From Mycolicibacterium porcinum (GTDB lineage: Bacteria > Actinomycetota > Actinomycetes > Mycobacteriales > Mycobacteriaceae): a DNA stretch of 64,000 nt. Below the pieces are notes generated by a model. It saw only the letters and a list, made by a program, of their open reading frames with translations, ran no database searches and was not told the origin of the DNA. Shown here piece by piece: positions 1 to 64,000 of this stretch (the first letter of the stretch is position 1; each line of letters begins with the position of its first letter). The DNA lies in contig MVIG01000001.1 in assembly GCA_002086835.1 (NCBI GenBank), positions 248,001-312,000 on the forward strand, written 5' to 3'. The translations under genes and the position numbers were made by a program.

Positions 1-359
1 GCGTCGATCTTCCGCGCGACAAGCGCATGGAGATCGCGCTGACCTACATCTACGGCATCGGCCGTACCCGTTCGAACGAGATTCTCGCCGCGACGGGCAT
101 CGACAAGAACATGCGCACCAAGGACCTGACCGACGATCAGGTGACCGTGCTGCGCGACTACATCGAAGGCAACCTCAAGGTTGAGGGTGACCTGCGCCGC
201 GAGGTGCAGGCCGACATTCGCCGCAAGATCGAGATCGGCTGCTACCAGGGCCTGCGGCACCGCCGTGGCCTGCCGGTGCGCGGCCAGCGGACCAAGACCA
301 ACGCGCGTACCCGCAAGGGCCCCAAGCGCACCATCGCCGGCAAGAAGAAGGCTAGGTAA
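1..359 (+). CDS. rpsM: 30S ribosomal protein S13 (5' end outside window)
   Basis: S13 sits in the head of the 30S subunit and contacts the P-site tRNA and the central bridge to the 50S. The reading frame is open from base 3, with residues VDLPRDKRM ahead of the first ATG (27), so the gene starts just upstream of the window. The body shows the S13 helix-two-turn-helix region ([10 protein letters not shown]) and the highly basic C-terminus ending in GKKKAR. It is the first gene here of the alpha operon and is followed 5 bases later by rpsK. Confidence 0.97.
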
Positions 360-364
360 CCCCG

Positions 365-778
365 ATGGCACCACCGAAGAAGGCCGCGGGCGCCAAGCGC
401 GGTAAGACCACCCGTCGCAGGGAAAAGAAGAACGTCCCGCACGGCGCCGCTCACATCAAGAGCACGTTCAACAACACGATCGTCTCGATCACCGATCCCC
501 AGGGCAACGTCATCGCCTGGGCGTCGTCGGGTCACGTCGGCTTCAAGGGTTCGCGCAAGTCGACCCCGTTCGCCGCACAGCTGGCCGCCGAGAACGCTGC
601 CCGCAAGGCGCAGGAGCACGGCGTCAAGAAGGTCGACGTGTTCGTGAAGGGTCCGGGTTCGGGCCGCGAGACCGCCATCCGCTCGCTGCAGGCCGCAGGC
701 CTCGAGGTGGGCGCGATTTCCGACGTCACTCCGCAGCCGCACAACGGCTGCCGTCCGCCCAAGCGGCGCCGGGTCTAG
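365..778 (+). CDS. rpsK: 30S ribosomal protein S11
   Basis: S11 is a platform protein of the 30S subunit that lines the E-site mRNA path. The 137-residue product has the family core ([22 protein letters not shown]) and the signature C-terminus [13 protein letters not shown] basic lysine/arginine-rich N-terminal extension matches actinobacterial S11 length. The start ATG lies 5 bases after the rpsM stop, so translation is probably coupled. rpsD follows after 14 bases with a GGGAGGA ribosome binding site. Confidence 0.98.
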
Positions 779-792
779 GGAGGATCTAGAAA

Positions 793-1398
793 ATGGCACG
801 TTACACCGGCCCCGCCACCCGCAAGTCGCGTCGTCTCGGCGTCGACCTGGTCGGCGGCGATCAGTCGTTCGAGAAGCGCCCCTACCCGCCCGGCCAGCAC
901 GGCCGCGCGCGGATCAAGGAGAGCGAATACCGCACCCAGCTGCAGGAGAAGCAGAAGGCTCGCTTCACCTACGGCGTGCTGGAGAAGCAGTTCCGCAAGT
1001 ACTACGAAGAGGCCAACCGCCAGTCGGGTAAGACCGGCGAGAACCTGCTCCAGATCCTGGAGAGCCGTCTGGACAACGTGGTGTACCGCGCCGGCCTGGC
1101 GCGCACCCGCCGGATGGCCCGCCAGCTGGTCAGCCACGGCCACTTCACCGTCAACGGTGTCAAGGTGAACATCCCGAGCTACCGGGTGTCGCAGTACGAC
1201 ATCATCGACGTCAAGGAGAAGTCGCTCAACACCCTGCCGTTCGAGGTTGCTCGGCAGACCGCGGGTGAGCGCCCGATCCCGTCGTGGCTGCAGGTCGTCG
1301 GGGAGCGTCAGCGCATCCTCGTGCACCAGCTGCCCGAGCGCGCCCAGATCCAGGTGCCGCTCACCGAACAGCTCATCGTCGAGTTCTACTCGAAGTAG
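793..1398 (+). CDS. rpsD: 30S ribosomal protein S4
   Basis: S4 is a primary 16S rRNA-binding protein that nucleates 30S assembly and in some bacteria autoregulates the alpha operon. The 201-residue product begins MARYTGPATRKSRRLG, carries the S4 RNA-binding domain in the C-terminal half (LDNVVYRAGLARTRRMARQ) and ends with the usual IVEFYSK. The strong GGAGGA site at about 779-784 fixes the start. It is the zinc-less form, since the N-terminus lacks the CxxC pair. A 73-base gap separates it from rpoA. Confidence 0.98.
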   Translation: MARYTGPATRKSRRLGVDLVGGDQSFEKRPYPPGQHGRARIKESEYRTQLQEKQKARFTYGVLEKQFRKYYEEANRQSGKTGENLLQILESRLDNVVYRAGLARTRRMARQLVSHGHFTVNGVKVNIPSYRVSQYDIIDVKEKSLNTLPFEVARQTAGERPIPSWLQVVGERQRILVHQLPERAQIQVPLTEQLIVEFYSK

Positions 1399-1444
1399 CC
1401 GGTTCCGGCCGCCCGGCCGGGACCACCCAGACGGCATCAAATAG

Positions 1445-2527
<1,083 letters not shown>

Positions 2528-2587
2528 AGAATTACCGTCCCGGTCCTACCTGATACGGGGACCGGCCCCATTTAGGAGATAGTCGCA

Positions 2588-3133
2588 ATGCCCAAGCCCA
2601 CCAAGGGTGCTCGCCTCGGCGGGTCGTCCTCACACCAGAAGGCGATCCTGGCCAACCTGGCCACGTCGTTGTTCGAGCACGGTCGCATCAAGACGACCGA
2701 GCCGAAGGCCCGGGCGTTGCGTCCGTACGCCGAGAAGCTGATCACCCACGCCAAGAAGGGTGAACTGCACAACCGGCGCGAGGTGCTGAAGAAGATCCGC
2801 GACAAGGACGTCGTGCACGTCCTGTTCGCGGAGATCGGCCCCTTCTTCGCCGATCGCGAGGGTGGCTACACCCGCATCATCAAGGTCGAGAACCGTAAGG
2901 GCGACAACGCTCCCATGGCGGTCATCGAGCTGGTGCGGGAGAAGACGGTGACCTCCGAGGCGGACCGCGCTCGTCGCGCCGCCGCGGCTCAGGCCAAGGC
3001 CGCCGAGGCCGAGGCTCCCAAGGCCGAAGAGGCCGAGGAGACCCCGGTCGCCGAGGTCGAGGCTGAGGACGCCGCCATCGCCGACGCCGAGACAGCTGAG
3101 GCTGCGGCTGAGGATGACGCTGCCAAGTCGTAG
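2588..3133 (+). CDS. rplQ: 50S ribosomal protein L17
   Basis: L17 binds 23S rRNA near the peptide exit tunnel. The 181-residue product has the conserved N-terminal domain ([20 protein letters not shown], then [21 protein letters not shown]) over about 115 residues. A long Ala/Glu-rich low-complexity tail follows (about residues 130-181), as is common in mycobacteria. A TTTAGGAGATAG ribosome binding site lies 7 bases upstream. It closes the ribosomal part of the operon; truA follows. Confidence 0.97.
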
Positions 3134-3140
3134 TGACAAC

Positions 3141-4019
3141 ATGAACATGCCCGCCACCGATTCCGGTGGCGGGCATGTCTCATTTGTCCGCCTGCGGCTC
3201 GACGTCGCCTATGACGGCACCGATTTCGCGGGCTGGGCGGTCCAGGCGGGGCAGCGCACGGTCGCCGGGGTGATCGACGAGGCGCTCTCGACCGTGTTCC
3301 GTACGCCGGTGGTGACCCGCACCGCGGGCCGTACCGACACCGGTGTGCATGCCACCGGTCAGGTCGCGCACGTCGACGTCCCCGCCGACGCGCTCCCGCA
3401 TGTGTATCCGCGGACCACTCGCCCGGGTGACGCCGAATTCACTCCGCTGGTGCGGAGATTGGCGCGGCTGCTGCCAACCGACGTCCGGATCCGTGACATC
3501 GTCCGGGCGCCGGCGGGTTTCGATGCCCGGTTCTCTGCACTGCGTCGGCACTACACCTATCGGCTGAGTCTGGCCCCCTACGGGGTCGAGCCGGCCGAAG
3601 CCCGGTTCGTCACACCGTGGTCCAAGCCCCTGGACCTCGACGCGATGGCTGCCGCATCGCGGGAACTGTTGGGGCTCAACGATTTCGCGGCTTTCTGTCG
3701 CCACCGCCCCGGGGCCACCACCATCCGTGACCTGCAGCGGCTTGAGTGGGTCCGGGAGGGCTACTACGTGACGGCGTACGTCACCGCGGATGCCTTCTGC
3801 TGGAACATGGTTCGCTCGCTGGTCGGCGCGATGCTGGCGGTGGGCGAGGGCAGGCGGTCAGCTGAGTGGACCGCCGGGCTGCTGAGTGAGACGAGCAGGT
3901 CCAGTGATTTCGCCGCAGCCCCGGCCCGAGGGCTCACGCTCGTGCAGGTCGATTACCCGGCCGACGACCAACTTGAGGCCCGCAACCTGATCACCCGCGA
4001 CGTGCGGACGGCCGACTGA
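3141..4019 (+). CDS. truA: tRNA pseudouridine(38-40) synthase
   Basis: TruA converts uridines 38-40 of the tRNA anticodon arm to pseudouridine. The catalytic aspartate is in [10 protein letters not shown], the N-terminal core is [13 protein letters not shown], and the C-terminal half has [14 protein letters not shown] and [13 protein letters not shown], all family hallmarks. The start is uncertain. An ATG at 3114 overlaps rplQ by 20 bases, while ATGs at 3141 and 3147 lie just after the rplQ stop, and none has a clear ribosome binding site. A hairpin (3148-3177) lies in the first codons. The gene ends at 4019 and faces the convergent cutinase cluster. Confidence 0.92.
3148..3177 (+). other. 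Strong hairpin at the rplQ-truA junction
   Basis: The arms TGCCCGCCACCG and CGGTGGCGGGCA form a 12-base-pair GC-rich stem with a 5-base loop directly after the rplQ stop. The following bases (TGTCTCATTTG) are only weakly T-rich, so it is not a standard intrinsic terminator. If truA starts at 3141 or 3147 the stem lies within its first codons and would be expected to reduce truA expression relative to the ribosomal genes. Functional meaning is inference. Confidence 0.55.
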
Positions 4020-4119
4020 GCGCTGCACTGCGCCGTTTCCGACTCCCGGGTTGTGGGCCGCGTGGTGTCGCGACCGCACGGTCGAAAGCGGTGCACCACT
4101 GCCCGGTTGTCCGCAGCCC

Positions 4120-4782
4120 TCAGAGCCGCGCGGAGACGAATCTGGCCGCCTGGGCCACCATTCCCGACCGGATGTAGCCGGGCGCCAGGTGATCCTGCCA
4201 CCCGGCCCGCCATTTGTACGGGCTGCTCGGGTTGCAGATCGGGTCGTCCGAGTGGCACAGGTCGATGGTGCGGTTCTGGTAGGTCGGGTTCAACAGCGTG
4301 ATCGGCGCGGCCCAGTTGGCGCCGTTGCCGAACAGTGCGACCGCCGCGACATGCCGGTCGGTGCCCTTGGGAAGTGGACTGTTGAAGGTGAAGGCCGAGA
4401 TGGGCATCGCCAGGATGAGGTCGGTGGCGACGGCACCCAGTGAGTAGCCGCCCAGCACGAGTCGGGTGTTCGGGCAGTTGCGGGTCATCCATTGCACGTG
4501 GCGGCTCATGTCGTTGGCGGCCACGTCGGCCTGGGTGTCAGCCGGGTACTTCACCGAATAGAGGGCGACGTTCGGGCCCCGCAGCGTGCGCAGCGCATTG
4601 ACGAACGCAGCACCGACTTGTCCGGGACCTGGAGGCTCCATGCGGCCGCGGGCGAACACCACCTCCGCTGGAGGGCATGTGGCGGCCTTCGCAGCGCCGA
4701 TCATGCTGGGCGCCACCGCCATCGGTACCACTACGGCTGACAGGACGGTGATCAGTGCGGCCGCCATTCGACGGCCAATCAC
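4120..4782 (-). CDS. Secreted cutinase family serine esterase (copy 1)
   Basis: The 220-residue alpha/beta hydrolase of the cutinase (CULP) family is likely exported to the envelope, where such enzymes hydrolyse lipid esters. An N-terminal signal peptide (hydrophobic to about residue 33, ending AKA before ATCPP) is followed by FARGRMEP. The nucleophile is in GGYSLGA, and the distal aspartate and histidine are in CHSDDPIC and QDHLAPGY. Four cysteines for two disulfides are conserved. The GTG start at 4782 has no strong ribosome binding site, and an ATG five codons in is an alternative. It is the most downstream of four tandem copies and most like copy 2. Substrate unknown. Confidence 0.88.
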   Translation of the reverse strand: MIGRRMAAALITVLSAVVVPMAVAPSMIGAAKAATCPPAEVVFARGRMEPPGPGQVGAAFVNALRTLRGPNVALYSVKYPADTQADVAANDMSRHVQWMTRNCPNTRLVLGGYSLGAVATDLILAMPISAFTFNSPLPKGTDRHVAAVALFGNGANWAAPITLLNPTYQNRTIDLCHSDDPICNPSSPYKWRAGWQDHLAPGYIRSGMVAQAARFVSARL

Positions 4783-4858
4783 GGATTAGATGGTATTTAC
4801 GGGCCCGTCGAGAATGGGTGCCGGTACGGCAACGATCCGGCGACGAAGCGTTTCCGGC

Positions 4859-5575
4859 TCAGAGGTGACCGGCCACGAAATCCGCGGCCTGATTGACCAT
4901 CCCGCCGTCGATGTAGGCCCCGGCCAGGTGATCGGGCCAGTTGTTCTTCCAGGTGTCGGGGTCGGCCGGGTTGCAGATGGGATCGGCGCCGTGGCACAGC
5001 TCGATGGTCCGGTCGGCATAGACCGGGCTGAAGCGGGTGATGGGACCGACCCATGCGGCGCCGTTGCCGAACAGGGCGACCGCGGCGATGTGCCCGTCGG
5101 CACCCGCGGGAAGGGGGGTCTTGAAGCCGAAGCCCGTGAACGGAACGGCCAGCACCACGTCGGCCACCGCCGCACCCAGCGAGTACCCGCCGATCACCAA
5201 CCGGGTGTCCGGGCAGTTGTTCATCATGTACTGGATGTGGCCGCTCATGTCGTTGGCGCCGATGTCGACTTCGGTGTCGGCCGGGTACTTGACGGCATAG
5301 ACGCCGATGTTCTTGTTGGTCTTTGCCCGCAGCGCGTTGACGAAGGCGTTCCCGAGAGTGCCGACGCCTGCGGGTTCGGTACGGCCGCGGGCGAACACCA
5401 CCTCGACCGGAGGGCACGAGGCGGCGTTGGCCACCGCTGGAGAACCGGGCACGACAGCCGAGATGACCGGCAGGACAGCAACAGCCGCCGCGATGATGGC
5501 AGCCACACCGATCCACCGCCGAAGCAGTGGGGCTAGATGGCTTCCCGGGTGGCTCTGGGTAGGAAGTTCGACCAC
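4859..5575 (-). CDS. Secreted cutinase family serine esterase (copy 2)
   Basis: The 238-residue cutinase-like protein has a long hydrophobic signal segment (about residues 20-50), then CPPVEVVFARGRTEP. The nucleophile is in GGYSLGAA, with the triad partners in CHGADPIC and PDHLAGAY. It shares with copy 1 the ARGRxEP, YSLG and DHL features that set the pair apart from copies 3 and 4, so it is probably an older duplicate of copy 1. The start is a GTG; the N-terminus is longer than in the others and a later start is possible. Envelope-located esterase or lipase activity is inferred from the family. Confidence 0.88.
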   Translation of the reverse strand: MVELPTQSHPGSHLAPLLRRWIGVAAIIAAAVAVLPVISAVVPGSPAVANAASCPPVEVVFARGRTEPAGVGTLGNAFVNALRAKTNKNIGVYAVKYPADTEVDIGANDMSGHIQYMMNNCPDTRLVIGGYSLGAAVADVVLAVPFTGFGFKTPLPAGADGHIAAVALFGNGAAWVGPITRFSPVYADRTIELCHGADPICNPADPDTWKNNWPDHLAGAYIDGGMVNQAADFVAGHL

Positions 5576-5599
5576 CTAAGCGATCGTAGCGGAAGCGGT

Positions 5600-6265
5600 C
5601 TACAAGAGACCGGCGACGAAGTTGGCGGCATCGTTGGCCGGACCTTCGTAGGCCCGGTGCGCCGGAACGCTGTCGCCGTCGCCGCAGACCGGATCGCCCG
5701 GGTTGCACAGATCGATGGCGCGAGATCCGTACACCGGGCTGGAGGTCAGCGGCAGCCCGAGCTTGGCCGACGGGTTGCCGAAAACGGCGACCGCGGCGAC
5801 ATGCTCGGGGACGTTCGGCGGCAGCGGCGCATTGAAGCCGACGGCCGGGAAGGGGACGGCGGCGATCACGTCGATCACCGCGGCACCCTGCGAGTATCCG
5901 CCCAGCACCAGTCGGGTGTCGGGGCAGTTGTCGACCATCCACTGGATGTGCCCGGACGCGTCGTTGGCGCCGCCGGCCGCGGCCAGGAAGTCGAAGCTGG
6001 CCGGGTAGTTCACCGCATAGGCGCCGACCGAGCGGCCGCCGACCTTGTTGCGCAGCGAACTGACGAACGCATTGCCGATCCGGCCGAGACCGGGGGTGTC
6101 ATTGGTGCCGCGGGCGAAGACGACCTCGATGTCGGGGCAGGCGGCCGACGCGACCGGCAAACCCGAGGACAAGGTGGGCACCGCGACGGGTGCGACGACG
6201 GCGACGGCAGCGGTCAGCGCTGCCGCCACGAACACGGTGCAGCGACGAACAAGATCAATGGCCAC
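5600..6265 (-). CDS. Secreted cutinase family serine esterase (copy 3)
   Basis: The product has 221 residues from the GTG at 6265, chosen because an AGGA site lies about 5 bases upstream and the signal peptide then begins properly. A TTG at 6307 would overlap copy 4 by 17 bases. The signal peptide ends near VASA before CPDIEVVFARGTND. The nucleophile is in GGYSQGAA, the aspartate in CNPGDPVC and the probable histidine in PAHRAY. It is closely related to copy 4, and both resemble the mycobacterial Cut3/Cut4 type that occupies this position in M. tuberculosis (family knowledge). Confidence 0.88.
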   Translation of the reverse strand: MAIDLVRRCTVFVAAALTAAVAVVAPVAVPTLSSGLPVASAACPDIEVVFARGTNDTPGLGRIGNAFVSSLRNKVGGRSVGAYAVNYPASFDFLAAAGGANDASGHIQWMVDNCPDTRLVLGGYSQGAAVIDVIAAVPFPAVGFNAPLPPNVPEHVAAVAVFGNPSAKLGLPLTSSPVYGSRAIDLCNPGDPVCGDGDSVPAHRAYEGPANDAANFVAGLL

Positions 6266-6290
6266 ACCGAATCCTAACGTCTGGAACCGA

Positions 6291-6965
6291 CTAGACGATT
6301 CCCGCAACGAAGTTGGCGGCCTGATCCGCCATGCCCGAGGTCACATAATCGCTGTGCGCGAACGGGTTCCGGCCACGTGAACAGATCGGGTCGCCATCCT
6401 TGCAAAGATCGATGGCTTTGCCGCCGAACACCGACGAGGTGAGTGGGATCCCGAATTTGGCCGAGGGGTTGCCGAAGACGACCGCCGCGGCGACCTGGGG
6501 TACCAGCTCGCCGGCCAGCGGGGGTGCTGATCCGACTTCGCCGACCTTGTTGCCGAGCGGCGGGATGCCGGCCAACATGTCGACGACCGCGGCGCCCTGC
6601 GAGTAGCCACCGAGCACGACCCGGGTAGACGGGCAGGTGGACGCGAGCGTGGCGATGCGGTTGGCGGCGTCGTTGGCGCCGTCGGCGGCGGCCAGGAAGT
6701 CATAGCTGGCGGGATAGTTCACCCCGTACGTGGACACTGTGCGGCCGCCGACCTGCGAACGCAGCGCGTCGGCGAAGGCCTGCCCCGGACGTCCCAGGTC
6801 TGGGAGATCGTTGGTGCCGCGGGCGAAGATGACCTCGATGTCGGAGCACGGTGCGGCCGCGGCGGGCGCGGCGAGCGCCAGCGGGAAAGCCGCGCTGACC
6901 AGGGTTGAGACGATCGCGGCCACCCGGGCCGACTTCCGGAGGAGACTCACGGAGGACATATTCAC
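6291..6965 (-). CDS. Secreted cutinase family serine esterase (copy 4)
   Basis: The 224-residue cutinase-like enzyme has signal peptide residues 1-37 (ending APAAAA), then CSDIEVIFARGTND. The nucleophile is in GGYSQGAAVVD and the triad partners are in CKDGDPIC and FAHSDY. The GTG at 6965 is two codons before an ATG (6959). It is the first gene of the tandem set in transcription order, and copy 3 follows after 25 bases, so these two are likely co-transcribed. The four copies lie where M. tuberculosis has cut4 and cut3, between truA and eccB4. Confidence 0.88.
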   Translation of the reverse strand: MNMSSVSLLRKSARVAAIVSTLVSAAFPLALAAPAAAAPCSDIEVIFARGTNDLPDLGRPGQAFADALRSQVGGRTVSTYGVNYPASYDFLAAADGANDAANRIATLASTCPSTRVVLGGYSQGAAVVDMLAGIPPLGNKVGEVGSAPPLAGELVPQVAAAVVFGNPSAKFGIPLTSSVFGGKAIDLCKDGDPICSRGRNPFAHSDYVTSGMADQAANFVAGIV

Positions 6966-6974
6966 ACAAAATGG

Positions 6975-6988
6975 TTAGCCGCGGCTAA
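6975..6988. other. 14-bp perfect palindrome upstream of the cutinase set
   Basis: TTAGCCGCGGCTAA is a perfect palindrome that spans the stop codon of the DMT transporter gene and ends 9 bases before the first cutinase start. It could be an operator for the cutinase genes or a coincidence of GC-rich sequence. No -10 element is clear beside it. Confidence 0.35.
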
Positions 6989-8028
6989 TCGATTGTGCGC
7001 TCTGTCGTCTCCTGCAAGGCCATATCGGGCCAGGTCGCCAGCTCGACCTGGGTGGCCGCCTCGGCCTGGGGGTCGGCCTGCTCGCTGCGGTCCCCCTGCC
7101 GGGCCACGGCCAGGCCCACCAGCACCACCGCGCCGCCGATTGCCTGGCTCACCGACATGGCTTCGCCGAGCATGATCCACGCGATCAGGACCGCGAACAG
7201 CACTTCGGAGAGCCCGACCAGCGACGCGAAGCGCGGCTTGAGCCTGGCTATCCCGACGATGCCGAGGGTGTAGGCCAGGGCGGTGGGGATCAGGCCAAGA
7301 GCGATCACCGGCACCAGCCACGCGGTCGTGTGCCCGGCGATGGTGACGGGATTGGTGGTGAAGGTCAGCGGCGTCACGCCGGTGACGCCGAGGAGCGCGA
7401 CGGCCGCGGTGCCGATGATCAGGCCACCGGCGGCCAGGCTGATCGGGCTGAGTCCGTCGCCGTCGGTGCTGGCCTTGTTGGACATCATGAAGTAGCAAGC
7501 GGCGCATACCGCCGCGGCCAGACCCCAGGTCACACCGGTGAGGTTGATCTGAGCGCCGCTGAACACGTCGAGCACCAGGACGATGCCTGCGATGGCGACC
7601 GCCACCCCGGCGAAGGTCATGGCGCTGGGACGGTGCCGGGTGGTGGCCCAGACCCAGCCGACGACGAGGATCGGTGCGGTGTACTCCAGCAGCAGGGCCA
7701 CGCCGACGGACAGATGCGCGACGGCGTTGTAGTAGCAGAGTTGTGCGCCTGCGATCGGGATCAGGCCGTAGCCGACGACTGTCTTGGCGTGGCCGAACAC
7801 CTCGCGGATCCAGCCGGGGCGGACGACGCTGGCGAACGCGGCCATCATGAGCGCGCCGCCGGCGAGCCGGGCGGTCACGGCGGCGGTGGGGCTCCAGCCC
7901 GATTCCATCAGGGCCTTGGCGAAGGGGCCCGATGAGCCGAACGCGAGCGCGGAGCTGACGGCGAACAGTAGGCCGAGCCGGAAGTGGTTATCGGCGGTCG
8001 TGCGGTCGAGCTGGGCTTCGGCAGTCAT
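6985..8028 (-). CDS. EamA/DMT family transporter
   Basis: The 347-residue integral membrane protein has ten predicted hydrophobic segments in two EamA repeats (first about residues 20-150, second about 165-305). The first repeat opens LLFAVSSALAFGSSGPFAK, and the second contains the family motif PTALAYTLGIVGIARLKP. DMT exporters of this type usually export amino acids or metabolites; the substrate is unknown. The start is the ATG at 8028, preceded by a strong GGGGAGGTG site, rather than the upstream in-frame ATG at 8055. The cytoplasmic tail is hydrophilic. It is divergent from the CGNR protein gene, with which it shares an 83-base promoter region. Confidence 0.9.
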   Translation of the reverse strand: MTAEAQLDRTTADNHFRLGLLFAVSSALAFGSSGPFAKALMESGWSPTAAVTARLAGGALMMAAFASVVRPGWIREVFGHAKTVVGYGLIPIAGAQLCYYNAVAHLSVGVALLLEYTAPILVVGWVWATTRHRPSAMTFAGVAVAIAGIVLVLDVFSGAQINLTGVTWGLAAAVCAACYFMMSNKASTDGDGLSPISLAAGGLIIGTAAVALLGVTGVTPLTFTTNPVTIAGHTTAWLVPVIALGLIPTALAYTLGIVGIARLKPRFASLVGLSEVLFAVLIAWIMLGEAMSVSQAIGGAVVLVGLAVARQGDRSEQADPQAEAATQVELATWPDMALQETTERTID

Positions 8029-8111
8029 CGGTACACCTCCCCTGGGGCATGTCATGAGTAAAATCGATTATGGTAGTGACAGTAGGGTTGAACTTACGGC
8101 GACAGGGGGTC

Positions 8112-8672
8112 ATGAGTCAAATGCTTTTTACCTATGACACGGAGCTCACGCTCCGGGCCGCGATGGTGTTGGTGAACACCGATCGGGTAGAAGGCGAACA
8201 ACTGTCTGACCAGGCCGACCTGAACGCCTACCTCGATGACTTCGGCTGGACCGGTCGGCGTGACCGCGACGACGCCGAACTCGAGGCCGTGCGCGTGCTG
8301 CGCGGCCGTATCGGGGACATCTGGGCGGTGGCCGACGACGAGGAAGAGACCGTCCGCCGGGTCAATGCCCTCCTCAGCGATACCAAGGCCGCGCCGTGGC
8401 TGACCCGGCACAAGGAAATGCCCGAATGGCATCTGCATCTGGCATCCGTCGACGATCCGCTGGCGCAGCGCATGGGTGCCGAGATGGCGATGGCGCTGGC
8501 CGACCTGATCCGCGGCGGAGAACTGCGTCGCCTCAAGATCTGTGCGGCGCCGGACTGTGAGGCAGTCCTGACGGATCTGTCGCGCAACCGCTCGCGCATC
8601 TTCTGCGACACGGGCAATTGCGGCAACCGCCAGCACGTCGCGGCCTACCGGCAGCGCCAGCGCACGGATTAG
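8112..8672 (+). CDS. CGNR zinc-finger (ABATE-type) protein
   Basis: The 186-residue protein has an N-terminal ABATE-like domain (about 1-125) and a C-terminal CGNR zinc finger (about 138-185). Four cysteines are visible: LKICAAPDC then FCDTGNCGNR, and a basic tail. Such proteins are putative transcription regulators. The ATG at 8112 follows a CAGGGGGTC site. An in-frame start 14 codons earlier is possible, but those codons lie in the promoter region. Divergence from the DMT transporter gene suggests it may regulate that transporter, but this is inference. Confidence 0.85.
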   Translation: MSQMLFTYDTELTLRAAMVLVNTDRVEGEQLSDQADLNAYLDDFGWTGRRDRDDAELEAVRVLRGRIGDIWAVADDEEETVRRVNALLSDTKAAPWLTRHKEMPEWHLHLASVDDPLAQRMGAEMAMALADLIRGGELRRLKICAAPDCEAVLTDLSRNRSRIFCDTGNCGNRQHVAAYRQRQRTD

Positions 8673-8737
8673 CACTTTGGCTGAAATGGTGTGATCGCGC
8701 TGTCCCCGGCCGGGTTAGGGTTGCGCGCGGGGGACAC

Positions 8738-10141
8738 ATGGCACGGCGACCGGCCACTCGGTTACAACTCAGCGGGCATCGATTTCTGTTGCGGCGCATG
8801 GCACACGCGCTGGTTCGCGGTGATGCCCGCATGCTCGACGATCCATTGCGGGCACAAGCGGTGGCGTACGGAGCCGGGTGTGTTCTGGCGGCCGTCGCGG
8901 TCGCGGTGTGTGCGGTGCTCGCGTTCGTGCGGCCGGGCTCGGTGCCCGGCGATGCGCCGATCCTGATGGCGCGCGACACCGGCGCGCTCTACGTACGCAT
9001 CGACGACACGGTCCATCCGGTGCCCAACCTCGCCTCGGCCCGACTCATCGTCGGCACTCCGGCGCATCCGGTGGTGGTCGACGACGCGGTGATCGCGAAG
9101 CTCCGGCGCGGGCCGCTGGTCGGCATACCGGGGGCTCCCGCCCAGATCGGCCGACCCTTGGCCGTCGACGAGTTGAGCTGGGAACTATGCGATGTCGCCG
9201 AACCCGCCGAGACGGTGCTGGTGGCCGGCCGGGCGGAACGTGCGACCTCGGCGCTGCGCGCGGGCCAGGGGCTGCTGGTGTCGGCGCGCGCCGTAGGGGC
9301 TCCGACCTACGTGCTGGCCGACGGGTGGCGGGCCCAGGTCGACCTTCGTGACATCGGCGTCGTGCGCGCATTGCACCTGGAAGGTGTGCCAGTTCAACCC
9401 GTTTCGCAATCGCTGCTGGACTCCGTGCCCGAGGCGCCCGCGCTGCGGGCGCCTGTGATCCCGGGACTGAGTGCCGCCGGCCCGGCCATGCTCGGAGGGC
9501 TCGCCGTCGGCACCGTGGTGCGCGTTGAACGTGCCGGCGCCGCCGAGTTCTACGTGGTACTCACCGACGGGCTGCAACGGATCGGCAGGGTGGCGGCCAA
9601 CGTCATCCGTTTCAGCGTGACGCAGTCCGCCGGCGAACCGCCCGTCGTTCCCGCCGATGTGGCGGCCGACGTTCCGGTGGCCGACAGCCTTGCGGTGGCC
9701 CGGTTCCCCGAGCGGGTGCTGCCGCGCGGGCGGGCAGTGGTGTGTGCCCGCTGGGATCCGAAGCGGACCGGAACCGATACGAATACCGCTGTGGCGGTTT
9801 ACGATTCACTGTCGAGCGCTGCTGTCCAGCTGGCGCAGGCAGACGGTGCCGGGCCGAACATCGACCGAGTGTACATACCGGAGGGACGCAGTGCCCTGGT
9901 GCAGGCCGGCAGCCTCGTCCGCGATGCGAGCGTCGGCGGACCGTTGTATCTGTTGACCGATCTCGGTGTGCTGTTCGGGATCCGTGACGCGGAGACTGCC
10001 GAACACCTCGGCCTGGGAGAGGGCGTGGTCCCCGCGCCATGGCCCATGCTGGCCAGGCTGCCGCGCGGTCCCGAACTCAACCGTGATGCGGCCTCAGTCG
10101 TGCGCGATGTGGTCCCCGGCGTCGGCGCCGCGCCGGCGTAA
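8738..10141 (+). CDS. eccB4: ESX-4 secretion system protein EccB4
   Basis: EccB is a core component of the type VII secretion membrane complex, with one transmembrane helix and a large periplasmic repeat domain. The 467-residue product starts MARRPATRLQLSGHRF, the typical EccB N-terminus. It has one transmembrane segment (about 48-70, VLAAVAVAVCAVLAF), then four-fold repeat-like periplasmic sequence with paired cysteines (WELCD, VVCARW). The longer frame from 8618 overlaps the CGNR gene and is discarded. Its 3' end overlaps mycP4 tail to tail by 48 bases. This arrangement, eccB4 facing mycP4-eccD4, matches the M. tuberculosis ESX-4 locus. Confidence 0.95.
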   Translation: MARRPATRLQLSGHRFLLRRMAHALVRGDARMLDDPLRAQAVAYGAGCVLAAVAVAVCAVLAFVRPGSVPGDAPILMARDTGALYVRIDDTVHPVPNLASARLIVGTPAHPVVVDDAVIAKLRRGPLVGIPGAPAQIGRPLAVDELSWELCDVAEPAETVLVAGRAERATSALRAGQGLLVSARAVGAPTYVLADGWRAQVDLRDIGVVRALHLEGVPVQPVSQSLLDSVPEAPALRAPVIPGLSAAGPAMLGGLAVGTVVRVERAGAAEFYVVLTDGLQRIGRVAANVIRFSVTQSAGEPPVVPADVAADVPVADSLAVARFPERVLPRGRAVVCARWDPKRTGTDTNTAVAVYDSLSSAAVQLAQADGAGPNIDRVYIPEGRSALVQAGSLVRDASVGGPLYLLTDLGVLFGIRDAETAEHLGLGEGVVPAPWPMLARLPRGPELNRDAASVVRDVVPGVGAAPA

Positions 10142-11416
10142 TCGGCTGGCCGCCAGCGTCACCGCGGTCAGCGCTGTCAGGGCGACACACACAGCGGCAC
10201 CGCCGAAGGCGATCCGCCGGGGCAGGGTATCGGTCGGCGCGGGCGCCGCGGGCGCTATCGAAACCGGGGCGGTCGGGGCGGCCACGGGCGGCGAGCTGCC
10301 GCTGACCGCGGCCAGGGCGTCGACCACACCGTGGCCGACGTACGGATTCCAGCCATCGGCGGGGGTGCGAGCGGTGTCTTCGATGCGACGCATCACCTCC
10401 CGCGCGCTCAACTGCGGGAACCGTGCACGCACGAGAGCGGCGACCCCCGCGACCACCGGTGCGGCATAACTGGTTCCCGATATCGGGGCGTCCCGCCCGA
10501 TCGTGTCGATCAGCTGCTGCCCGTCGGGATGCAGTGACACCAGGTTCTCTCCGGGTGCGGCCACATCCACCCACGGGCCCGCCAGGCTGAAAGTCGATGC
10601 GGTGCCATCGGATCCGGCCGAACCCACGGCCAGCACCAGGTCGTCGTACCAGGCCGGGCTGGACACCGAACGCACTCCGTTCCAGTCGGGTACACGGGGC
10701 TGGCCGACCGGGCCGTCCTGCTGGGGGCAGCCTGCGCCGACGTTGCCGGCTGCGGCCACCACCACGACGTTGCGTGTGTCGACGGCGTAGCTCAGTGCGG
10801 CGCCGAGGGCGCGGTCGTCGGGCGCGTCGGCGGCAGGTACGCACGCAACCGACGAGATGTTGATGACCGTCGCCCCGAGGTCGGCCGCGGTGCGCACCGC
10901 CATGGCGAGGGTGCCGACGTCGCCGACACCGCTTGTTGCGCCATCTTCTGCGAACTTGTTGCTCGACTGCCGGATGGCCAGGACAGTCGCATCGGGGGCC
11001 ACCCCGCTGAAGCCGGCACTCGGTGCGGCAGCGGCGATTCCGGCGACTATCGTGCCGTGTCCGTCGCAATCGGCGGTGCCGTCACCGCGGGACACGTAGT
11101 CGCCACCGCCGATCAGGCGGGGCAGGAGCCGGTGCCGGGCTACCCCGGTGTCGATCACCGCGATCGTCTGGCCCGCACCGCGGGTGAGCGGCCATACCGC
11201 ATCGAGCTTCAGCGGGCTGATCTCCGCGCCGGATATGCCGGTTGCCGATTGGTAGCAGGGCAGACGTTGCTCGGCGGGCCGGACGGGCGCGGGCGGCGCA
11301 GGCCGGGGCAGCAAGGTGGAATCCACCGCCGGTGGTACGACGGCTGCGGCCGGGCCGATCGCCAGCAGCGGCAGCCCGGCGATCAGCGTCACGGCCAATC
11401 TCCCTGACCGGTTCAC
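10094..11416 (-). CDS. mycP4: ESX-4 mycosin protease MycP4
   Basis: This subtilisin-like membrane-anchored serine protease (440 aa) stabilises the ESX complex and processes substrates in other ESX systems. It has a signal peptide (1-27), a catalytic aspartate in AVIDTG (about 89), a histidine in CDGHGT (about 118), an oxyanion asparagine in AAAGN and a serine in GTSYAAP (about 314). A C-terminal transmembrane helix (about 400-422) is followed by a short basic tail. The GTG start overlaps the eccD4 stop by 4 bases, so the two are translationally coupled. A long open frame continues upstream to 12499, but that part is only a shadow of eccD4. Confidence 0.95.
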   Translation of the reverse strand: MNRSGRLAVTLIAGLPLLAIGPAAAVVPPAVDSTLLPRPAPPAPVRPAEQRLPCYQSATGISGAEISPLKLDAVWPLTRGAGQTIAVIDTGVARHRLLPRLIGGGDYVSRGDGTADCDGHGTIVAGIAAAAPSAGFSGVAPDATVLAIRQSSNKFAEDGATSGVGDVGTLAMAVRTAADLGATVINISSVACVPAADAPDDRALGAALSYAVDTRNVVVVAAAGNVGAGCPQQDGPVGQPRVPDWNGVRSVSSPAWYDDLVLAVGSAGSDGTASTFSLAGPWVDVAAPGENLVSLHPDGQQLIDTIGRDAPISGTSYAAPVVAGVAALVRARFPQLSAREVMRRIEDTARTPADGWNPYVGHGVVDALAAVSGSSPPVAAPTAPVSIAPAAPAPTDTLPRRIAFGGAAVCVALTALTAVTLAASRLRRRGADAGDHIAHD

Positions 11417-12759
11417 CGCAACCCCAGGTCGCCGAAGAGGTGAAAGGCACCGGCGAGCCAACACGCCAACGGCACCACCGCGGCCAGCGCGCCGTATTCG
11501 ATGACGTCGGCGAGCCGCGCCGCCATCGGACTCTGCACGGTGACCGGCCAGACCACGGCAATCCCGGCGGCCACGGCGAGTACGCCGGCCCAACTGCCAT
11601 ACGCGGGAGCCCACGCCACGACGAGGATGAAAGCCGCTGTCAGAGAGAGAAATCCGCAGACCACGGTGACCACGCGGCAGGGGCCGGATGCGTAGGTGCG
11701 CGAACGTAACAGCAACGCCACCCCGACGGCGCCGGCGAACGCGACCTCGGCGGCCGAGACGTGCCGAAGTGCGGCGAGGGTGAGGATCGCCGTTCCCAGC
11801 GCGGCCGCCACCGCGCTCCCGGCCACCAAGCCGACCAGGATCTGATGCCCGAGCAGTGCCCGTGTGTCGGCATCGGATCTGTGGTCGCCCACCGTGGCTT
11901 CCTCGGTGCCGGGGTACTCCGGGACCGCCGGTGTCAGGCCGGCCAGAGCGATGGACAACCGCGGGGTCAGGGGCAGCAATCCCAACCCGACCGCGCTCAC
12001 CACCGCACCCAAAGCCGGTGTGGTCAACGGCCACAGCACTGAGAACCCTGTCGTGGCGGCGAGCACTCCAGCGACGGCCACGACCGCGATCAGGACCTGT
12101 CTGCCGCACCCGGTTGCGCGGATCAGCACCACGCCCATCGATCCGGCTGCCATGGCGGCCAGGAAGAAGTTCGCCGGGGCTGGACCGGCCGGAACCACCA
12201 GGAACCCGAGAACCCCCGCGAATGCCACGGCGGCGACGGTGAACGTCGTGATCACCGTCGCGCTCAACCCCAGACGCGGTGCGGACACCGTGACAGCGGT
12301 GACGGCGACGGCCACCGCCGCGGTGGCGGCGATGCGGCCCCATCCGCCACTGCCGAGTCCGGCCCACGCCAGGGCGAGGATGCCCAGGGCGCACGCCCAC
12401 AGGCACGCAGTGACACGCAAGCCGATCGGGACAGTTCCCTCGGTCGGGCTGACCGTCAACGCAGCCATCAGTGGTCGTTCGACCGTGGGCTGATCGCACG
12501 ACGTGGTCAAGACCAGAAGATCGCCGTCATGAATGTCGTTCTGTGCCAGGGTTGCCGACTCATCCAAGTCGCGACCGTCGATGTGTGCCAGCTGCCACCG
12601 CTGCGGTGTGCAGTCGCCGGCGCCGACCGCGTCGACGATCCACGGCAGCAGCTCGGCCACGGTCATCGCACTGGGCAGTGACAGATCGGCCGTTGTGCCG
12701 TGCCCCAGTTCGGTCGGCCGTCCGCAGTGAACCGATACATGACATAGAGAATCCGGCAT
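11413..12759 (-). CDS. eccD4: ESX-4 secretion system protein EccD4
   Basis: EccD forms the membrane vestibule of the type VII secretion channel. The 448-residue product has an N-terminal ubiquitin-like domain (about 1-90, HVSVHCGRPTELG to DLLVLTT). About eleven transmembrane helices follow from residue 120 on, ending CWLAGAFHLFGDLGLR. The ATG at 12759 follows a GGGGGGTG site. It is the first gene of the eccD4-mycP4 pair and is divergent from eccC4. No ECF-type promoter like those before eccC4 was found on this side. Confidence 0.94.
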   Translation of the reverse strand: MPDSLCHVSVHCGRPTELGHGTTADLSLPSAMTVAELLPWIVDAVGAGDCTPQRWQLAHIDGRDLDESATLAQNDIHDGDLLVLTTSCDQPTVERPLMAALTVSPTEGTVPIGLRVTACLWACALGILALAWAGLGSGGWGRIAATAAVAVAVTAVTVSAPRLGLSATVITTFTVAAVAFAGVLGFLVVPAGPAPANFFLAAMAAGSMGVVLIRATGCGRQVLIAVVAVAGVLAATTGFSVLWPLTTPALGAVVSAVGLGLLPLTPRLSIALAGLTPAVPEYPGTEEATVGDHRSDADTRALLGHQILVGLVAGSAVAAALGTAILTLAALRHVSAAEVAFAGAVGVALLLRSRTYASGPCRVVTVVCGFLSLTAAFILVVAWAPAYGSWAGVLAVAAGIAVVWPVTVQSPMAARLADVIEYGALAAVVPLACWLAGAFHLFGDLGLR

Positions 12760-12845
12760 CGCATCACCCCCCGGTTGACGCCGATATGTGTCACGCTAAC
12801 CGATCGGGGGTGGGTTGCTGCGCACCAACATTTGTGTGCGGAAGG

Positions 12846-12873
12846 GGAACCCGAGGGGCTTGGGGTGCGTCCA
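12846..12873 (+). promoter_or_regulatory. Candidate SigM-type (ECF) promoter of eccC4
   Basis: GGAAC at 12846-12850 (within GGGGAAC) is followed by exactly 17 bases and CGTCCA at 12868-12873. This matches the GGAAC/CGTC pattern reported for mycobacterial SigM. The expected transcription start (about 12880) would coincide with the ATG at 12881, giving a leaderless eccC4 mRNA. The same motif and spacing occur at 17734 and 39253. Confidence 0.6.
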
Positions 12874-12880
12874 AATGTCG

Positions 12881-15800
12881 ATGGGAACCATCCGTACACC
12901 GCACGCCACCGGCGGGCTCCCGGCAGCGGAACCGCCGACCGGGGAGCTGTTGATCGACGCGCCGCCCGCGTTGCCCCGCCACGCCTCGGCCGGCCCGTTG
13001 ACCAGATTGCTGCCGATGGTGCTCGTGGTGGCGATGATCGGCATGATCGCGGTGTACGTCAGCTCGGGTGCGACCGCCGGCCGCGGCCCGGCGTCCACGA
13101 TGTTCCCGATCATGCTGGCGATGTCTGCGATCGGCACGGCCGCCTACAGTGTGAAGGGCAACGGCCGCGCTCAACAGCTCCACCGGGACCGCTGCGAGTA
13201 CCTGCGCTATCTCGACGGGGTCGACGCCGCCGCGGCCGAGACCGGGCGCTCACAGTGGTTGGGACTGCATGCGGAACATCCCGCCCCCGGATGTCTGTGG
13301 ACACTCGCAGGCAGCGAGCAGATGTGGAAACGCCGCCCCGGCGATCCCGGCTTCTGTGTGGTGCGGATCGGGTTGGGGGAGCGTCCGCTGTCCACGCGGC
13401 TGGTCGCCGGCACCGCCACGCCGGGGCACGAGGCCGATCCGGTGACGGTATCGGCTCTCGCACAACTGATCCGGCAGCGTTCGACGGTATCCGGTGTGCC
13501 GATGACACTGAATCTGAGCGGGTACGGGGTCGTGACTTTTGGGGGTCCGGCCGAAGCGGCCCGGGCCCTGCTGCGCGCCATGGTCTGCCAGCTGGCCACC
13601 GCGCACAGCCCGCGACACGTCCGGATCGCGAGCGTTGCCGACGGGCCGACCGCACGGCACTGGGAGTGGCTGAAATGGCTTGTCCACCACACCAACGCAG
13701 CCCGCGACGGCGAGACCGCCGGGTCCGCGGCGCACACCGTTGTCATCATCGACTCCGTTTCGGCCGCGGTCGTGGCCCCCGGCCCGGGGGTCACACTGCT
13801 GGTCGTTGCCGGCGACACCGATACCACCGGAGCAGATCTGCATGTGGACCTGAACCCCGGTGGCGCCCCACTGCAACCCGACCAGATGACCCAGGAGCAG
13901 GCCGTCACCTGCGCCCGCAGGCTGGCGCGCCACCGTTCAGACCACGCTTCCGATGACTCGGGCTGGCGGGCGCTGATCGGAATCGACGATCTCAACGGAG
14001 CCGACCCGCTCTGGAAATCACCGGATCCGCAGCGGTTCCTTCGGGTTCCGGTCGGCCGATGTGCCGACGGAACCCCGCTGCACCTCGATCTCAAAGAAGC
14101 CGCATATGACGGTATGGGACCACACGGGTTGTGCGTCGGGGCCACCGGATCGGGAAAATCGGAGTTTCTGCGAACGTTGGTGCTGGGCCTGATCGCCACG
14201 CATCCGCCCGAGATGCTCAACCTGGTGCTCATCGATTTCAAGGGCGGGGCAACATTTCTCGGTCTGAACAAGCTGAACCACGTCAGCGCGCTGATCACCA
14301 ACCTGGCCGAGGAAGCGCATCTGGTGGCCCGGATGGCCGATGCGCTGGCCGAGGAGATGACCCGCCGCCAGGAGGTGCTCCGGGCGGCGGGAAATCTGGC
14401 AGGCATCGCCGACTACCGGCGCCGGGCCGATCTACCGGCGTTGCCGAATCTGCTGATCGTGGTGGACGAGTTCTCCGAACTGCTGCAGCAACACCCGGAT
14501 TTCGCCGAACTGTTCGTCGCGATCGGCCGGCTCGGGCGGTCACTGGGCATTCACCTGTTACTGGCCAGCCAGCGACTCGACGAGGGCAGGCTCCGCGGTC
14601 TGGACAGCCACCTGTCCTACCGGGTGTGCCTCAAGACGTTCTCGCCCAGTGAATCCCGGTCGGTGCTCGGCGTCGCTGATGCGTACGAGCTGCCCAGCAC
14701 CCCGGGCGCGGCGTACCTCAAGATTCCGTCCGGCGAGATCATCCGGTTCCAGACCGCGTTCGTCTCGGAACCCTGTTCGGGGCCCGAGCTTCCCTCGCCA
14801 TCGACCCGGGCCGCGCTGCAGCCGCGACGATTCACCGGGCGCTGCACGCAGACCGAACACCGCGCGACCCCACCGGCCACGTCCACCCTGCTGCATCAGA
14901 TCGTCGAGCGGCTGGCCGGGCACGGCACCCCGGCACATCAGGTCTGGCTGCCGACACTGCCGCCTGCCGTCCCGCTGAGCGACGTGTTGCTCTCCGATGC
15001 CGAGCCGCTGGCGGTGGCGATCGGACTTGTCGACTGCCCCTTCGAGCAGCGTCGGGATCGACTGGTGCTGGCGTTGGACGCGGCCTACGGCAACGTGGCG
15101 ATCGTGGGTGGCCCCCAGTCCGGAAAATCCACGGCTGCCAAGACTTTGGTGGTGGCACTGGCGGCTACGCATCACCCCCGCGACGTGGCGATCTACTGCC
15201 TGGATTTCGGTGGGGGAGCGTTGACTGCCCTACAAGCGCTGCCACATGTCGGCGCGGTGGCCGGACGTGCTGACGTTGACCTGGTCCGGCGCACGGTGGC
15301 CGAGTTGCACGCAGTGGTCAGTGCCCGCGAAGCACGGTTCACCGCCCTCGGCTTCGGTTCGATGGCCGAGTATCGGGCCCGTCGCGGACATGAGGGTCTC
15401 GACGATCCGCTCGGCGACGTGTTCCTGGTCATCGACGGCTGGTCGACGTTCCGCGGGGATTTCGAATCTCTGGAGCCGTCGATCACCGCGCTTGCGGTAC
15501 AGGGGCTTTCACTCGGCGTCCACGTGGTCGTGACGGCGTCGCGGTGGGCGGATTTCCGGCCTGCTCTCAAGGACCAGCTCGGCACCCGTATCGAGTTGCG
15601 ACTCGGCGATCCGGCCGAATCTGAGATGGACCGAAAACGCGCCAGGCAACTGGCTCAGAACGCGCCAGGCCGGGGTCTGACCCGAGAGGGGCGCGAGCTG
15701 CTGATCGCGTTGCCCCGATTGGACGGCATGGCGAGCGCTACCGGGATGGGCGCCGTCCTGACCCGCATCGGGGACATCCTGCGCCTTCAGTACGGCGATG

Positions 15801-16582
15801 CCCGAGCGCCGGGTGTCCGGCTGTTGCCCGCGTGTGTACGCAGGCCAGAACTGGGACCGGTGTCACGAATGCGGCCCGCGACCGAGGTCCTGTTGGGCCT
15901 CGGCGAACGCGAACTGGCTCCGGTGTTGGTCGATTTCGCCGAACAGCCCGATCTGGTGGTACTCGGCGAACCCGGCTGCGGCAAGTCCACGGCGCTGCGC
16001 ACCCTGTGCCGCGACCTGGTGGACGGCAGCGATCCGTCCAGTGTGCAGGTGCTCATCGTGGATTTCCGGCGTGCGCTGCTGGGGGTTGTCGAATCGGAGC
16101 ACCTTGCCGGATATGCACCCTCAGCGGGCGCACTGGACGCCGTGCTGCCGAGAGTGCTTGAAACCGTGCGCGGCCGGATGCCCGGTGCCGAGGTGACTCA
16201 GCGACAGTTCCGCGACCGGTCGTGGTGGCGTGGCCCGGAACTCTATGTCGTGGTTGACGACTACGACCTGGTGGCCGGTGGTACGGCCAATCCGCTCTCA
16301 CCGCTGCTGCCCTACCTGCCGCACGCCCGCGACCTCGGACTGCACCTGGTGCTGGCGCGGCGCTCCGGTGGTGCGGCGCGGGCGATGTTCGATCCGGTCC
16401 TGGCCACGGTCAAGGACCTTGGCTGCATGGGCCTGGTGATGAGTGCCAACCCCGATGACGGCGTGCTGCTGGGATCGGTGCGCCCGGTGCGGCTTCCGCC
16501 GGGGCGTGGCACGCTGATCACCCGTGCGGCACCCGATCAGGTTGTTCAAGTCGCGCTGTCCGATGACCCGGATGTGTCGTGA
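12881..16582 (+). CDS. eccC4: ESX-4 secretion ATPase EccC4
   Basis: EccC is the motor ATPase of type VII secretion and recognises Esx substrates. The 1233-residue product has two transmembrane helices near residues 45-90 and three FtsK/SpoIIIE ATPase domains. The Walker A motifs are GATGSGKS (about 421), GGPQSGKS (about 743) and GEPGCGKS (about 1029), and the Walker B-type LIVVDEF is in domain 1. All three domains are fused in one chain. Starts at 12875 (ATG) or 12815 are possible, but the promoter candidate at 12846-12873 favours 12881. The downstream gene overlaps by 4 bases. Confidence 0.95.
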   Translation: MGTIRTPHATGGLPAAEPPTGELLIDAPPALPRHASAGPLTRLLPMVLVVAMIGMIAVYVSSGATAGRGPASTMFPIMLAMSAIGTAAYSVKGNGRAQQLHRDRCEYLRYLDGVDAAAAETGRSQWLGLHAEHPAPGCLWTLAGSEQMWKRRPGDPGFCVVRIGLGERPLSTRLVAGTATPGHEADPVTVSALAQLIRQRSTVSGVPMTLNLSGYGVVTFGGPAEAARALLRAMVCQLATAHSPRHVRIASVADGPTARHWEWLKWLVHHTNAARDGETAGSAAHTVVIIDSVSAAVVAPGPGVTLLVVAGDTDTTGADLHVDLNPGGAPLQPDQMTQEQAVTCARRLARHRSDHASDDSGWRALIGIDDLNGADPLWKSPDPQRFLRVPVGRCADGTPLHLDLKEAAYDGMGPHGLCVGATGSGKSEFLRTLVLGLIATHPPEMLNLVLIDFKGGATFLGLNKLNHVSALITNLAEEAHLVARMADALAEEMTRRQEVLRAAGNLAGIADYRRRADLPALPNLLIVVDEFSELLQQHPDFAELFVAIGRLGRSLGIHLLLASQRLDEGRLRGLDSHLSYRVCLKTFSPSESRSVLGVADAYELPSTPGAAYLKIPSGEIIRFQTAFVSEPCSGPELPSPSTRAALQPRRFTGRCTQTEHRATPPATSTLLHQIVERLAGHGTPAHQVWLPTLPPAVPLSDVLLSDAEPLAVAIGLVDCPFEQRRDRLVLALDAAYGNVAIVGGPQSGKSTAAKTLVVALAATHHPRDVAIYCLDFGGGALTALQALPHVGAVAGRADVDLVRRTVAELHAVVSAREARFTALGFGSMAEYRARRGHEGLDDPLGDVFLVIDGWSTFRGDFESLEPSITALAVQGLSLGVHVVVTASRWADFRPALKDQLGTRIELRLGDPAESEMDRKRARQLAQNAPGRGLTREGRELLIALPRLDGMASATGMGAVLTRIGDILRLQYGDARAPGVRLLPACVRRPELGPVSRMRPATEVLLGLGERELAPVLVDFAEQPDLVVLGEPGCGKSTALRTLCRDLVDGSDPSSVQVLIVDFRRALLGVVESEHLAGYAPSAGALDAVLPRVLETVRGRMPGAEVTQRQFRDRSWWRGPELYVVVDDYDLVAGGTANPLSPLLPYLPHARDLGLHLVLARRSGGAARAMFDPVLATVKDLGCMGLVMSANPDDGVLLGSVRPVRLPPGRGTLITRAAPDQVVQVALSDDPDVS

Positions 16583-17724
16583 GATCGGCCATCGTCGAGG
16601 TGGGGCCGGTGACCATACGCGGCCCCGGCCCGGTTTCCGAGCGCGCCGTGATCGCGGTGGCCGGCATCGACGATGAGATCACCCTGGTCGAGGACGAACC
16701 GGTCGCGGTTTCGGATCTGTGCGCGGAGGTGCTCGACGTCGCTGCGGCCGGGGCCCGGAACCTCACTCTGGTCTGCCCGACCTGGTGGACTGCCGATCGT
16801 TGTGACCGGGTGCGGCTGGCCGCAGCCGTGACAGGCGCTGAAGTTGTTGTGATGCAGCGAGTTCAGGCCGTGAGTGCCGTGCTGGCGGGCGCGTGGGCGG
16901 TGGTCGAGATCGCCGACGAGCTCGTCGTGGTGTCAGGTGCCGACAGCCGCCGCGTCACCGTGGCACGTCACCTCGAGGATGGGCTGGATCCCGACATGGT
17001 GGTACGGGCCGTGATTGCGCTCGGCGGCCCGGCTGAGGTCGCCGTCGATGCGCCGGCTGAGGTTGCCGGGGGTGTGGCGCTGGGCAACGCGGTATTGGCC
17101 GGATTGCTCGGTCGCGGAATCAAGGCCGCGCTCGTCGACTCCCGGGCCTGGCGCGCCGCCCTCGTCGTGCCGGATCCCCCGGCCGTCGCTGATCCGGCTG
17201 ACCGGCGGCGACCTCGGGGCCGGATTGTGCTCGGTGCCGCAATGATTCTGGCAACTGCGCTGGGCGGCATAGGTTTCGCTCAAGGCGGGCCGGGTGACAC
17301 CGCGTCGATGACGGTCCTCGTCGAGGGTCGGGTGGGCATGCAGATTCCGGCTGGATGGTCCGTACGGCGGGTCACCGATGGACCGGGATCGGCTCGGGTC
17401 CAGGTGGTTTCGCCGGTCGACCCGCAGGTAATGATTCATCTGACCCAGTCGGGCGTCGGCGATGGGGCCGTGGCCGACACCCTGCAGCGCGCTCTGGAAG
17501 AGCAGCCCCCGGGGATATTCGTCGACTTCGACTCGTCCGCGGTGATCGCTGGGCGCCCGGTGGTCAGCTACCGGGAGATCCGTGAGGGCCGGGAGATCCG
17601 GTGGACGGTGTTGGTCGACGGTCCCGTGCGGATCGCGATCGGGTGCCAGAGCGGCTCGGGGCACGCCGAGGCGGTGCGGTCGGCCTGCGAGGCAGCCACC
17701 CGTTCGGCGCACGCAGCGGTGTAG
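16579..17724 (+). CDS. Type VII secretion-associated protein (Rv3446c-like)
   Basis: The 381-residue protein belongs to the actinobacterial type VII secretion-associated family found at ESX-4 loci. The N-terminal 215 residues are soluble and cytoplasmic (repeated Val-rich beta strands, actin-like fold possible). One transmembrane helix follows (about 213-233, IVLGAAMILATALGGIGFA), then an external domain of about 145 residues with IPAGWSVRRV and two cysteines near the end. The GTG start overlaps the eccC4 stop (GTGA), so it is translationally coupled. Its role is unproven, but its fixed location between eccC4 and the esx genes supports an ESX-4 accessory function. Confidence 0.85.
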   Translation: MRSAIVEVGPVTIRGPGPVSERAVIAVAGIDDEITLVEDEPVAVSDLCAEVLDVAAAGARNLTLVCPTWWTADRCDRVRLAAAVTGAEVVVMQRVQAVSAVLAGAWAVVEIADELVVVSGADSRRVTVARHLEDGLDPDMVVRAVIALGGPAEVAVDAPAEVAGGVALGNAVLAGLLGRGIKAALVDSRAWRAALVVPDPPAVADPADRRRPRGRIVLGAAMILATALGGIGFAQGGPGDTASMTVLVEGRVGMQIPAGWSVRRVTDGPGSARVQVVSPVDPQVMIHLTQSGVGDGAVADTLQRALEEQPPGIFVDFDSSAVIAGRPVVSYREIREGREIRWTVLVDGPVRIAIGCQSGSGHAEAVRSACEAATRSAHAAV

Positions 17725-17733
17725 AAATCGGAT

Positions 17734-17761
17734 GGAACCGAACCGGCCCCTGCTGCGTCGA
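17734..17761 (+). promoter_or_regulatory. Candidate SigM-type (ECF) promoter of esxU-esxT
   Basis: GGAAC at 17734-17738 is followed by 17 bases and CGTCGA at 17756-17761. It lies in the 78-base gap before esxU, leaving a leader of about 35 bases with an AGAGGA ribosome binding site. SigM is known to activate the ESX-4 esx genes in M. tuberculosis; the motif match here is by eye. Confidence 0.65.
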
Positions 17762-17802
17762 ATTGTTATATACCGCAAGACAAGACCGGAGGGTCAGAGG
17801 AA

Positions 17803-18126
17803 ATGTCACCAGGACCTACGGGGCCGTTGGGCACCGACTTCGATGTGATGACGAGCGTGGCCGGCCGGATCGACGTTCTCAATGACGACGTCCGGGCCAT
17901 GCTGCAGACGTTCATCGGGAAGATGAGCAGTGTGCCGCCATCGGTATGGGGCGGGGTGGCCGCGGCTCGGTTCCGCGATGTGGTCGACCGGTGGAACGGT
18001 GAATCGCTGACGCTGCACACCAGCCTGAGCCGGATAGCCGAGACGATCCGGACCAACGAGCGGACGCTGCGTGCGGCCGCCGACGCTCACGCGCAGCGGC
18101 TCGGTACCGTGGGCGACGGAATCTGA
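17803..18126 (+). CDS. esxU: ESX-4 WXG100 secreted protein EsxU
   Basis: The 107-residue WXG100 family protein is a secreted substrate that pairs with EsxT as a helical hairpin heterodimer. The WxG turn is in PSVWGGVAA (about residue 49), flanked by two long amphipathic helices. The ATG follows an AGAGGA site. It is 11 bases ahead of esxT, which is the standard bicistronic esx pair arrangement. A candidate ECF promoter lies directly upstream (17734-17761). Confidence 0.94.
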
Positions 18127-18137
18127 TCGGGTCCACG

Positions 18138-18434
18138 ATGGATCACGTTCTGTCCTACGACTTCGGTGAGATCGAGTACTCGGTCCGCCAGGAAATCCAT
18201 ACCACCTCGAGCCGGTTCAACGCCGCCCTCGACGAATTGCGTTCCCAGATCGCACCTCTGCAGCAGGTCTGGACCCGCGAGGCGGCGCAGGCCTATGCCG
18301 TCGAGCAGGCTCGGTGGAACCAGGCCGCGGCGGCCCTCAACGAAATCCTGTTCTCGCTCGGCAATGCGGTGCGCGAGGGTGCCGACGAGGTGGCCGCGAC
18401 CGATCGCAGTGCCGCCAACGCGTGGGGAGTCTGA
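18138..18434 (+). CDS. esxT: ESX-4 WXG100 secreted protein EsxT
   Basis: The 98-residue EsxT partner begins with SYDFGEIEYSVRQEIHTT and has the helix-turn-helix length of WXG100 proteins. The turn reads VWTREAAQAY, so the glycine of WXG is replaced by arginine, a feature I also recall for M. tuberculosis EsxT. The C-terminus (EGADEVAATDRSAANAW) fits the YxxxD/E-like export region only loosely. It is the last gene of the ESX-4 cluster and ends in a strong bidirectional terminator. Confidence 0.94.
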   Translation: MDHVLSYDFGEIEYSVRQEIHTTSSRFNAALDELRSQIAPLQQVWTREAAQAYAVEQARWNQAAAALNEILFSLGNAVREGADEVAATDRSAANAWGV

Positions 18435-18442
18435 CGCGGAAG

Positions 18443-18498
18443 AGACCGGTGCGGTCCCGCTCGGAGGAGAGCCGAGCGGGACCGCACACTTCCGGTCT
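18443..18498. terminator. Bidirectional hairpin terminator between esxT and the helicase gene
   Basis: The arms GTGCGGTCCCGCTCGG (18449-18464) and CCGAGCGGGACCGCAC (18472-18487) form a perfect 16-bp stem with a 7-base loop. Outer arms AGACCG and CGGTCT extend it past a short bulge to the helicase stop codon. It lacks a T-tract, as many mycobacterial terminators do, and its position between convergent genes suggests it serves both. Confidence 0.75.
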
Positions 18499-19930
18499 AG
18501 CGGCTGGAGTTGGAATCGCCTGCGCGCCGGGGGCGGCGGTGTCCACCGCCGCGCTGCTGTCCGCCTGCACCGGAACCGGACCGGGCCGACGGGGCGCCGC
18601 CGTTGCGCGATGAGCCGTTGGGGCGGCTGCGTCGCTGCTGCTGACCCGACTTGCCCGGCTGCCCGGACTTGTTGCCTTGGCGCCGCGGCGCCGGAGCGGG
18701 CTGGGCGGCCGGCTCGGGGCGAATGGGGTCACCGAAAACCCGGTCCCCGGGGGCGATCTCCCGCAGCACCGGATGGTCGGTGCCGTTCACCCGGGTGATC
18801 GTGGGCTTGACCCCGGCCTTCTTGGTCAGCATGCGAACATCGGAAACCTGCGCGTCGTGCATGAGCGTCACCACGGTGCCCTCGTTCCCGGCGCGGGCCG
18901 TGCGCCCGGACCGGTGCAGGTAGGCCTTGTGCTCGACCGGCGGGTCGGCGTGCACCACGAGGCTGACGTCGTCGACGTGGATACCGCGGGCGGCGATGTC
19001 GGTGGCCACCAGAACCGCCGCCGATCCGTCGGAGAACGCGGTCAGATTGCGGGTGCGGGCATTCTGGGACAGGTTGCCGTGCAGCTCGACTGCCGAAACA
19101 CCACGCGAATTGAGCTGGCGGGTCAGGTTTTTCGCACCGTGCTTGGTACGGGCGAACACGATGGTGCGGCCCGGGGCGGCAGCCAGATCGGCCACCACGT
19201 TGACCCGTGCGGAGTTGTCCACGTGCAACACGTGGTGCACCATCGCGGTCACCGGCGACTGTGCCGAATCCACGCTGTGCACCACGGGATCGTGCAGATA
19301 GCGCTTGACCAGCACGTCGACCCCGGCATCGAGGGTGGCCGAGAACAGCAGGCGCTGGGAGTCTTTCGGGGTGCGGTCCAGCAGCCGCTTCACGCCGGGC
19401 AGGAAGCCCAGGTCGGCCATGTGGTCGGCCTCGTCGAGCACGGTGATCTCGACTGCGGACAGGTCGGCGTGGCCGGATCGCATGTGGTCTTCGAGTCGGC
19501 CCGGGCAGGCGATCACGATGTCCACGCCTGCTCGGAGCGCGGAGATCTGCGGGTTGGGGCCCACGCCACCGAAGATGTTGACCGACCGCAGGCCGGTGGC
19601 CTTGGCCAGCGGGGCCAGCGAGGCTTCGATCTGGGTGACCAGTTCGCGGGTGGGCGCCAGGATCAGCGCGCGGGGACGGTTCGGCGCCCGGCGGGTGCCG
19701 CTGGTCGCCAACCGCGCCACCAGGGGCAACAGGAACGCATACGTCTTGCCGGATCCGGTCCGGCCGCGGCCGAGGACGTCACGGCCCTTCAGCGAGTCGG
19801 GCAGGGTCGCGGCCTGGATCGGGAACGGGGTGTCGATTCCGTTGCCGGCGAGGGTTGCGACGATCTCGGCGGGCAGGCCGAGGTCGGCGAATGTGGGCAC
19901 AGCGGTGCCAGGGGTCTCTTGGACAGACAA
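18497..19930 (-). CDS. DEAD-box RNA helicase
   Basis: The 477-residue ATP-dependent RNA helicase is of the RhlE/DeaD type, for RNA remodelling in the cytoplasm. All motifs are present: Q motif FPIQAATLP, motif I RTGSGKT (about 57), PTRELVTQ, DEAD (about 162), SAT, VATDIAARGIH and HRSGRTARAG. The last about 80 residues are a basic Arg/Gly/Ser-rich RNA-binding tail. The start is a TTG at 19930 with GGAG 8 bases upstream. The frame stays open far upstream, but that part overlaps the divergent regulator. A -10-like TATAGT at 20049-20054 would give a 5' leader of about 110 bases. Confidence 0.93.
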   Translation of the reverse strand: MSVQETPGTAVPTFADLGLPAEIVATLAGNGIDTPFPIQAATLPDSLKGRDVLGRGRTGSGKTYAFLLPLVARLATSGTRRAPNRPRALILAPTRELVTQIEASLAPLAKATGLRSVNIFGGVGPNPQISALRAGVDIVIACPGRLEDHMRSGHADLSAVEITVLDEADHMADLGFLPGVKRLLDRTPKDSQRLLFSATLDAGVDVLVKRYLHDPVVHSVDSAQSPVTAMVHHVLHVDNSARVNVVADLAAAPGRTIVFARTKHGAKNLTRQLNSRGVSAVELHGNLSQNARTRNLTAFSDGSAAVLVATDIAARGIHVDDVSLVVHADPPVEHKAYLHRSGRTARAGNEGTVVTLMHDAQVSDVRMLTKKAGVKPTITRVNGTDHPVLREIAPGDRVFGDPIRPEPAAQPAPAPRRQGNKSGQPGKSGQQQRRSRPNGSSRNGGAPSARSGSGAGGQQRGGGHRRPRRAGDSNSSR

Positions 19931-20048
19931 AATGAAAGCTCCGAAAATAGAGGGCGGTCGTCCTGCCCGGCGCGAGTGATATCTCGCGGCGCTCGGTGTG
20001 ACGATCGAGAAGGCGGCAAAGGCAGAACAGACAAGCCGCCGTGCCCCG

Positions 20049-20054
20049 ACTATA
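20049..20054 (-). promoter_or_regulatory. Candidate -10 element of the helicase gene
   Basis: On the minus strand this reads TATAGT, close to the SigA consensus. No convincing -35 was found. It would leave about 110 untranslated bases before the TTG start. The gap of 292 bases (19931-20222) also holds a plus-strand TATCCT near 20130, a possible -10 for the GAF regulator gene. Confidence 0.4.
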
Positions 20055-20222
20055 CGGGTAGCGGGCTGGTTTCCCCGAGTTCTGGCTGCTGACCAGCGGG
20101 TGGTATCCATCACAGCTCCAGGCGGGTCAACTATCCTGGCGGTTACGCGTGAATGCCATACCCATGGCCCGACGCCGGGAGAGATGATCGCCGTGGCCGC
20201 ATCGAGGAACACGGGAGGCCGG

Positions 20223-21488
20223 ATGTCCACCCGGGCCCTTCCGGCGAAGGTGCGCGCCATCCATGATCTGTTCATCGAGGGCCAGGTGGACGCCGCTTCG
20301 CTGGATTCCACCCCGGTGCGTCGCGTCATCGTGGAGAGCTGGCAGCGCAGCCTGGCCACCGGGGTGGATCCAGACCTGGGCACCCGGGCGGCTGCCGCGG
20401 CCGCCGCGCTGACCGAGTTGCGCAACGCGCATCCGCTCGCGCCCACCCTGCCGCTGATCCGTCGTCTGCTGGTCGAAGATGCCGTCGACGCCGGCGTCCT
20501 GGTGGCCATCACCGCCGCCGATGGCACCCTGCTGTGGGTCGAGGGCGACCCCGGAGTGCGCCGCAAGGCCGAGGCGATGAACTTCGTTCCCGGTTCGGAC
20601 TGGAGTGAACGGACGGCCGGGACGAATGCCCCCGGCACCGCCTTGGCCCTCGACCGCGAACTGCAGATCCTGGGGTCAGAACACTTCTCCCGGATCGTGC
20701 ATCCGTGGAGCTGTACCGCGGTTCCGGTGCACGACCCGGCCACCGGGGCGTTGCTCGGTGCCATCGACCTGACTGGCGGGTCCAAGGTGGCCTCGACCCA
20801 GACCTTGGCGCTGGTCAGGGCGACTGCGGTCGCGGTTGAGAATCAGCTGGCGCTGCTCCGGCTCACCGCGCCACCCGCACCCGCGACCGCGGAGGGGGCG
20901 CGGCTGACCGTGTTGGGCGCGGAACGTCCACGCTGGCACCTGGCCGACGCCGCAGGTCGACCGCAATCCAGCGTCCTGACCGGGCGGCACGCCGACATCC
21001 TGGTGCTGCTGATCCGGCATCCCGAGGGACTGAGCGCCGACCATCTGGCCATGCTCCTCGACGACAAAGACCTCGACGTGGTCACCGTGCGGGCCGAGGT
21101 GTCGCGGCTGCGCCGGGTCATCGGAAGTACCTACATCGAGTCCCGGCCGTACCGGTTGATGGCCCCGGTCGCCAGCGATATGGGCGACGTCTACGACGCG
21201 CTGCAGGCCAGGAACGTCTCGGCTGCCCTCGACGCATACTCGGGCGCGTTGCTGCCGCAGTCGGTGTCGCCGGCCATCGCACGGCTGCGCACCGAACTGA
21301 GCGCCAGCCTGCGCGAGGCGGTGCTGGCCGGGGGCAATCTGAGCCTGTTGCGGCGCTGGTTGGCGCTGCCCGACGGCCGCGACGACCGGGAGGGTTGGCG
21401 GGTGCTGCACGACCACGCCGACGCAGACCCGGTGGCCCGGGCTCAGGCGCGTGGACGCCTGGCCGGAATCGACTCCGAACTGGGCTGA
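20223..21488 (+). CDS. GAF domain transcriptional regulator
   Basis: The 421-residue protein has an N-terminal AcoR-like region and GAF sensory domain (about 75-215, with [18 protein letters not shown] and [16 protein letters not shown]). A C-terminal winged-helix-like segment follows (about 250-320, [10 protein letters not shown] to [18 protein letters not shown]). It has no sigma-54 interaction domain. Such regulators sense small organic inducers. The ATG at 20223 has a GGGAGG site 5 bases upstream; the ATG at 20184 is less well placed. It lies directly before the aldehyde dehydrogenase gene and is the only regulator in the diol/ethanolamine block, so it is the likely controller of it. Confidence 0.85.
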
Positions 21489-21505
21489 TCGTCCCGCTCG
21501 CGAGC

Positions 21506-21543
21506 TGCAACGTTGCTTTTGACGTGTGCAACTGTGCTGCAAC
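21506..21543 (+). promoter_or_regulatory. Three TGCAAC repeats upstream of the aldehyde dehydrogenase gene
   Basis: TGCAAC occurs at 21506-21511, 21527-21532 and 21538-21543, spaced 21 and 11 bases, that is about two and one helical turns. The first is part of the palindrome GCAACGTTGC. Helical phasing suggests a protein binding array. Similar boxes lie upstream of the diol dehydratase operon (25624-25640). Confidence 0.5.
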
Positions 21544-21604
21544 CTACTGCCGACTACCTTTAGTGATGACCGACACATCTGGGTGTCCGATGCAGGAGAT
21601 TGCC

Positions 21605-23128
<1,524 letters not shown>

Positions 23129-23175
23129 GCCGTCGAGGTCGACGAGTCCGGTCCGGAAAGGGTCGTCATGCTGCG

Positions 23176-23211
23176 CGCGGGCAGCACCGGTGCGTGCCGG
23201 TGCTGCCCGCG
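23176..23211 (+). terminator. Hairpin after the aldehyde dehydrogenase gene
   Basis: CGCGGGCAGCACCGG (23176-23190) pairs perfectly with CCGGTGCTGCCCGCG (23197-23211) around a 6-base loop. There is no T-tract. It lies 47 bases after the stop and 66 bases before the alcohol dehydrogenase gene, so it may attenuate rather than end transcription between the two. Confidence 0.6.
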
Positions 23212-23277
23212 GGATCGCACAACCGAATAACAACAAAATCGGCTGCCAGCAACACCCTTCAATGATGGGAGCGACTC

Positions 23278-24339
23278 ATGACCCAGACTCTCGACGACAG
23301 CGTCGGCGCCAATAGCGCTGGCCGGATGCGCGCAGCGGTGGTCACCGAATTCGGTGCGCCGCTGCAGGTTTCTGAACTCGACCTGCCGACGCCCGGACCG
23401 GGTGAGGCACTGGTCAAGCTCGAGACCTCAGGCGTGTGCCACACCGACCTCCATGCCGCACATGGCGATTGGCCAGTGAAGCCCAGGCCGCCGTTCGTCC
23501 CGGGCCATGAGGGGTACGGCACGGTGGTGGCGCTGGGGCCCGGCGTGGCGGACCTGAAGATCGGCGACAAGGTCGGCAACGCCTGGCTGTGGTCGGCCTG
23601 TGGCACGTGCGAGTACTGCCGCACCGGCTGGGAGACCCTGTGTGAGCAGCAGCGCAACGGTGGCTACAGCGTCAATGGCAGCTTCGGCTCCTACATGTTG
23701 GTCCACGCCGCCTATGCCGCTCGGATCCCCGAGGGCGCCGACCCGGTCGAGGTGGCGCCCGTCCTGTGTGCCGGGGTGACGGTCTACAAAGGCCTGAAGG
23801 TGACCGACACCCGGCCCGGTCAATGGGTGGCGATCTCAGGGGTCGGCGGACTGGGTCACGTCGCGGTGCAGTATGCCCGCGCGATGGGTCTGAGGGTGGT
23901 CGCCATCGACATCGACGACGCCAAGCTGGAACTGGCCGGACGACTCGGTGCCGAGGTGACGGTGAACGCCACGACGTCCGACGTCGTGGCCGAAGTGCAG
24001 AAGGCCACCGGCGGCGTGCACGGCGTGCTGGTGACAGCGGTGCATCCGCAGGCGTTCGGCCAGGCGATCGGGCTGGCCCGCCGCGGTGGCACCATTGTCT
24101 TCGTCGGTCTGCCGCCGGGAGACTTCCCGGCGCCGATCTTCGACATCGTGCTCAAGGGATTGACCATCCGCGGCTCGATCGTGGGTTCGCGCCAGGACAT
24201 GGTTGAGGCCCTCGATTTCTACCACCGTGGCCTGATCCACCCGATTGTCGAGACGACGTCCCTCGATCAGATCAACGACGTGTTCGAGCGGATGGAACGC
24301 GGGCAGATCGACGGCCGGATCGTCATCGATTACCGGTAG
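23278..24339 (+). CDS. Zinc-dependent alcohol dehydrogenase, AdhP-like
   Basis: The 353-residue NAD(H)-linked alcohol dehydrogenase interconverts short primary alcohols and aldehydes. Catalytic zinc ligands are in SGVCHTD and PGHEGYG. Structural zinc cysteines are in SACGTCEYC and ETLCEQ, and the Rossmann motif is GVGGLGH followed by an acidic AIDIDD, favouring NAD over NADP. The ATG has a weak GGGAGC site. It lies in line with the aldehyde dehydrogenase, so the pair could dispose of aldehydes in both redox directions. Confidence 0.92.
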   Translation: MTQTLDDSVGANSAGRMRAAVVTEFGAPLQVSELDLPTPGPGEALVKLETSGVCHTDLHAAHGDWPVKPRPPFVPGHEGYGTVVALGPGVADLKIGDKVGNAWLWSACGTCEYCRTGWETLCEQQRNGGYSVNGSFGSYMLVHAAYAARIPEGADPVEVAPVLCAGVTVYKGLKVTDTRPGQWVAISGVGGLGHVAVQYARAMGLRVVAIDIDDAKLELAGRLGAEVTVNATTSDVVAEVQKATGGVHGVLVTAVHPQAFGQAIGLARRGGTIVFVGLPPGDFPAPIFDIVLKGLTIRGSIVGSRQDMVEALDFYHRGLIHPIVETTSLDQINDVFERMERGQIDGRIVIDYR

Positions 24340-24365
24340 TAGAGGTCCCCTGAACTGCCGTCGAG

Positions 24366-24414
24366 TGTGAAGCTGTTGCGACATCTGACCCGCACGCTCG
24401 TTAACAGCTTCACA
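24366..24414. repeat. Intergenic 12-bp inverted repeat after the alcohol dehydrogenase gene
   Basis: TGTGAAGCTGTT (24366-24377) and AACAGCTTCACA (24403-24414) are perfect inverted arms around 25 bases. It starts 26 bases after the gene and has no T-tract. Its left flank (GCCGTCGAGTGTGAA) resembles that of the larger palindrome at 35816 (GCCGTCGAAAGTGAA), so both may belong to one repeat family. Confidence 0.5.
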
Positions 24415-24468
24415 TTCGCGGTACTGCTTGACAACCACTGTCCATCAAAATGATTCACGAGGAGACTT

Positions 24469-24867
24469 ATGGGTTCCCTGCCGCTGCCGACCGCGCAGAA
24501 GGTGATCGATGCCGCAGTAGTCAAGGCCGAGGAGATCGGCCAGCCGATGAACATCGCCGTGGTCGACGACGGAGGTCACCTGGTCGCCTTCGTACGCATG
24601 GACGGTGCGATCAAGGCCAGCATCGACATCTCGATCCGCAAGGCGCGTACCGCGGTCATGATGAACCTGCCCACCAGCGCGCTGATGGCGGCCTGCCAGC
24701 CGGGTGGCGAACTCTACGGCCTGGAGCAGACCTCGGGCGGGTTGGTTGTTTTCGGCGGCGGGATACCGCTGGAGGCCGACGGTGTCGTGATCGGTGCGGT
24801 CGGGGTCAGTGCCGGCAGCGTCGAGCAGGACGTCGCGGTGGCTTCCGCCGCGGTAGCGGCAATCTGA
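24469..24867 (+). CDS. HbpS/GlcG-like (DUF336) protein
   Basis: The 132-residue protein covers the whole GlcG/HbpS fold, also found as the C-terminal domain of PduO in diol-utilisation clusters. Core motifs are AVVDDGGHLVAFVRMDGA, SIRKARTAV and GGIPL, with GAVGVSAGSVEQD near the end. Known members bind haem or act near cobalamin; no enzyme activity can be read from sequence. The ATG has a GAGGAG site. It lies between the dehydrogenases and the diol dehydratase, which supports a link with the B12 pathway. Its last six codons are duplicated downstream. Confidence 0.85.
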   Translation: MGSLPLPTAQKVIDAAVVKAEEIGQPMNIAVVDDGGHLVAFVRMDGAIKASIDISIRKARTAVMMNLPTSALMAACQPGGELYGLEQTSGGLVVFGGGIPLEADGVVIGAVGVSAGSVEQDVAVASAAVAAI

Positions 24868-24891
24868 CCGAGGCCGCGGTAGCGGCAATCT
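24847..24891 (+). repeat. 19-bp tandem-type direct repeat at the end of the HbpS-like gene
   Basis: GCCGCGGTAGCGGCAATCT occurs at 24847-24865 and again at 24873-24891, a 26-base period. The first copy encodes the C-terminal AVAAI and stop. The second lies after the stop and abuts the convergent FhuF-like gene. It is a clear local duplication, probably by replication slippage. Confidence 0.8.
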
Positions 24892-25591
24892 AGTCGACGA
24901 GAACGCAGTCACCGCAATACCCGCCGCCGGGGACCTGGTAGAACAGGCAGCAATTGCGGCGCCGGAATCGTTGTCCCACAAGGTCTGCGGCGCCGCGCAA
25001 TGGATCGGTGGATATCAGCGCGTGGATGAGTTCACGGCCGCGTGCCTCCGCATCGGGGCGGGACTGGGCCAGCACGGTGACCGCACCGTTGGCCGCCGAG
25101 GCGATGTTGCCCCACATCACCTGGGGTGAAAGGGATTCCGCCAACCGCATGGTGTTGTTCAGCAGGCTGAACACAGTTTCGATCAGCGATTCGGTGATGA
25201 CGGTGGCGGCCCGGCGCGGATCGGCTTCGGTCACGGATTCGGCGCCGAGGGTTCCCAGCGCCGGACGGTGGGACGAATTGTGTTGCCAAAAAAGCGAATC
25301 GAGGGTCAGAACCGGAACGGTGCCCAGGCATACCGCGGCACCGACGACGGGGGACAGCAGACGCGCAGTGATCGACAGGTGCAGCGACGATGCCGCCGCT
25401 TTGACGGGAACATCGGTTTCGTCGATCCCGAAGCCGGTGGCGGTCGCGGCTCGGGTACGCATCGTGTATTCGTGCACGGCCGCTTGATCGCCGCACAGCG
25501 ACCTGATCGGTCGCCAGGTGGCGGGGTCGGCCGCCGGGAGGGCGAAGAACTCACCCAGCGCGGCGATCGGATCGGATTTTCCAGCGTCCAT
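24890..25591 (-). CDS. FhuF-like [2Fe-2S] protein
   Basis: The 233-residue protein ends with the FhuF-type cluster motif CC-x10-C-x2-C (RNCCLFYQVPGGGYCGDCVLVD), which in FhuF binds a [2Fe-2S] cluster that reduces ferric siderophores. The upstream domain includes the conserved LLSPVVGAAVCLGTVP and NNTMRLAESL. It is divergent from the diol dehydratase operon (126-base gap) and convergent with the HbpS-like gene. Its function here is unclear: ferric-siderophore reduction is the family role, but an electron-transfer job linked to cobalamin reduction is conceivable. Confidence 0.82.
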   Translation of the reverse strand: MDAGKSDPIAALGEFFALPAADPATWRPIRSLCGDQAAVHEYTMRTRAATATGFGIDETDVPVKAAASSLHLSITARLLSPVVGAAVCLGTVPVLTLDSLFWQHNSSHRPALGTLGAESVTEADPRRAATVITESLIETVFSLLNNTMRLAESLSPQVMWGNIASAANGAVTVLAQSRPDAEARGRELIHALISTDPLRGAADLVGQRFRRRNCCLFYQVPGGGYCGDCVLVD

Positions 25592-25623
25592 CGTCGGGCC
25601 AGGTTAGCCGCACTGACCTGCGG

Positions 25624-25640
25624 CGCAACCTTCATGCAAC
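25624..25640 (+). promoter_or_regulatory. Paired YGCAAC boxes upstream of the diol dehydratase operon
   Basis: CGCAAC (25624-25629) and TGCAAC (25635-25640) are 11 bases apart, the same phase as the repeats before the aldehyde dehydrogenase gene. A further partial inverted match (GCGTTGTG) lies at about 25664-25671. These are candidate sites for the GAF regulator encoded at 20223. Confidence 0.45.
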
Positions 25641-25716
25641 GTGATGCAGCGCACAATTGGGTCGCGTTGTGTCGCATATCGGTGGGAGAACCGCCCCGAG
25701 CCAGTTGGAGTCGTGA

Positions 25717-26145
25717 ATGACGGAACCGATCCTTGATCCTTCGGTCGATTACCCGCTGAGCATCCATCGCGAAGACCTGCTGTTCACCCCCAACGGCAAG
25801 CCGATCGGCGATATCACCATGGATGCGGTGACCTCGGGTGAGGTCTCCGCGTCGGACCTCCGGATCACCCCGCAGACCTTGCGGCTGCAGGCTCAGATCG
25901 CCGAGAAGGTGGGACGCCGGCAGCTCGGCTCGAACCTGCGGCGGGCAGCGGAGATGACCGCGATCAGCGACGAGCGGGTACTGCAGATCTACAACGCGCT
26001 GCGGCCCAACGCCTCCACCAAAGCCGAACTCGACGCGATCGCCGAGGAGTTGGACACGAAATACGGGGCGGCATTGCTGGCTGGTCTCGTCCGCGAGGCT
26101 GCCGACGTCTACGAGCGCCGCGACATTCTGGCCACCAGCGAATAG
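25717..26145 (+). CDS. pduE: Propanediol/glycerol dehydratase small (gamma) subunit
   Basis: The 142-residue gamma subunit belongs to the adenosylcobalamin-dependent diol dehydratase. The conserved region runs DYPLSIHREDLLFTPNGKP then ITPQTLRLQAQIAE, RRAAEMTAISDERVLQIYNALRP and the tail RRDILA. It comes first in the operon; in the well-known pdu operons the small subunit comes last. The ATG has a TTGGAG site. The large-subunit gene follows after 10 bases. The gene symbol is used by analogy. Confidence 0.9.
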   Translation: MTEPILDPSVDYPLSIHREDLLFTPNGKPIGDITMDAVTSGEVSASDLRITPQTLRLQAQIAEKVGRRQLGSNLRRAAEMTAISDERVLQIYNALRPNASTKAELDAIAEELDTKYGAALLAGLVREAADVYERRDILATSE

Positions 26146-26155
26146 GAGAACACCG

Positions 26156-27874
26156 GTGACGGCAGTATCGCCACAACATTCCACGGCCGGCCAGCGCAGG
26201 CAGTCCGAGCGCACCAAGGTGCTGGAGGACCGGCCGGTCAACCTCGACGGCTTCGTCGAGGAGTGGCCCGAGGTCGGCATGGTCGCGCTCGACAGCGCAT
26301 TCGATCCTGCGCCCAGCGTGCGCGTCGTCGATGGAGTGATCGTCGAGATGGACGGCCGGGCCCGCGCCGACTTCGACTTCATCGACCAGTTCATCGCCGA
26401 CCACGCCATCGACACCGCGACCACCGAAGAGGCGATGGCGATCCCGGCCGCCGACATCGGCAGGATGCTGGTCGATCCACGCGTGGCTCGTGATGAGGTG
26501 ATCGCGGTGACCACGGCGCTCACCCCGGCCAAGCTGCTCGAAGTGGCTAAGACGCTGAATATCGTCGAGATCATGATGGGGATGCAGAAGATGCGGGCCC
26601 GTCGCACCCCGGCGAACCAGGCGCACTGCACCAGCGCTCGGGACAACCCGATCCAGGTCGCGTGTGAGGCCGCCGAGGCATCGCTGCGCGGATTCTCGGA
26701 AGTGGAAACGACTTTGGGTGTGGTGCGCTACGCCCCGTTGGTGGCGATGGCGCAGCAGATCGGCAGCCAGGTCGGCTGTGGTGGGCGCCTGACCCAGTGC
26801 GCACTCGAGGAGGCCACCGAGCTGGAGCTGGGCATGCGCGGGATCACCGCGTACGCCGAGACCATCTCGGTCTACGGCACCGAGTCGGTGTTCGTCGACG
26901 GTGATGACACCCCGTGGTCGAAAGCGTTCCTGGCCGCGGCCTATGCCTCGCGTGGTATCAAGATGCGCTTCACCTCGGGCACCGGTTCCGAGGTGCAGAT
27001 GGGCAACGCCGAGGGCCGTTCCATGCTGTACCTGGAGATCCGGTGCATCCTGGTCGCGAAAGGCGCAGGGGTGCAAGGCCTGCAGAACGGTTCGATCTCC
27101 TGCATCGGCGTACCGGGTGCGGTACCGGCGGGTATCCGGGCGGTGGCGGCGGAGAATCTGATCGCCTCCGCGGTGGACCTGGAATGCGCTTCCGGCAACG
27201 ACCAGTCGTTCTCCCACTCACCGATGCGCCGGGTGGCGCGGTTGTTGCCACAGCTGATGCCGGGCACCGACTTCATCTGCTCCGGTTATTCGGCGCCACC
27301 CAACTACGACGACATGTTCGCCGGATCCAACCTTGACGCAGAGGATTACGACGACTTCAACACGATCCAGCGGGACCTGCAGATCGACGGCGGGTTGCGT
27401 CACGTCAACGAGGCCGAGATCATCGCCGCCCGGCACCGCGCGGCCAAGGCCCTGCAGGCGGTGTTCGCCTACCTGGACCTGCCCGCCATCTCCGACGCCG
27501 AGGTCGAGACGGCAGTGTATGCGCACGGCAGTCGCGAGTTGATCCCCCGTGATGTTCTGGAGGACCTCAAGGGCGCACAGCAGGTGATGGACCGCAACAT
27601 CACGGGACTGGACCTGGTGAAGGCGCTGGAATCGACCGGTTTCTCCGATGTTGCGGAGAACCTGCTGGCCGTTCTACGACAACGGGTCTCGGGTGACCTG
27701 CTGCAGACGTCAGCGATCATGACGCGCGAGCTGCAGCCGCTGTCGGCGGTCAACGATCGCAATGACTATGCGGGTCCGGGCACGGGTTACCGCCCCACGG
27801 GCGCGCGCTGGGAGGAGATGAAGCGGCTGCGTCACGTGACCAGCGCCGAGAACCCCGAACTGGAGGTCGAGTGA
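26156..27874 (+). CDS. pduC: Propanediol/glycerol dehydratase large (alpha) subunit
   Basis: The catalytic TIM-barrel subunit converts 1,2-propanediol, glycerol or ethanediol to the aldehyde by radical chemistry with adenosylcobalamin. The 572 residues align by eye with Klebsiella PduC. The active-site histidine is in ANQAHCTS (His157, equivalent to His143), with RGFSEVETT, EEATELELGMRG, YGTESVFVDGDDTPWSKAF, GAGVQGLQNG and FICSGYSAPPNYDNM-like sequence all present. The start is GTG with a GGAGAA site. The N-terminus is about 15 residues longer than in enteric PduC. The medium-subunit gene follows 1 base after. Confidence 0.95.
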   Translation: MTAVSPQHSTAGQRRQSERTKVLEDRPVNLDGFVEEWPEVGMVALDSAFDPAPSVRVVDGVIVEMDGRARADFDFIDQFIADHAIDTATTEEAMAIPAADIGRMLVDPRVARDEVIAVTTALTPAKLLEVAKTLNIVEIMMGMQKMRARRTPANQAHCTSARDNPIQVACEAAEASLRGFSEVETTLGVVRYAPLVAMAQQIGSQVGCGGRLTQCALEEATELELGMRGITAYAETISVYGTESVFVDGDDTPWSKAFLAAAYASRGIKMRFTSGTGSEVQMGNAEGRSMLYLEIRCILVAKGAGVQGLQNGSISCIGVPGAVPAGIRAVAAENLIASAVDLECASGNDQSFSHSPMRRVARLLPQLMPGTDFICSGYSAPPNYDDMFAGSNLDAEDYDDFNTIQRDLQIDGGLRHVNEAEIIAARHRAAKALQAVFAYLDLPAISDAEVETAVYAHGSRELIPRDVLEDLKGAQQVMDRNITGLDLVKALESTGFSDVAENLLAVLRQRVSGDLLQTSAIMTRELQPLSAVNDRNDYAGPGTGYRPTGARWEEMKRLRHVTSAENPELEVE

Positions 27875-27875
27875 T

Positions 27876-28472
27876 ATGTCGGCAGTGACCGGGCAGCGCA
27901 CCCTGACGTTCACCGGCGAGCGGCCGGCCGAACCGGGAAAGCGCTCCGATGAAGTGGTGCTGGCGATTTCGCCGGCGTTCGCCGACTTCTTCAGTCAGAC
28001 CATCATCGGCCTATCCCATGCCGACGTGATCCGCCAGATCCTGGCCGGCATCGAGGAGCAGGAGGTGGCCGCGCGATGCATCCGGGTGCGGCACAGCAGC
28101 GACCTCGCGGTGGTCGCGCATGCGGCGGCCAGACTGAGCGGATCGGGGATCGGTATCGGCATCCTGTCTCGCGGCACGTCGATGATCCATCAGCGTGACC
28201 TCCCGCGGTTGTCCAGCCTCGAGCTGTTCCCGCAGAGCCCGCTGATGACGTTGGAGACCTATCGCCGCATCGGCTCGAACGCCGCCCAGTACGCCAAAGG
28301 CGAGTCACCAGAACCGGTTCCGACGCTCAACGACCAGATGGCCCGTCCCCGCTGGCAGGCCAAGGCGGCGCTGCTGCATCTGAAGGAGACCGAGCAGATC
28401 CGTAAGCAGACCCGCCCGGTAGAGGTGACACCGGAGTTCGCCGAGCTGACCCCTGAGGCACTGGGTACCTGA
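27876..28472 (+). CDS. pduD: Propanediol/glycerol dehydratase medium (beta) subunit
   Basis: The 198-residue beta subunit binds the cobalamin lower face together with the alpha subunit. The family core is EVVLAISPAFADFF, GLSHADVIRQILAGIEEQEV, ARCIRVRHSSDLAVVAHAAARLSGSGIGIGI and FPQSPLMTLETYR. It lacks the long N-terminal extension that targets PduD to microcompartments in enteric bacteria, in line with the absence of shell genes. It overlaps the reactivase gene by one base (TGATG). Confidence 0.93.
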   Translation: MSAVTGQRTLTFTGERPAEPGKRSDEVVLAISPAFADFFSQTIIGLSHADVIRQILAGIEEQEVAARCIRVRHSSDLAVVAHAAARLSGSGIGIGILSRGTSMIHQRDLPRLSSLELFPQSPLMTLETYRRIGSNAAQYAKGESPEPVPTLNDQMARPRWQAKAALLHLKETEQIRKQTRPVEVTPEFAELTPEALGT

Positions 28473-30328
28473 TGGCACTGAATGTTGTCGGTGTCGACAT
28501 CGGCAACTCGACGACCGAGGCCAGCGCCGCGGTCGTCGCGACTGACGGCTCGATCCGGTTCCGCGGCGCCGCGCTGACTCCGACGACGGGCATCAAGGGC
28601 ACCCCACGGAATGTCGACGGGGTGGCCCAGGCGGTGGTTCGTGCGCTGGAAACGAGCGCGATGGGTCTGGCCGAGCTCGACATCGTCTTGCTGAACGAGG
28701 CGACCCCGGTCATCAGCGGCATGGCGATGGAAACCATCACCGAAACCATCATCACCGAGTCGACGATGATCGGCCATGACCCTCGCACCCCGGGTGGTCG
28801 TGGTCTCGGGGTGGGCGTCACTGTCGCGTTCGACGCCCTCACCGAATCTCCTTCCGGCACCGAAGTGATCGTGGTGGTCCCCCGGGAGGTGGACTTCGAG
28901 GACGCGGCCCGCACGATCAATGCTGCGGCCGCACAGGGACTTGTGGTGCGCGGGGCCATCCTGGGCAACGACGACGCCGTGCTGGTGGCCAACCGGCTCG
29001 ACACCGTGATTCCGGTGATCGACGAGGTATCGCGCATCGATGCGGTGCCGCTGGGCATGCTGGCCGCGGTCGAGGTGGCCGCGCCCGGCAACTCGATCCG
29101 GACCTTGTCCAATGCCTATGGGCTGGCGACGATCTTCGACCTGGACGCGGCGGCCACGAAGGTGATCTCACCCGTGGCCCGGGCACTGACCGGCAACCGC
29201 TCGGCGGTGGTCGTGCGCACCCCCGCAGGCGATGTCGCGGATCGCAGTATCCCGGCCGGATCACTTGAGTTGTCCGGCGCGCACAGACGCGCGACGGTCG
29301 ACGTATCCCGCGGCGCGCCGGAGATCATGAGCGCGGTCGAGCGGGTCGCTCCACTGGCGGATGTGGCGGGGGAGTCAGGCACCAACACCGGAGGCATGAT
29401 CGCCAACGTCCGGCACAGTATGGTCGAACTCTCCGGTCACGCACCGGAAGACGTGCGGATACAAGATCTACTGGCCGTGGATACCTTTGTGCCGCAAGAG
29501 GTTCGTGGCGGGGTGGCCGGTGAGGTGGCACTGGAGAATGCGGTCGCGCTGGCTGCCATGGTCCGGACTCGGGAAAGTGGTATGCGTGCGGTGGCCGATG
29601 AGGTGCGCGCGCGATTGCAGGCTGCCGGCGCCCGGTCTGTCGAGGTGATGGTCGGCGGTGTCGAGGCCGAGATGGCGGCGCAGGGCGCGTTGACCACGCC
29701 GGGAACCGACAAGCCGCTCGTCGTGCTCGATCTCGGCGGCGGGTCGACGGATGCCGCACTGATCGAGGACGCCGACATCGAGGCCGTACACCTGGCCGGC
29801 GCGGGGGATCTGGTCACCAAGCTGATCGACGCCGAGCTCGGCCTGGACAACCTGGAGCTGGCCGAGGACATCAAACGATCACCATTGGGCAAGGCGGAGA
29901 GCTTCTTTCACGTCCGGTTGGAGAACGGCAACGTGATGTTCTTCGAAAAGCCATTGCCCGCGGCGTCGTTCGCGCGGGTGGTCACACTGGCCGAGTACGG
30001 CATGAATGCGATCCCCACCAGGCATTCCATGGAGCGGATCAGGTTGGTGCGCCGCGGGGCGAAGGAGCGGGTGTTCGTCGTCAATGCGCTGCGCGCGTTG
30101 CGCGCTGTCGCACCCGGCGGCGATCTGCGCCGGGTCGGGTTCGTGGTGCTGCTCGGCGGGTGCGCGCTGGACTTCGAGATCCCCGAGCTCATCGCCGATG
30201 CCCTTGCTCCATTCGGAATTGTCTGCGGCACAGGCAATGTGCGTGGTTCAGAAGGCCCGCGGAATGCGGTGGCCACAGGTCTGGTGGCGTCTCATGCGCG
30301 GCTGGTCGGAGCGGGTATCAGTGCATAG
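28472..30328 (+). CDS. pduG: Diol dehydratase reactivase large subunit (DdrA/PduG-like)
   Basis: The 618-residue actin-fold, Hsp70-like ATPase exchanges damaged cobalamin from the inactivated dehydratase. The N-terminal phosphate loop is VVGVDIGNSTTEAS, and the second phosphate/adenosine region is VVLDLGGGSTDAALI (about 410-425), with LGGCALDFEIPELI near the C-terminus. It is translationally coupled to pduD at the 5' end and overlaps pduH at the 3' end by 8 bases. It could in principle also service the ethanolamine ammonia-lyase, for which no EutA-type reactivase is present nearby. Confidence 0.94.
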   Translation: MALNVVGVDIGNSTTEASAAVVATDGSIRFRGAALTPTTGIKGTPRNVDGVAQAVVRALETSAMGLAELDIVLLNEATPVISGMAMETITETIITESTMIGHDPRTPGGRGLGVGVTVAFDALTESPSGTEVIVVVPREVDFEDAARTINAAAAQGLVVRGAILGNDDAVLVANRLDTVIPVIDEVSRIDAVPLGMLAAVEVAAPGNSIRTLSNAYGLATIFDLDAAATKVISPVARALTGNRSAVVVRTPAGDVADRSIPAGSLELSGAHRRATVDVSRGAPEIMSAVERVAPLADVAGESGTNTGGMIANVRHSMVELSGHAPEDVRIQDLLAVDTFVPQEVRGGVAGEVALENAVALAAMVRTRESGMRAVADEVRARLQAAGARSVEVMVGGVEAEMAAQGALTTPGTDKPLVVLDLGGGSTDAALIEDADIEAVHLAGAGDLVTKLIDAELGLDNLELAEDIKRSPLGKAESFFHVRLENGNVMFFEKPLPAASFARVVTLAEYGMNAIPTRHSMERIRLVRRGAKERVFVVNALRALRAVAPGGDLRRVGFVVLLGGCALDFEIPELIADALAPFGIVCGTGNVRGSEGPRNAVATGLVASHARLVGAGISA

Positions 30329-30701
30329 CGTTGGTCAGCCCGATCGTCCCGCGATCGTGGTGTTGAGTGCGGGCGGCCGTGAGGTCGAACGGAACGTGCT
30401 GGCGGGCATCGAGGAAGAAGGTGTCCCGTATCTGCTGGTTCCGGGTGACGCTCAGGTGCCGGCCGCGGAACTGGCGCGCCGCGCGGCGCTCAGGTCGGCG
30501 CTGCATGTCGGGGTGGGTGTGGGCGCGCGGGGCGAGGTGTGCGTGCAGCACGCCAAACTGTCAGATCCGTTGCCCGAGTTGTCATCTGGTGGCGGCGCCG
30601 GTCGGGCCGCTGGCCGTAGGCTGGGCCACAACGCGGCCCGCATCGTGGCCGGTGTGCCGCTCAAACCCGACGATTGGCAACCAAATTGGCCGTTGGGGTA
30701 G
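30321..30701 (+). CDS. pduH: Diol dehydratase reactivase small subunit (DdrB/PduH-like)
   Basis: The 126-residue partner of the reactivase has a beta-subunit-like fold (PAIVVLSAGGREVERNVLAGIEEEGVPYLLV, then LRSALHVGVGVGARGEVCVQHAKL and NAARIVAGVPLK). The GTG start at 30321 overlaps the end of the large reactivase gene by 8 bases; the longer open frame from 30006 is an out-of-frame shadow. It is the last gene of the dehydratase operon, and a 197-base structured gap follows. Confidence 0.88.
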   Translation: MHSVGQPDRPAIVVLSAGGREVERNVLAGIEEEGVPYLLVPGDAQVPAAELARRAALRSALHVGVGVGARGEVCVQHAKLSDPLPELSSGGGAGRAAGRRLGHNAARIVAGVPLKPDDWQPNWPLG

Positions 30702-30735
30702 ACACCGCCGCGTAGTCGGGCAATAATCTTCGATT

Positions 30736-30851
30736 AAAGGTTGAGTTTCATACCTTTGGAAGATCACCTCGTCGGAGATCGAGCGCCGACCCGGCGGTGT
30801 TGCCGGGTTAATGGTTGGGCCACCGCCCGCAAGACCGTCATCAGCTGACGG
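30736..30851 (+). promoter_or_regulatory. Structured leader upstream of the ethanolamine permease
   Basis: The 197-base gap (30702-30898) holds four hairpins: AAAGGT/ACCTTT (30736-30757), ACCCGGC/GCCGGGT with a 6-base loop GGTGTT (30789-30808), GGGC/GCCC (30817-30828) and CCGTCA/TGACGG with a 5-base loop (30835-30851). None has a T-tract. No cobalamin riboswitch B12 box is recognisable. The tandem small hairpins recall ANTAR-type leader RNAs of eut genes, but the loops do not fit that consensus. Confidence 0.4.
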
Positions 30852-30898
30852 CATCACATACGAGACAGACGAAACCGTTGTAACTGAAGGAGTTTGAC

Positions 30899-32314
30899 AT
30901 GGCGGGTGTGGAAGAACACCTGGAGAGCGCTGACTATCTGAACAAACGTCAGCTCAAATCCGGAAGCGCTGGGTGGCTGCTACTGGCCGGCCTCGGCGTC
31001 AGCTATGTGGTCTCGGGCGATTTCTCGGGCTGGAACTTCGGCCTCGAGCAGGGCGGCTTCGGCGGCCTGCTGATCGCTGTGGTGGTCATCGCCGCCATGT
31101 ACTTCTGCATGGTCCTGGGCCTGGCCGAGCTGTCCTCGGCGCTGCCCGCGGCCGGCGGCGGCTACACCTTCGCCCGTCGCGCGCTCGGCCCGTGGGGCGG
31201 CTTCGCCACCGGCACCGCGATCCTGATCGAGTACTCGATCGCACCGGCGGCGATCGCCACATTCATCGGCGGCTACGTCGAATCCCTCGGCCTGTTCGGC
31301 ATTCACAAGGGCTGGTGGGTCTACCTGGCGGCTTTCGTCATCTTCATCGGAATTCACCTCGCCGGCGTCGGTGAAGCGCTGCGGCTGATGTTCGTCATCA
31401 CCGCGATCGCGCTGCTGGGCCTGGTCATCTTCGCCGTGAGCGCCATCGGTCACTTCGACGTCGCCAACCTGACCGACATCACTCCCGACGCCGCCGCGGT
31501 CGGCGCGTCGAGCTTCCTGCCGCACGGTTACCTGGGTATCTGGGCGGCGATCCCGTTCGCCATCTGGTTCTTCCTGGCGGTCGAGGGCGTCCCCCTGGCC
31601 GCCGAGGAGACGGCCAACCCGGAGCGCAACGTGCCGCGCGGCATCATCGCCGCGATGACGGTGCTGATCATCACCTGCGTGACAGTGCTGTTCCTGACGG
31701 CCGGCGCAGGCGGCGCCGACGCGATGTCGACCGTGGACGATCCACTGGTGCAGGCTCTCGGCGGCACCGGGTTCGCCGCCAAGGCGGTCAACTACATCGG
31801 TCTGTTCGGGCTGATCGCGAGCTTCTTCTCGATCATCTACGCCTACTCGCGGCAGACCTTCGCGCTGTCGCGGGCCGGTTACCTGCCCACCTCTCTGTCG
31901 GTGACCAACAAGCGCAAGGCGCCCACGCTCGCGTTGATCGTCCCGGGCATCATCGGCTTCCTGTTGTCGCTGACCGGCCACGGTGATCTGATCCTGAACA
32001 TGGCGGTTTTCGGTGCGGCGCTGAGCTACGTCCTGATGATGATCAGCCACATCGTGCTGCGGGTCCGCGAGCCGGAGATGAACCGGCCGTACCGCACGCC
32101 GGGCGGGATCGTCACCACCGGCTTCGCCCTGGTCATCGCGGTCGTGGCGCTCATCGCGACCTTCGTGGTCAGCCCGGTGGCCGCCGGCCTGTGCCTGGCT
32201 GTGTTCTGCGCGTTCATGCTCTACTTCGCGCTCTACAGCCGCCACCGCCTGGTGGCCAACTCGCCCGACGAAGAGTTCGCCATGCTCGCGGAAGCGGAGA
32301 GTGCCCTGAAATGA
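30899..32314 (+). CDS. Ethanolamine permease (APC family)
   Basis: The 471-residue APC transporter has about twelve hydrophobic helices; the first has the family motif region LLAGLGVSYVVSGDFSGWNFG. The stretch ADLSSALPAAGGGYTFARRALGPWGGF-like (about 85-105) and the sequence FLAVEGVPLAAEETANPERNVPRG are strongly typical of ethanolamine permeases. A GAAGGAG site precedes the ATG. It overlaps eutB by 4 bases (ATGA), so permease and lyase are co-translated, which supports ethanolamine as substrate. Confidence 0.92.
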   Translation: MAGVEEHLESADYLNKRQLKSGSAGWLLLAGLGVSYVVSGDFSGWNFGLEQGGFGGLLIAVVVIAAMYFCMVLGLAELSSALPAAGGGYTFARRALGPWGGFATGTAILIEYSIAPAAIATFIGGYVESLGLFGIHKGWWVYLAAFVIFIGIHLAGVGEALRLMFVITAIALLGLVIFAVSAIGHFDVANLTDITPDAAAVGASSFLPHGYLGIWAAIPFAIWFFLAVEGVPLAAEETANPERNVPRGIIAAMTVLIITCVTVLFLTAGAGGADAMSTVDDPLVQALGGTGFAAKAVNYIGLFGLIASFFSIIYAYSRQTFALSRAGYLPTSLSVTNKRKAPTLALIVPGIIGFLLSLTGHGDLILNMAVFGAALSYVLMMISHIVLRVREPEMNRPYRTPGGIVTTGFALVIAVVALIATFVVSPVAAGLCLAVFCAFMLYFALYSRHRLVANSPDEEFAMLAEAESALK

Positions 32315-33726
32315 AATACCACCAGCAGGTTTCGGGGGTGACCTACAGCTTCGACGGTCTGGTCGAGGTGATGGCCAAGGCCACCCCGCTGCGCTCCGGC
32401 GATCAGCTCGCCGGCTGCGCGGCCGAGCACGACGGGGAACGCGCCGCGGCCGCCTGGGTGCTCGCGGACCTGCCGCTGGACACCTTCCTCAACGAGGAAC
32501 TGGTGCCCTACGACACCGATGAGGTAACCCGGCTGATCATGGACAGCCATGACCGCCAAGCCTTTTCGGAGATCTCGCACCTGACCGTCGGCGGGCTGCG
32601 GGACTGGCTGATGGACACCGCGGCGCATGACCACAGCGCCGAGCGGCTGGCTGCCGTCGCACCGGGACTGACCCCGGAGATGGTCGCGGCGGTCAGCAAG
32701 ATCATGCGCAACCAGGATCTGATCGCGGTGTCGGCCGCGGCAGAGGTGACCGCCGCGTTCCGCACCACCGTCGGCGCGCGCGGCACCCTCGCGACCCGGT
32801 TGCAGCCGAACCATCCGACCGACGATCCGCGCGGAATCGCCGCGGCGGTGCTCGACGGGCTGCTGCTGGGGTGCGGTGACGCGGTGATCGGCATCAACCC
32901 GGCCACCGACTCGCCGCAGGCCACCGCGGATCTGCTGTACCTGCTCGACTCGATCCGGACTCGCTACGACATTCCGGCCCAGTCCTGTGTGCTGTCGCAT
33001 GTCACCACCACGATCGGCTTGGTCGAGGCCGGGGCGCCGGTGGACCTGATGTTCCAGTCGGTGGCGGGCACCGAGGGCGCCAACTCCGCATTCGGGGTGA
33101 ACCTGCAGCTGCTGCGGGAAGGCAATGAGGCGGCGCGCAGCCTGCGTCGCGGAACCGTCGGCGACAACGTCATGTACCTGGAGACCGGTCAGGGCTCGGT
33201 GCTCAGTTCCGGCGCACACCTGGGTGTCGGCGGCAAACCGGTGGACCAGCAGACGCTGGAGGCCCGTGCCTACGCGGTGGCCCGCGACCTGGAGCCGCTG
33301 CTGGTCAACACCGTCGTCGGGTTCATCGGACCGGAGTATCTGTACGACGGCAAGCAGATCATCCGGGCCGGCTTGGAAGACCACTTCTGCGGCAAGCTGC
33401 TGGGCCTGCCGATGGGGGTGGACGTCTGCTACACCAATCATGCCGAGGCCGACCAGAACGACATGGACAACCTGCTGACGTTGCTGGCCGCGGCCGGGGT
33501 GGCGTTCGTCATCACCGTGCCCGGCGCCGACGACGTGATGCTCGGCTACCAGAGCCTGTCGTTCCACGACGTGCTGACCACCCGGCGGACTCTGGGTCTG
33601 CGTCCGGCCGCCGAGTTCGAGGCGTGGCTGCGCAGCGTCGGCATGGTCGACGACTCCGGCAAGCTGACCCCGTTCGACCTGGAGCGCTCGGTGCTGCGGT
33701 CCCTCACTTCCGCGGAGACGTCATGA
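32311..33726 (+). CDS. eutB: Ethanolamine ammonia-lyase large subunit
   Basis: The 471-residue alpha subunit of the adenosylcobalamin enzyme converts ethanolamine to acetaldehyde and ammonia. Family signatures visible are MRNQDLIAVSAAAEV, TRLQPNHPTDDP, GDAVIGINPATDS, LMFQSVAGTEGANSAFGV (active-site glutamate) and LPMGVDVCYTNHAEADQNDMD. The ATG at 32311 overlaps the permease stop; the longer frame from 32191 lies within the permease gene. It overlaps eutC by 4 bases. Confidence 0.96.
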   Translation: MKYHQQVSGVTYSFDGLVEVMAKATPLRSGDQLAGCAAEHDGERAAAAWVLADLPLDTFLNEELVPYDTDEVTRLIMDSHDRQAFSEISHLTVGGLRDWLMDTAAHDHSAERLAAVAPGLTPEMVAAVSKIMRNQDLIAVSAAAEVTAAFRTTVGARGTLATRLQPNHPTDDPRGIAAAVLDGLLLGCGDAVIGINPATDSPQATADLLYLLDSIRTRYDIPAQSCVLSHVTTTIGLVEAGAPVDLMFQSVAGTEGANSAFGVNLQLLREGNEAARSLRRGTVGDNVMYLETGQGSVLSSGAHLGVGGKPVDQQTLEARAYAVARDLEPLLVNTVVGFIGPEYLYDGKQIIRAGLEDHFCGKLLGLPMGVDVCYTNHAEADQNDMDNLLTLLAAAGVAFVITVPGADDVMLGYQSLSFHDVLTTRRTLGLRPAAEFEAWLRSVGMVDDSGKLTPFDLERSVLRSLTSAETS

Positions 33727-34496
33727 GTCCCAATGAGGTTGCAGTTCAAGAGTTCTGGGATGAGCTGCGCAAGACCACCCAAGCCAGGATCGGGTTGGGG
33801 CGGGCCGGTAACGCGCTGCCCACCCGCCGGGTGCTCGAGCTGTCCGCGGCACACGCCGCGGCGCGTGACGCCGTGCACGTCCCGCTGGACGTCGACAAGC
33901 TCTCCGACGAGGTTCGCGCGGTCGGCATCGGTGAGCCGACACTGGTGACGAGCAAGGCCACCTCCCGGGACGAGTATCTGCGCAGGCCCGATCTCGGCCG
34001 CGAACCCGCCGAGGGCATGCAGGTGCCCGACACCCCCGCCGACATCGGCTTCGTGCTGGCCGACGGATTGTCGCCGACGGCGCTGGACCGCCATGGTGCG
34101 ACGCTGCTGGCGGCGCTGGTGGCCGAGCTGCAGGGCCGCTACACCCTGGCCCCGCCGGTGATCGCGACCCAGGCGCGCGTCGCCCTGGGCGATCACGTCG
34201 CTGCCCAGGCCCACATGCGGACGGTGCTCGTCATCATCGGGGAGCGGCCCGGTTTGAGCGTCGCCGACAGTCTCGGCATCTACCTCACGCATCTGCCGAT
34301 GCCCGGTCGCACCGATGCCGATCGCAACTGCATCTCCAACATTCACCCGCCCGACGGCCTGGGATATGCCGAAGCCGCGCGGGTGGCAGCCGGATTGGTC
34401 GACGGTGCGCTGGCGCTGGGTCGCTCCGGCGTCGACCTGAAGGACACCTCACGGACTTCGGCGCTCGGCACCCCGGGCGTCGTCGAACTCACCTGA
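33723..34496 (+). CDS. eutC: Ethanolamine ammonia-lyase small subunit
   Basis: The 257-residue beta subunit forms the cobalamin-binding part of the lyase. Family motifs are TQARIGLGRAGNALPTRRVLEL, HAAARDAVHVPLD, VTSKATSRDEYLRRPDLGR, LVIIGERPGLSVADSLGIYLTH and TDADRNCISNIHPPDGLGY. Its start codon overlaps the eutB stop (ATGA). It is followed after 22 bases by a lipoprotein phosphatase gene that is probably in the same operon. Confidence 0.96.
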   Translation: MSPNEVAVQEFWDELRKTTQARIGLGRAGNALPTRRVLELSAAHAAARDAVHVPLDVDKLSDEVRAVGIGEPTLVTSKATSRDEYLRRPDLGREPAEGMQVPDTPADIGFVLADGLSPTALDRHGATLLAALVAELQGRYTLAPPVIATQARVALGDHVAAQAHMRTVLVIIGERPGLSVADSLGIYLTHLPMPGRTDADRNCISNIHPPDGLGYAEAARVAAGLVDGALALGRSGVDLKDTSRTSALGTPGVVELT

Positions 34497-34518
34497 ATCC
34501 ACCAGACGGGAACCCTTG

Positions 34519-35805
34519 ATGACCTCACGCGCACCGTTGTCCCTTCTCGTCGCCGCGGTGACCGCGGTGCTGACCGTCGCCGGGTGTGGTTCCGGCGCCG
34601 AGCCGGCGCAGTCGTCGAGCACCTCCGAGAAGGACGCGGCGGCCGACTGTCGCACGCTGGCCGAGAACCCCGGCTGGTACGGCGACAACCGCGACCGGAT
34701 CGACACGATGCTCGCGGAGTTGGGAAATTGCGGGGCCAACGGTTCGGTGGCCGACGGCGCACCGGTGGCGTTGTTCGACTGGGACAACACCCTGGTCAAG
34801 AACGACATCGGCGACGCGACGTTCTTCTGGATGGTGCGCAACGGCAAGTTGCGCGCTCCGGCAGGTGGGGACTGGTCGACCACCAGCCCGTACCTCACCC
34901 CGCAGGCCACCGCGGCGCTGGCCAAGGCGTGCGCCGCGGCCAAACCGGGCCAGCCGATGCCGACCGACACCGATCTCGGGTGCGCCGACGAACTGCTGTC
35001 GGTCTACACCGATGCGAAGACGCGTGCCGACGAGCCGGCATTCGCCGGGTTCAACGCCCGCCGGGTCGAGCCGGCCTATGCCTGGAACGCACAGATGCTC
35101 GCCGGCTGGACAGAACCCGAGCTGACCGGTTTTGCCGAGGCCGCCCGCAAGGAGAATCTGGACGCTCCCGAAGGCACCGAGCAGAAGGTGGGCAGCGGCG
35201 AGGAAACCGGCTGGGTGCGTTACTACCCGCAGATGCGAGACCTGGTGGAAACGTTGCGCGCCAACGGTTTCGACGTGCGGGTGATCTCCGCGTCGCCAGA
35301 ACCGGTGGTACGGGTGTGGGGCGCCGAACTCGGATTCACCCCGGACAAGGTGATGGGTGTGCGAACCGAACTCGACGGTGGCGTGCTCACCTCGAAGCTG
35401 GCGCCCTGTGGCGGTGAGACCGCCATTCCGTACATCGAGGGCAAGCGGTGCCGGGTCAACGAGGACGTCTTCGGTGTCAAGGGTCCTGCCGCATTCGAGC
35501 AGCAGGCCGAGCCGAAGCGTGCGGCCTTCGGCGCCGGGGACTCCGACACCGACGTCACGTTCCTCACCGACGCCACCGCCCTTCGCCTGGTGCTCAACCG
35601 CAACAAGACCGAGCTGATGTGCTCGGCCTACGACAACGCCGACGGTCGCTGGCTGGTCAATCCGATGTTCATCGACCCGAAGAAGAAGCAGGCCGATCCG
35701 TACGAGTGCGCGACGGAGGGCTACATCGAACCCAGCGGCAAGGAGGCCCCGCTGCACCGCGCTGACGGAAGTGTGGTCCCTGACCAGCAGGATTCGGTGT
35801 CCTAG
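34519..35805 (+). CDS. Lipoprotein HAD phosphatase (phosphocholine phosphatase-like)
   Basis: The 428-residue protein has a lipoprotein signal peptide (lipobox TVAGC, Cys about residue 22) and a HAD hydrolase domain. Motif I is LFDWDNTLVKNDIG (nucleophile aspartate), motif II is VISASPEPV and motif III is GAGDSDTD. The DxDNT, SAS and GDSDTD combination is like bacterial phosphorylcholine phosphatase. Its position straight after eutBC suggests it releases ethanolamine from phosphoethanolamine outside the membrane for the permease; this is inference. An ATG at 34519 is preferred over the TTG one codon earlier. A strong palindrome follows. Confidence 0.85.
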   Translation: MTSRAPLSLLVAAVTAVLTVAGCGSGAEPAQSSSTSEKDAAADCRTLAENPGWYGDNRDRIDTMLAELGNCGANGSVADGAPVALFDWDNTLVKNDIGDATFFWMVRNGKLRAPAGGDWSTTSPYLTPQATAALAKACAAAKPGQPMPTDTDLGCADELLSVYTDAKTRADEPAFAGFNARRVEPAYAWNAQMLAGWTEPELTGFAEAARKENLDAPEGTEQKVGSGEETGWVRYYPQMRDLVETLRANGFDVRVISASPEPVVRVWGAELGFTPDKVMGVRTELDGGVLTSKLAPCGGETAIPYIEGKRCRVNEDVFGVKGPAAFEQQAEPKRAAFGAGDSDTDVTFLTDATALRLVLNRNKTELMCSAYDNADGRWLVNPMFIDPKKKQADPYECATEGYIEPSGKEAPLHRADGSVVPDQQDSVS

Positions 35806-35815
35806 GCCGTCGAAA

Positions 35816-35862
35816 GTGAACAAGATCGCGAGATTTTTCGATATTCTCGCGATCTTGTTCAC
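35816..35862. terminator. 18-bp perfect palindrome after the phosphatase gene
   Basis: GTGAACAAGATCGCGAGA (35816-35833) and TCTCGCGATCTTGTTCAC (35845-35862) are perfect inverted arms around an 11-base loop (TTTTTCGATAT). It lies 10 bases after the stop and just before the rplM promoter, so it probably ends the ethanolamine operon. There is no T-tract after the stem. Its unusual length and AT content compared with the other hairpins suggest a repeat element. Confidence 0.7.
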
Positions 35863-35893
35863 GTTGGGCGGCCAGCGCGCCAGCAGGCGCGTT

Positions 35894-35923
35894 TTGACCT
35901 GCGAGGACGCCCACCGGTAAGCT
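35894..35923 (+). promoter_or_regulatory. Candidate SigA promoter of rplM-rpsI
   Basis: TTGACC (35894-35899), an 18-base spacer and TAAGCT (35918-35923) give a plausible housekeeping promoter. The predicted start near 35930 leaves a leader of about 130 bases with a small hairpin (GCCCTTTTGGGC, about 35942-35953), a possible site of autoregulation by the L13/S9 proteins. Confidence 0.5.
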
Positions 35924-36059
35924 GCTCCGTTGGTGTGTGCTGCCCTTTTGGGCGAGCGGGTCCCGGGTCAACGTCGGTCGCCGGGATATCAACCGCACAT
36001 GCCTGACCGGCACCCGGGACAACCTGGGATCCAACCCGAGAATAAAAGAGGTATGCGCT

Positions 36060-36499
36060 GTGCCTACGTACACGCCGAAGGCGGGTGACACCACGCGTCA
36101 GTGGTACGTCATCGACGCCCAAGACGTGGTGCTCGGCCGGCTCGCCGCTGCAGCTGCCAATCTGCTGCGCGGCAAGCACAAGCCGACATTCACGCCGAAT
36201 GTCGACGGTGGCGACTTCGTCATCGTCATCAACGCCGACAAGATTTCCGTCAGCGGTAACAAGCTGACCAACAAGTTCGCTTACAGCCACTCGGGTTACC
36301 CGGGCGGTCTGCGCAAGCGCACCATCGGCGAGCTGCTGGAGAAGCACCCGACCCGCGTCGTCGAGAACGCGATCATCGGCATGCTGCCCCACACCAAGCT
36401 CGGTCGGCAGATCCAGAAGAAGCTCAAGGTCTACGCCGGCCCGGATCATCCGCACGCCGCGCAGCAGCCGGTTCCGTACGAGATCAAGCAGGTGGCCCA

Positions 36500-36503
<4 letters not shown>
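36060..36503 (+). CDS. rplM: 50S ribosomal protein L13
   Basis: L13 is an early assembly protein of the 50S subunit. The 147-residue product has the family core [52 protein letters not shown] and [11 protein letters not shown]. The GTG start at 36060 has an AGAGG site 8 bases upstream; the open frame extending to 35937 is leader. Its stop overlaps the rpsI start (GTGA), the standard rplM-rpsI pair. Confidence 0.97.
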
Positions 36504-36976
<473 letters not shown>

Positions 36977-36998
36977 TCTGTCGCCTTACGGCCGAACG

Positions 36999-37042
36999 AA
37001 CCCGCCGGGTGTGTCCTGTACACGCCCGGCGGGTTTGTTTTT
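36999..37042 (+). terminator. Intrinsic terminator after rpsI
   Basis: The 16-base arms (36999-37014 and 37020-37035) pair with a single mismatch (GGGTGTG against CACGCCC), the stem is GC-rich, and a T-rich run (TTTGTTTTTG) follows. It is the clearest rho-independent terminator in the window. The rest of the 329-base gap to the next gene (to 37305) shows no gene; a small hairpin AATCTTTTTCGAGATT lies near 37130. Confidence 0.85.
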
Positions 37043-37305
37043 GTGTCCGACCGCTCTCGCCCGCTTCTGCATCAGGGCTGCTCATGGCGGCTTTGCGACC
37101 CGGAAGTCGAATCCGGCGCCGCACACCGCAAATCTTTTTCGAGATTCGGGTTTGAGGAGCTGCACAGCGTGGAAGCCCACGGGGTGGAGAGCTAGGGGCC
37201 GCTTTGTGTCAGCAGGGTTTGTGCCTGCAGGACCTTCCTGCCGCCGGTACACGTCGCGCAGACGTCGGGGGACCGGATGCCGCTCGCCCATCGGAAGGAG
37301 CAATT

Positions 37306-37737
37306 GTGGGGAACTTCGTGAAGACGGCGACTGCGGGCGCGATGCTCGGCGGGTCGCTGCTGTTTACCGTCGGCCTCGGTATGGCTCACGCCGCACCGGA
37401 GACGGCCGGCGACGGCAAGGTGAATCTCACCCTCGGCAACATCTCGGTTCTGGAGAACGTGGACGACGCCGCGGCCGCCCAGATCGCGGCGGGCGTGTGC
37501 GAGAACACCGACACCGCATCGCTGACCACCGCGGTCCAGGGAGTCGACGCGAACGGTACCGAGCACGTGGTCTGCACCAACAACCTCGGGACCATCTCGT
37601 TCAGCCAGAACGGCACGACTGAGCGGCCGGGTAGCGCGCCTCAGGGGACCGCGCCGCACAGCCTTGCTCCGACGACGGCGCCCACCACGGTGGCGCCGGG
37701 AGGCACCCACTCGTCGTCCGGCACTGACGGCAGCTAG
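37306..37737 (+). CDS. Small secreted protein of unknown function
   Basis: The 143-residue protein starts at a GTG with a GGAAGGAG site; the upstream frame is not supported. It has a signal peptide (1-32, cleaved after AHA). A mature domain of about 60 residues has two cysteines (GVCENTD and HVVCTNN), and a Pro/Thr/Ser-rich tail follows. The GNISVLENV then Cys-xx-Cys pattern is loosely like chaplin-type cell-surface domains, but I do not recognise the family. It sits alone between rpsI and glmM and is probably an extracellular or wall-associated protein. Confidence 0.7.
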   Translation: MGNFVKTATAGAMLGGSLLFTVGLGMAHAAPETAGDGKVNLTLGNISVLENVDDAAAAQIAAGVCENTDTASLTTAVQGVDANGTEHVVCTNNLGTISFSQNGTTERPGSAPQGTAPHSLAPTTAPTTVAPGGTHSSSGTDGS

Positions 37738-37752
37738 GGATTTCTCGCCGGT

Positions 37753-37782
37753 CCCCGCCCGCGAGTCATCCCGCGGGCGGGG
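37753..37782 (+). terminator. GC-rich hairpin after the small secreted protein gene
   Basis: CCCCGCCCGCG (37753-37763) and CGCGGGCGGGG (37772-37782) form a perfect 11-bp stem with an 8-base loop, 15 bases after the stop. There is no T-tract; this is typical of mycobacterial-type hairpins. Confidence 0.6.
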
Positions 37783-37878
37783 ATGCGGTGATCACGAACG
37801 GGTATCGATCTGGCCCCGGGATGGTCGTTGACCTCGTCGGTTGTGTTTCAAGCAGCCAATTATGAGAAGTTTAAGGGC

Positions 37879-39219
37879 ATGGGTCGACTGTTCGGCACCG
37901 ATGGGGTGCGCGGAGTCGCCAATCGCGATCTGACTGCTGAACTGGCAGTTGCACTCGGTTCGGCGGCCGCACGGCGTCTCGGCAACTCCGCGGGACACGG
38001 CCGGCGGGTCGCCGTGGTGGGCCGTGATCCGCGGGCCAGCGGCGAGATGCTGGAAGCCGCGGTGATCGCCGGAATCACCAGCGAGGGTGTCGACGTACTG
38101 CGGGTCGGTGTGCTGCCGACCCCGGCGGTGGCGTACCTGACCAGTGCGTATGACGCCCATTTCGGGGTGATGATCTCCGCGTCGCACAACCCGATGCCCG
38201 ACAACGGCATCAAGATCTTCGGCCCCGGCGGGCACAAGCTCGATGACACTGCCGAGGACCGCATCGAGGAACTCGTCAATGGCGGCCCCGGGCTGCGCCC
38301 GACAGGGGCGGGCATCGGCCGGGTGCTGGACGCCGAGGACGCGCTGGACCGCTATCTGCGCCATGCCTCCAAGGCCGTCACCACTCGGCTCGAGGGACTG
38401 ACCGTCGTCGTCGACTGTGCGCACGGCGCGGCTTCGACGGCTGCTCCCCGGGCCTATCGGGCCGCTGGGGCCAACGTCATCGCGATCAACGCCGAGCCCA
38501 ACGGCCTCAACATCAACGACGGCTGCGGATCCACCCACATGGAGGTGCTGCAGGCCGCCGTCGTCGAGCACGGCGCTGATCTGGGTCTGGCCCACGACGG
38601 CGACGCCGACCGGTGTCTGGCGGTGGACGCGGCAGGCCGGGTGATCGACGGCGACGCGATCATGGTGGTGCTGGCGCTGGCCATGCAGGAGGCCGGCGAG
38701 CTGGCCTCGGACACGTTGGTGGCCACGGTGATGAGCAACCTGGGACTGCACCTGGCCATGCGGGCCGCCGGCATCGAAGTCCGCACCACCGGTGTGGGGG
38801 ACCGGTACGTCCTGGAGGAACTGCGGGCGGGCGAGTTCTCGCTCGGCGGTGAGCAGTCCGGCCACATCGTGTTGCCCGCCTTCGGCACCACCGGCGACGG
38901 CATTGTCACCGGTCTGCGGCTGATGTCGCGGATGGCCCATACGCGCGCTACCTTGGCTGCCCTCGCCGAGCCGATGCAGACGCTGCCGCAGGTTCTGATC
39001 AACGTCCACGTCGACGACAAGGCCGCAGTCGCCGAGTCTGCGTCGGTGCAGTCCGCGGTCGCCCAGGCCGAGGCCGAACTCGGCGACACCGGACGAATCC
39101 TGTTGCGGCCCTCGGGCACTGAGCAGGTGGTTCGGGTGATGGTCGAGGCCGCCGACGAGAATACGGCCCAGCAGCTCGCGGTGCGGGTGGCCGAGTCGGT
39201 CAGCGGCCAGTCGGTCTGA
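37879..39219 (+). CDS. glmM: Phosphoglucosamine mutase
   Basis: GlmM converts glucosamine-6-phosphate to glucosamine-1-phosphate for peptidoglycan precursor synthesis. The 446-residue product starts [12 protein letters not shown]. It has the phosphoserine loop in [11 protein letters not shown] (Ser near 100), the metal-binding loop DGDADR, the sugar loop GGEQSGH and the C-terminal phosphate loop [12 protein letters not shown]. The ATG at 37879 is the conserved start; the 17-codon upstream extension is not. This gene is called mrsA in M. tuberculosis and occupies the same position next to rpsI there. Confidence 0.96.
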
Positions 39220-39252
39220 CGAGCGCTCGCGCGAGGAACATTCAAACCCGAG

Positions 39253-39280
39253 GGAACCCGATAAGGGCCGGCTGCGTCTA
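39253..39280 (+). promoter_or_regulatory. Candidate SigM-type (ECF) promoter of the Rv3440c-like gene
   Basis: GGAAC (39253-39257, within GGGAAC), 17 bases, then CGTCTA (39275-39280). The start ATG at 39289 lies where the transcript should begin, so the mRNA may be leaderless. This is the third copy of the motif with the identical spacer length. Confidence 0.6.
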
Positions 39281-39288
39281 AACCGGGC

Positions 39289-39585
39289 ATGGGAGATGTA
39301 ACTGCCGCACGTGTCGACGCCGAGGCAGTGCTACAGGTGGCTCGACAGTACGGTGCCGCCGCCGAAATCATCGAGTCCACTGCGCAGGTGTGGCTGCGAT
39401 TTGACGGTGCGACGGCCGGCCGGGAACACATCGCGTCGGGTGATTCGCTGAGCACTGCACTCGATGACCGGATCGCGTCCCTTCGTCAGTGGGCCCGGGC
39501 CGCGGGCGAAGTCGCCGCCGTCCTGAGAGGCACCACCGACCGTTACCTCGCCGCGGATGCCGGCGCGGCGGCCCGGGTGGGCTGA
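39289..39585 (+). CDS. Small helical protein, Rv3440c-like (possible type VII-related)
   Basis: The 98-residue, almost fully helical protein (DAEAVLQVARQYGAAAEIIESTAQ, SLRQWARAAGEVAAVLRGTTDRYLAAD) resembles the DUF2580/EspC-like or WXG100-like helical hairpin proteins linked to ESX secretion, without a WXG motif. It lies 3 bases before the next gene and its upstream region carries an ECF promoter motif shared with ESX-4 genes. The order glmM, Rv3440c, Rv3439c is conserved with M. tuberculosis, from memory. Function unknown. Confidence 0.75.
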   Translation: MGDVTAARVDAEAVLQVARQYGAAAEIIESTAQVWLRFDGATAGREHIASGDSLSTALDDRIASLRQWARAAGEVAAVLRGTTDRYLAADAGAAARVG

Positions 39586-39588
39586 TCT

Positions 39589-41067
39589 GTGCCCCAAACA
39601 GGTGATGTCTCATGGCGTTTGGATCAGGGGCAGCCCGCGGTCGAGACCTTTGCCGAGTTCGTTTGGGCCTGTGCACTTCTGGGCTACCAGCACCCCGATC
39701 TCACGGCGCACGCCGGTCAGGTGCGTGACTGGTACGCCACGGAAGACGGCTTGGATCTGCGGATACTGGATGCCGACTGCGCCGCGTTGACGACGGCAGG
39801 CGGGGCGGCTGAGCAGGCACTGCGGCTGCAGGACGATCAGTTGACCGCGCTTGACCAGGCGTGGCAGGGGCGCGGTGCGCAGGCCGCGCGCGAGTTCCTG
39901 CTCCGCCATGGTGGCGCGGCCGCACAGGTCGTCGCTGCGGTGCGCGGAGCTGCCGGCACCCTGGCGTCGCTGCGCGAGCAGTTGTGGCGGGCGGTCGACA
40001 CCAAGGTCGCCATGACGGAACGCATCGAGGCGCGATGTGCGGCCCAGCGCCAGGACTGGCTGGCCGCGGCGCGCACTGTGCGCACGGGCCTCGGTGATCG
40101 CGACCTGGCCAGTGAACTGATCGACGCGCAGGTCAAACCGTTCGTCGCCAACGACATCGGCGCGGACTGGGTGCCCGCGATGCGTTCGGCCACCGCCGCG
40201 GTGTCCGACGCCTATGCCGCGGCGATCGCCGCCCTTTCCGAGAGGCCAACGCCGGCGTTCGAGATTCCCGGCGATCTCGGGCCGTCCTGGACACCGCGAC
40301 TGGGTGCGGCGGTGCCGGCGGATCCGCCCCTGGCCGATGCCAGGACCGTTCCGGCGGGCTTCGTACCGTCGGCCGGTTCCGGCCCAACCCCGTGGGCAGC
40401 CCCGGCCGGTTCGATGTCCCCTGCGTTGTCATCTACTCAGATACCTTCTACGGCACCAACTCTCGCGCCGCCTACGGTCGGTTCGGCCGCCGAGCCGGAT
40501 TCGCCCATGGCGCCGGCCACCAGTCCGGCCGCCGCGGATCCGGCGGCCGGATGGGGTTCGTCGTCACTGGGCGGCGGATTGCCAGGTACGGGCGTGTCCG
40601 GTGCCGGGTTGTCAGGGCTGGGATCCGGGGCGTCGGGTTTGGGCCGACAACTCGCTGACCTGTTCGGCGGGCTGATCGGATCAGAGGATGGATCGCTGGG
40701 GTCGAGTGCCGACTCCGCGCTGCCCGAGCTCGATGCACCGGAAACCTCCGACACGGTTGACGAGCTGGACGACGCAGATGATTCCGACGATGCCGACAGC
40801 CCCGACGAAGAAGGACCGGAACCGGACGACGACGCGGAAGCCGAGGATGTCGTGGCCGAGGAGGACAAGGACACCCCAGAGGGCCCTGCCGATGCGGAGG
40901 TCGAGGACGTGTCGGCACCCGCGGAAACCACTGTCGCGCCTTCCGCCGAACCGGATCCCGTCGTCGCTCCCGGCGTCCCGGTCCCGCCGGCCGAGGAAGC
41001 GGCGGCACCGGCGGGCGAGACACCGTGCGCGATCGCCGCAGACGAATTACCGCAGGTCGGCAGCTAG
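39589..41067 (+). CDS. Ala/Pro/acidic-rich protein, Rv3439c-like
   Basis: The 492-residue protein has a helical N-terminal half (1-220) that contains a WXG100-like turn, ALDQAWQGRGAQAAREFL. A disordered Pro/Ala/Ser/Gly-rich region (about 225-375) and a strongly acidic tail (about 376-450, many Asp/Glu) follow, ending with a single cysteine stretch ETPCAIAADEL. The start is GTG, 3 bases after the upstream gene. No signal peptide is visible. It may be an ESX-4-linked substrate or partner, based on the WXG-like turn and the shared promoter type; function unknown. Confidence 0.72.
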   Translation: MPQTGDVSWRLDQGQPAVETFAEFVWACALLGYQHPDLTAHAGQVRDWYATEDGLDLRILDADCAALTTAGGAAEQALRLQDDQLTALDQAWQGRGAQAAREFLLRHGGAAAQVVAAVRGAAGTLASLREQLWRAVDTKVAMTERIEARCAAQRQDWLAAARTVRTGLGDRDLASELIDAQVKPFVANDIGADWVPAMRSATAAVSDAYAAAIAALSERPTPAFEIPGDLGPSWTPRLGAAVPADPPLADARTVPAGFVPSAGSGPTPWAAPAGSMSPALSSTQIPSTAPTLAPPTVGSAAEPDSPMAPATSPAAADPAAGWGSSSLGGGLPGTGVSGAGLSGLGSGASGLGRQLADLFGGLIGSEDGSLGSSADSALPELDAPETSDTVDELDDADDSDDADSPDEEGPEPDDDAEAEDVVAEEDKDTPEGPADAEVEDVSAPAETTVAPSAEPDPVVAPGVPVPPAEEAAAPAGETPCAIAADELPQVGS

Positions 41068-41206
41068 CCGGGGCCGCGGCGCGTCCGGCGCGGGATTTCC
41101 GATCCCTGCCAGTGGGACTTCGGGGAATCAGCGGGCCGCGCGGGTGTTAGACCTTGTTGTGACGTGAAGCACAGTTGCCGCGAGAGTTTTCCGAGGGGGT
41201 CTTTCG

Positions 41207-42346
41207 ATGACGATGGAATCCGAGTGCGAGGTCCGCGAGATTGAAGCCGATGCGCCGCCGGCCCGCTTCGCCCGGGGCTGGCACTGCCTGGGTTTGACCC
41301 GTGATTTCGGTGATGGGAAACCTCACGGAATCAACGTGTTCGGCCAGAATCTCGTCGTCTTTCGTGGCGGCGACGGCAGGATGAACGTGCTCGACGGATA
41401 CTGCCGGCACATGGGTGGTGACCTGTCCCAGGGCCAAGTCAAGGGCGACGAGATCGCCTGCCCCTTCCACGACTGGCGGTGGGGCGGTGACGGTCGCTGC
41501 AAGAATGTGCCGTACGCCAAGCGCACTCCTCGACTGGCGCGCACCGCCACCTGGACGACGCTTGAGCAGGACGGGATGCTGTTCGTCTGGAACGACCCCG
41601 AGGGCAATCCGCCGCCGGCCGGCGTGACGATTCCGCGCATCGAAGGCGCCACCAGCGATCAGTGGACCGATTGGCATTGGTACACAACGGTCGTCAACGC
41701 CAACTGCCGTGAGTTGGTCGACAACGTGGTGGACATGGCGCACTTCTTCTATGTGCACGGATCACTGCCCACGTACTTCAAGAACATCTTCGAAGGTCAC
41801 ATCGCAACGCAGTACATGAACGCCAATACCCGTGCCGACCGCCGGGATGTCGGGGGGTCGACCATGCTCGGCACCACGTCGGTGGCGTCCTACTACGGGC
41901 CGGCGTTCATGATCGATGATCTGACGTACCACTATCCCGACGGCGACCATCACAGTGTGCTGATCAACTGTCACTATCCGATCGACGCGAATTCGTTTGT
42001 CCTGCAGTACGGCATCATCGTGAAGAAGCCCGAAGGCGTGTCCGACGAACTGGCATTGCAGAGTGCCATCGCGCTCGGCGACTGGGTCAAGATCGGCTTC
42101 GAACAGGACGTGGTGATCTGGAAAACCAAGGCCCGCATCGACAACCCGCTGCTGTGCGAGGAAGACGGGCCGGTGTACCAGCTGCGCCGGTGGTACGAGC
42201 AGTTCTACGTCGACGCCGCCGATGTGGCCGCCGACATGGTCGACCGGTTCGAATACGAGATCGACACCACGGGCGCGCAGCACGCCTGGAGTCGGGAGAT
42301 CGAGGACAACATCGCCGCCGGTCGCACCACTCAGCCGGTGCCATGA
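41207..42346 (+). CDS. 3-ketosteroid 9-alpha-hydroxylase oxygenase, KshA-like
   Basis: This Rieske non-haem iron oxygenase has 379 residues. The Rieske cluster ligands are Cys66-x-His68 and Cys85-x2-His88 (YCRHMGG, CPFHDW). The mononuclear iron site is in NVVDMAHFFYVHG. The overall sequence (GWHCLGLTRDF, DQWTDWHWYTT, IWKTKARIDNPLLCEEDGPV) matches KshA, the oxygenase that opens the steroid B ring. The ATG at 41207 follows GAGGGGG. No reductase gene (KshB) is nearby. It could act on another steroid side chain or cyclic substrate. It overlaps the downstream small gene by 4 bases. Confidence 0.88.
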   Translation: MTMESECEVREIEADAPPARFARGWHCLGLTRDFGDGKPHGINVFGQNLVVFRGGDGRMNVLDGYCRHMGGDLSQGQVKGDEIACPFHDWRWGGDGRCKNVPYAKRTPRLARTATWTTLEQDGMLFVWNDPEGNPPPAGVTIPRIEGATSDQWTDWHWYTTVVNANCRELVDNVVDMAHFFYVHGSLPTYFKNIFEGHIATQYMNANTRADRRDVGGSTMLGTTSVASYYGPAFMIDDLTYHYPDGDHHSVLINCHYPIDANSFVLQYGIIVKKPEGVSDELALQSAIALGDWVKIGFEQDVVIWKTKARIDNPLLCEEDGPVYQLRRWYEQFYVDAADVAADMVDRFEYEIDTTGAQHAWSREIEDNIAAGRTTQPVP

Positions 42347-42621
42347 CCGTCCGGCTCGATCCTCGGCTCGACGAACTACCGATGACGCCGGTGTCGTGCC
42401 GCAGCTGCGGAGCTGTCGTCATGGCCCGGAAGAGCAGTTGGCAGCAGACCAGCGTGCAGTGGAATGCCGCGGCGACCGCGTTGTGCCCGCAGCGTGGTGA
42501 CGCCGAGGCGCTCGCCGGGCACAGCGGGCGCGGGCTGTTCCTCGGCTGTTCGGCGATGCGGGATTCGGTGGTGACCGCAGCGATGGCCGGGGTATTGCCG
42601 GTGGCAGACGGTCGGCGTTGA
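42343..42621 (+). CDS. Small cysteine-containing protein coupled to the Rieske oxygenase
   Basis: This 92-residue product starts at an ATG overlapping the oxygenase stop (ATGA). It has VSCRSCGAVVMARKSSWQQTSVQWN, then ALCPQRGD and LFLGCSAM, giving four cysteines that could bind zinc or iron (CxxC, then two single cysteines). I do not recognise a named family; coupling with the oxygenase suggests an accessory or electron-transfer role. The open frame continues upstream inside the oxygenase gene, but the coupled ATG is the natural start. Confidence 0.65.
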   Translation: MTVRLDPRLDELPMTPVSCRSCGAVVMARKSSWQQTSVQWNAAATALCPQRGDAEALAGHSGRGLFLGCSAMRDSVVTAAMAGVLPVADGRR

Positions 42622-42670
42622 CAACCACCGTGGTCACCCGACGCCCCGATTTCTGGGTCAAGATGGATCG

Positions 42671-43336
42671 ATGAGCGCGACCAAGACCGTCAAGACCGGG
42701 CCGGGACGGCCCGCGGGTATCGACAGTGGTGACACGCGGCAACGGGTCATCGATGCCGCCTGCCGGTGCTTCGCCCAATTCGGCTACGGTCCAGCCACCA
42801 ACAACCAGATCGCCGAGATGGCCGGCGTCACGGCGGGGTCGGTGTATTACCACTTCGGTACGAAAAACAAGCTGTTCGAAGCGGTTTGCGACGACGTGTA
42901 CGGCAAGATCCTGGCCAGTGCCGCGCCGGCGATGGCCGGGCCGCGTTCGATGGAGGAGTTGCTGCGCGCGACGCTCACCGAATCGATCCGGATCAACCGT
43001 GAGCATCCCGAACTTGCCGGTTTCGTCGCGACAGCACCGATCGACGCCCGTCGGCACCAGGAGCTGATCGCGGGTTTTGCGCGCCAGGGAGCCCGGATGA
43101 CCGACGCGCTCGCTCGTTCGGTCGTCGAGGGGCAGCGGGCCGGGCTGATCTCCGCGGAGTACGACCCGGTTCAAGTGGCCCGGGTGATCGGTGCGATCGT
43201 CGACGGTTTCGCCCATGCGGCGGCGGTCACCGAACCGGAGGAGATGGACGGTGTGAACCGGCTGTTCGAATCGCTGCTTCTGGATGCCGAGGCCCGCAAG
43301 CGCCCAGCTGCCAAGTCTGCGGGCCCTACCGGGTGA
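42671..43336 (+). CDS. TetR family transcriptional regulator
   Basis: The 221-residue protein has an N-terminal HTH (RQRVIDAACRCFAQFGYGPATNNQIAEMAGVTAGSVYYHFGTKNKLFEAV) and a ligand-binding C-terminal domain. It follows the oxygenase pair after 49 bases and is convergent with the F420-type oxidoreductase, overlapping it by 11 bases. It may control the oxygenase genes, the oxidoreductase, or both. The palindrome at 44384 is a candidate operator. Confidence 0.92.
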   Translation: MSATKTVKTGPGRPAGIDSGDTRQRVIDAACRCFAQFGYGPATNNQIAEMAGVTAGSVYYHFGTKNKLFEAVCDDVYGKILASAAPAMAGPRSMEELLRATLTESIRINREHPELAGFVATAPIDARRHQELIAGFARQGARMTDALARSVVEGQRAGLISAEYDPVQVARVIGAIVDGFAHAAAVTEPEEMDGVNRLFESLLLDAEARKRPAAKSAGPTG

Positions 43337-44366
43337 GCTCCACCAGCTCCTCGCAGAATTTCACCGTCTCGGCACTGTCGGTGGCCAGCGGGTGCACCAG
43401 CATCGTGGTCACCCCGGCTTCGGCGTAGGCGGCGAGCCGCTCCTTGACGAATCCCTTCGGCCCGACCAGCGACACGTTGCGCACCAGGTCGTCGGGCACG
43501 GCTGCGATGGCTTCGGCCTTCTTGCCGGCCAGGAACAGGTCCTGGATGTGGTCGGCCACCTCGCCGTAGCCGTACCGGGTGGCCAGCTTGTGGTAGAAGT
43601 TCTGCCCGCGGGCGCCCATGCCGCCGATGTACAGCGCCAGTTGGGGTTTCGCCCAGGCGAGCCGGTCATCGACGTCGTCGCCGATCGCCAGGCTGGCGCT
43701 CACCATGACATCGAGCGGGCCCAGCTCCGGGTCGCGTTTGGCGGCCCCGGCCCGCAGCGCGTCGCCCCACACGTCGTCGGCCTTCTCCGGGAGGTAGAAC
43801 ACCGGCTGCCAGCCCTCGGCGATCTCGGCGGTCAGCTCGACGTTCTTGGGTCCCAGTGCCGCGATGTTGATCGGAATACGTTCGCGGACAGGGTGATTGA
43901 TCAGGTGCAGGGACTTGCCCAGCCCGGTGCCACGGTCGGCGGGCAGCGGCAGCTGGTAGTACTTGCCGTCGTAGTCGAGGTTCTCGCGCCGCCACACCTT
44001 GCGGCAGATCTCGACCACCTCGCGGGTACGCCCCAGCGGCGCGTCGAACGGCACGCCGTGGAAGCCCTCCATCACCTGCGGGCCGGAGGTCCCGATGCCA
44101 AGGCGGAACCGGCCGTCGGATACATAGTCGACACCGGCCGCGGTCATGGCCATCAGAGCCGGCGTGCGGGTGTAGATCGGGACCACGCCGGTGCCGAGTT
44201 CCATGGTGGAGGTCTTGGCGGCCAGGTAGCCGAGCTGGCTGATCGCATCGTAGGAGTACGCCTCGGCGACCAGGGCGATGTCGATGCCCACCTTCTCCAG
44301 TTCGACGACTTGGTCGGCAGCTTCTTTGAAGCCGCCGGCATAACTCAGGAAGATGCCAGTGCGCAT
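43326..44366 (-). CDS. LLM class F420-dependent oxidoreductase
   Basis: The 346-residue luciferase-like monooxygenase-fold protein belongs to the mycobacterial F420-dependent group (MRTGIFLSYAGGFKEAADQVVELEKVGIDIALVAEAYSYDAIS, then GRFRLGIGTSGPQVMEGFHG, GLGKSLHLINHPVRERIPI). The ATG at 44366 has a CAGGAG site; the ORF from 44387 includes upstream leader. It overlaps the end of the TetR gene by 11 bases, tail to tail. Substrate unknown. Confidence 0.9.
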   Translation of the reverse strand: MRTGIFLSYAGGFKEAADQVVELEKVGIDIALVAEAYSYDAISQLGYLAAKTSTMELGTGVVPIYTRTPALMAMTAAGVDYVSDGRFRLGIGTSGPQVMEGFHGVPFDAPLGRTREVVEICRKVWRRENLDYDGKYYQLPLPADRGTGLGKSLHLINHPVRERIPINIAALGPKNVELTAEIAEGWQPVFYLPEKADDVWGDALRAGAAKRDPELGPLDVMVSASLAIGDDVDDRLAWAKPQLALYIGGMGARGQNFYHKLATRYGYGEVADHIQDLFLAGKKAEAIAAVPDDLVRNVSLVGPKGFVKERLAAYAEAGVTTMLVHPLATDSAETVKFCEELVELTR

Positions 44367-44380
44367 CGCAGGAGTGTAGC

Positions 44381-44400
44381 AACCCAACTAGTTGGTTGGG
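44381..44400. promoter_or_regulatory. Candidate TetR operator upstream of the LLM oxidoreductase
   Basis: CCAACTAGTTGG (44384-44395) is a perfect 12-bp palindrome within the longer imperfect dyad AACCCAACTAGTTGGTTGGG. It begins 15 bases upstream of the start ATG. The position and form fit a TetR operator, and the nearby TetR gene (42671) is the obvious candidate. Confidence 0.5.
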
Positions 44401-44430
44401 TGATTGAGGCGGCCTTGTGATTGGCGATCG

Positions 44431-44817
44431 AGGGTTCCTGTAGAGAAGTACCCGCAGCGGTGCGCAGGGCAGCGCGTGCGGATCGTGGCGGAACATGCTT
44501 TCGGCGATGAAGTGATTGCCGAGCAGGTACTCGACCGCCTGTGTGCGGTTGCCTGCCAGGGGCATAACAGCTGTGGCATCGATCGTGACGTAACGAACCA
44601 ACTCATGCGGTGCCATCTTCTCCATAGCCGCCTGCATGTCGGCCCACGGAGCTTGATGCTCAACTAGGCCTCGAACGACGTCGTCGTCGAGCACGGGCGC
44701 AGCGCGTTCGAAACGCGCCCGGAAGTCAGCGAACGGCATTGCGGTGTGGATGTCGAGTCGAGTCATCTCGTGATGAGTCACTTCGACTTTCGCATTGTTC
44801 ACGATCTGCTCCTTCAT
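44431..44817 (-). pseudogene. Truncated DUF302-like gene
   Basis: The frame opens MKEQIVNNAKVEVTHHE and carries DUF302-type sequence through EYLLGNHFIAESMFRHDPHALPCAPLRVLLY (about residue 126). After that the translation turns into arginine/proline-rich nonsense that merges with the antisense of the oxidoreductase gene. The normal C-terminal part of the domain is missing, so the gene is 3'-truncated. The ATG at 44817 looks genuine. Deletion or frameshift is inferred. Confidence 0.6.
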
Positions 44818-45070
44818 CGGACCGAATCAGCTATCCGAAGCGATTTGATGCACTCGGCGTTCGGTCAGCCCGAACTCGAATTCGTTGTGTCCCGTTCTGG
44901 CTGCCGCGCTTCTCCACGCGGGGCACACCCAATAGTCGCCTACCGGCGGTCCATGACGCATCAAGTCCTCGAGGCAGGCCTCTGGGCGGCGTATCAGGCT
45001 CGAAATATGTTGCACTGGTGCAATTTTCCCAGATGGCCGCGCGGCGGGTTGATTGTCGCCGCTGATGATG

Positions 45071-45655
45071 TCACTCTGGACTGTCGAGTATCCGCAGTGC
45101 GTTGTTGATCCCGGCGTCGAGCACCTGGGTGGAGACTTCGGGGTCGGTGATCGCTCGGGCGAGTTGCAGCGACGTGACCAGAATGCTGAACAGTCCCCAC
45201 GCTGTCTGCATCCGATTCGCTCCCGACCACGCGGCTGGGAGATGCGCGGCAATTTCTTGGACGATCGACTGTGCCCCAGCGGAATAGGCGTCCCTGACGA
45301 CGTCATCGCAACGTCCGATTTCACTCAGTAATGGTGCCGTCGGGCAGCCGTCGGGTTGGTTGTCCCGGTGTTCGGTGGACAGATAGGTGCGGATATAGCC
45401 TTCCAGTGAATCGCGATCAGCCCCTAGGGCGCTGACGGCGGCACGCTGCCCTTCGAGTTGATCGGCGATGACGTTCGCGACGAGATCGTTCTTGGATTCG
45501 AAGTGTGCGTAGAACGCGCCGTTGGTGAGGTTGGCGTCGGACATCACCGCGGCGATCCCTGAACCGTCGATACCGTCTTGCTTGAGGCGCCGGCTGGCTG
45601 CCGCGATGATGCGCCGACGCGTCTCAATCTTGTGTTCCGCTCCATACCTGGCCAT
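45071..45655 (-). CDS. TetR family transcriptional regulator
   Basis: The 194-residue TetR protein has the HTH ETRRRIIAAASRRLKQDGIDGSGIAAVMSDANLTNGAFYAHFESKNDLVA; its core resembles the AcrR/TetR_C group. The ATG at 45655 has a GGAGGTGAG site, preferred over an ATG eight codons upstream. It is divergent from the 45755 catabolic operon with a palindromic operator in the 99-base gap, so it likely represses that operon. The 253 bases between its end and the DUF302 fragment (44818-45070) show no supported gene. Confidence 0.92.
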   Translation of the reverse strand: MARYGAEHKIETRRRIIAAASRRLKQDGIDGSGIAAVMSDANLTNGAFYAHFESKNDLVANVIADQLEGQRAAVSALGADRDSLEGYIRTYLSTEHRDNQPDGCPTAPLLSEIGRCDDVVRDAYSAGAQSIVQEIAAHLPAAWSGANRMQTAWGLFSILVTSLQLARAITDPEVSTQVLDAGINNALRILDSPE

Positions 45656-45706
45656 GGAACTCACCTCCGCTTGTGTCACGAACCACTCTTGACGATGATA
45701 GTACAG

Positions 45707-45720
45707 TCATAATATTATGA
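45707..45720. promoter_or_regulatory. Palindromic operator of the catabolic operon
   Basis: TCATAATATTATGA is a perfect 14-bp palindrome, very AT-rich against the GC-rich background, midway between the divergent TetR gene and the ene-reductase gene. Its CATAAT end overlaps a plausible -10. It is the probable binding site of the TetR encoded at 45071-45655. Confidence 0.65.
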
Positions 45721-45754
45721 TCGTAATATCAAAGTTCCGCGGCGAGAGGCTCCG

Positions 45755-47002
45755 ATGAACGCCCTACATCAACCACTCCGGCTGCCCAACGGCCTGGTGC
45801 TGCCCAATCGGATCATGAAGGCCGCGATGAGCGAGGCCCTGGCTGATGGGCGCCACGCGCCCGATGACCGTTTGGTGCGCCTCTACGACCGATGGAGCCG
45901 CGGCGGCTACGGGCTGCTCATCACCGGCAACGTCATGGTCGACCGCACCCAATTGGGGGAACCGGGGAACGTGGTGATCGAGGACGACCGGGATCTGGCG
46001 GCACTGTCGCGATGGGTCAAGTCCACTCACGACGCCGGCGTACCGATCTGGGCGCAGCTCAACCATCCTGGGCGGCAATCCAATCCGCTAGCCGTCGGCC
46101 ATACCCCTGTCGCCCCGAGCGCCGTGCCGCTGAGCCTGCCGGGCTCGGCGACGCCGCGCGCATTGACCGGCCCTCAGATCGAGAACATCATCGAGCGTTT
46201 CGCGACCGCCGCACAGGTGTGCGAAGCGGCGGGATTCGACGGCGTCCAGATCCACGGCGCGCATGGATATCTGGTCACCCAGTTCCTGTCGCCGCTGACG
46301 AATCTGCGTGATGACGAGTGGGGCGGCGACAGTGAGCGCCGGATGCGTTTCCTGCTCGAAGTGGTCCGCGGTATCCGGGCCCGCGTCTCGCCGGCATTCG
46401 CGGTGAGTGTGAAGCTCAACTCGGCTGACTTTCAACGGGGTGGGTTCACCGAAGACGACTCGCGTGAGGTGGTCAGTGCGCTGGCCCGAGAAGACATCGA
46501 CCTGATCGAAATCAGCGGCGGGAACTATGAATCGCCGGCCATGTCGGGATCGGCAGCAGCGAGTACCCGAGCCCGCGAAGCCTACTTCCTCGACTACGCA
46601 CGCACCGTTCGCCAAGCAGCGGGGCAGGTACCGCTCGCGGTCACCGGCGGTTTCCGGTCGCGGGAAGCCATGGCGCGGGCAATCGAATCGGGAGACTGTG
46701 ACGTGGTCGGCCTGGCGCGTCCGACGGTGACCATGCCCGACGCCGCAGAGGCCATATTGTCCGGCCAGCTCGACGTGCTTCCGACCCGCGAACTCAAGTA
46801 CGGAATGCGAAGCCTGGTCAGCCGATTCGTCGATGTCAAAGCGCTTGACGGCGTGCTCAACATCAGCTGGAGCACCGATCAGCTCCACCGCCTCGGAGCT
46901 GGGCTCGAGCCCGACTTGAACCGCGGTCGACTTGCCACCACCCTCGCGATGCTCAAGCGCAACGGAACCGCGTCGCTGCGCCCCAAACGCGGCATCCGAT
47001 AA
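45755..47002 (+). CDS. Old yellow enzyme family NADH:flavin oxidoreductase
   Basis: The 415-residue FMN-dependent TIM-barrel ene-reductase or dienoyl-CoA reductase-like enzyme has PNGLVLPNRIMKAAMSEAL (FMN site), WAQLNHPGRQSN, the substrate-site QIHGAHGYLVTQFLSPLTN and the WGGDSERRMRFLLEVVRGIRA motif. It lacks the C-terminal FAD/4Fe-4S part of 2,4-dienoyl-CoA reductase, so it is a single-domain OYE. The ATG has a GAGAGG site. It is the first gene of the operon under the palindromic operator. Confidence 0.9.
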   Translation: MNALHQPLRLPNGLVLPNRIMKAAMSEALADGRHAPDDRLVRLYDRWSRGGYGLLITGNVMVDRTQLGEPGNVVIEDDRDLAALSRWVKSTHDAGVPIWAQLNHPGRQSNPLAVGHTPVAPSAVPLSLPGSATPRALTGPQIENIIERFATAAQVCEAAGFDGVQIHGAHGYLVTQFLSPLTNLRDDEWGGDSERRMRFLLEVVRGIRARVSPAFAVSVKLNSADFQRGGFTEDDSREVVSALAREDIDLIEISGGNYESPAMSGSAAASTRAREAYFLDYARTVRQAAGQVPLAVTGGFRSREAMARAIESGDCDVVGLARPTVTMPDAAEAILSGQLDVLPTRELKYGMRSLVSRFVDVKALDGVLNISWSTDQLHRLGAGLEPDLNRGRLATTLAMLKRNGTASLRPKRGIR

Positions 47003-47045
47003 CGCCCAGAATCCCAATTCATACCCAACGCAAAGAGGTTTGACC

Positions 47046-47879
47046 ATGCTCAGCTGGAAAGACGCACCCACCAAGACAATCGACGTCAACGGAGTGCCGT
47101 TCGCATACCGGGAGCTCGGCGTCGAATCCGACGTGCCCGTGGTGTTCTTGCATCACTTCACCGCCGTGCTCGACGACTGGGATCCGAGAGTGATCGACGG
47201 CATCGCGGCGCACCACCGTGTCGTCGCGTTCGACAACCGAGGCGTTGGGGCGACCGGATCGGTGGTACCGGACAACATCGACCAGATGGCCGACGACGCG
47301 ATCGCGTTCATCCGCGCGCTCGGCTTGACCAAGGTGGATCTGATCGGGTTCTCCCTCGGTGGGGCCGTTGCGCAGGTGGTGGCGCTCAAAGCGCCCGACC
47401 TGGTTCGGCGAATGATCTTGGCGGGCACCGGACCTCGCGGTGGTGGCGGAATCGACGCGATGCGCAAGATCGTCGCCGTCGCCTACGCCAAGGCCCTCCT
47501 GACGCGGAAAGACCCCCGCGAGTACCTGTTCTTTCCCCGCACTGCGGAAGGTAAACGCGCCGCCTCCGACTACTTCGCCCGCCTACAGGAGCGAACCTTC
47601 GATCGGGACAAGAAGGTCTCGATGCAAGCGCGGCTCGCGCAGCTCAAAGCGATCGTCAACGGCGGCAAGGCCACACCCGACGACCTGTCGCGGATCACGG
47701 TTCCCGTCCTGGTCGCCAACGGCGATGACGACCTCATGGTGGCAAGCAGCTTGTCGGCGGACATGGCGCGGCGAATTCCCAACGCGGAGTTGAAGATTTA
47801 CCCGCGCTCGGGGCACGGCGGGATCTTCCAGCATCACACCACCTTCGTTCCCGACGCTCTCGGGTTCCTCGCTGACTGA
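47046..47879 (+). CDS. Alpha/beta hydrolase (paralogue 1)
   Basis: The 277-residue alpha/beta hydrolase has the nucleophile elbow GFSLGG (serine), oxyanion region VVFLHHFTAVLDDWDPR, acid residue NGDDDLM and histidine in RSGHGGIF. The ATG at 47046 is preceded by AAGAGG; the frame from 46932 extends into the upstream gene. Esterase, lactonase or C-C hydrolase activity is possible. It is a close paralogue of the next gene. Confidence 0.88.
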   Translation: MLSWKDAPTKTIDVNGVPFAYRELGVESDVPVVFLHHFTAVLDDWDPRVIDGIAAHHRVVAFDNRGVGATGSVVPDNIDQMADDAIAFIRALGLTKVDLIGFSLGGAVAQVVALKAPDLVRRMILAGTGPRGGGGIDAMRKIVAVAYAKALLTRKDPREYLFFPRTAEGKRAASDYFARLQERTFDRDKKVSMQARLAQLKAIVNGGKATPDDLSRITVPVLVANGDDDLMVASSLSADMARRIPNAELKIYPRSGHGGIFQHHTTFVPDALGFLAD

Positions 47880-47939
47880 TTGTCAGTCGGGTCGCGCAAA
47901 TCTCATGCACCGCAGCACTATTAAAGAAACGAGTACCTC

Positions 47940-48803
47940 ATGAGCAGTATCAGTGACATCATCACCTCCTACGCCAAGGCGCCGTCGCGCACTGTAACCG
48001 CCGGGGGCACCACCTATGCCTACCGCGAACTCGGTCCCAAAGGCGGCATCCCGGTGGTCTTCTTCGTGCACCTGGCCGCGACCCTGGACAATTGGGATCC
48101 ACGAATCATCGACCCGATCGCCAAGACCCGCCACGTGATCGCCTTCGACAACAAGGGCGTGGGAGCGTCCAGCGGCAAAGTGCCGGGCACCATCGAAGAA
48201 GCTGCCGACGATGCGTACACCTTCATCATGGCGTTGGGGTTCAAGAAGATTGATGTGTTCTCGTTCTCGATGGGTGGCATGATCGCTCAGGATTTGGTGC
48301 TCAAGCATCCTGAACTGGTGCGTAGGCTGGTGCTGACCGGGACCGGGCCGCGCGGCGGCAAGGACATGGACAAGGTGGCGGGCGTCACTTACTGGGACAT
48401 GCTGCGGGCCACGCTGACTCGTTCTGATCCCAAGGAGTTCTTGTTCTTCAACCGCGACGCCGTGGGCAAGCGTGCCGGCAAGCAGTTCGTCAACCGACTC
48501 AAGGAACGGACCACCGACCGCGACAAGGACATCACGATCGGTGCGCTCCAGACCCAGCTCAAAGCGATCAAGGCCTACGGCCGTTCCAGGCCGTCGGACC
48601 TGTCAAAGATCACTCAGCCGACGTTGATCGCCAACGGTGACCACGACCGCATGGTGCCAACGGTGCTATCTGAGGACCTACACCGGCGCATCGCGGGATC
48701 GGAACTGATCATCTATCCCAACTCCGGGCACGGTGGCATCTTCCAGTACCACGAGCAGTTCGCGCCGATCGCCGCGTCATTCCTCGCCGGCGACGGCCAG
48801 TAG
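47940..48803 (+). CDS. Alpha/beta hydrolase (paralogue 2)
   Basis: The 287-residue hydrolase has nucleophile elbow SFSMGG, acid NGDHDRM and histidine SGHGGIF. It shares with paralogue 1 the VVF-x-VHLAATLDNWDPRIIDPIA, AFDNKGVGAS and GTGPRGG blocks, which shows an old tandem duplication in the operon. The ATG follows GAGTACCTC with only a weak ribosome binding site. Reaction not known. Confidence 0.88.
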   Translation: MSSISDIITSYAKAPSRTVTAGGTTYAYRELGPKGGIPVVFFVHLAATLDNWDPRIIDPIAKTRHVIAFDNKGVGASSGKVPGTIEEAADDAYTFIMALGFKKIDVFSFSMGGMIAQDLVLKHPELVRRLVLTGTGPRGGKDMDKVAGVTYWDMLRATLTRSDPKEFLFFNRDAVGKRAGKQFVNRLKERTTDRDKDITIGALQTQLKAIKAYGRSRPSDLSKITQPTLIANGDHDRMVPTVLSEDLHRRIAGSELIIYPNSGHGGIFQYHEQFAPIAASFLAGDGQ

Positions 48804-48833
48804 CGAATCCATTACGGCAGAGAGAGATTCGTA

Positions 48834-49694
48834 ATGGCTCACGCGCGTCAGCAGACTTACTCGCTGGACCACAAGGTCGTGTTCCTCACCGGTGCGGGAG
48901 GCGGGCTCGGTGCGGCGACGGCGGCGTTGCTGACTCAGCGCGGCGCACAGGTTGCCCTTGTCGACATAGACCGGAGTGCCGCAGAACGAACGGCTCGAAC
49001 GCTGCCGCCGGGGCAGGTCCTGACCGTGGACTGTGACGTCACGGCGATCGACTCCGTCCATGCCGCAGTCCGCAAAGCCGAGGACCGATTCGGGCCCATC
49101 GACGTAGCCATCGCCAACGCGGGCCTGATGGGGCGCGGGGGAACATTCCGTACCCTGACGACCGACGAGGTCGACCGTGTGCTGTCGGTCAATGTGTCCG
49201 GCGTCCTGAACACGGTGTCGGCGACGATTGACTCAGTCATTCACAATCGTGGCCAGATCGCCTTGGTGAGTTCGGTTTTCGCCTACCTGAATGGTGCAGG
49301 AGCAATGCCGTACGCGATGAGCAAGGCGGCGGTCGAGCAAGCCGGTCGCGCGCTCGCCGTCGAACTGGCCAGCCACGGCGCAACGGCCATGACCGCATAT
49401 TTTTCGCTCATCGAGACCGGCATGATCCAGCACGGCATCGACGAAGACCCGCACGTGCAAGCTTTGATGTCGGCGATGCCGAAGTTCATTCTCAAACGCA
49501 TCCAGCCGGCCACGGCGGCAGCAGTCATTGTCAACGGCCTCGAACAGCGCCGACGCACCGTATCCGCACCAGCGCGCTGGCGCCCGGTCTCGGCATTGCG
49601 CGGTGTCCTCGGCCCCGTGGTCGATGCCCGACTGGCACGCGACGTCGGCGTGCAACGCGCACTGTCTGAACTCGATACCAGGCATGGGGGTTGA
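48834..49694 (+). CDS. Short-chain dehydrogenase/reductase
   Basis: The 286-residue classical SDR has the cofactor motif TGAGGGLGAA, IANAGL, a catalytic serine in ALVSSVFAYLN and the YxxxK pair in PYAMSKAAVEQ. The acidic residue after beta-2 (LVDIDRS) favours NAD. It probably oxidises or reduces an alcohol/ketone of the pathway substrate. The C-terminal about 80 residues (after 200) are longer than in minimal SDRs. It is followed by a 131-base gap. Confidence 0.9.
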   Translation: MAHARQQTYSLDHKVVFLTGAGGGLGAATAALLTQRGAQVALVDIDRSAAERTARTLPPGQVLTVDCDVTAIDSVHAAVRKAEDRFGPIDVAIANAGLMGRGGTFRTLTTDEVDRVLSVNVSGVLNTVSATIDSVIHNRGQIALVSSVFAYLNGAGAMPYAMSKAAVEQAGRALAVELASHGATAMTAYFSLIETGMIQHGIDEDPHVQALMSAMPKFILKRIQPATAAAVIVNGLEQRRRTVSAPARWRPVSALRGVLGPVVDARLARDVGVQRALSELDTRHGG

Positions 49695-49825
49695 GCCGCC
49701 GTGTGGAACTGTGCTGACGCTCGGCAAGAGCTTCTGATGGCCGCCAGCCATTGGTTCGGCGGGCAGGTGGGAACCCTTGCCCAGAACAGAAATTCGTTAC
49801 AGATGGTTCGCTCGAAAGGACGGCG

Positions 49826-50806
49826 ATGACACAGCAAATACGAGGCGATCTGGTGATCGAGGACCACGGACGGGTGCTCATCGCCCGGGTAGACGGTGGC
49901 CCGCATAGTTTATTCGGCATCCAAATCGCACGGCAGCTCGAGGCATTGGTGGACCGGGCCGACCGTGACGCCGGCGTGCACGCCGTGGTGTTCACCGGCG
50001 CACGCCCGGGCCGGTTCGTCAGTCACGCCGATGTGCGCTGGCTACAAGCAGAAGGTGCCGCCGTGCCCGAGTTGGGCCGGCGCAGCGCGTCGGCCGCCCT
50101 GCGTCTGGCCCGGGGCGTGGACCGCGCCCGGGTCTTGGATCCGGTGGTGCAGAAAACACCGCTGCGCGGTGTCGCACAGCTGGATCGGCTCCACGCGACG
50201 TTCCTGAAGATGAACGCCAGCGGCGTCATCTTCGTCGCAGCACTTAATGGTTCGGCTCTCGGGCTGGGTGCTGAATTCGCGTGGGCCTGCGATCTGCGGA
50301 TCATGGCCGACGGCGACTTCTTCATCGGTCAACCCGAAGTACTGCTGGGCATCATGCCCGGCGGCGGTGGCAGCCAGCGCCTGACCCGGCTCATCGGCAC
50401 ACACAAGTCACTGGTCGCCATTTTGGAGGGCAAACCGTTCACTCCCGCGCAGGCGTTGGCCAACGGCGCAGTCGACGAAGTGGTGGCCCCCGAGGACGTC
50501 GTGACGCGGGCGGTCGAGGTCGCCGAATATTTCGGCAAGCGGACCAAGGGATCGGTCGAGGCGATCAAGCGGTCGGTCTACTTCGGCGGGTCCATGTCGT
50601 TGCAGGAGGGCCTGCACGTCGAGCGCACCGAGTTCCTCGGTACCGATCAATCCCCGGAAGGCCAGCAGCTGATGTTGCAGTACCTCGCCGACACCGAATC
50701 CTCGGGTGAGCTGCCGCTGTATCACGATGACGTCTATGACCGTGCGCTGGAATCAGGCACGGTACCTGCACTCGACGGCATCGGCGGAGCGGGGGCGCGG
50801 AAATGA
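49826..50806 (+). CDS. Enoyl-CoA hydratase/isomerase family protein
   Basis: The 326-residue crotonase-fold protein has the two oxyanion-hole regions (NASGVIFVAALNGSALGLGAEFAWACD and MPGGGGSQRLTRLIG). A glutamate at QPEVLLGI and others near GGGGS are in the usual catalytic positions. It is longer than a minimal hydratase because of a C-terminal extension of about 60 residues. The ATG at 49826 is preceded by AAAGGA; the frame from 49751 starts in the gap. It is the first of a run of genes with 4-base overlaps. Confidence 0.9.
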   Translation: MTQQIRGDLVIEDHGRVLIARVDGGPHSLFGIQIARQLEALVDRADRDAGVHAVVFTGARPGRFVSHADVRWLQAEGAAVPELGRRSASAALRLARGVDRARVLDPVVQKTPLRGVAQLDRLHATFLKMNASGVIFVAALNGSALGLGAEFAWACDLRIMADGDFFIGQPEVLLGIMPGGGGSQRLTRLIGTHKSLVAILEGKPFTPAQALANGAVDEVVAPEDVVTRAVEVAEYFGKRTKGSVEAIKRSVYFGGSMSLQEGLHVERTEFLGTDQSPEGQQLMLQYLADTESSGELPLYHDDVYDRALESGTVPALDGIGGAGARK

Positions 50807-51720
50807 CCTCGCCACCGTCATTTACGCGCCACGACGTCTCGTTCACCTCCGGCAAGGACACCTGCGCCGCATGGCTCTACCTGCCCACCGGCGTTACATC
50901 ACCGCCGGTGGTGATCCTGGGGCATGGCCTGGGCGCCACCCGGGAGATGCGTCTGGACGCGTTCGCTGAGCGGTTCGCGCAAGCAGGCATCGCCGCGTTG
51001 GCCTTCACCTACCGGCACTTCGGCGACAGTACGGGTCAACCCCGCCAGCTGCTGTCGATCAAGCGCCAACTCGCCGACTGGGACGCGGCGATCGCCTACG
51101 TGAAGGCACGGCGCGACGTCGACGGAACCCGGATCGCGGTGTGGGGCAGCTCTTTCGGCGGCGGCCATTCCATCACGGTCGCTTCCCGTCACCCTGAGCT
51201 GAAAGCGGCTGTGGCCCAATGCCCGTTCACCGACGGACTGGCGTCCGCCCTTGCGCTCGGGCCGGTCGGTTCACTCAAAGTGCTGCCGTTGGTCGCCCGC
51301 GATTACGCCTCGATCCTGCGCCGGCGTGAACCTGCGATGATTCCGCTGGCGGGCGCTCCGGGAACTCTGGCGTTGATGAACGCACCGGACGCGCTACCCG
51401 GCTATCAGGCACTCCTACCGGCGAATTCGACGTTCCGCAACGAGGTCGCCGCACGTGTGGCACCGACGATCATGGCCTACCGGCCGGGACGGGCCGCGAA
51501 GAAGATCGCGTTTCCGATTCTGTTCTGCATCAGCGATACCGACACGGTCACCCCACCCGAAGAGACCGAACGCTACGCACGGTCGGCGCCCCGCGGTGAG
51601 ATCAAGCATTACAGCGCAGGACATTTCGCGTTCTACCTCGGCGAACCATTCGAGCAGTTGGTCGCCGATCAGACCGAGTTTCTTGTTCGGAACCTGGCCC
51701 CGGTCGGCGTAGCGCCATGA
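50803..51720 (+). CDS. Alpha/beta hydrolase (dienelactone hydrolase-like)
   Basis: The 305-residue hydrolase has the nucleophile in WGSSFGGG, an N-terminal strand region PVVILGHGLGATREMR, acid SDTDTVTPP and histidine AGHFAFYLG. It is of the peptidase S9/acetyl-esterase-like type and differs from paralogues 1 and 2. The ATG overlaps the hydratase gene by 4 bases. Substrate unknown; an ester or lactone intermediate is likely. Confidence 0.87.
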   Translation: MTSPPSFTRHDVSFTSGKDTCAAWLYLPTGVTSPPVVILGHGLGATREMRLDAFAERFAQAGIAALAFTYRHFGDSTGQPRQLLSIKRQLADWDAAIAYVKARRDVDGTRIAVWGSSFGGGHSITVASRHPELKAAVAQCPFTDGLASALALGPVGSLKVLPLVARDYASILRRREPAMIPLAGAPGTLALMNAPDALPGYQALLPANSTFRNEVAARVAPTIMAYRPGRAAKKIAFPILFCISDTDTVTPPEETERYARSAPRGEIKHYSAGHFAFYLGEPFEQLVADQTEFLVRNLAPVGVAP

Positions 51721-52319
51721 GCTCCGATGCCTTGGGCGGCCGGCTGCCGCTGGCCGACCCCACGACGCTGACCCCGGCGCAACGCGCCGTGTTCGATCGG
51801 ATGATCGCGCGCATCGTGCCGTGGGCCGACGCCGCCGGTTTCCGGACCATGGCCGGCGACGGCCGGCTCATCGGCCCGTTCAACCCCGCGCTGCGCAATC
51901 CCGCCGTCACGTCGTCCCTGTTGGATCTATCGGTCGCCGAACGTGCCAACAGCTCCTTGACCGAGCGGGTCCGTGAAGTGGTGATCCTCTCTGTCGGCGC
52001 GGTCTGGCAGGCCGACTATGAGCTGTACGCACATATTGCGCTGGCCCAACATGCGGGATTGTCCAAGGCCGCTGCCCGGATGATCGCCAATGGTGAGGCC
52101 CCCGCTGAACTCAGCGCACCCGAAGCACTCGCGCAGCGCCTGACCCGGCAACTATCGGCCACTCACCGCGTCGACGAGACGCTGTATCGCGAAGCCGAAA
52201 GTGCCTTCGGTGCCAACGGCTTGATCGACATTGCCTTTCTCATCGGCATCTACCACACCGTCTGCGCGACGCTGACCATGTTCGCCATTCCCGCCCCCGA
52301 ACAAGCAGGACATCCATGA
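51717..52319 (+). CDS. Carboxymuconolactone decarboxylase family protein
   Basis: The 200-residue protein carries the CMD fold (about 60-150: SLTERVREVVILSVGAVWQADYELYAHIALAQHAGLS). The usual CxxC of the AhpD branch is absent, and a histidine pair lies in YAHIALAQHAG. This matches the non-redox CMD branch, decarboxylase or hydrolase-like, rather than a peroxidase. It overlaps both neighbours by 4 bases. Confidence 0.82.
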   Translation: MSSDALGGRLPLADPTTLTPAQRAVFDRMIARIVPWADAAGFRTMAGDGRLIGPFNPALRNPAVTSSLLDLSVAERANSSLTERVREVVILSVGAVWQADYELYAHIALAQHAGLSKAAARMIANGEAPAELSAPEALAQRLTRQLSATHRVDETLYREAESAFGANGLIDIAFLIGIYHTVCATLTMFAIPAPEQAGHP

Positions 52320-53800
52320 AGCTATCCACGCTGACCGACCGCCGTGCTGCGCACGATCCGCAGGGACCAGCCGTGTCCGACGCCCGCCACACACTGACCA
52401 ACGCACAACTGCACGACCGTGTTTTGGCCACCGCGCAGCACCTGTGCGACGTGGGAATCGGTGTCGGGGACGTGGTGGCCGCCCAGCTGCGCAACCGTGT
52501 CGAGTTCGTGGTGCTGCTGTTCGCGGCTTGGCGGCTGGGCGCCGCGGTCACGCCGATCAATCCGAGCCTCACCGACGATGAGGTCCATCGCCAGCTCGCC
52601 GACGCTGGGGCGCGACTGCTGGTGATCGACGACGACGGCACACCCGTCACCGGGGTACCCACTCTGAGCGTCGCCCGGTTGGCCACCACACCTGTCGGGG
52701 CCGATCGGGCACCGCACGACGATCCTGCGGCGCTGGCGCTGCTGATCTACACCAGCGGCACCACGGGCACTCCCAAAGGCGTGATGCTCGACCACGGCAA
52801 TCTCGATGCGATGGCCCAGATGGGCCGCCAGGCCCTGCAGATCGGGCCGACCGACCGATGCCTGCTGATCCTGCCGCTGTTTCACGTCAACGGCATTGTC
52901 GTCAGCGTGATCACGCCGCTGTTGGCCGGGGCCAGCGTCGTCATCGCCGACCGTTTCGCGCCCCAGACCTTCTTCGAGCTCATCGAACGCGAGCGGCCCA
53001 CCTTTTTCAGCGCGGTGCCCACCATCTACACCATGCTGGCTGCCCTGCCAGACGACATCACCCCCGACACGTCGTCGGTGCGTTTCGCGATCTGCGGCGC
53101 CGCACCGGCATCGCCGGAGTTGTTGAACCGCTTCGCAACTCGCTACGGATTCCCCCTCATTGAGGGCTACGGGCTTTCGGAGGGCACCTGCGCCTCCACC
53201 ATCAACCCACCCGATGCTCCCCGCGCCGGCACGGTCGGAAAACCGTTCCCGGGTCAGCGGATTCGGATCGTCGACGCCAACGGCGACGACGTTCCTACCG
53301 GCACCGACGGTGAGGTCATCATCGCCGGGCCGAACGTCATGCGCGGCTACCTCGGCCGCCCCGAGGCCACCGCCACCACGGTCATCGACGGTTGGCTGCA
53401 CACCGGCGATATCGGTCACCTCGACACCGACGGCTACCTGACCCTGGCCGGCCGTTCCAAAGACATGATCATCCGGGGCGGCGAGAACATCTATCCCCGC
53501 GAGATCGAAGACGTCCTGTCCGGCGACCCCAACGTTCTGGAAGCGGCGGTTATCGGGGCACCCGATGAGAAATGGGGCGAAATAGTCGTGGCCTACGTCG
53601 CACCACGTCCGGGGGCCACCATCGACCTCAACGCACTACAGGCCCTCTGCACACTCAGTCTCGCCGGCTATAAACGCCCCACCGAAATCCGCATTCTGGA
53701 CACCATCCCCAAAAACCCTGTCGGCAAAACCGACAAGGCCCCCTTGCGCGCCGCGCACACCGCACCGACCAACCAACGCACCGAGAAGGCCACACCATGA
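52316..53800 (+). CDS. AMP-dependent acyl-CoA synthetase
   Basis: The 494-residue adenylate-forming ligase activates a carboxylate to its CoA thioester. The P-loop-like motif is IYTSGTTGTPKGV (about 145-157). The A5 region is EGYGLSEGTC, A8 is GRSKDMIIRGGENIYPREIE, and the catalytic lysine lies near NPVGKTDK. The overlaps with the CMD gene and the next gene show tight coupling. The acid substrate is unknown; other enzymes in the operon suggest a cyclic or branched product of ring opening. Confidence 0.93.
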   Translation: MKLSTLTDRRAAHDPQGPAVSDARHTLTNAQLHDRVLATAQHLCDVGIGVGDVVAAQLRNRVEFVVLLFAAWRLGAAVTPINPSLTDDEVHRQLADAGARLLVIDDDGTPVTGVPTLSVARLATTPVGADRAPHDDPAALALLIYTSGTTGTPKGVMLDHGNLDAMAQMGRQALQIGPTDRCLLILPLFHVNGIVVSVITPLLAGASVVIADRFAPQTFFELIERERPTFFSAVPTIYTMLAALPDDITPDTSSVRFAICGAAPASPELLNRFATRYGFPLIEGYGLSEGTCASTINPPDAPRAGTVGKPFPGQRIRIVDANGDDVPTGTDGEVIIAGPNVMRGYLGRPEATATTVIDGWLHTGDIGHLDTDGYLTLAGRSKDMIIRGGENIYPREIEDVLSGDPNVLEAAVIGAPDEKWGEIVVAYVAPRPGATIDLNALQALCTLSLAGYKRPTEIRILDTIPKNPVGKTDKAPLRAAHTAPTNQRTEKATP

Positions 53801-54816
53801 AAGCGTTCGCCCTTACCCGCTACGGCAAGAAAAACACGGTCAAACCGGTTGAACGTCCCGTCCCCGACCTCCGCGACGACGACGTCCTCGTGCAGATCCA
53901 CGCCACCAGCATCAATCCACTGGACCTCAAGATCCGTAACGGCGAACTCAAACCGCTTCTGCCGTACAAACTTCCACTTGTCCTCGGCAACGACCTGGCC
54001 GGCATCGTGGTCAAGACCGGCCCACGGGTGCGCCGGTTTGCCCCTGGCGATGCGGTATACGCCAAACCCAACCAGGACCGGATCGGCACCTTCGCCGAAT
54101 ACCTCGCCGTCAACGAGAACGACGTCGCCCGCATACCCAAGACCGTCACCATGAACGAAGCCGCGGCGCTGCCACTGGTCAGCCTCACCGCCTGGCAAGC
54201 GCTGGTCGACAAGGCGCAGTTGCGGCCGGGACAGAAAGTGCTCATCCACGCCGGCTCCGGCGGCCTCGGCACCATCGCCATCCAACTGGCCAAACACTTG
54301 GGCGCCACCGTCGCGACAACGACCAGTACCAAGAACGTAACGTGGGTCAAGGCGCTCGGCGCCGATATCGTGATCGACTACAAGACACAGGATTTCGCCA
54401 CCGCACTACGCGACTACGACGTCGTCCTGGACACCCAGGGCGGCCAGACGCTCGACAGATCATTTCAGGTCGTCAAACCCGGCGGCACGGTCATCTCGGT
54501 CGCCGGACCGCCCGAGCCCGCCTTCGCCCGCGAATTCGGGGCCAACTGGCTGCTGGTCCAAGCGATGCGCGCCCTGAGCTTCTCGGTACGGCGCAAGGCC
54601 AAACGACGCTCGGTGCACTACTCGTTCCTGTTCATGACCGCGAACGGGGACCAGCTCCGTGAGCTGGGCGCCCTGGTCGACGGCGGTGCCATCCGTCCGG
54701 TCATCGACCGGGTGTTCCCGTTCGACGCCACGCTGGACGCCTTGGCCTACGTCGAAAACGGCCGCGCCACCGGCAAAGTCGTCGTCACCCTCCGAGGCGA
54801 CAATGACCACCCGTGA
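53797..54816 (+). CDS. Zinc-independent MDR family oxidoreductase
   Basis: This quinone/enone reductase-type medium-chain dehydrogenase has 339 residues, with no zinc-ligand cysteine pattern. The cofactor loop is AGSGGLGTIAIQLAKHLGA and the second domain contains VVLDTQGGQTLDRSF. The family often reduces activated double bonds with NADPH. It overlaps the acyl-CoA synthetase gene by 4 bases and the GMC oxidase gene by 14 bases. Confidence 0.88.
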   Translation: MKAFALTRYGKKNTVKPVERPVPDLRDDDVLVQIHATSINPLDLKIRNGELKPLLPYKLPLVLGNDLAGIVVKTGPRVRRFAPGDAVYAKPNQDRIGTFAEYLAVNENDVARIPKTVTMNEAAALPLVSLTAWQALVDKAQLRPGQKVLIHAGSGGLGTIAIQLAKHLGATVATTTSTKNVTWVKALGADIVIDYKTQDFATALRDYDVVLDTQGGQTLDRSFQVVKPGGTVISVAGPPEPAFAREFGANWLLVQAMRALSFSVRRKAKRRSVHYSFLFMTANGDQLRELGALVDGGAIRPVIDRVFPFDATLDALAYVENGRATGKVVVTLRGDNDHP

Positions 54817-56446
54817 TGGGTTCTTTGACTACGACTGGCTCGTGATCGGATCGGGCTTCGGCGGCAGTGTTTCAGCATTACGCCTGTCGGAGAAAGGGTT
54901 TCGCGTCGGAGTGCTCGAACGCGGCCGCCGCTACGCTCCACAGGACCTGCCCAGGTCGGCGTGGCAATTCGACAAGTACACCTGGGCGCCGAGGCTGGGC
55001 AAGCTCGGCATCATGCGCACCTCAGTATTCCGCCACATCTTCTTCCCCTCCCAAAGCGGTGTCGGCGGCGGCAGCCTGGTCTACGGCGGCGTGCTTCTCC
55101 GCGCCAAGAAAGAATTCTTCGGTGACGCCCAATGGCGCGACCTCGGCGACTGGGAACAGCAACTCGAGCCGCACTACGACACCGCAGAACGAATGCTCGG
55201 CCCGGCTCCGGTCCCGTTCGATTCGGTACACCAACAATGGATTCGCGAAATGGGCCGGCACTTCGGCACCGAAGACACCGTCAGCCGCGCACCCACGGGA
55301 GTGTTCTTCGGCGAGCCCGGGAAAACCGTATCCGACCCCTACTTCGGCGGCGCCGGCCCCGACCGTACCGGCTGTACCCGCTGCGGTGCCTGCATGGTCG
55401 GCTGCCGCGTCGGGGCAGTGAACTCGCTGACCCAGAACTACCTGTGGTTCGCTGAACGCAACGGCGTGCACATCCTGCCCGAGCACCAGGCCATCGACGT
55501 CACCCCGATGGGACGCGCCGACGGCAGCGACGGCTACCACGTCACCACCGTCCATCCCACCGGCGGCCAGCGACAGACCTACACAACCCGCGGTGTGGTG
55601 TTCGCCGGCGGGGCCCTGGGTACCAACGAACTGCTCGCCAACTGCAAACACGGCGGCTCCCTGCCACGCATCAGCGACCGCCTCGGAGAACTGGTCCGCA
55701 CCAACAGCGAATCCGTGCTGACCGTGCTGCTGCCGGAAGATCAGGGAAGCTGGCGCGATGTCACTGCCAGCAGCAGCGTGCACGTCGACGCCGACACCCA
55801 CATCGAACTACTTACCTATGGGCCGAACGCCGACATGCTCAGCCTGCTCTACACCGTGCTGGTCGGTGACGGCACCCGGGCGACCCGGCCCCTGAAATGG
55901 ATTGCCGCCATCGTGCGGCATCCGCGCCGCTGGCTGGCAACGCTGTGGCCGGTCGGCTGGAGTCGGCGGATGGTGATGCTGTTGGTGATGCAGTCACGCG
56001 ACAACGCAATCGCGTTTCGCGCCCGAAAACGCCGGTGGGGGAGCGGCTATCGGTTGTCCACCGCCGCGAACGCCGACAACCCTGCCCCGACCTACATCGA
56101 CAAAGGCAACCAAGCCGCGCGGTGGCTGGCCGAGCGCACCGGGGGCATCGCCCAGAGCAACGTGCTGGAGGCGCTCGGCAACATCCCCTCCACCGCACAC
56201 CTGCTTGGCGGCGCCGTCATCGGCGCCACCCGCGCCGAGGGAGTCATCGATGCGAACCTAAGCGTTCACGGCTATCACAACATGCTCGTCTGCGACGGCT
56301 CCGCGATGCCGGCCAACCCCGGCGTCAACCCGGCCCTGACCATCACCGCACTCGCCGAATACGCCATGGCGCAGATTCCCGCACCCACCGAGTCAGACGT
56401 GAACACCAACAACGAAATGAAATCACGAACAACGGAACAGGAATAG
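54803..56446 (+). CDS. GMC family oxidase, cholesterol oxidase (ChoD)-like
   Basis: The 547-residue FAD protein has the dinucleotide motif VIGSGFGGSVSALRLSEKG at about residues 13-31. A cysteine-rich stretch CTRCGACMVGC (about 190-200) is as in mycobacterial ChoD-like proteins. A C-terminal active-site region follows (HLLGGAVIG, then NMLVCDGSAMPANPGVNPALTITAL). It probably oxidises a hydroxyl group, possibly of a steroid or terpenoid. The ATG at 54803 is preferred over the frame from 54659. It is followed after 1 base by a second SDR. Confidence 0.9.
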   Translation: MTTRDGFFDYDWLVIGSGFGGSVSALRLSEKGFRVGVLERGRRYAPQDLPRSAWQFDKYTWAPRLGKLGIMRTSVFRHIFFPSQSGVGGGSLVYGGVLLRAKKEFFGDAQWRDLGDWEQQLEPHYDTAERMLGPAPVPFDSVHQQWIREMGRHFGTEDTVSRAPTGVFFGEPGKTVSDPYFGGAGPDRTGCTRCGACMVGCRVGAVNSLTQNYLWFAERNGVHILPEHQAIDVTPMGRADGSDGYHVTTVHPTGGQRQTYTTRGVVFAGGALGTNELLANCKHGGSLPRISDRLGELVRTNSESVLTVLLPEDQGSWRDVTASSSVHVDADTHIELLTYGPNADMLSLLYTVLVGDGTRATRPLKWIAAIVRHPRRWLATLWPVGWSRRMVMLLVMQSRDNAIAFRARKRRWGSGYRLSTAANADNPAPTYIDKGNQAARWLAERTGGIAQSNVLEALGNIPSTAHLLGGAVIGATRAEGVIDANLSVHGYHNMLVCDGSAMPANPGVNPALTITALAEYAMAQIPAPTESDVNTNNEMKSRTTEQE

Positions 56447-56447
56447 C

Positions 56448-57134
56448 ATGACCGTTCTCACTGGGCAAACAGTCCTCGTCACCGGAGCCAACCGCGGCAT
56501 GGGACGCGAATACGTCGTCCAGCTGTTAGACCGCGGAGCCGCCAAAGTCTATGCCGCAGCACGTGATACCGCCGCGATCGACCTTGTCGATCCGAGGCTC
56601 ATTGCGCTACAACTCGACGTCACCGATGCCGCGTCGGTGGCCGCCGCGGCCGAAACAGCCAGCGACGTCAGCGTGCTCATCAACAACGCCGGTATCTTGC
56701 GCGGCGCCTCGGTTTTAGCACCCGACACCACCGGCTTACGCGCGGAGCTGGAAACGAACCTGTTCGGCCCCCTGGCCATGGCATCAGCATTCGCCGACCG
56801 GATTGCCGAGCGCTCCGGAGCGATCGTCAACGTCGCCTCGGTTCTCGCCTGGCTGCCTATCGGCGCCAGCTACGGGGTATCGAAAGCCGCGATGTGGAGT
56901 GCCACCAACTCCATGCGCCTAGAACTCGGACCACGCGGAGTGCAGGTCATGGGCGTCTACGTCGGCCTGGTCGACACCGATATGGCGTCCTTCGCCGATG
57001 CCCCCAAATCCACACCTCAAGACGTGGTGCGCCAGGTCCTCGACGGTATCGAATCCGGAGCCGACGAGGTCCTTGCCGATGACTTCACCCGTCAGGCGTG
57101 GGCGCAGCTGGGCAAGCCGATCGGCGGCCACTGA
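56448..57134 (+). CDS. Short-chain dehydrogenase/reductase
   Basis: The 228-residue SDR has TGANRGMGREY, NNAGIL, VNVASVLAWL and YGVSKAAMWSA, a complete classical catalytic set. It is the last gene of the operon that starts at 45755. The stop at 57134 is followed immediately by the IS3-type transposase remnant, so the operon end may have been reshaped by insertion. Confidence 0.9.
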   Translation: MTVLTGQTVLVTGANRGMGREYVVQLLDRGAAKVYAAARDTAAIDLVDPRLIALQLDVTDAASVAAAAETASDVSVLINNAGILRGASVLAPDTTGLRAELETNLFGPLAMASAFADRIAERSGAIVNVASVLAWLPIGASYGVSKAAMWSATNSMRLELGPRGVQVMGVYVGLVDTDMASFADAPKSTPQDVVRQVLDGIESGADEVLADDFTRQAWAQLGKPIGGH

Positions 57135-57149
57135 GCATCGGTTGCTGCG

Positions 57150-57608
57150 GTCCGCGCCGGGCGGCCGATCTCTTCGGTGCCGCCGGTGGTCGCTGACGCG
57201 CCGAATATGTTGTGGGCGATCGACTTTCAGTTCGACTCCACCATCCGCGGTAAGGCCATCAAGATCGCCTCGATGCTCGACGAGCACACCCGTCTGTCGG
57301 TGCTCAATGTCGTCGAGCGGTCCATCACCGGCGAGCGGGTCGTCGACGAACTGACCAAAGCCTTCGCCGCCGCAGGTGGACCACCGAAAGTGCTGCGGAT
57401 GGACAACGGTCCGGAGTTCATTTCTCAAGCGCTGCAACAGTTCTGCGACGGAAAGACCGGCATGGTCTACATCCCGCCGGGCACGCCGTGGAACAACGGA
57501 TACATCGAATCGTTCAACAACCGCCTACACAAGGAGTGCCTCAACCGCAACCACTGGAACACGCTGCTGGAGGCCCGGGTGGACTCAGCAACGGGGACTC
57601 GCCAGTGA
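57150..57608 (+). pseudogene. IS3-family transposase fragment (DDE integrase core)
   Basis: The translation from about 57150 reads VVADAPNMLWAIDFQFDST, RMDNGPEFISQALQQFCDGKTG, NNGYIESFNNRLHKECLNRNHWNTLLEAR, which is the OrfB core of IS3 elements with the D, D and E residues all present. The upstream half (orfA and the start of orfB) is missing and the sequence begins in the bases after the SDR stop. The C-terminal end deviates after LLEAR from the usual VIGDFK-type sequence. It is therefore a decayed or truncated element. Confidence 0.88.
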
Positions 57609-57700
57609 CAAAGGCCTGCGAGGCGGCGGGTTTGGGGTCACCCGAATTCGCCGAAGCCATCAGCAAGGGAACCAAGCCGGACGTCAAGCCCGAGCCCTAA
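57605..57700 (+). pseudogene. Unrecognised gene-tail fragment
   Basis: The frame GTG to TAA encodes a 31-residue sequence (VTKACEAAGLGSPEFAEAISKGTKPDVKPEP) with a protein-like composition but no start context or ribosome binding site. It may be the 3' tail of a gene interrupted by the insertion element. I cannot name the family. Confidence 0.35.
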
Positions 57701-57779
57701 GCCCATTCAAGGGCGAAACCGCCCGTCGAACCATGCCCGAACCCTCAAGGTAAGAGAAGCCGACCAGGCATTATGCAAG

Positions 57780-57843
57780 CTACTTTGACAAGCCTCCGCG
57801 ACACGCCGAGGGTTTGTCAAAGTAGGCAGGCGTGTCTTGTCAA
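57780..57843. repeat. Overlapping inverted repeats after the IS remnant
   Basis: CTACTTTGACAA (57780-57791) and TTGTCAAAGTAG (57814-57825) are perfect 12-bp inverted arms. Inside and after them GACACGCC (57800-57807) and GGCGTGTC (57829-57836) form a second, interleaved pair, and TTGACAAG/CTTGTCAA form a third. The pairs cannot all form at once, as in a pseudoknot or switch. They may be the ends of a lost mobile element. Confidence 0.5.
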
Positions 57844-57866
57844 TCTTCGCTGCATCTCGACAAGCG

Positions 57867-59849
57867 TTAATGAGCCGGTAAGCGCATCCCGGGTGTGATG
57901 ACGATCGACTGGATGCGCCATCCGTCCGGAGTGTGCGTGTACCCGATATCGGCGCCGAGGTACGCGGCTCGCGGATCGTCACCGTCATCGGCGGCGACCC
58001 ACATCAGCCACTGGCCGCGGGCCTGGTCGCCGCCGATGGCGAGGACGGGGTTCAGGAAGGCGTGCATGGCGAAGGGCACCGAAGCCGTGGCGTCGGGTAA
58101 GGCCGCCGCGATCGCCGCGGCACCGATCGTGGGTGCTGCACCGGGGTGCTCGAAGACTCCGTCCGGAGTGAAGATGTCCGCAATGCTCTCGGGCTGAATG
58201 GTTTTCTCGGCCCAGCCGCGGTTGATCGCGTCGGCGTAGCGCGCGGTCAGGTCGACGATGGCCGCCTGATCGTCCCATGTCGAGGGACGTGCGATGAGTG
58301 CTGCGGCGGTGCTGATCGCTGCAGCCAGGGCGGCCGCCCGGCCGGCCGGGGCCGTCACGACGCGCCATGCGATGTGGCCGTCGGGCCGCACCAGGGCAGC
58401 TCCGCCGGACCCCAACCCATATGCCGTGACGATGGCGTCGTGCAACGTCGACTCAGGGGGGAAACAGAGAAACTCGATCGACATTCCGAGCTGGCCGGCA
58501 ACTGACTGCACGCTGTTTCGCCACGCTTCGGAGCCGGTGACCAGTGTCCAGCCTCGGGTGAAGTGGTCGAGAGTCGAGCGACCCGGAGCGATCCATACAT
58601 GCGGCGCCCGGGTGCCGGGCTGTCCGGCCCATTCGTGGGGTCTGCGGGCGTCCGGTAGGTCACGAGCCGCATCAGCAGGAGCGACGGAGCGGTAGAGCTG
58701 GCCGAGTTCCATCGCGACGTCGTCGATGACTTCTATATCGGATGTGGGGGTGTCGATGTAGGCCTTGTAGTCGGCACGCGCGAAGATCTGCTGGTGACGT
58801 AGCCATGCGACGGGCCGCCGCTCTGCGTCGTAGGAGTCGAGGAGCGCGGGCTGGCTGCGGCCGGTGTGTACTGCAGCGATCTTCCAAGCGAGGTTGTGGG
58901 CATCTGCGATTCCGGTGTTGGCACCGTATCCACCGCGATTGGGTGGGAGCTGATGCGCGGCGTCGCCGACGAGAAACACCCTCCCACAACCGAAGTGATC
59001 GGCGATAAGCGCTGACAGCTCCCAACGGCCCGTGGTGATCAACTCGATCGAGAGATCGCCGATTCCAGTGGCGCGCCGAATGACGGCACGTTGATCGTCT
59101 TCCGAGCGGTCAATGTCGTCCTTGAGCATCAGCACCCAGCGCTCGTCGGAGTATGTGGTCAAAAAGGCGTCAAATCCGGGTTGTTCGATCTCGAACTGCA
59201 CGATGCCGTGGCGCAGATACTGGTCCAACTCCGGCGCGCGGAACAAGATGCTGCGCTGCACTGACAGCAGGCCCTGCCCCGTTCTGCCGATGCGGAGACT
59301 GTTCCGGATCCCGCTGTCGGCCCCGTCCGCAGCGACCAGATAGTCCGCATCGATGCGGTACTCGCTGCCGTCAAGCCGCCGGCGCACTGTGGCGGTCACA
59401 CCATCACCATCTTCGACAAAGGACACCAGCTCCGATCCCAACCGCAGATCGGCGCCGAGCGTCTCGGCGCGTTCGCGCAGGAGCGGCTCCAGAGCGTCTT
59501 GGGCGATTGCGCTGGCGCGCACCGGTGAATGGTCGGCCGGATCTACGGCGGAGGCGGCAGGGGGTGACCACGGGTACTCCTCTAACCATTGTCCCGTGAG
59601 ACTTTCAACGCGAGCCCGGCGCGGTGGGCCGTTCTGTGTGCTCGCCGGTAGCTCGATTCCGACGCCACGGAACAACTCGATGGTGCGGGTCGTGTAGCCG
59701 ATGGCGCGAGGATGTGTCGCGCTGCCGACATGCCGCTCGATGAGTGTCGTCGGTACACCCTGCGATGCGAGGAAGACCGCCGCCGAGAGGCCGACGAGGC
59801 TACCTCCGACGACGAGGGCGGTTGGATGATCGGTCTTCTCGTGATGCAT
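57867..59849 (-). CDS. FAD-dependent monooxygenase fused to a SnoaL-like domain
   Basis: The 660-residue aromatic/phenol hydroxylase-type monooxygenase has the FAD-binding GGSLVGLSAA (about 17-26), DG-motif AADGADSGIR, a GD motif GDAAHQLPPNRGGYGANTG and a thioredoxin-like C-terminal part (about 400-515). A distinct SnoaL/NTF2-like domain of about 140 residues (from about 519, DQAAIVDLTARYADAINRGW) is fused to its C-terminus. The ATG at 59849 has CAGGAG upstream. It is divergent from the TetR gene at 59933, with an AT-rich operator between them. Substrate unknown. Confidence 0.88.
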   Translation of the reverse strand: MHHEKTDHPTALVVGGSLVGLSAAVFLASQGVPTTLIERHVGSATHPRAIGYTTRTIELFRGVGIELPASTQNGPPRRARVESLTGQWLEEYPWSPPAASAVDPADHSPVRASAIAQDALEPLLRERAETLGADLRLGSELVSFVEDGDGVTATVRRRLDGSEYRIDADYLVAADGADSGIRNSLRIGRTGQGLLSVQRSILFRAPELDQYLRHGIVQFEIEQPGFDAFLTTYSDERWVLMLKDDIDRSEDDQRAVIRRATGIGDLSIELITTGRWELSALIADHFGCGRVFLVGDAAHQLPPNRGGYGANTGIADAHNLAWKIAAVHTGRSQPALLDSYDAERRPVAWLRHQQIFARADYKAYIDTPTSDIEVIDDVAMELGQLYRSVAPADAARDLPDARRPHEWAGQPGTRAPHVWIAPGRSTLDHFTRGWTLVTGSEAWRNSVQSVAGQLGMSIEFLCFPPESTLHDAIVTAYGLGSGGAALVRPDGHIAWRVVTAPAGRAAALAAAISTAAALIARPSTWDDQAAIVDLTARYADAINRGWAEKTIQPESIADIFTPDGVFEHPGAAPTIGAAAIAAALPDATASVPFAMHAFLNPVLAIGGDQARGQWLMWVAADDGDDPRAAYLGADIGYTHTPDGWRIQSIVITPGMRLPAH

Positions 59850-59868
59850 CAACACTCCTGACTCATTT

Positions 59869-59900
59869 CTTTACTCACTAAAGTAATATATCTAGTAAGT
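59869..59900. promoter_or_regulatory. AT-rich candidate operator between monooxygenase and TetR genes
   Basis: CTTTACTCACTAAAG (59869-59883) is an inverted repeat with 5-base arms and TTACTCACTAAAGTAA is a second, overlapping one. AT-rich TAATATATCTAGTAAGT follows. It fills the 83-base divergent gap and is a likely TetR binding site and promoter region for both genes. Confidence 0.45.
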
Positions 59901-59932
59901 GTTTTAAGCAACTTGCCGTTGAGCTCTAGGAT

Positions 59933-60523
59933 GTGACGGTGACGACTGATGCGCCGGGCCGCCGCGCTCGAAAGAATGCGCAGACGCGCCGCGCGCTGGC
60001 CGAGGCGGCCGAGCGCCTCTTTCTGGCCCGCGGGTATGACGATGTGGCGGTCAAAGACATCGCCGACGCGGTCGACGTCTCAGTTCCCACGCTGTTCAAA
60101 CATGTTCCCGACGGGAAGCCGGCCGTGATGTTCGACGATGGTGTGGAACGACGAGAAAGTCTCCTGGCCGCGGTGCACGACCGGCCGCCGCAGACGACGG
60201 TGCTCACCGCGTTGCGCGAGTTCATGGCCGGTAGGGGACCGTTCGAAGAGAACCCCTCACGCGCATTCGTCCGACGTACCGAACTCATCATGACCACCCC
60301 GGCCCTGCGGGAATACTCACGAAAGCTCTGGATCCGCTGCGAGAAACCTCTTAGCGAGGCAATCGCTACGGAACTTGGTCGGCCGTCCGACGACATCACC
60401 GCTCGTGCGGTGGCCCGTTACGTCCTCGAGATCCCGCAGTTCATCGGCGATGAGTCCGATCCGCGCAACGCGCTGAACGCCATATTCGACCTCCTCGAGC
60501 ACGGTCTGCAGTCGGGCGGCTAG
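59933..60523 (+). CDS. TetR family transcriptional regulator
   Basis: The 196-residue TetR protein has the HTH RRALAEAAERLFLARGYDDVAVKDIADAVDVSVPTLFKHVPDGKPAVMFDD. The GTG start has only a weak CTAGG site. It is divergent from the FAD monooxygenase gene and probably represses it. Its 3' end overlaps the peptidase gene by 4 bases, tail to tail. Confidence 0.9.
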   Translation: MTVTTDAPGRRARKNAQTRRALAEAAERLFLARGYDDVAVKDIADAVDVSVPTLFKHVPDGKPAVMFDDGVERRESLLAAVHDRPPQTTVLTALREFMAGRGPFEENPSRAFVRRTELIMTTPALREYSRKLWIRCEKPLSEAIATELGRPSDDITARAVARYVLEIPQFIGDESDPRNALNAIFDLLEHGLQSGG

Positions 60524-62769
60524 CCACCCAGGTTCGGCAGCGGCAGCGGAGCGAGCCGGTAGCTCGGCGGCTCGGTGCCGTGCAGGTGCCGGACGAAATA
60601 GTCCCAGGTGCGGCGGAGAAAGTAGTGCTGTCGGCCGAGCAGTGCATGCTCGGCACCGGGGATGATGATCAGGTCGAAATCTTTGTCCGCCTTGATGAGA
60701 GCGTCGGCCAGCCGCATCGTCATATACGGGTGAGCGTTGTCGTCGAGCTCGCCGTGGATGAGCAGCAGCTTGCCCTTCAAGTTCACAGCCAGCGTCGTAT
60801 TCGAGATCGCCCGCTTCCCTTCTGCACTCACATCACCGTGATAGTGCTCGGCCCACATGGCCAGGTTGACGGCGTTGTCGTGGTTGCCGGATGTCGCGAC
60901 GGCCACGTGATAGGACTCCGGGTACATGAGCACCGCGCGGGCCGCGGCGAACGCGCCCGCCGATTGCCCGGTGATACCGACCCGGCCGGTGTCCAGCCAC
61001 GGGTACCGGTGACCCAGTTCGCGGATCGCGGCGATGTGGTCGTCCAGTGCTCCCGCGTTGCCGAGGTCGCCGTAGGAGTGATCCTGAAAGGCCTTGCTGC
61101 GCCCGGCCGTACCTCGCCCGTCGATGGCGATGGCCGCGAATCCGAGTGCCGCGAAGGCCTCGGGTTCACCTTGGTGCGGCGGGTCGAACGACGGTCCGGC
61201 GCGGTAGATCTGGGGCCCCGGATAGATGTGTTCGACGATCGGGTAGCGCTGCTGGGGGTCGAAGCCGTGGGGGCGCCACAGCAGACCGTAGATCGGAGTC
61301 TTGCCGTCCGCGCCGGTGACGCGGAACCGTTCCGGTGGCTGCCATCCGAGGGCATCCAGTGCGGCGGTGCCCGGGGATTCCAGTTCGACAAGTTCGTTTC
61401 CGTCACCGTCGAGGACAACCGAATGGGGCGGAAGGCTCGGAGACGATGCCCGATCGACGAGGTAGCCGCCCTCGGGCGGGCTCACCGCGTCGTGGTCCAG
61501 ATCATCGTCGGTGAGCCGGGTGAACCCGGCACCGTCCAGATCGATCCGGCAGATCTGCCGGATATACGGATCGTGCTCGACCAGGCCGGAGGCGACGAAC
61601 CACAGTTGCCTGCGATCTTCGTCGACCCACAGCAGCGTGCGAACCAGCCACTGCCCCTGCGTGATCCGGGTGACCTCCCGGCCGTCGGCCGAATAGAGAT
61701 ACAGATGGCCCCATCCGTCGCGTTGAGACCACCACACGATCTCGCCGGACTTCAGCACCCGCACCAGGTGCGGCTCACCCAGCTGTGGTGCCGGGTCGAC
61801 ACGGGTTTCGCCGGTCTCGCTTATCAGGGTGCTCACTTCTCCGGTGGCGGGGTCGAGACGGCGCAGTTCCAAGGTCCGGGCGTCGCGCGAGTGGTGCAGG
61901 AAGTGCACCGTGTTCTCGTTTGTCCACCACGCGTACACCAGGGCGGTGTTGTGCATGATCGGCGTGGGCTCGGCCTGCTGACGGATGACCTTCCGTTCGG
62001 CCACGTCCAGCACGTTCCACGTCATGGTCGCCACCGCGTCCTCGCCGGGCATGGTGTATCGGGTGCGGTGTTCGACGGGCCGGCCGCCATCGGCTGGGGC
62101 GGACTCGACGAGTACCAGCTCCGGGAGATCCCGTTGGTCGATGCGCTGCACCAGGATTCGAGTCGAGTCGGGTGACCAGTGCAGGATCGTCAACGGCGGC
62201 AGCCCGACTGCCCGCATCAGCGCGCGGCCCCCGGTGGTATCGGGCAGGCCGCCGTAGTCGAACAGCGGTTCGGCGTCGTGGGTGAGCGCGAATTCCTGCT
62301 CGCCGGGTCGCCGGACCCAGATGTTGCCGTCGCGCCGGAATGCCACCCAGGACTCGTCGGGTGACGGTCCTTCTTCGGGTGTGTACGGGGCTGCGGCGCC
62401 GATGCTCAGGCCCGCGTCGTCGGACCACTCCCAGCGCTCGCCGAACGCGGTGAACCGCACCGTCGCGTCACCGCGGATGTCGACGGCGGTGATCGGCAGG
62501 TCGGCCGCCTCTGCGGCGTGGCCGGACGCGGCCGACAGTGCCGATGCCAGCCGGGCATGGTCGAAAGCGTCCCGCCGGCTCTTCTCCGCGGGGTTCACCA
62601 CGAGGTAGCGGGTGCCGATCCGGTACCAGAACCGGGTGCCGTCGGCGAGCCACTGCGGCTGTAGTGAGCTGCCGGGCACCCGGCGCGCACGGTAGGGAGC
62701 GAGCATCTGCTCGGCGCGGGCGTAGTCGGAATTCGTCAGCGTCGTGGGTTCATGCGTCACGGTATCCAT
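60520..62769 (-). CDS. S9 family serine peptidase (DPP-IV/prolyl oligopeptidase-like)
   Basis: The 749-residue protein has an N-terminal beta-propeller-like DPP-IV domain (about 30-480) and a C-terminal alpha/beta hydrolase domain (about 500-749). The nucleophile is in GITGQSAGAFAAARA, the acid is in HGELDDNAHP and the histidine is in PGAEHALLGRQHYF. No signal peptide is visible, so it is probably cytoplasmic and cleaves peptides after proline or similar residues. ATG start at 62769 with a weak site. Confidence 0.9.
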   Translation of the reverse strand: MDTVTHEPTTLTNSDYARAEQMLAPYRARRVPGSSLQPQWLADGTRFWYRIGTRYLVVNPAEKSRRDAFDHARLASALSAASGHAAEAADLPITAVDIRGDATVRFTAFGERWEWSDDAGLSIGAAAPYTPEEGPSPDESWVAFRRDGNIWVRRPGEQEFALTHDAEPLFDYGGLPDTTGGRALMRAVGLPPLTILHWSPDSTRILVQRIDQRDLPELVLVESAPADGGRPVEHRTRYTMPGEDAVATMTWNVLDVAERKVIRQQAEPTPIMHNTALVYAWWTNENTVHFLHHSRDARTLELRRLDPATGEVSTLISETGETRVDPAPQLGEPHLVRVLKSGEIVWWSQRDGWGHLYLYSADGREVTRITQGQWLVRTLLWVDEDRRQLWFVASGLVEHDPYIRQICRIDLDGAGFTRLTDDDLDHDAVSPPEGGYLVDRASSPSLPPHSVVLDGDGNELVELESPGTAALDALGWQPPERFRVTGADGKTPIYGLLWRPHGFDPQQRYPIVEHIYPGPQIYRAGPSFDPPHQGEPEAFAALGFAAIAIDGRGTAGRSKAFQDHSYGDLGNAGALDDHIAAIRELGHRYPWLDTGRVGITGQSAGAFAAARAVLMYPESYHVAVATSGNHDNAVNLAMWAEHYHGDVSAEGKRAISNTTLAVNLKGKLLLIHGELDDNAHPYMTMRLADALIKADKDFDLIIIPGAEHALLGRQHYFLRRTWDYFVRHLHGTEPPSYRLAPLPLPNLGG

Positions 62770-62809
62770 GTCACACCCGGACGTAGCGGCATGGTCAAGT
62801 CGCGGAGCA

Positions 62810-62911
62810 TCAGTTCTTGGCGCTGCAGGTCGCCGGGTGGACCAGGGAGACGTCGGGGAACCGCATCTGCGTCGGCAATTTTCGTTCGTCGAGCACGTCG
62901 CGCGGCCGCAT
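62810..62911 (-). CDS. Possible 33-residue ORF coupled to the TetR gene
   Basis: The ATG overlaps the TetR stop (TGATG), and the frame encodes MRPRDVLDERKLPTQMRF then PDVSLVHPATCSAKN, ending before the peptidase gene. The composition is protein-like with one cysteine, but no ribosome binding site is independently convincing and no family is recognised. It could also be a remnant of a longer gene. Confidence 0.35.
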   Translation of the reverse strand: MRPRDVLDERKLPTQMRFPDVSLVHPATCSAKN

Positions 62912-63510
62912 CACCCCCGCGGCAGCCCGATCAGTTCCTCGGTCAATGCGCGTGCCGCCGTGATGGGCTTGGTGGAGCGTTCCAGTTTGGAACCCAGCAG
63001 CGCGCCGTCGTAGAGCAGTTGGATGTTGCGGGCCAGTGTCGCGGGGGAGTCGATGCCGGCCTGTCTCAGCAGGGCGGTCAGCGTGGCCCGCAGCCATTTG
63101 CGGTGCGCCTGTACCGGTTCGAGCTCCACGCCGGGGTATTCGGTGGCGGCGTTGGCGTAAAGGCAGCCGCGGTAGTCACGCCGGGTCGCCGACCGTGAGG
63201 CGAGGTCGAAAAAGGTCAGGATTCGGCTCACCGGATCGCCCACTCCGGCGACCGCCTGCTCCCAGCGATTGCGATCAGCGTGATCCAAATCGGTGAGGTA
63301 GGCGATCACCAACGCGTCTTTGGAGCCGTAGGTGCTGTAGAGGCTCGCCTTGGCGACCCCCGCCTCGCGCAGGATCTGGTCGATGCCGACGGCGCGAATG
63401 CCCTGGCCGGCGAACAGTTCGGCCGCGGTGGTGAGCAATCGCTGGGCCGGTGGAACGGTGCCGGCGGCCGGTGCGGGCGTGGTCGCGGTGGCGGTCTGGG
63501 GCGTGCTCAT
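62911..63510 (-). CDS. TetR family transcriptional regulator
   Basis: The 199-residue TetR protein has the HTH QRLLTTAAELFAGQGIRAVGIDQILREAGVAKASLYSTYGSKDALVIAYL and a TetR_C-type domain with GCLYANAATEYPG. The ATG at 63510 begins MSTPQTATATTPA; the frame from 63672 covers the operator and is not used. It is divergent from the DUF4242-like gene with a 22-bp operator between them, so it likely autoregulates and represses that gene. Confidence 0.92.
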   Translation of the reverse strand: MSTPQTATATTPAPAAGTVPPAQRLLTTAAELFAGQGIRAVGIDQILREAGVAKASLYSTYGSKDALVIAYLTDLDHADRNRWEQAVAGVGDPVSRILTFFDLASRSATRRDYRGCLYANAATEYPGVELEPVQAHRKWLRATLTALLRQAGIDSPATLARNIQLLYDGALLGSKLERSTKPITAARALTEELIGLPRG

Positions 63511-63536
63511 GCAGTCAGCGTAGCCCGGAACGCTCA

Positions 63537-63558
63537 ATAGACAGACCTGTCTGTCTAT
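63537..63558. promoter_or_regulatory. 22-bp TetR operator
   Basis: ATAGACAGAC, two bases CT, then GTCTGTCTAT is a near-perfect dyad with 10-bp arms. Such AGACAGACCTGTCTGTCT dyads are common operators for TetR/AcrR regulators. It lies 26 bases upstream of the TetR start and overlaps a possible early start of the downstream gene. Confidence 0.85.
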
Positions 63559-63604
63559 GGGAGTGTCGGTGCCGTTCCACCCCTGCGATGCCGAGGATTG
63601 CCAC

Positions 63605-64000
63605 GTGACTCTGTACCTGTACGAAATCACCCCTGATGCCACCGATGCCGCTGCGGTGGGACAGCTTCTCAAGACGCTCGATGCCGAGATCGCCGGCGGG
63701 GGTGGTGAACTGATCGAGGCTCAGGTCACCGCGCAGCGCCGGCGCATCTTCGCGATCGCCGAATTCGCACAGGATGCGGCCACCCTGGACGCCACCCAGT
63801 TGGCTGCCGCCACCGTCGCGGGCCCACATCAGGTCCGGCTGGTCGGCGCGGATCTGTCGGTGCTGAAAGCGGCCCGCCCGCAGGCTGGTTACCTGGTCGA
63901 GTGGGACCTGCCGGCCGAACTCGACATGGAGTCCTACCTGGCCCGCAAGAAGGCCAACGCCCCCAAGTACGCCGACGTGCCCGAGGTGCAGTTCCTGCGC
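63605..64000 (+). CDS. DUF4242-like protein, truncated by the window end
   Basis: The open frame runs to the window edge (132 codons visible). It begins TLYLYEITPDATDAAAVGQLL, and the visible end, PAELDMESYLARKKANAPKYADVPEVQFLR, is like the nickel-binding DUF4242 family. The GTG at 63605 has a GAGGA site about 10 bases upstream. An in-frame ATG at 63557 overlaps the operator and is less likely. The gene is divergent from the TetR at 62911-63510. Confidence 0.65.
   Translation, partial: MTLYLYEITPDATDAAAVGQLLKTLDAEIAGGGGELIEAQVTAQRRRIFAIAEFAQDAATLDATQLAAATVAGPHQVRLVGADLSVLKAARPQAGYLVEWDLPAELDMESYLARKKANAPKYADVPEVQFLR

Follow-up and report, generated by a model that had tools for sequence, protein, structure and literature searches.

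Closest described systems

In Pseudomonas aeruginosa PAO1, the short eut operon described in PMC5821096 brings together an ExaC homologue, Eat, EutB, EutC and EatR, with no microcompartment shell (BMC) genes in the operon as it is presented there; shell-less eut operons are therefore already in print. The locus of the soil mycobacterium Mycolicibacterium porcinum that is the subject of this work has in common with it the ExaC-type dehydrogenase, the permease, EutBC and the lack of shell genes, but where P. aeruginosa is described as employing EatR and a sigma-54 promoter, M. porcinum has a DhaR-SARP fusion as neighbour and an added dehydratase block. Another comparable locus is the MSMEG_1543 to MSMEG_1554 region of M. 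smegmatis, an organism reported in PMC8088520 to have these same enzymes; three dehydratase large subunits occur in M. smegmatis, as described, and in M. porcinum alike. PDU/EUT fusion microcompartment loci, found in Listeria and others, also place both pathways side by side, under what PMC4207490 describes as apparently independent regulation. Those loci have shells, whereas the M. porcinum locus has no shell gene. The Klebsiella dha (glycerol dehydratase) regulon provides the closest solved dehydratase, shares the short beta and gamma subunits, and contributes a DUF336 relative, OrfY (2a2l), whose operon context we take to be dha. It has a 1,3-propanediol branch, in place of which the M. porcinum locus has ExaC, and the remainder of DhaR is missing from the M. 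porcinum regulator. AfsR and other SARP activators, whose sites PMC10936776 describes as direct repeats of 11 bp that lie over the -35 region, resemble this regulator both in such repeats and in a winged helix plus BTAD fold (as modelled in M. porcinum), while the latter differs by a DhaR-type GAF sensor at its N-terminus.

Gene content and extent of the locus

The window, that is, the whole stretch of DNA analysed, comprises 64,000 nucleotides of the M. porcinum contig MVIG01000001.1. Pfam and NCBIfam profile matches bear out the gene list of the initial annotation: the three dehydratase subunits, both reactivase subunits, EutBC, the permease, ExaC and AdhP, together with the HbpS-like protein, the FhuF-like protein, the GAF regulator and the lipoprotein phosphatase (the last four through Pfam and, for the phosphatase, a lipobox-like N-terminus). 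The module start, initially placed at 18497, is moved to near 20145, since the minus strand encodes a DEAD-box helicase between 18497 and about 19950. The features are as follows:

20145..21488, plus strand: GAF regulator in which a SARP-type winged helix/BTAD follows a DhaR-type sensor; start not certain
21527..21543, plus strand: TGCAAC-N5-TGCAAC, proposed exaC regulator box; -10-like TACCTT at 21555-21560
21605..23128, plus strand: exaC, NAD-linked non-acylating acetaldehyde dehydrogenase (NF050026, 963 bits, cut-off 900; ATG start)
23278..24339, plus strand: adhP, zinc alcohol dehydrogenase, optional member (NF006940, over cut-off)
24369..24432, minus strand: Rfam Ms_IGR-8 (RF02470), palindromic hairpin between adhP and hbpS (49 bits, gathering 44)
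24469..24867, plus strand: HbpS/DUF336-like protein of the EfgA / OrfY / PduO-C family (PF03928, E 3.6e-40)
24890..25591, minus strand: FhuF-like [2Fe-2S] protein, divergent from the dehydratase operon (PF11575)
25624..25640, plus strand: CGCAAC-N5-TGCAAC, proposed dehydratase operon box, between fhuF and ddS; -10-like CACAAT at 25652-25657
25717..26145, plus strand: dehydratase small subunit, ddS (PF02287; 142 aa)
26156..27874, plus strand: dehydratase large subunit (PF02286, 981 bits)
27876..28472, plus strand: dehydratase medium subunit (PF02288; 198 aa)
28472..30328, plus strand: reactivase large subunit, DdrA (TIGR04491, 866 bits, over cut-off)
30321..30701, plus strand: reactivase small subunit, DdrB (PF02288 at residues 115-220 of the 30006 frame; GTG start proposed from sequence)
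30736..30757, plus strand: inverted repeat AAAGGT-N10-ACCTTT, proposed separate eut operator, conserved upstream of the permease
30899..32314, plus strand: ethanolamine permease (TIGR00908, 530 bits, cut-off 382)
32311..33726, plus strand: eutB, ethanolamine ammonia-lyase large subunit (PF06751; ATGA overlap with the permease)
33723..34496, plus strand: eutC, light subunit (PF05985; ATG start at 33723, in an ATGA overlap with eutB)
34519..35805, plus strand: HAD-family lipoprotein phosphatase, predicted exported (PF12710; lipobox-like N-terminus by our own reading)

The locus was compared with 80 named loci, kept from 477 and not including M. smegmatis itself, in which genes were tallied by the single best match per gene per locus, excluding matches with query coverage of 40% or less, and with 24 genomes of the genus that carry this dehydratase type, in a genome comparison from which one genome (G123) was excluded for an EutB match below cut-off. 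The loci are related by descent, and counts among them do not represent independent events.

The enzymes for glycerol-like diols and for ethanolamine are ordinary vitamin-B12 enzymes. All five parts of an AdoCbl glycerol/diol dehydratase system are present, namely three subunits and two reactivase subunits. The large subunit scores 809 bits against glycerol dehydratase (1iwp) and 774 bits against diol dehydratase (1dio), the top solved match of the small subunit is the glycerol dehydratase gamma chain 1iwp_G, and residue 6 of the medium subunit aligns with residue 44 of the 1dio beta chain. Residues Q142, H144, E171, Q297, D336 and S363 (1iwp numbering), which we take to be the catalytic residues, are kept in an alignment with 1iwp inspected by eye. 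The dehydratase is taken to be of the glycerol-dehydratase (dha) build. The ethanolamine cassette, in turn, has the composition of a short, shell-less eut operon, with eutB, eutC and an Eat-type permease, an ExaC-type non-acylating dehydrogenase, and no BMC genes in the locus.

Among the accessory genes, that of the HbpS-like protein is present in 76 of the 80 loci. The top solved relative of its product is EfgA (6bws, 117 bits), and residues matching EfgA K57, S114 and D121 are kept in 76/76; the same residues also occur in OrfY and PduO-C (alignment, and the legend of S14 Fig in PMC8153426), and EfgA is described in the same source as not binding acetaldehyde, so that EfgA-type aldehyde sensing by this protein can only be a guess. 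PduO-C type haem binding, in the His18 mode of PMC4923194, is unlikely, since the only histidine of the protein in the window is H37. The FhuF-like gene occurs in 29 of 31 mycobacterial loci, and its product matches TIGR03951 below the cut-off of that family. The HAD phosphatase weakly matches the P. aeruginosa phosphorylcholine phosphatase 4as2 (E 1.5e-4). AdhP, listed as part of the module, is indeed present but is not a fixed member, being absent between exaC and hbpS in all eight close relatives that span this interval; the idea that adhP is unique to the M. porcinum genome was dropped, as another genome (G124) has it between exaC and the eut permease. Control of the module by a cobalamin riboswitch was rejected: an Rfam search of window positions 14000-40000, up to E 1, returned only two Ms_IGR-8 matches, and the riboswitch matches of the genome, from 150 of 505 candidates scored, lie on contigs C32, C37 (below cut-off) and C47.

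A direct repeat shared by exaC and the dehydratase operon

Upstream of exaC, and again upstream of the dehydratase operon, there is a direct repeat, YGCAAC-N5-TGCAAC. In the named loci it precedes 30/30 exaC genes, counted at 70% identity or more only (30 of 33 loci with a match, the others being L084, L058 and L062), and 45/78 dehydratase operons, genes with less than 150 bp of upstream DNA being skipped. Its spacing to the -10 element is fixed in 99 of 104 sites, and its halves are one 11-bp turn apart and close to the -10, as for SARP sites in the description of PMC10936776. Among the 33 ddS genes that lack the repeat, 10 carry it in place with one or two mismatches by our own count, and the remaining loci are mostly from Actinomycetospora and Pseudonocardia. 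No further copy was found in the 2.03 Mb of the M. porcinum genome that was scanned (29%), where a looser pattern yielded five additional sites. A limited literature search, weak evidence of absence, did not find the TGCAAC repeat in print.

The regulator beside exaC was modelled (pTM 0.54) as a DhaR-type N-terminal sensor followed by a SARP DNA-binding domain, with the winged helix plus BTAD fold; the structure comparison mainly tests model residues 87-242. Its Trans_reg_C match is weak (E 0.015), and while the DhaR-type N-terminal sensor is present, the protein scores 60.9 bits against the full-length DhaR equivalog, the cut-off of which is 551. By analogy with SARP activators, this adjacent regulator would bind YGCAAC-N5-TGCAAC and presumably activate the exaC and dehydratase promoters. 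The repeat is still present in 13 of the 34 loci in which no regulator was detected, where the regulator may be encoded off the locus; L216 has the repeat and no regulator match. What is new here is control: a shared DNA signal appears, from sequence comparison, to link the diol enzyme with the enzyme that removes its toxic aldehyde product.

Shell genes elsewhere and alternative explanations

The locus itself is free of shell genes, as initially noted, all PF00936 matches of the genome being on contig C92 and the window on C1. Shell genes elsewhere in the genome, which the initial annotation had named as refuting a shell-less pathway, were looked for and found at C92:70149-71741, where there is one BMC-H match and where a single frame of 206 aa matches BMC twice (BMC-T). 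The dehydratase and EutBC could hence be packed in an RMM shell encoded at a distance, the locus being only apparently shell-less. BMC genes are indeed commoner in genomes with this dehydratase (11/24, versus 26/174 others; Fisher p 0.001, not corrected for kinship), in 13 of the 48 genomes with another dehydratase paralogue that paralogue is no more than 15 kb from BMC genes, an arrangement that resembles the RMM2 layout shown in PMC4207490, and PMC4428469 describes ethanolamine enzymes as likely residing in microcompartments in a subset of fast-growing mycobacteria. Against this, none of the 24 genomes has the dehydratase and BMC genes 50 kb or less apart on a contig, 13 of the 24 have no BMC gene at all (nor have 18 of 28 genomes examined for the named loci, covering 28 of 80 loci), and the N-terminal extensions of shell-bound enzymes are absent from the medium and small dehydratase subunits and from EutC, so that the locus has neither the shell genes nor the extended enzymes of a PDU or EUT microcompartment. 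The C92 genes also have their own aldehyde dehydrogenase, aminotransferase, short-chain dehydrogenase and phosphotransferase, which by comparison with PMC4207490 are the neighbours of an RMM1-like amino-alcohol locus. Since 13 of 24 dehydratase genomes lack shell genes and the extensions are missing, the C92 shell genes look unrelated to the dehydratase locus, and packing in an RMM organelle becomes very unlikely. The dehydratase and EutBC are likely cytosolic. The proposal of a distinct, cytosolic actinobacterial solution is thus probably right as to location and fails as to novelty, given the P. aeruginosa operon (PMC5821096) and the same enzymes in M. smegmatis (PMC8088520), as described.

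The suggestion that the locus joins both pathways holds for their physical adjacency, which could also reflect a single integrated, co-regulated route for diol and ethanolamine degradation. The join is modular, as eutB is linked to the dehydratase in only 13 of 24 genomes (13 of 80 named loci) and the eut genes have their own proposed operator: AAAGGT-N10-ACCTTT is found upstream of the permease in 13/13 eut-linked named loci, and the direct repeat upstream of the eut operon in 0/13. In L206, L212 and L221 the eut genes follow exaC (with adhP between in L221), have no inverted repeat, and may use the exaC promoter as well; in loci with the dehydratase block, however, the distinct repeat argues against integration, which we consider unlikely in M. 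porcinum. Because of this different proposed operator, the two pathways seem here to be neighbours under separate control. Sharing could instead occur at the level of the reactivase, with DdrAB serving both enzymes for want of EutA, which is missing from 20 of the 21 genomes examined out of 73, M. porcinum included. This is highly improbable, and a need of EutBC for DdrAB was rejected: no DDR match occurs in any of the 41 genomes that have EutB but no dehydratase match, and EutBC therefore persists there without DdrAB.

Proposed mechanism and implications

The reading that we favour, with a probability of roughly 0.65, is that of a cytosolic, modular aldehyde locus in which a DhaR-SARP regulator co-activates exaC and the dehydratase through the shared repeat, eut being separate. 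One cassette, the glycerol/diol dehydratase with its reactivase, would convert a glycerol-like diol to an aldehyde; the other, the short eut operon with permease and EutBC, would convert ethanolamine to acetaldehyde and ammonia; and the aldehydes of both would be oxidized to the acid by non-acylating ExaC, which presumably serves both cassettes. In place of a shell, transcription would tie ExaC to the dehydratase, the regulator binding YGCAAC-N5-TGCAAC over the -35 of both promoters through its SARP-type domain, with joint activation as the outcome, while the eut operon would here answer to its own operator. Which diol is the substrate, like the ligand of the GAF sensor, is something that we infer. 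Glycerol as inducer is not supported by the M. smegmatis RNA-seq data as presented in PMC4881515, in which MSMEG_1547 has roughly the same level with glycerol, with cholesterol and with androstenedione.

A tentative and rather doubtful extension would be that in Actinobacteria regulation replaces the microcompartment, an aldehyde-responsive DhaR-SARP activator coupling ExaC to whichever AdoCbl cassette adjoins it (ethanolamine ammonia-lyase, glycerol/diol dehydratase, or both), with the EfgA-like HbpS as a second sensor guarding the aldehyde level. The co-activation reading provides a testable answer to how B12 enzymes that generate toxic aldehydes may be run without a shell, by placing disposal and producing enzyme under one switch. 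The shared repeat may also account for two published cases in which MSMEG_1543 changes together with the dehydratase genes in M. smegmatis. The authors could assign no binding site to these changes; a candidate site and a candidate regulator can now be named.

Gene content and extent of the module

The AdoCbl-dependent diol/glycerol dehydratase and ethanolamine (eut) module between esxT and rplM contains every gene named for it in the initial annotation, in the order GAF regulator, exaC, adhP, hbpS-like, fhuF-like (minus strand), dehydratase small, large and medium subunits (ddS, ddL, ddM), reactivase large and small subunits (ddrA, ddrB), ethanolamine permease, eutB, eutC and a HAD lipoprotein phosphatase. 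The block had been drawn from 18497 to 35805; its end stands, and its start lies in a helicase gene of the opposite strand.

Features of the window
18497 to ~19950 (part), minus strand: DEAD-box helicase
~20145-35805: module proper
21527..21543: direct repeat upstream of exaC
25624..25640: direct repeat upstream of the dehydratase operon
35937-36503: rplM frame, beyond the module end

Because ATGA overlaps join them, the permease, eutB and eutC genes probably share a single transcript; the gap between ddrB and the permease gene is 197 bp. A 210-aa open frame downstream of esxT (18166-18798), partly antisense to the helicase end and without a Pfam match, is probably not a gene. Between adhP and hbpS lies an Rfam Ms_IGR-8 hairpin (24369-24432) containing a 12-bp inverted repeat, the sole match over the gathering score in this genome (150 of 1144 candidates scored).

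Shell genes and the probable cytosolic state

Taken at face value, the earlier idea of a pathway without a microcompartment shell is contradicted by shell (BMC) genes on another contig of the same genome (C92:70149-71741). Their neighbours encode a GntR/UTRA regulator, a short-chain dehydrogenase, an APH-type phosphotransferase, an aldehyde dehydrogenase and a class III aminotransferase, close to the content of RMM1 loci as listed in PMC4207490, and this shell does not seem to serve the module. Among 198 genomes of the genus, the dehydratase large subunit occurs in 60, and in the window's form (match above 960 bits) in 24; a BMC match is absent from 13 of these and present in 11, and in none of the 24 does one lie within 50 kb of this dehydratase on the same contig. 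Four genomes (G034, G096, G186 and G197) combine the dehydratase and a linked eutB with no BMC match. BMC genes were present in 10 and absent in 18 of the 28 genomes examined from a set of 80 named dehydratase loci (kept out of 477).

Short peptides at either end of an enzyme target it into shells, as proved by fusion for the EutC peptide in the account of PMC5821096. Compared with the beta and gamma chains of the 1dio diol dehydratase, the medium and small dehydratase subunits are shorter at the N-terminus by approximately 38 and 31 residues, a build shared with glycerol dehydratase, and EutC has about 11 residues ahead of the aligned domain, against 66 in the 295-residue E. coli chain.

The enzymes and the shell-less state are of known kinds. 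A short eut operon of P. aeruginosa includes an ExaC homologue and lacks shell genes, as described in PMC5821096; M. smegmatis is credited in PMC8088520 with three glycerol dehydratase large subunits and EutBC, and its counterpart proteins are among those detected in PMC5430705 and PMC9604228. In its original form, then, the finding is for the most part established biology. The present genome likewise encodes three large subunits, the further two (C1:361421-363073 and C9:34367-36004) being approximately 50% identical to that of the window; of the 48 genomes with the C9 type, 13 have it no more than 15 kb away from BMC genes.

A direct repeat at a fixed distance from a -10-like element

When the spacers of the window were aligned with those of eight relatives, two stretches proved conserved. 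A direct repeat of 11-bp period, YGCAAC-N5-TGCAAC, lies ahead of exaC and again ahead of the dehydratase operon. The 64-kb window holds exactly two copies (mean 0.0 in 100 resampled windows). No third exact copy occurs in the 2,025,156 of 6,960,672 genome bases scanned, where a looser pattern yields 5 additional sites, and none is present at the two other dehydratase loci or the RMM locus of this genome.

In the 80 named loci, 104 copies have the 5-base spacer, against 0 to 3 for each other spacer from 0 to 20. Counted within 250 bp upstream, the repeat precedes exaC (at least 70% identity) in 30/30 cases, ddS in 45/78 and fhuF in 25/29, the latter being the ddS sites, as fhuF is divergent; it precedes none of 80 medium subunit, 79 reactivase, 20 rplM and 13 eut permease genes. 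By the author's count, 10 of the 33 ddS genes without an exact repeat have a copy at the expected position that differs by one or two bases, and the remainder are mostly from Actinomycetospora and Pseudonocardia. An A at +29 and a T at +33 from the repeat, as in a TAnnnT-like -10 element, are found at 99 of 104 sites (at most 5 at other offsets), a spacing retained in 22 of 25 repeat sites at 13 loci from further genomes. Among later-fetched loci the repeat lies ahead of 14/15 exaC and 20/20 ddS genes, 13 of those 20 dehydratase genomes being those of named loci again; the one exaC without it, at L205, is in a locus where the regulator match is also absent.

In dehydratase-only mycobacteria, the repeat precedes an FGGY kinase gene (L018 and L023; glycerol kinase by NCBIfam in L018) and lies at the start of a LuxR-family gene with a tetrapyrrole methylase gene next downstream (L011, L018 and L023; uroporphyrinogen-III methyltransferase by NCBIfam in L011). 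Near the L018 dehydratase, positions 1739-6168 hold the repeat-preceded glycerol kinase, a PduO-type adenosyltransferase and an MTA/SAH nucleosidase-like gene, whose product, as a guess, might remove 5'-deoxyadenosine from spent cofactor.

Modular layout and partner proteins

Beside rplM, three genomes (loci L206, L212 and L221 of G174, G156 and G124) carry the regulator, direct repeat, exaC, permease, eutB and eutC, with adhP after exaC in G124; at the opposite flank, esxT was seen only in L206 and L212. These genomes have no dehydratase match genome-wide. L216 and L205 are shorter forms between esxT and rplM. By this layout, exaC plus eut resembles a core unit, with the dehydratase block (hbpS, fhuF, ddSLM, ddrAB) as an apparent cassette that was acquired or deleted at the point where exaC meets the permease. 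In 19 of 24 genomes the dehydratase is no more than 15 kb from rplM.

An inverted repeat, AAAGGT-N10-ACCTTT, precedes the permease in all 13 named loci with eut-dehydratase linkage, recurs in G034, G121, G177 and G077, occurs ahead of eut genes at 3 of 20 further regions (L213, L217 and L218), and is absent at L206, L212 and L221. Of 21 EutB genomes examined, 20 lack EutA, the present one among them, and a DDR match is missing from 41/41 EutB-positive genomes without a dehydratase match; by these gene absences, mycobacterial EutBC seems to function without a known reactivase.

The HbpS-like protein accompanies 76 of 80 dehydratases, a contig end near the dehydratase cutting each of the other four loci (L005, L032, L049 and L050). 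Among solved structures its best match is the formaldehyde sensor EfgA (117 bits), with K. pneumoniae OrfY and PduO-C behind. Its H37 (24577-24579) is almost invariant (75 of 76 dehydratase-linked proteins), the position being Asn in EfgA and OrfY, and Thr in PduO-C. The FhuF-like protein, present in 29 of 31 mycobacterial loci, is at a guess a corrinoid reductase. The HAD lipoprotein, weakly like phosphorylcholine phosphatase (E 1.5e-4), may release ethanolamine from phosphoethanolamine outside the cell.

Proposed shared control of ExaC and the dehydratase

A candidate shared regulator would explain two co-changes of aldehyde dehydrogenase and dehydratase in M. smegmatis: MSMEG_1543 and MSMEG_1546 are down in an mnoSR mutant (PMC11303327), and MSMEG_1543 and MSMEG_1548 are up in a bkaR mutant (3.2 and 3.0 in the table of PMC3920632), with no site for the deleted regulator found in either account. 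The 80 named loci in which the repeat was counted are of genomes other than M. smegmatis. Glycerol as the dehydratase substrate is hinted at by the repeat-linked glycerol kinase and uroporphyrinogen-III methyltransferase genes and the nearby adenosyltransferase gene of L018; however, glycerol induction was not seen in M. smegmatis RNA-seq as presented in PMC4881515. The proposed coupling of ExaC to the dehydratase, through a DhaR-type GAF sensor-SARP fusion regulator and a rigid promoter box, did not turn up in a narrow literature search and is directly testable.
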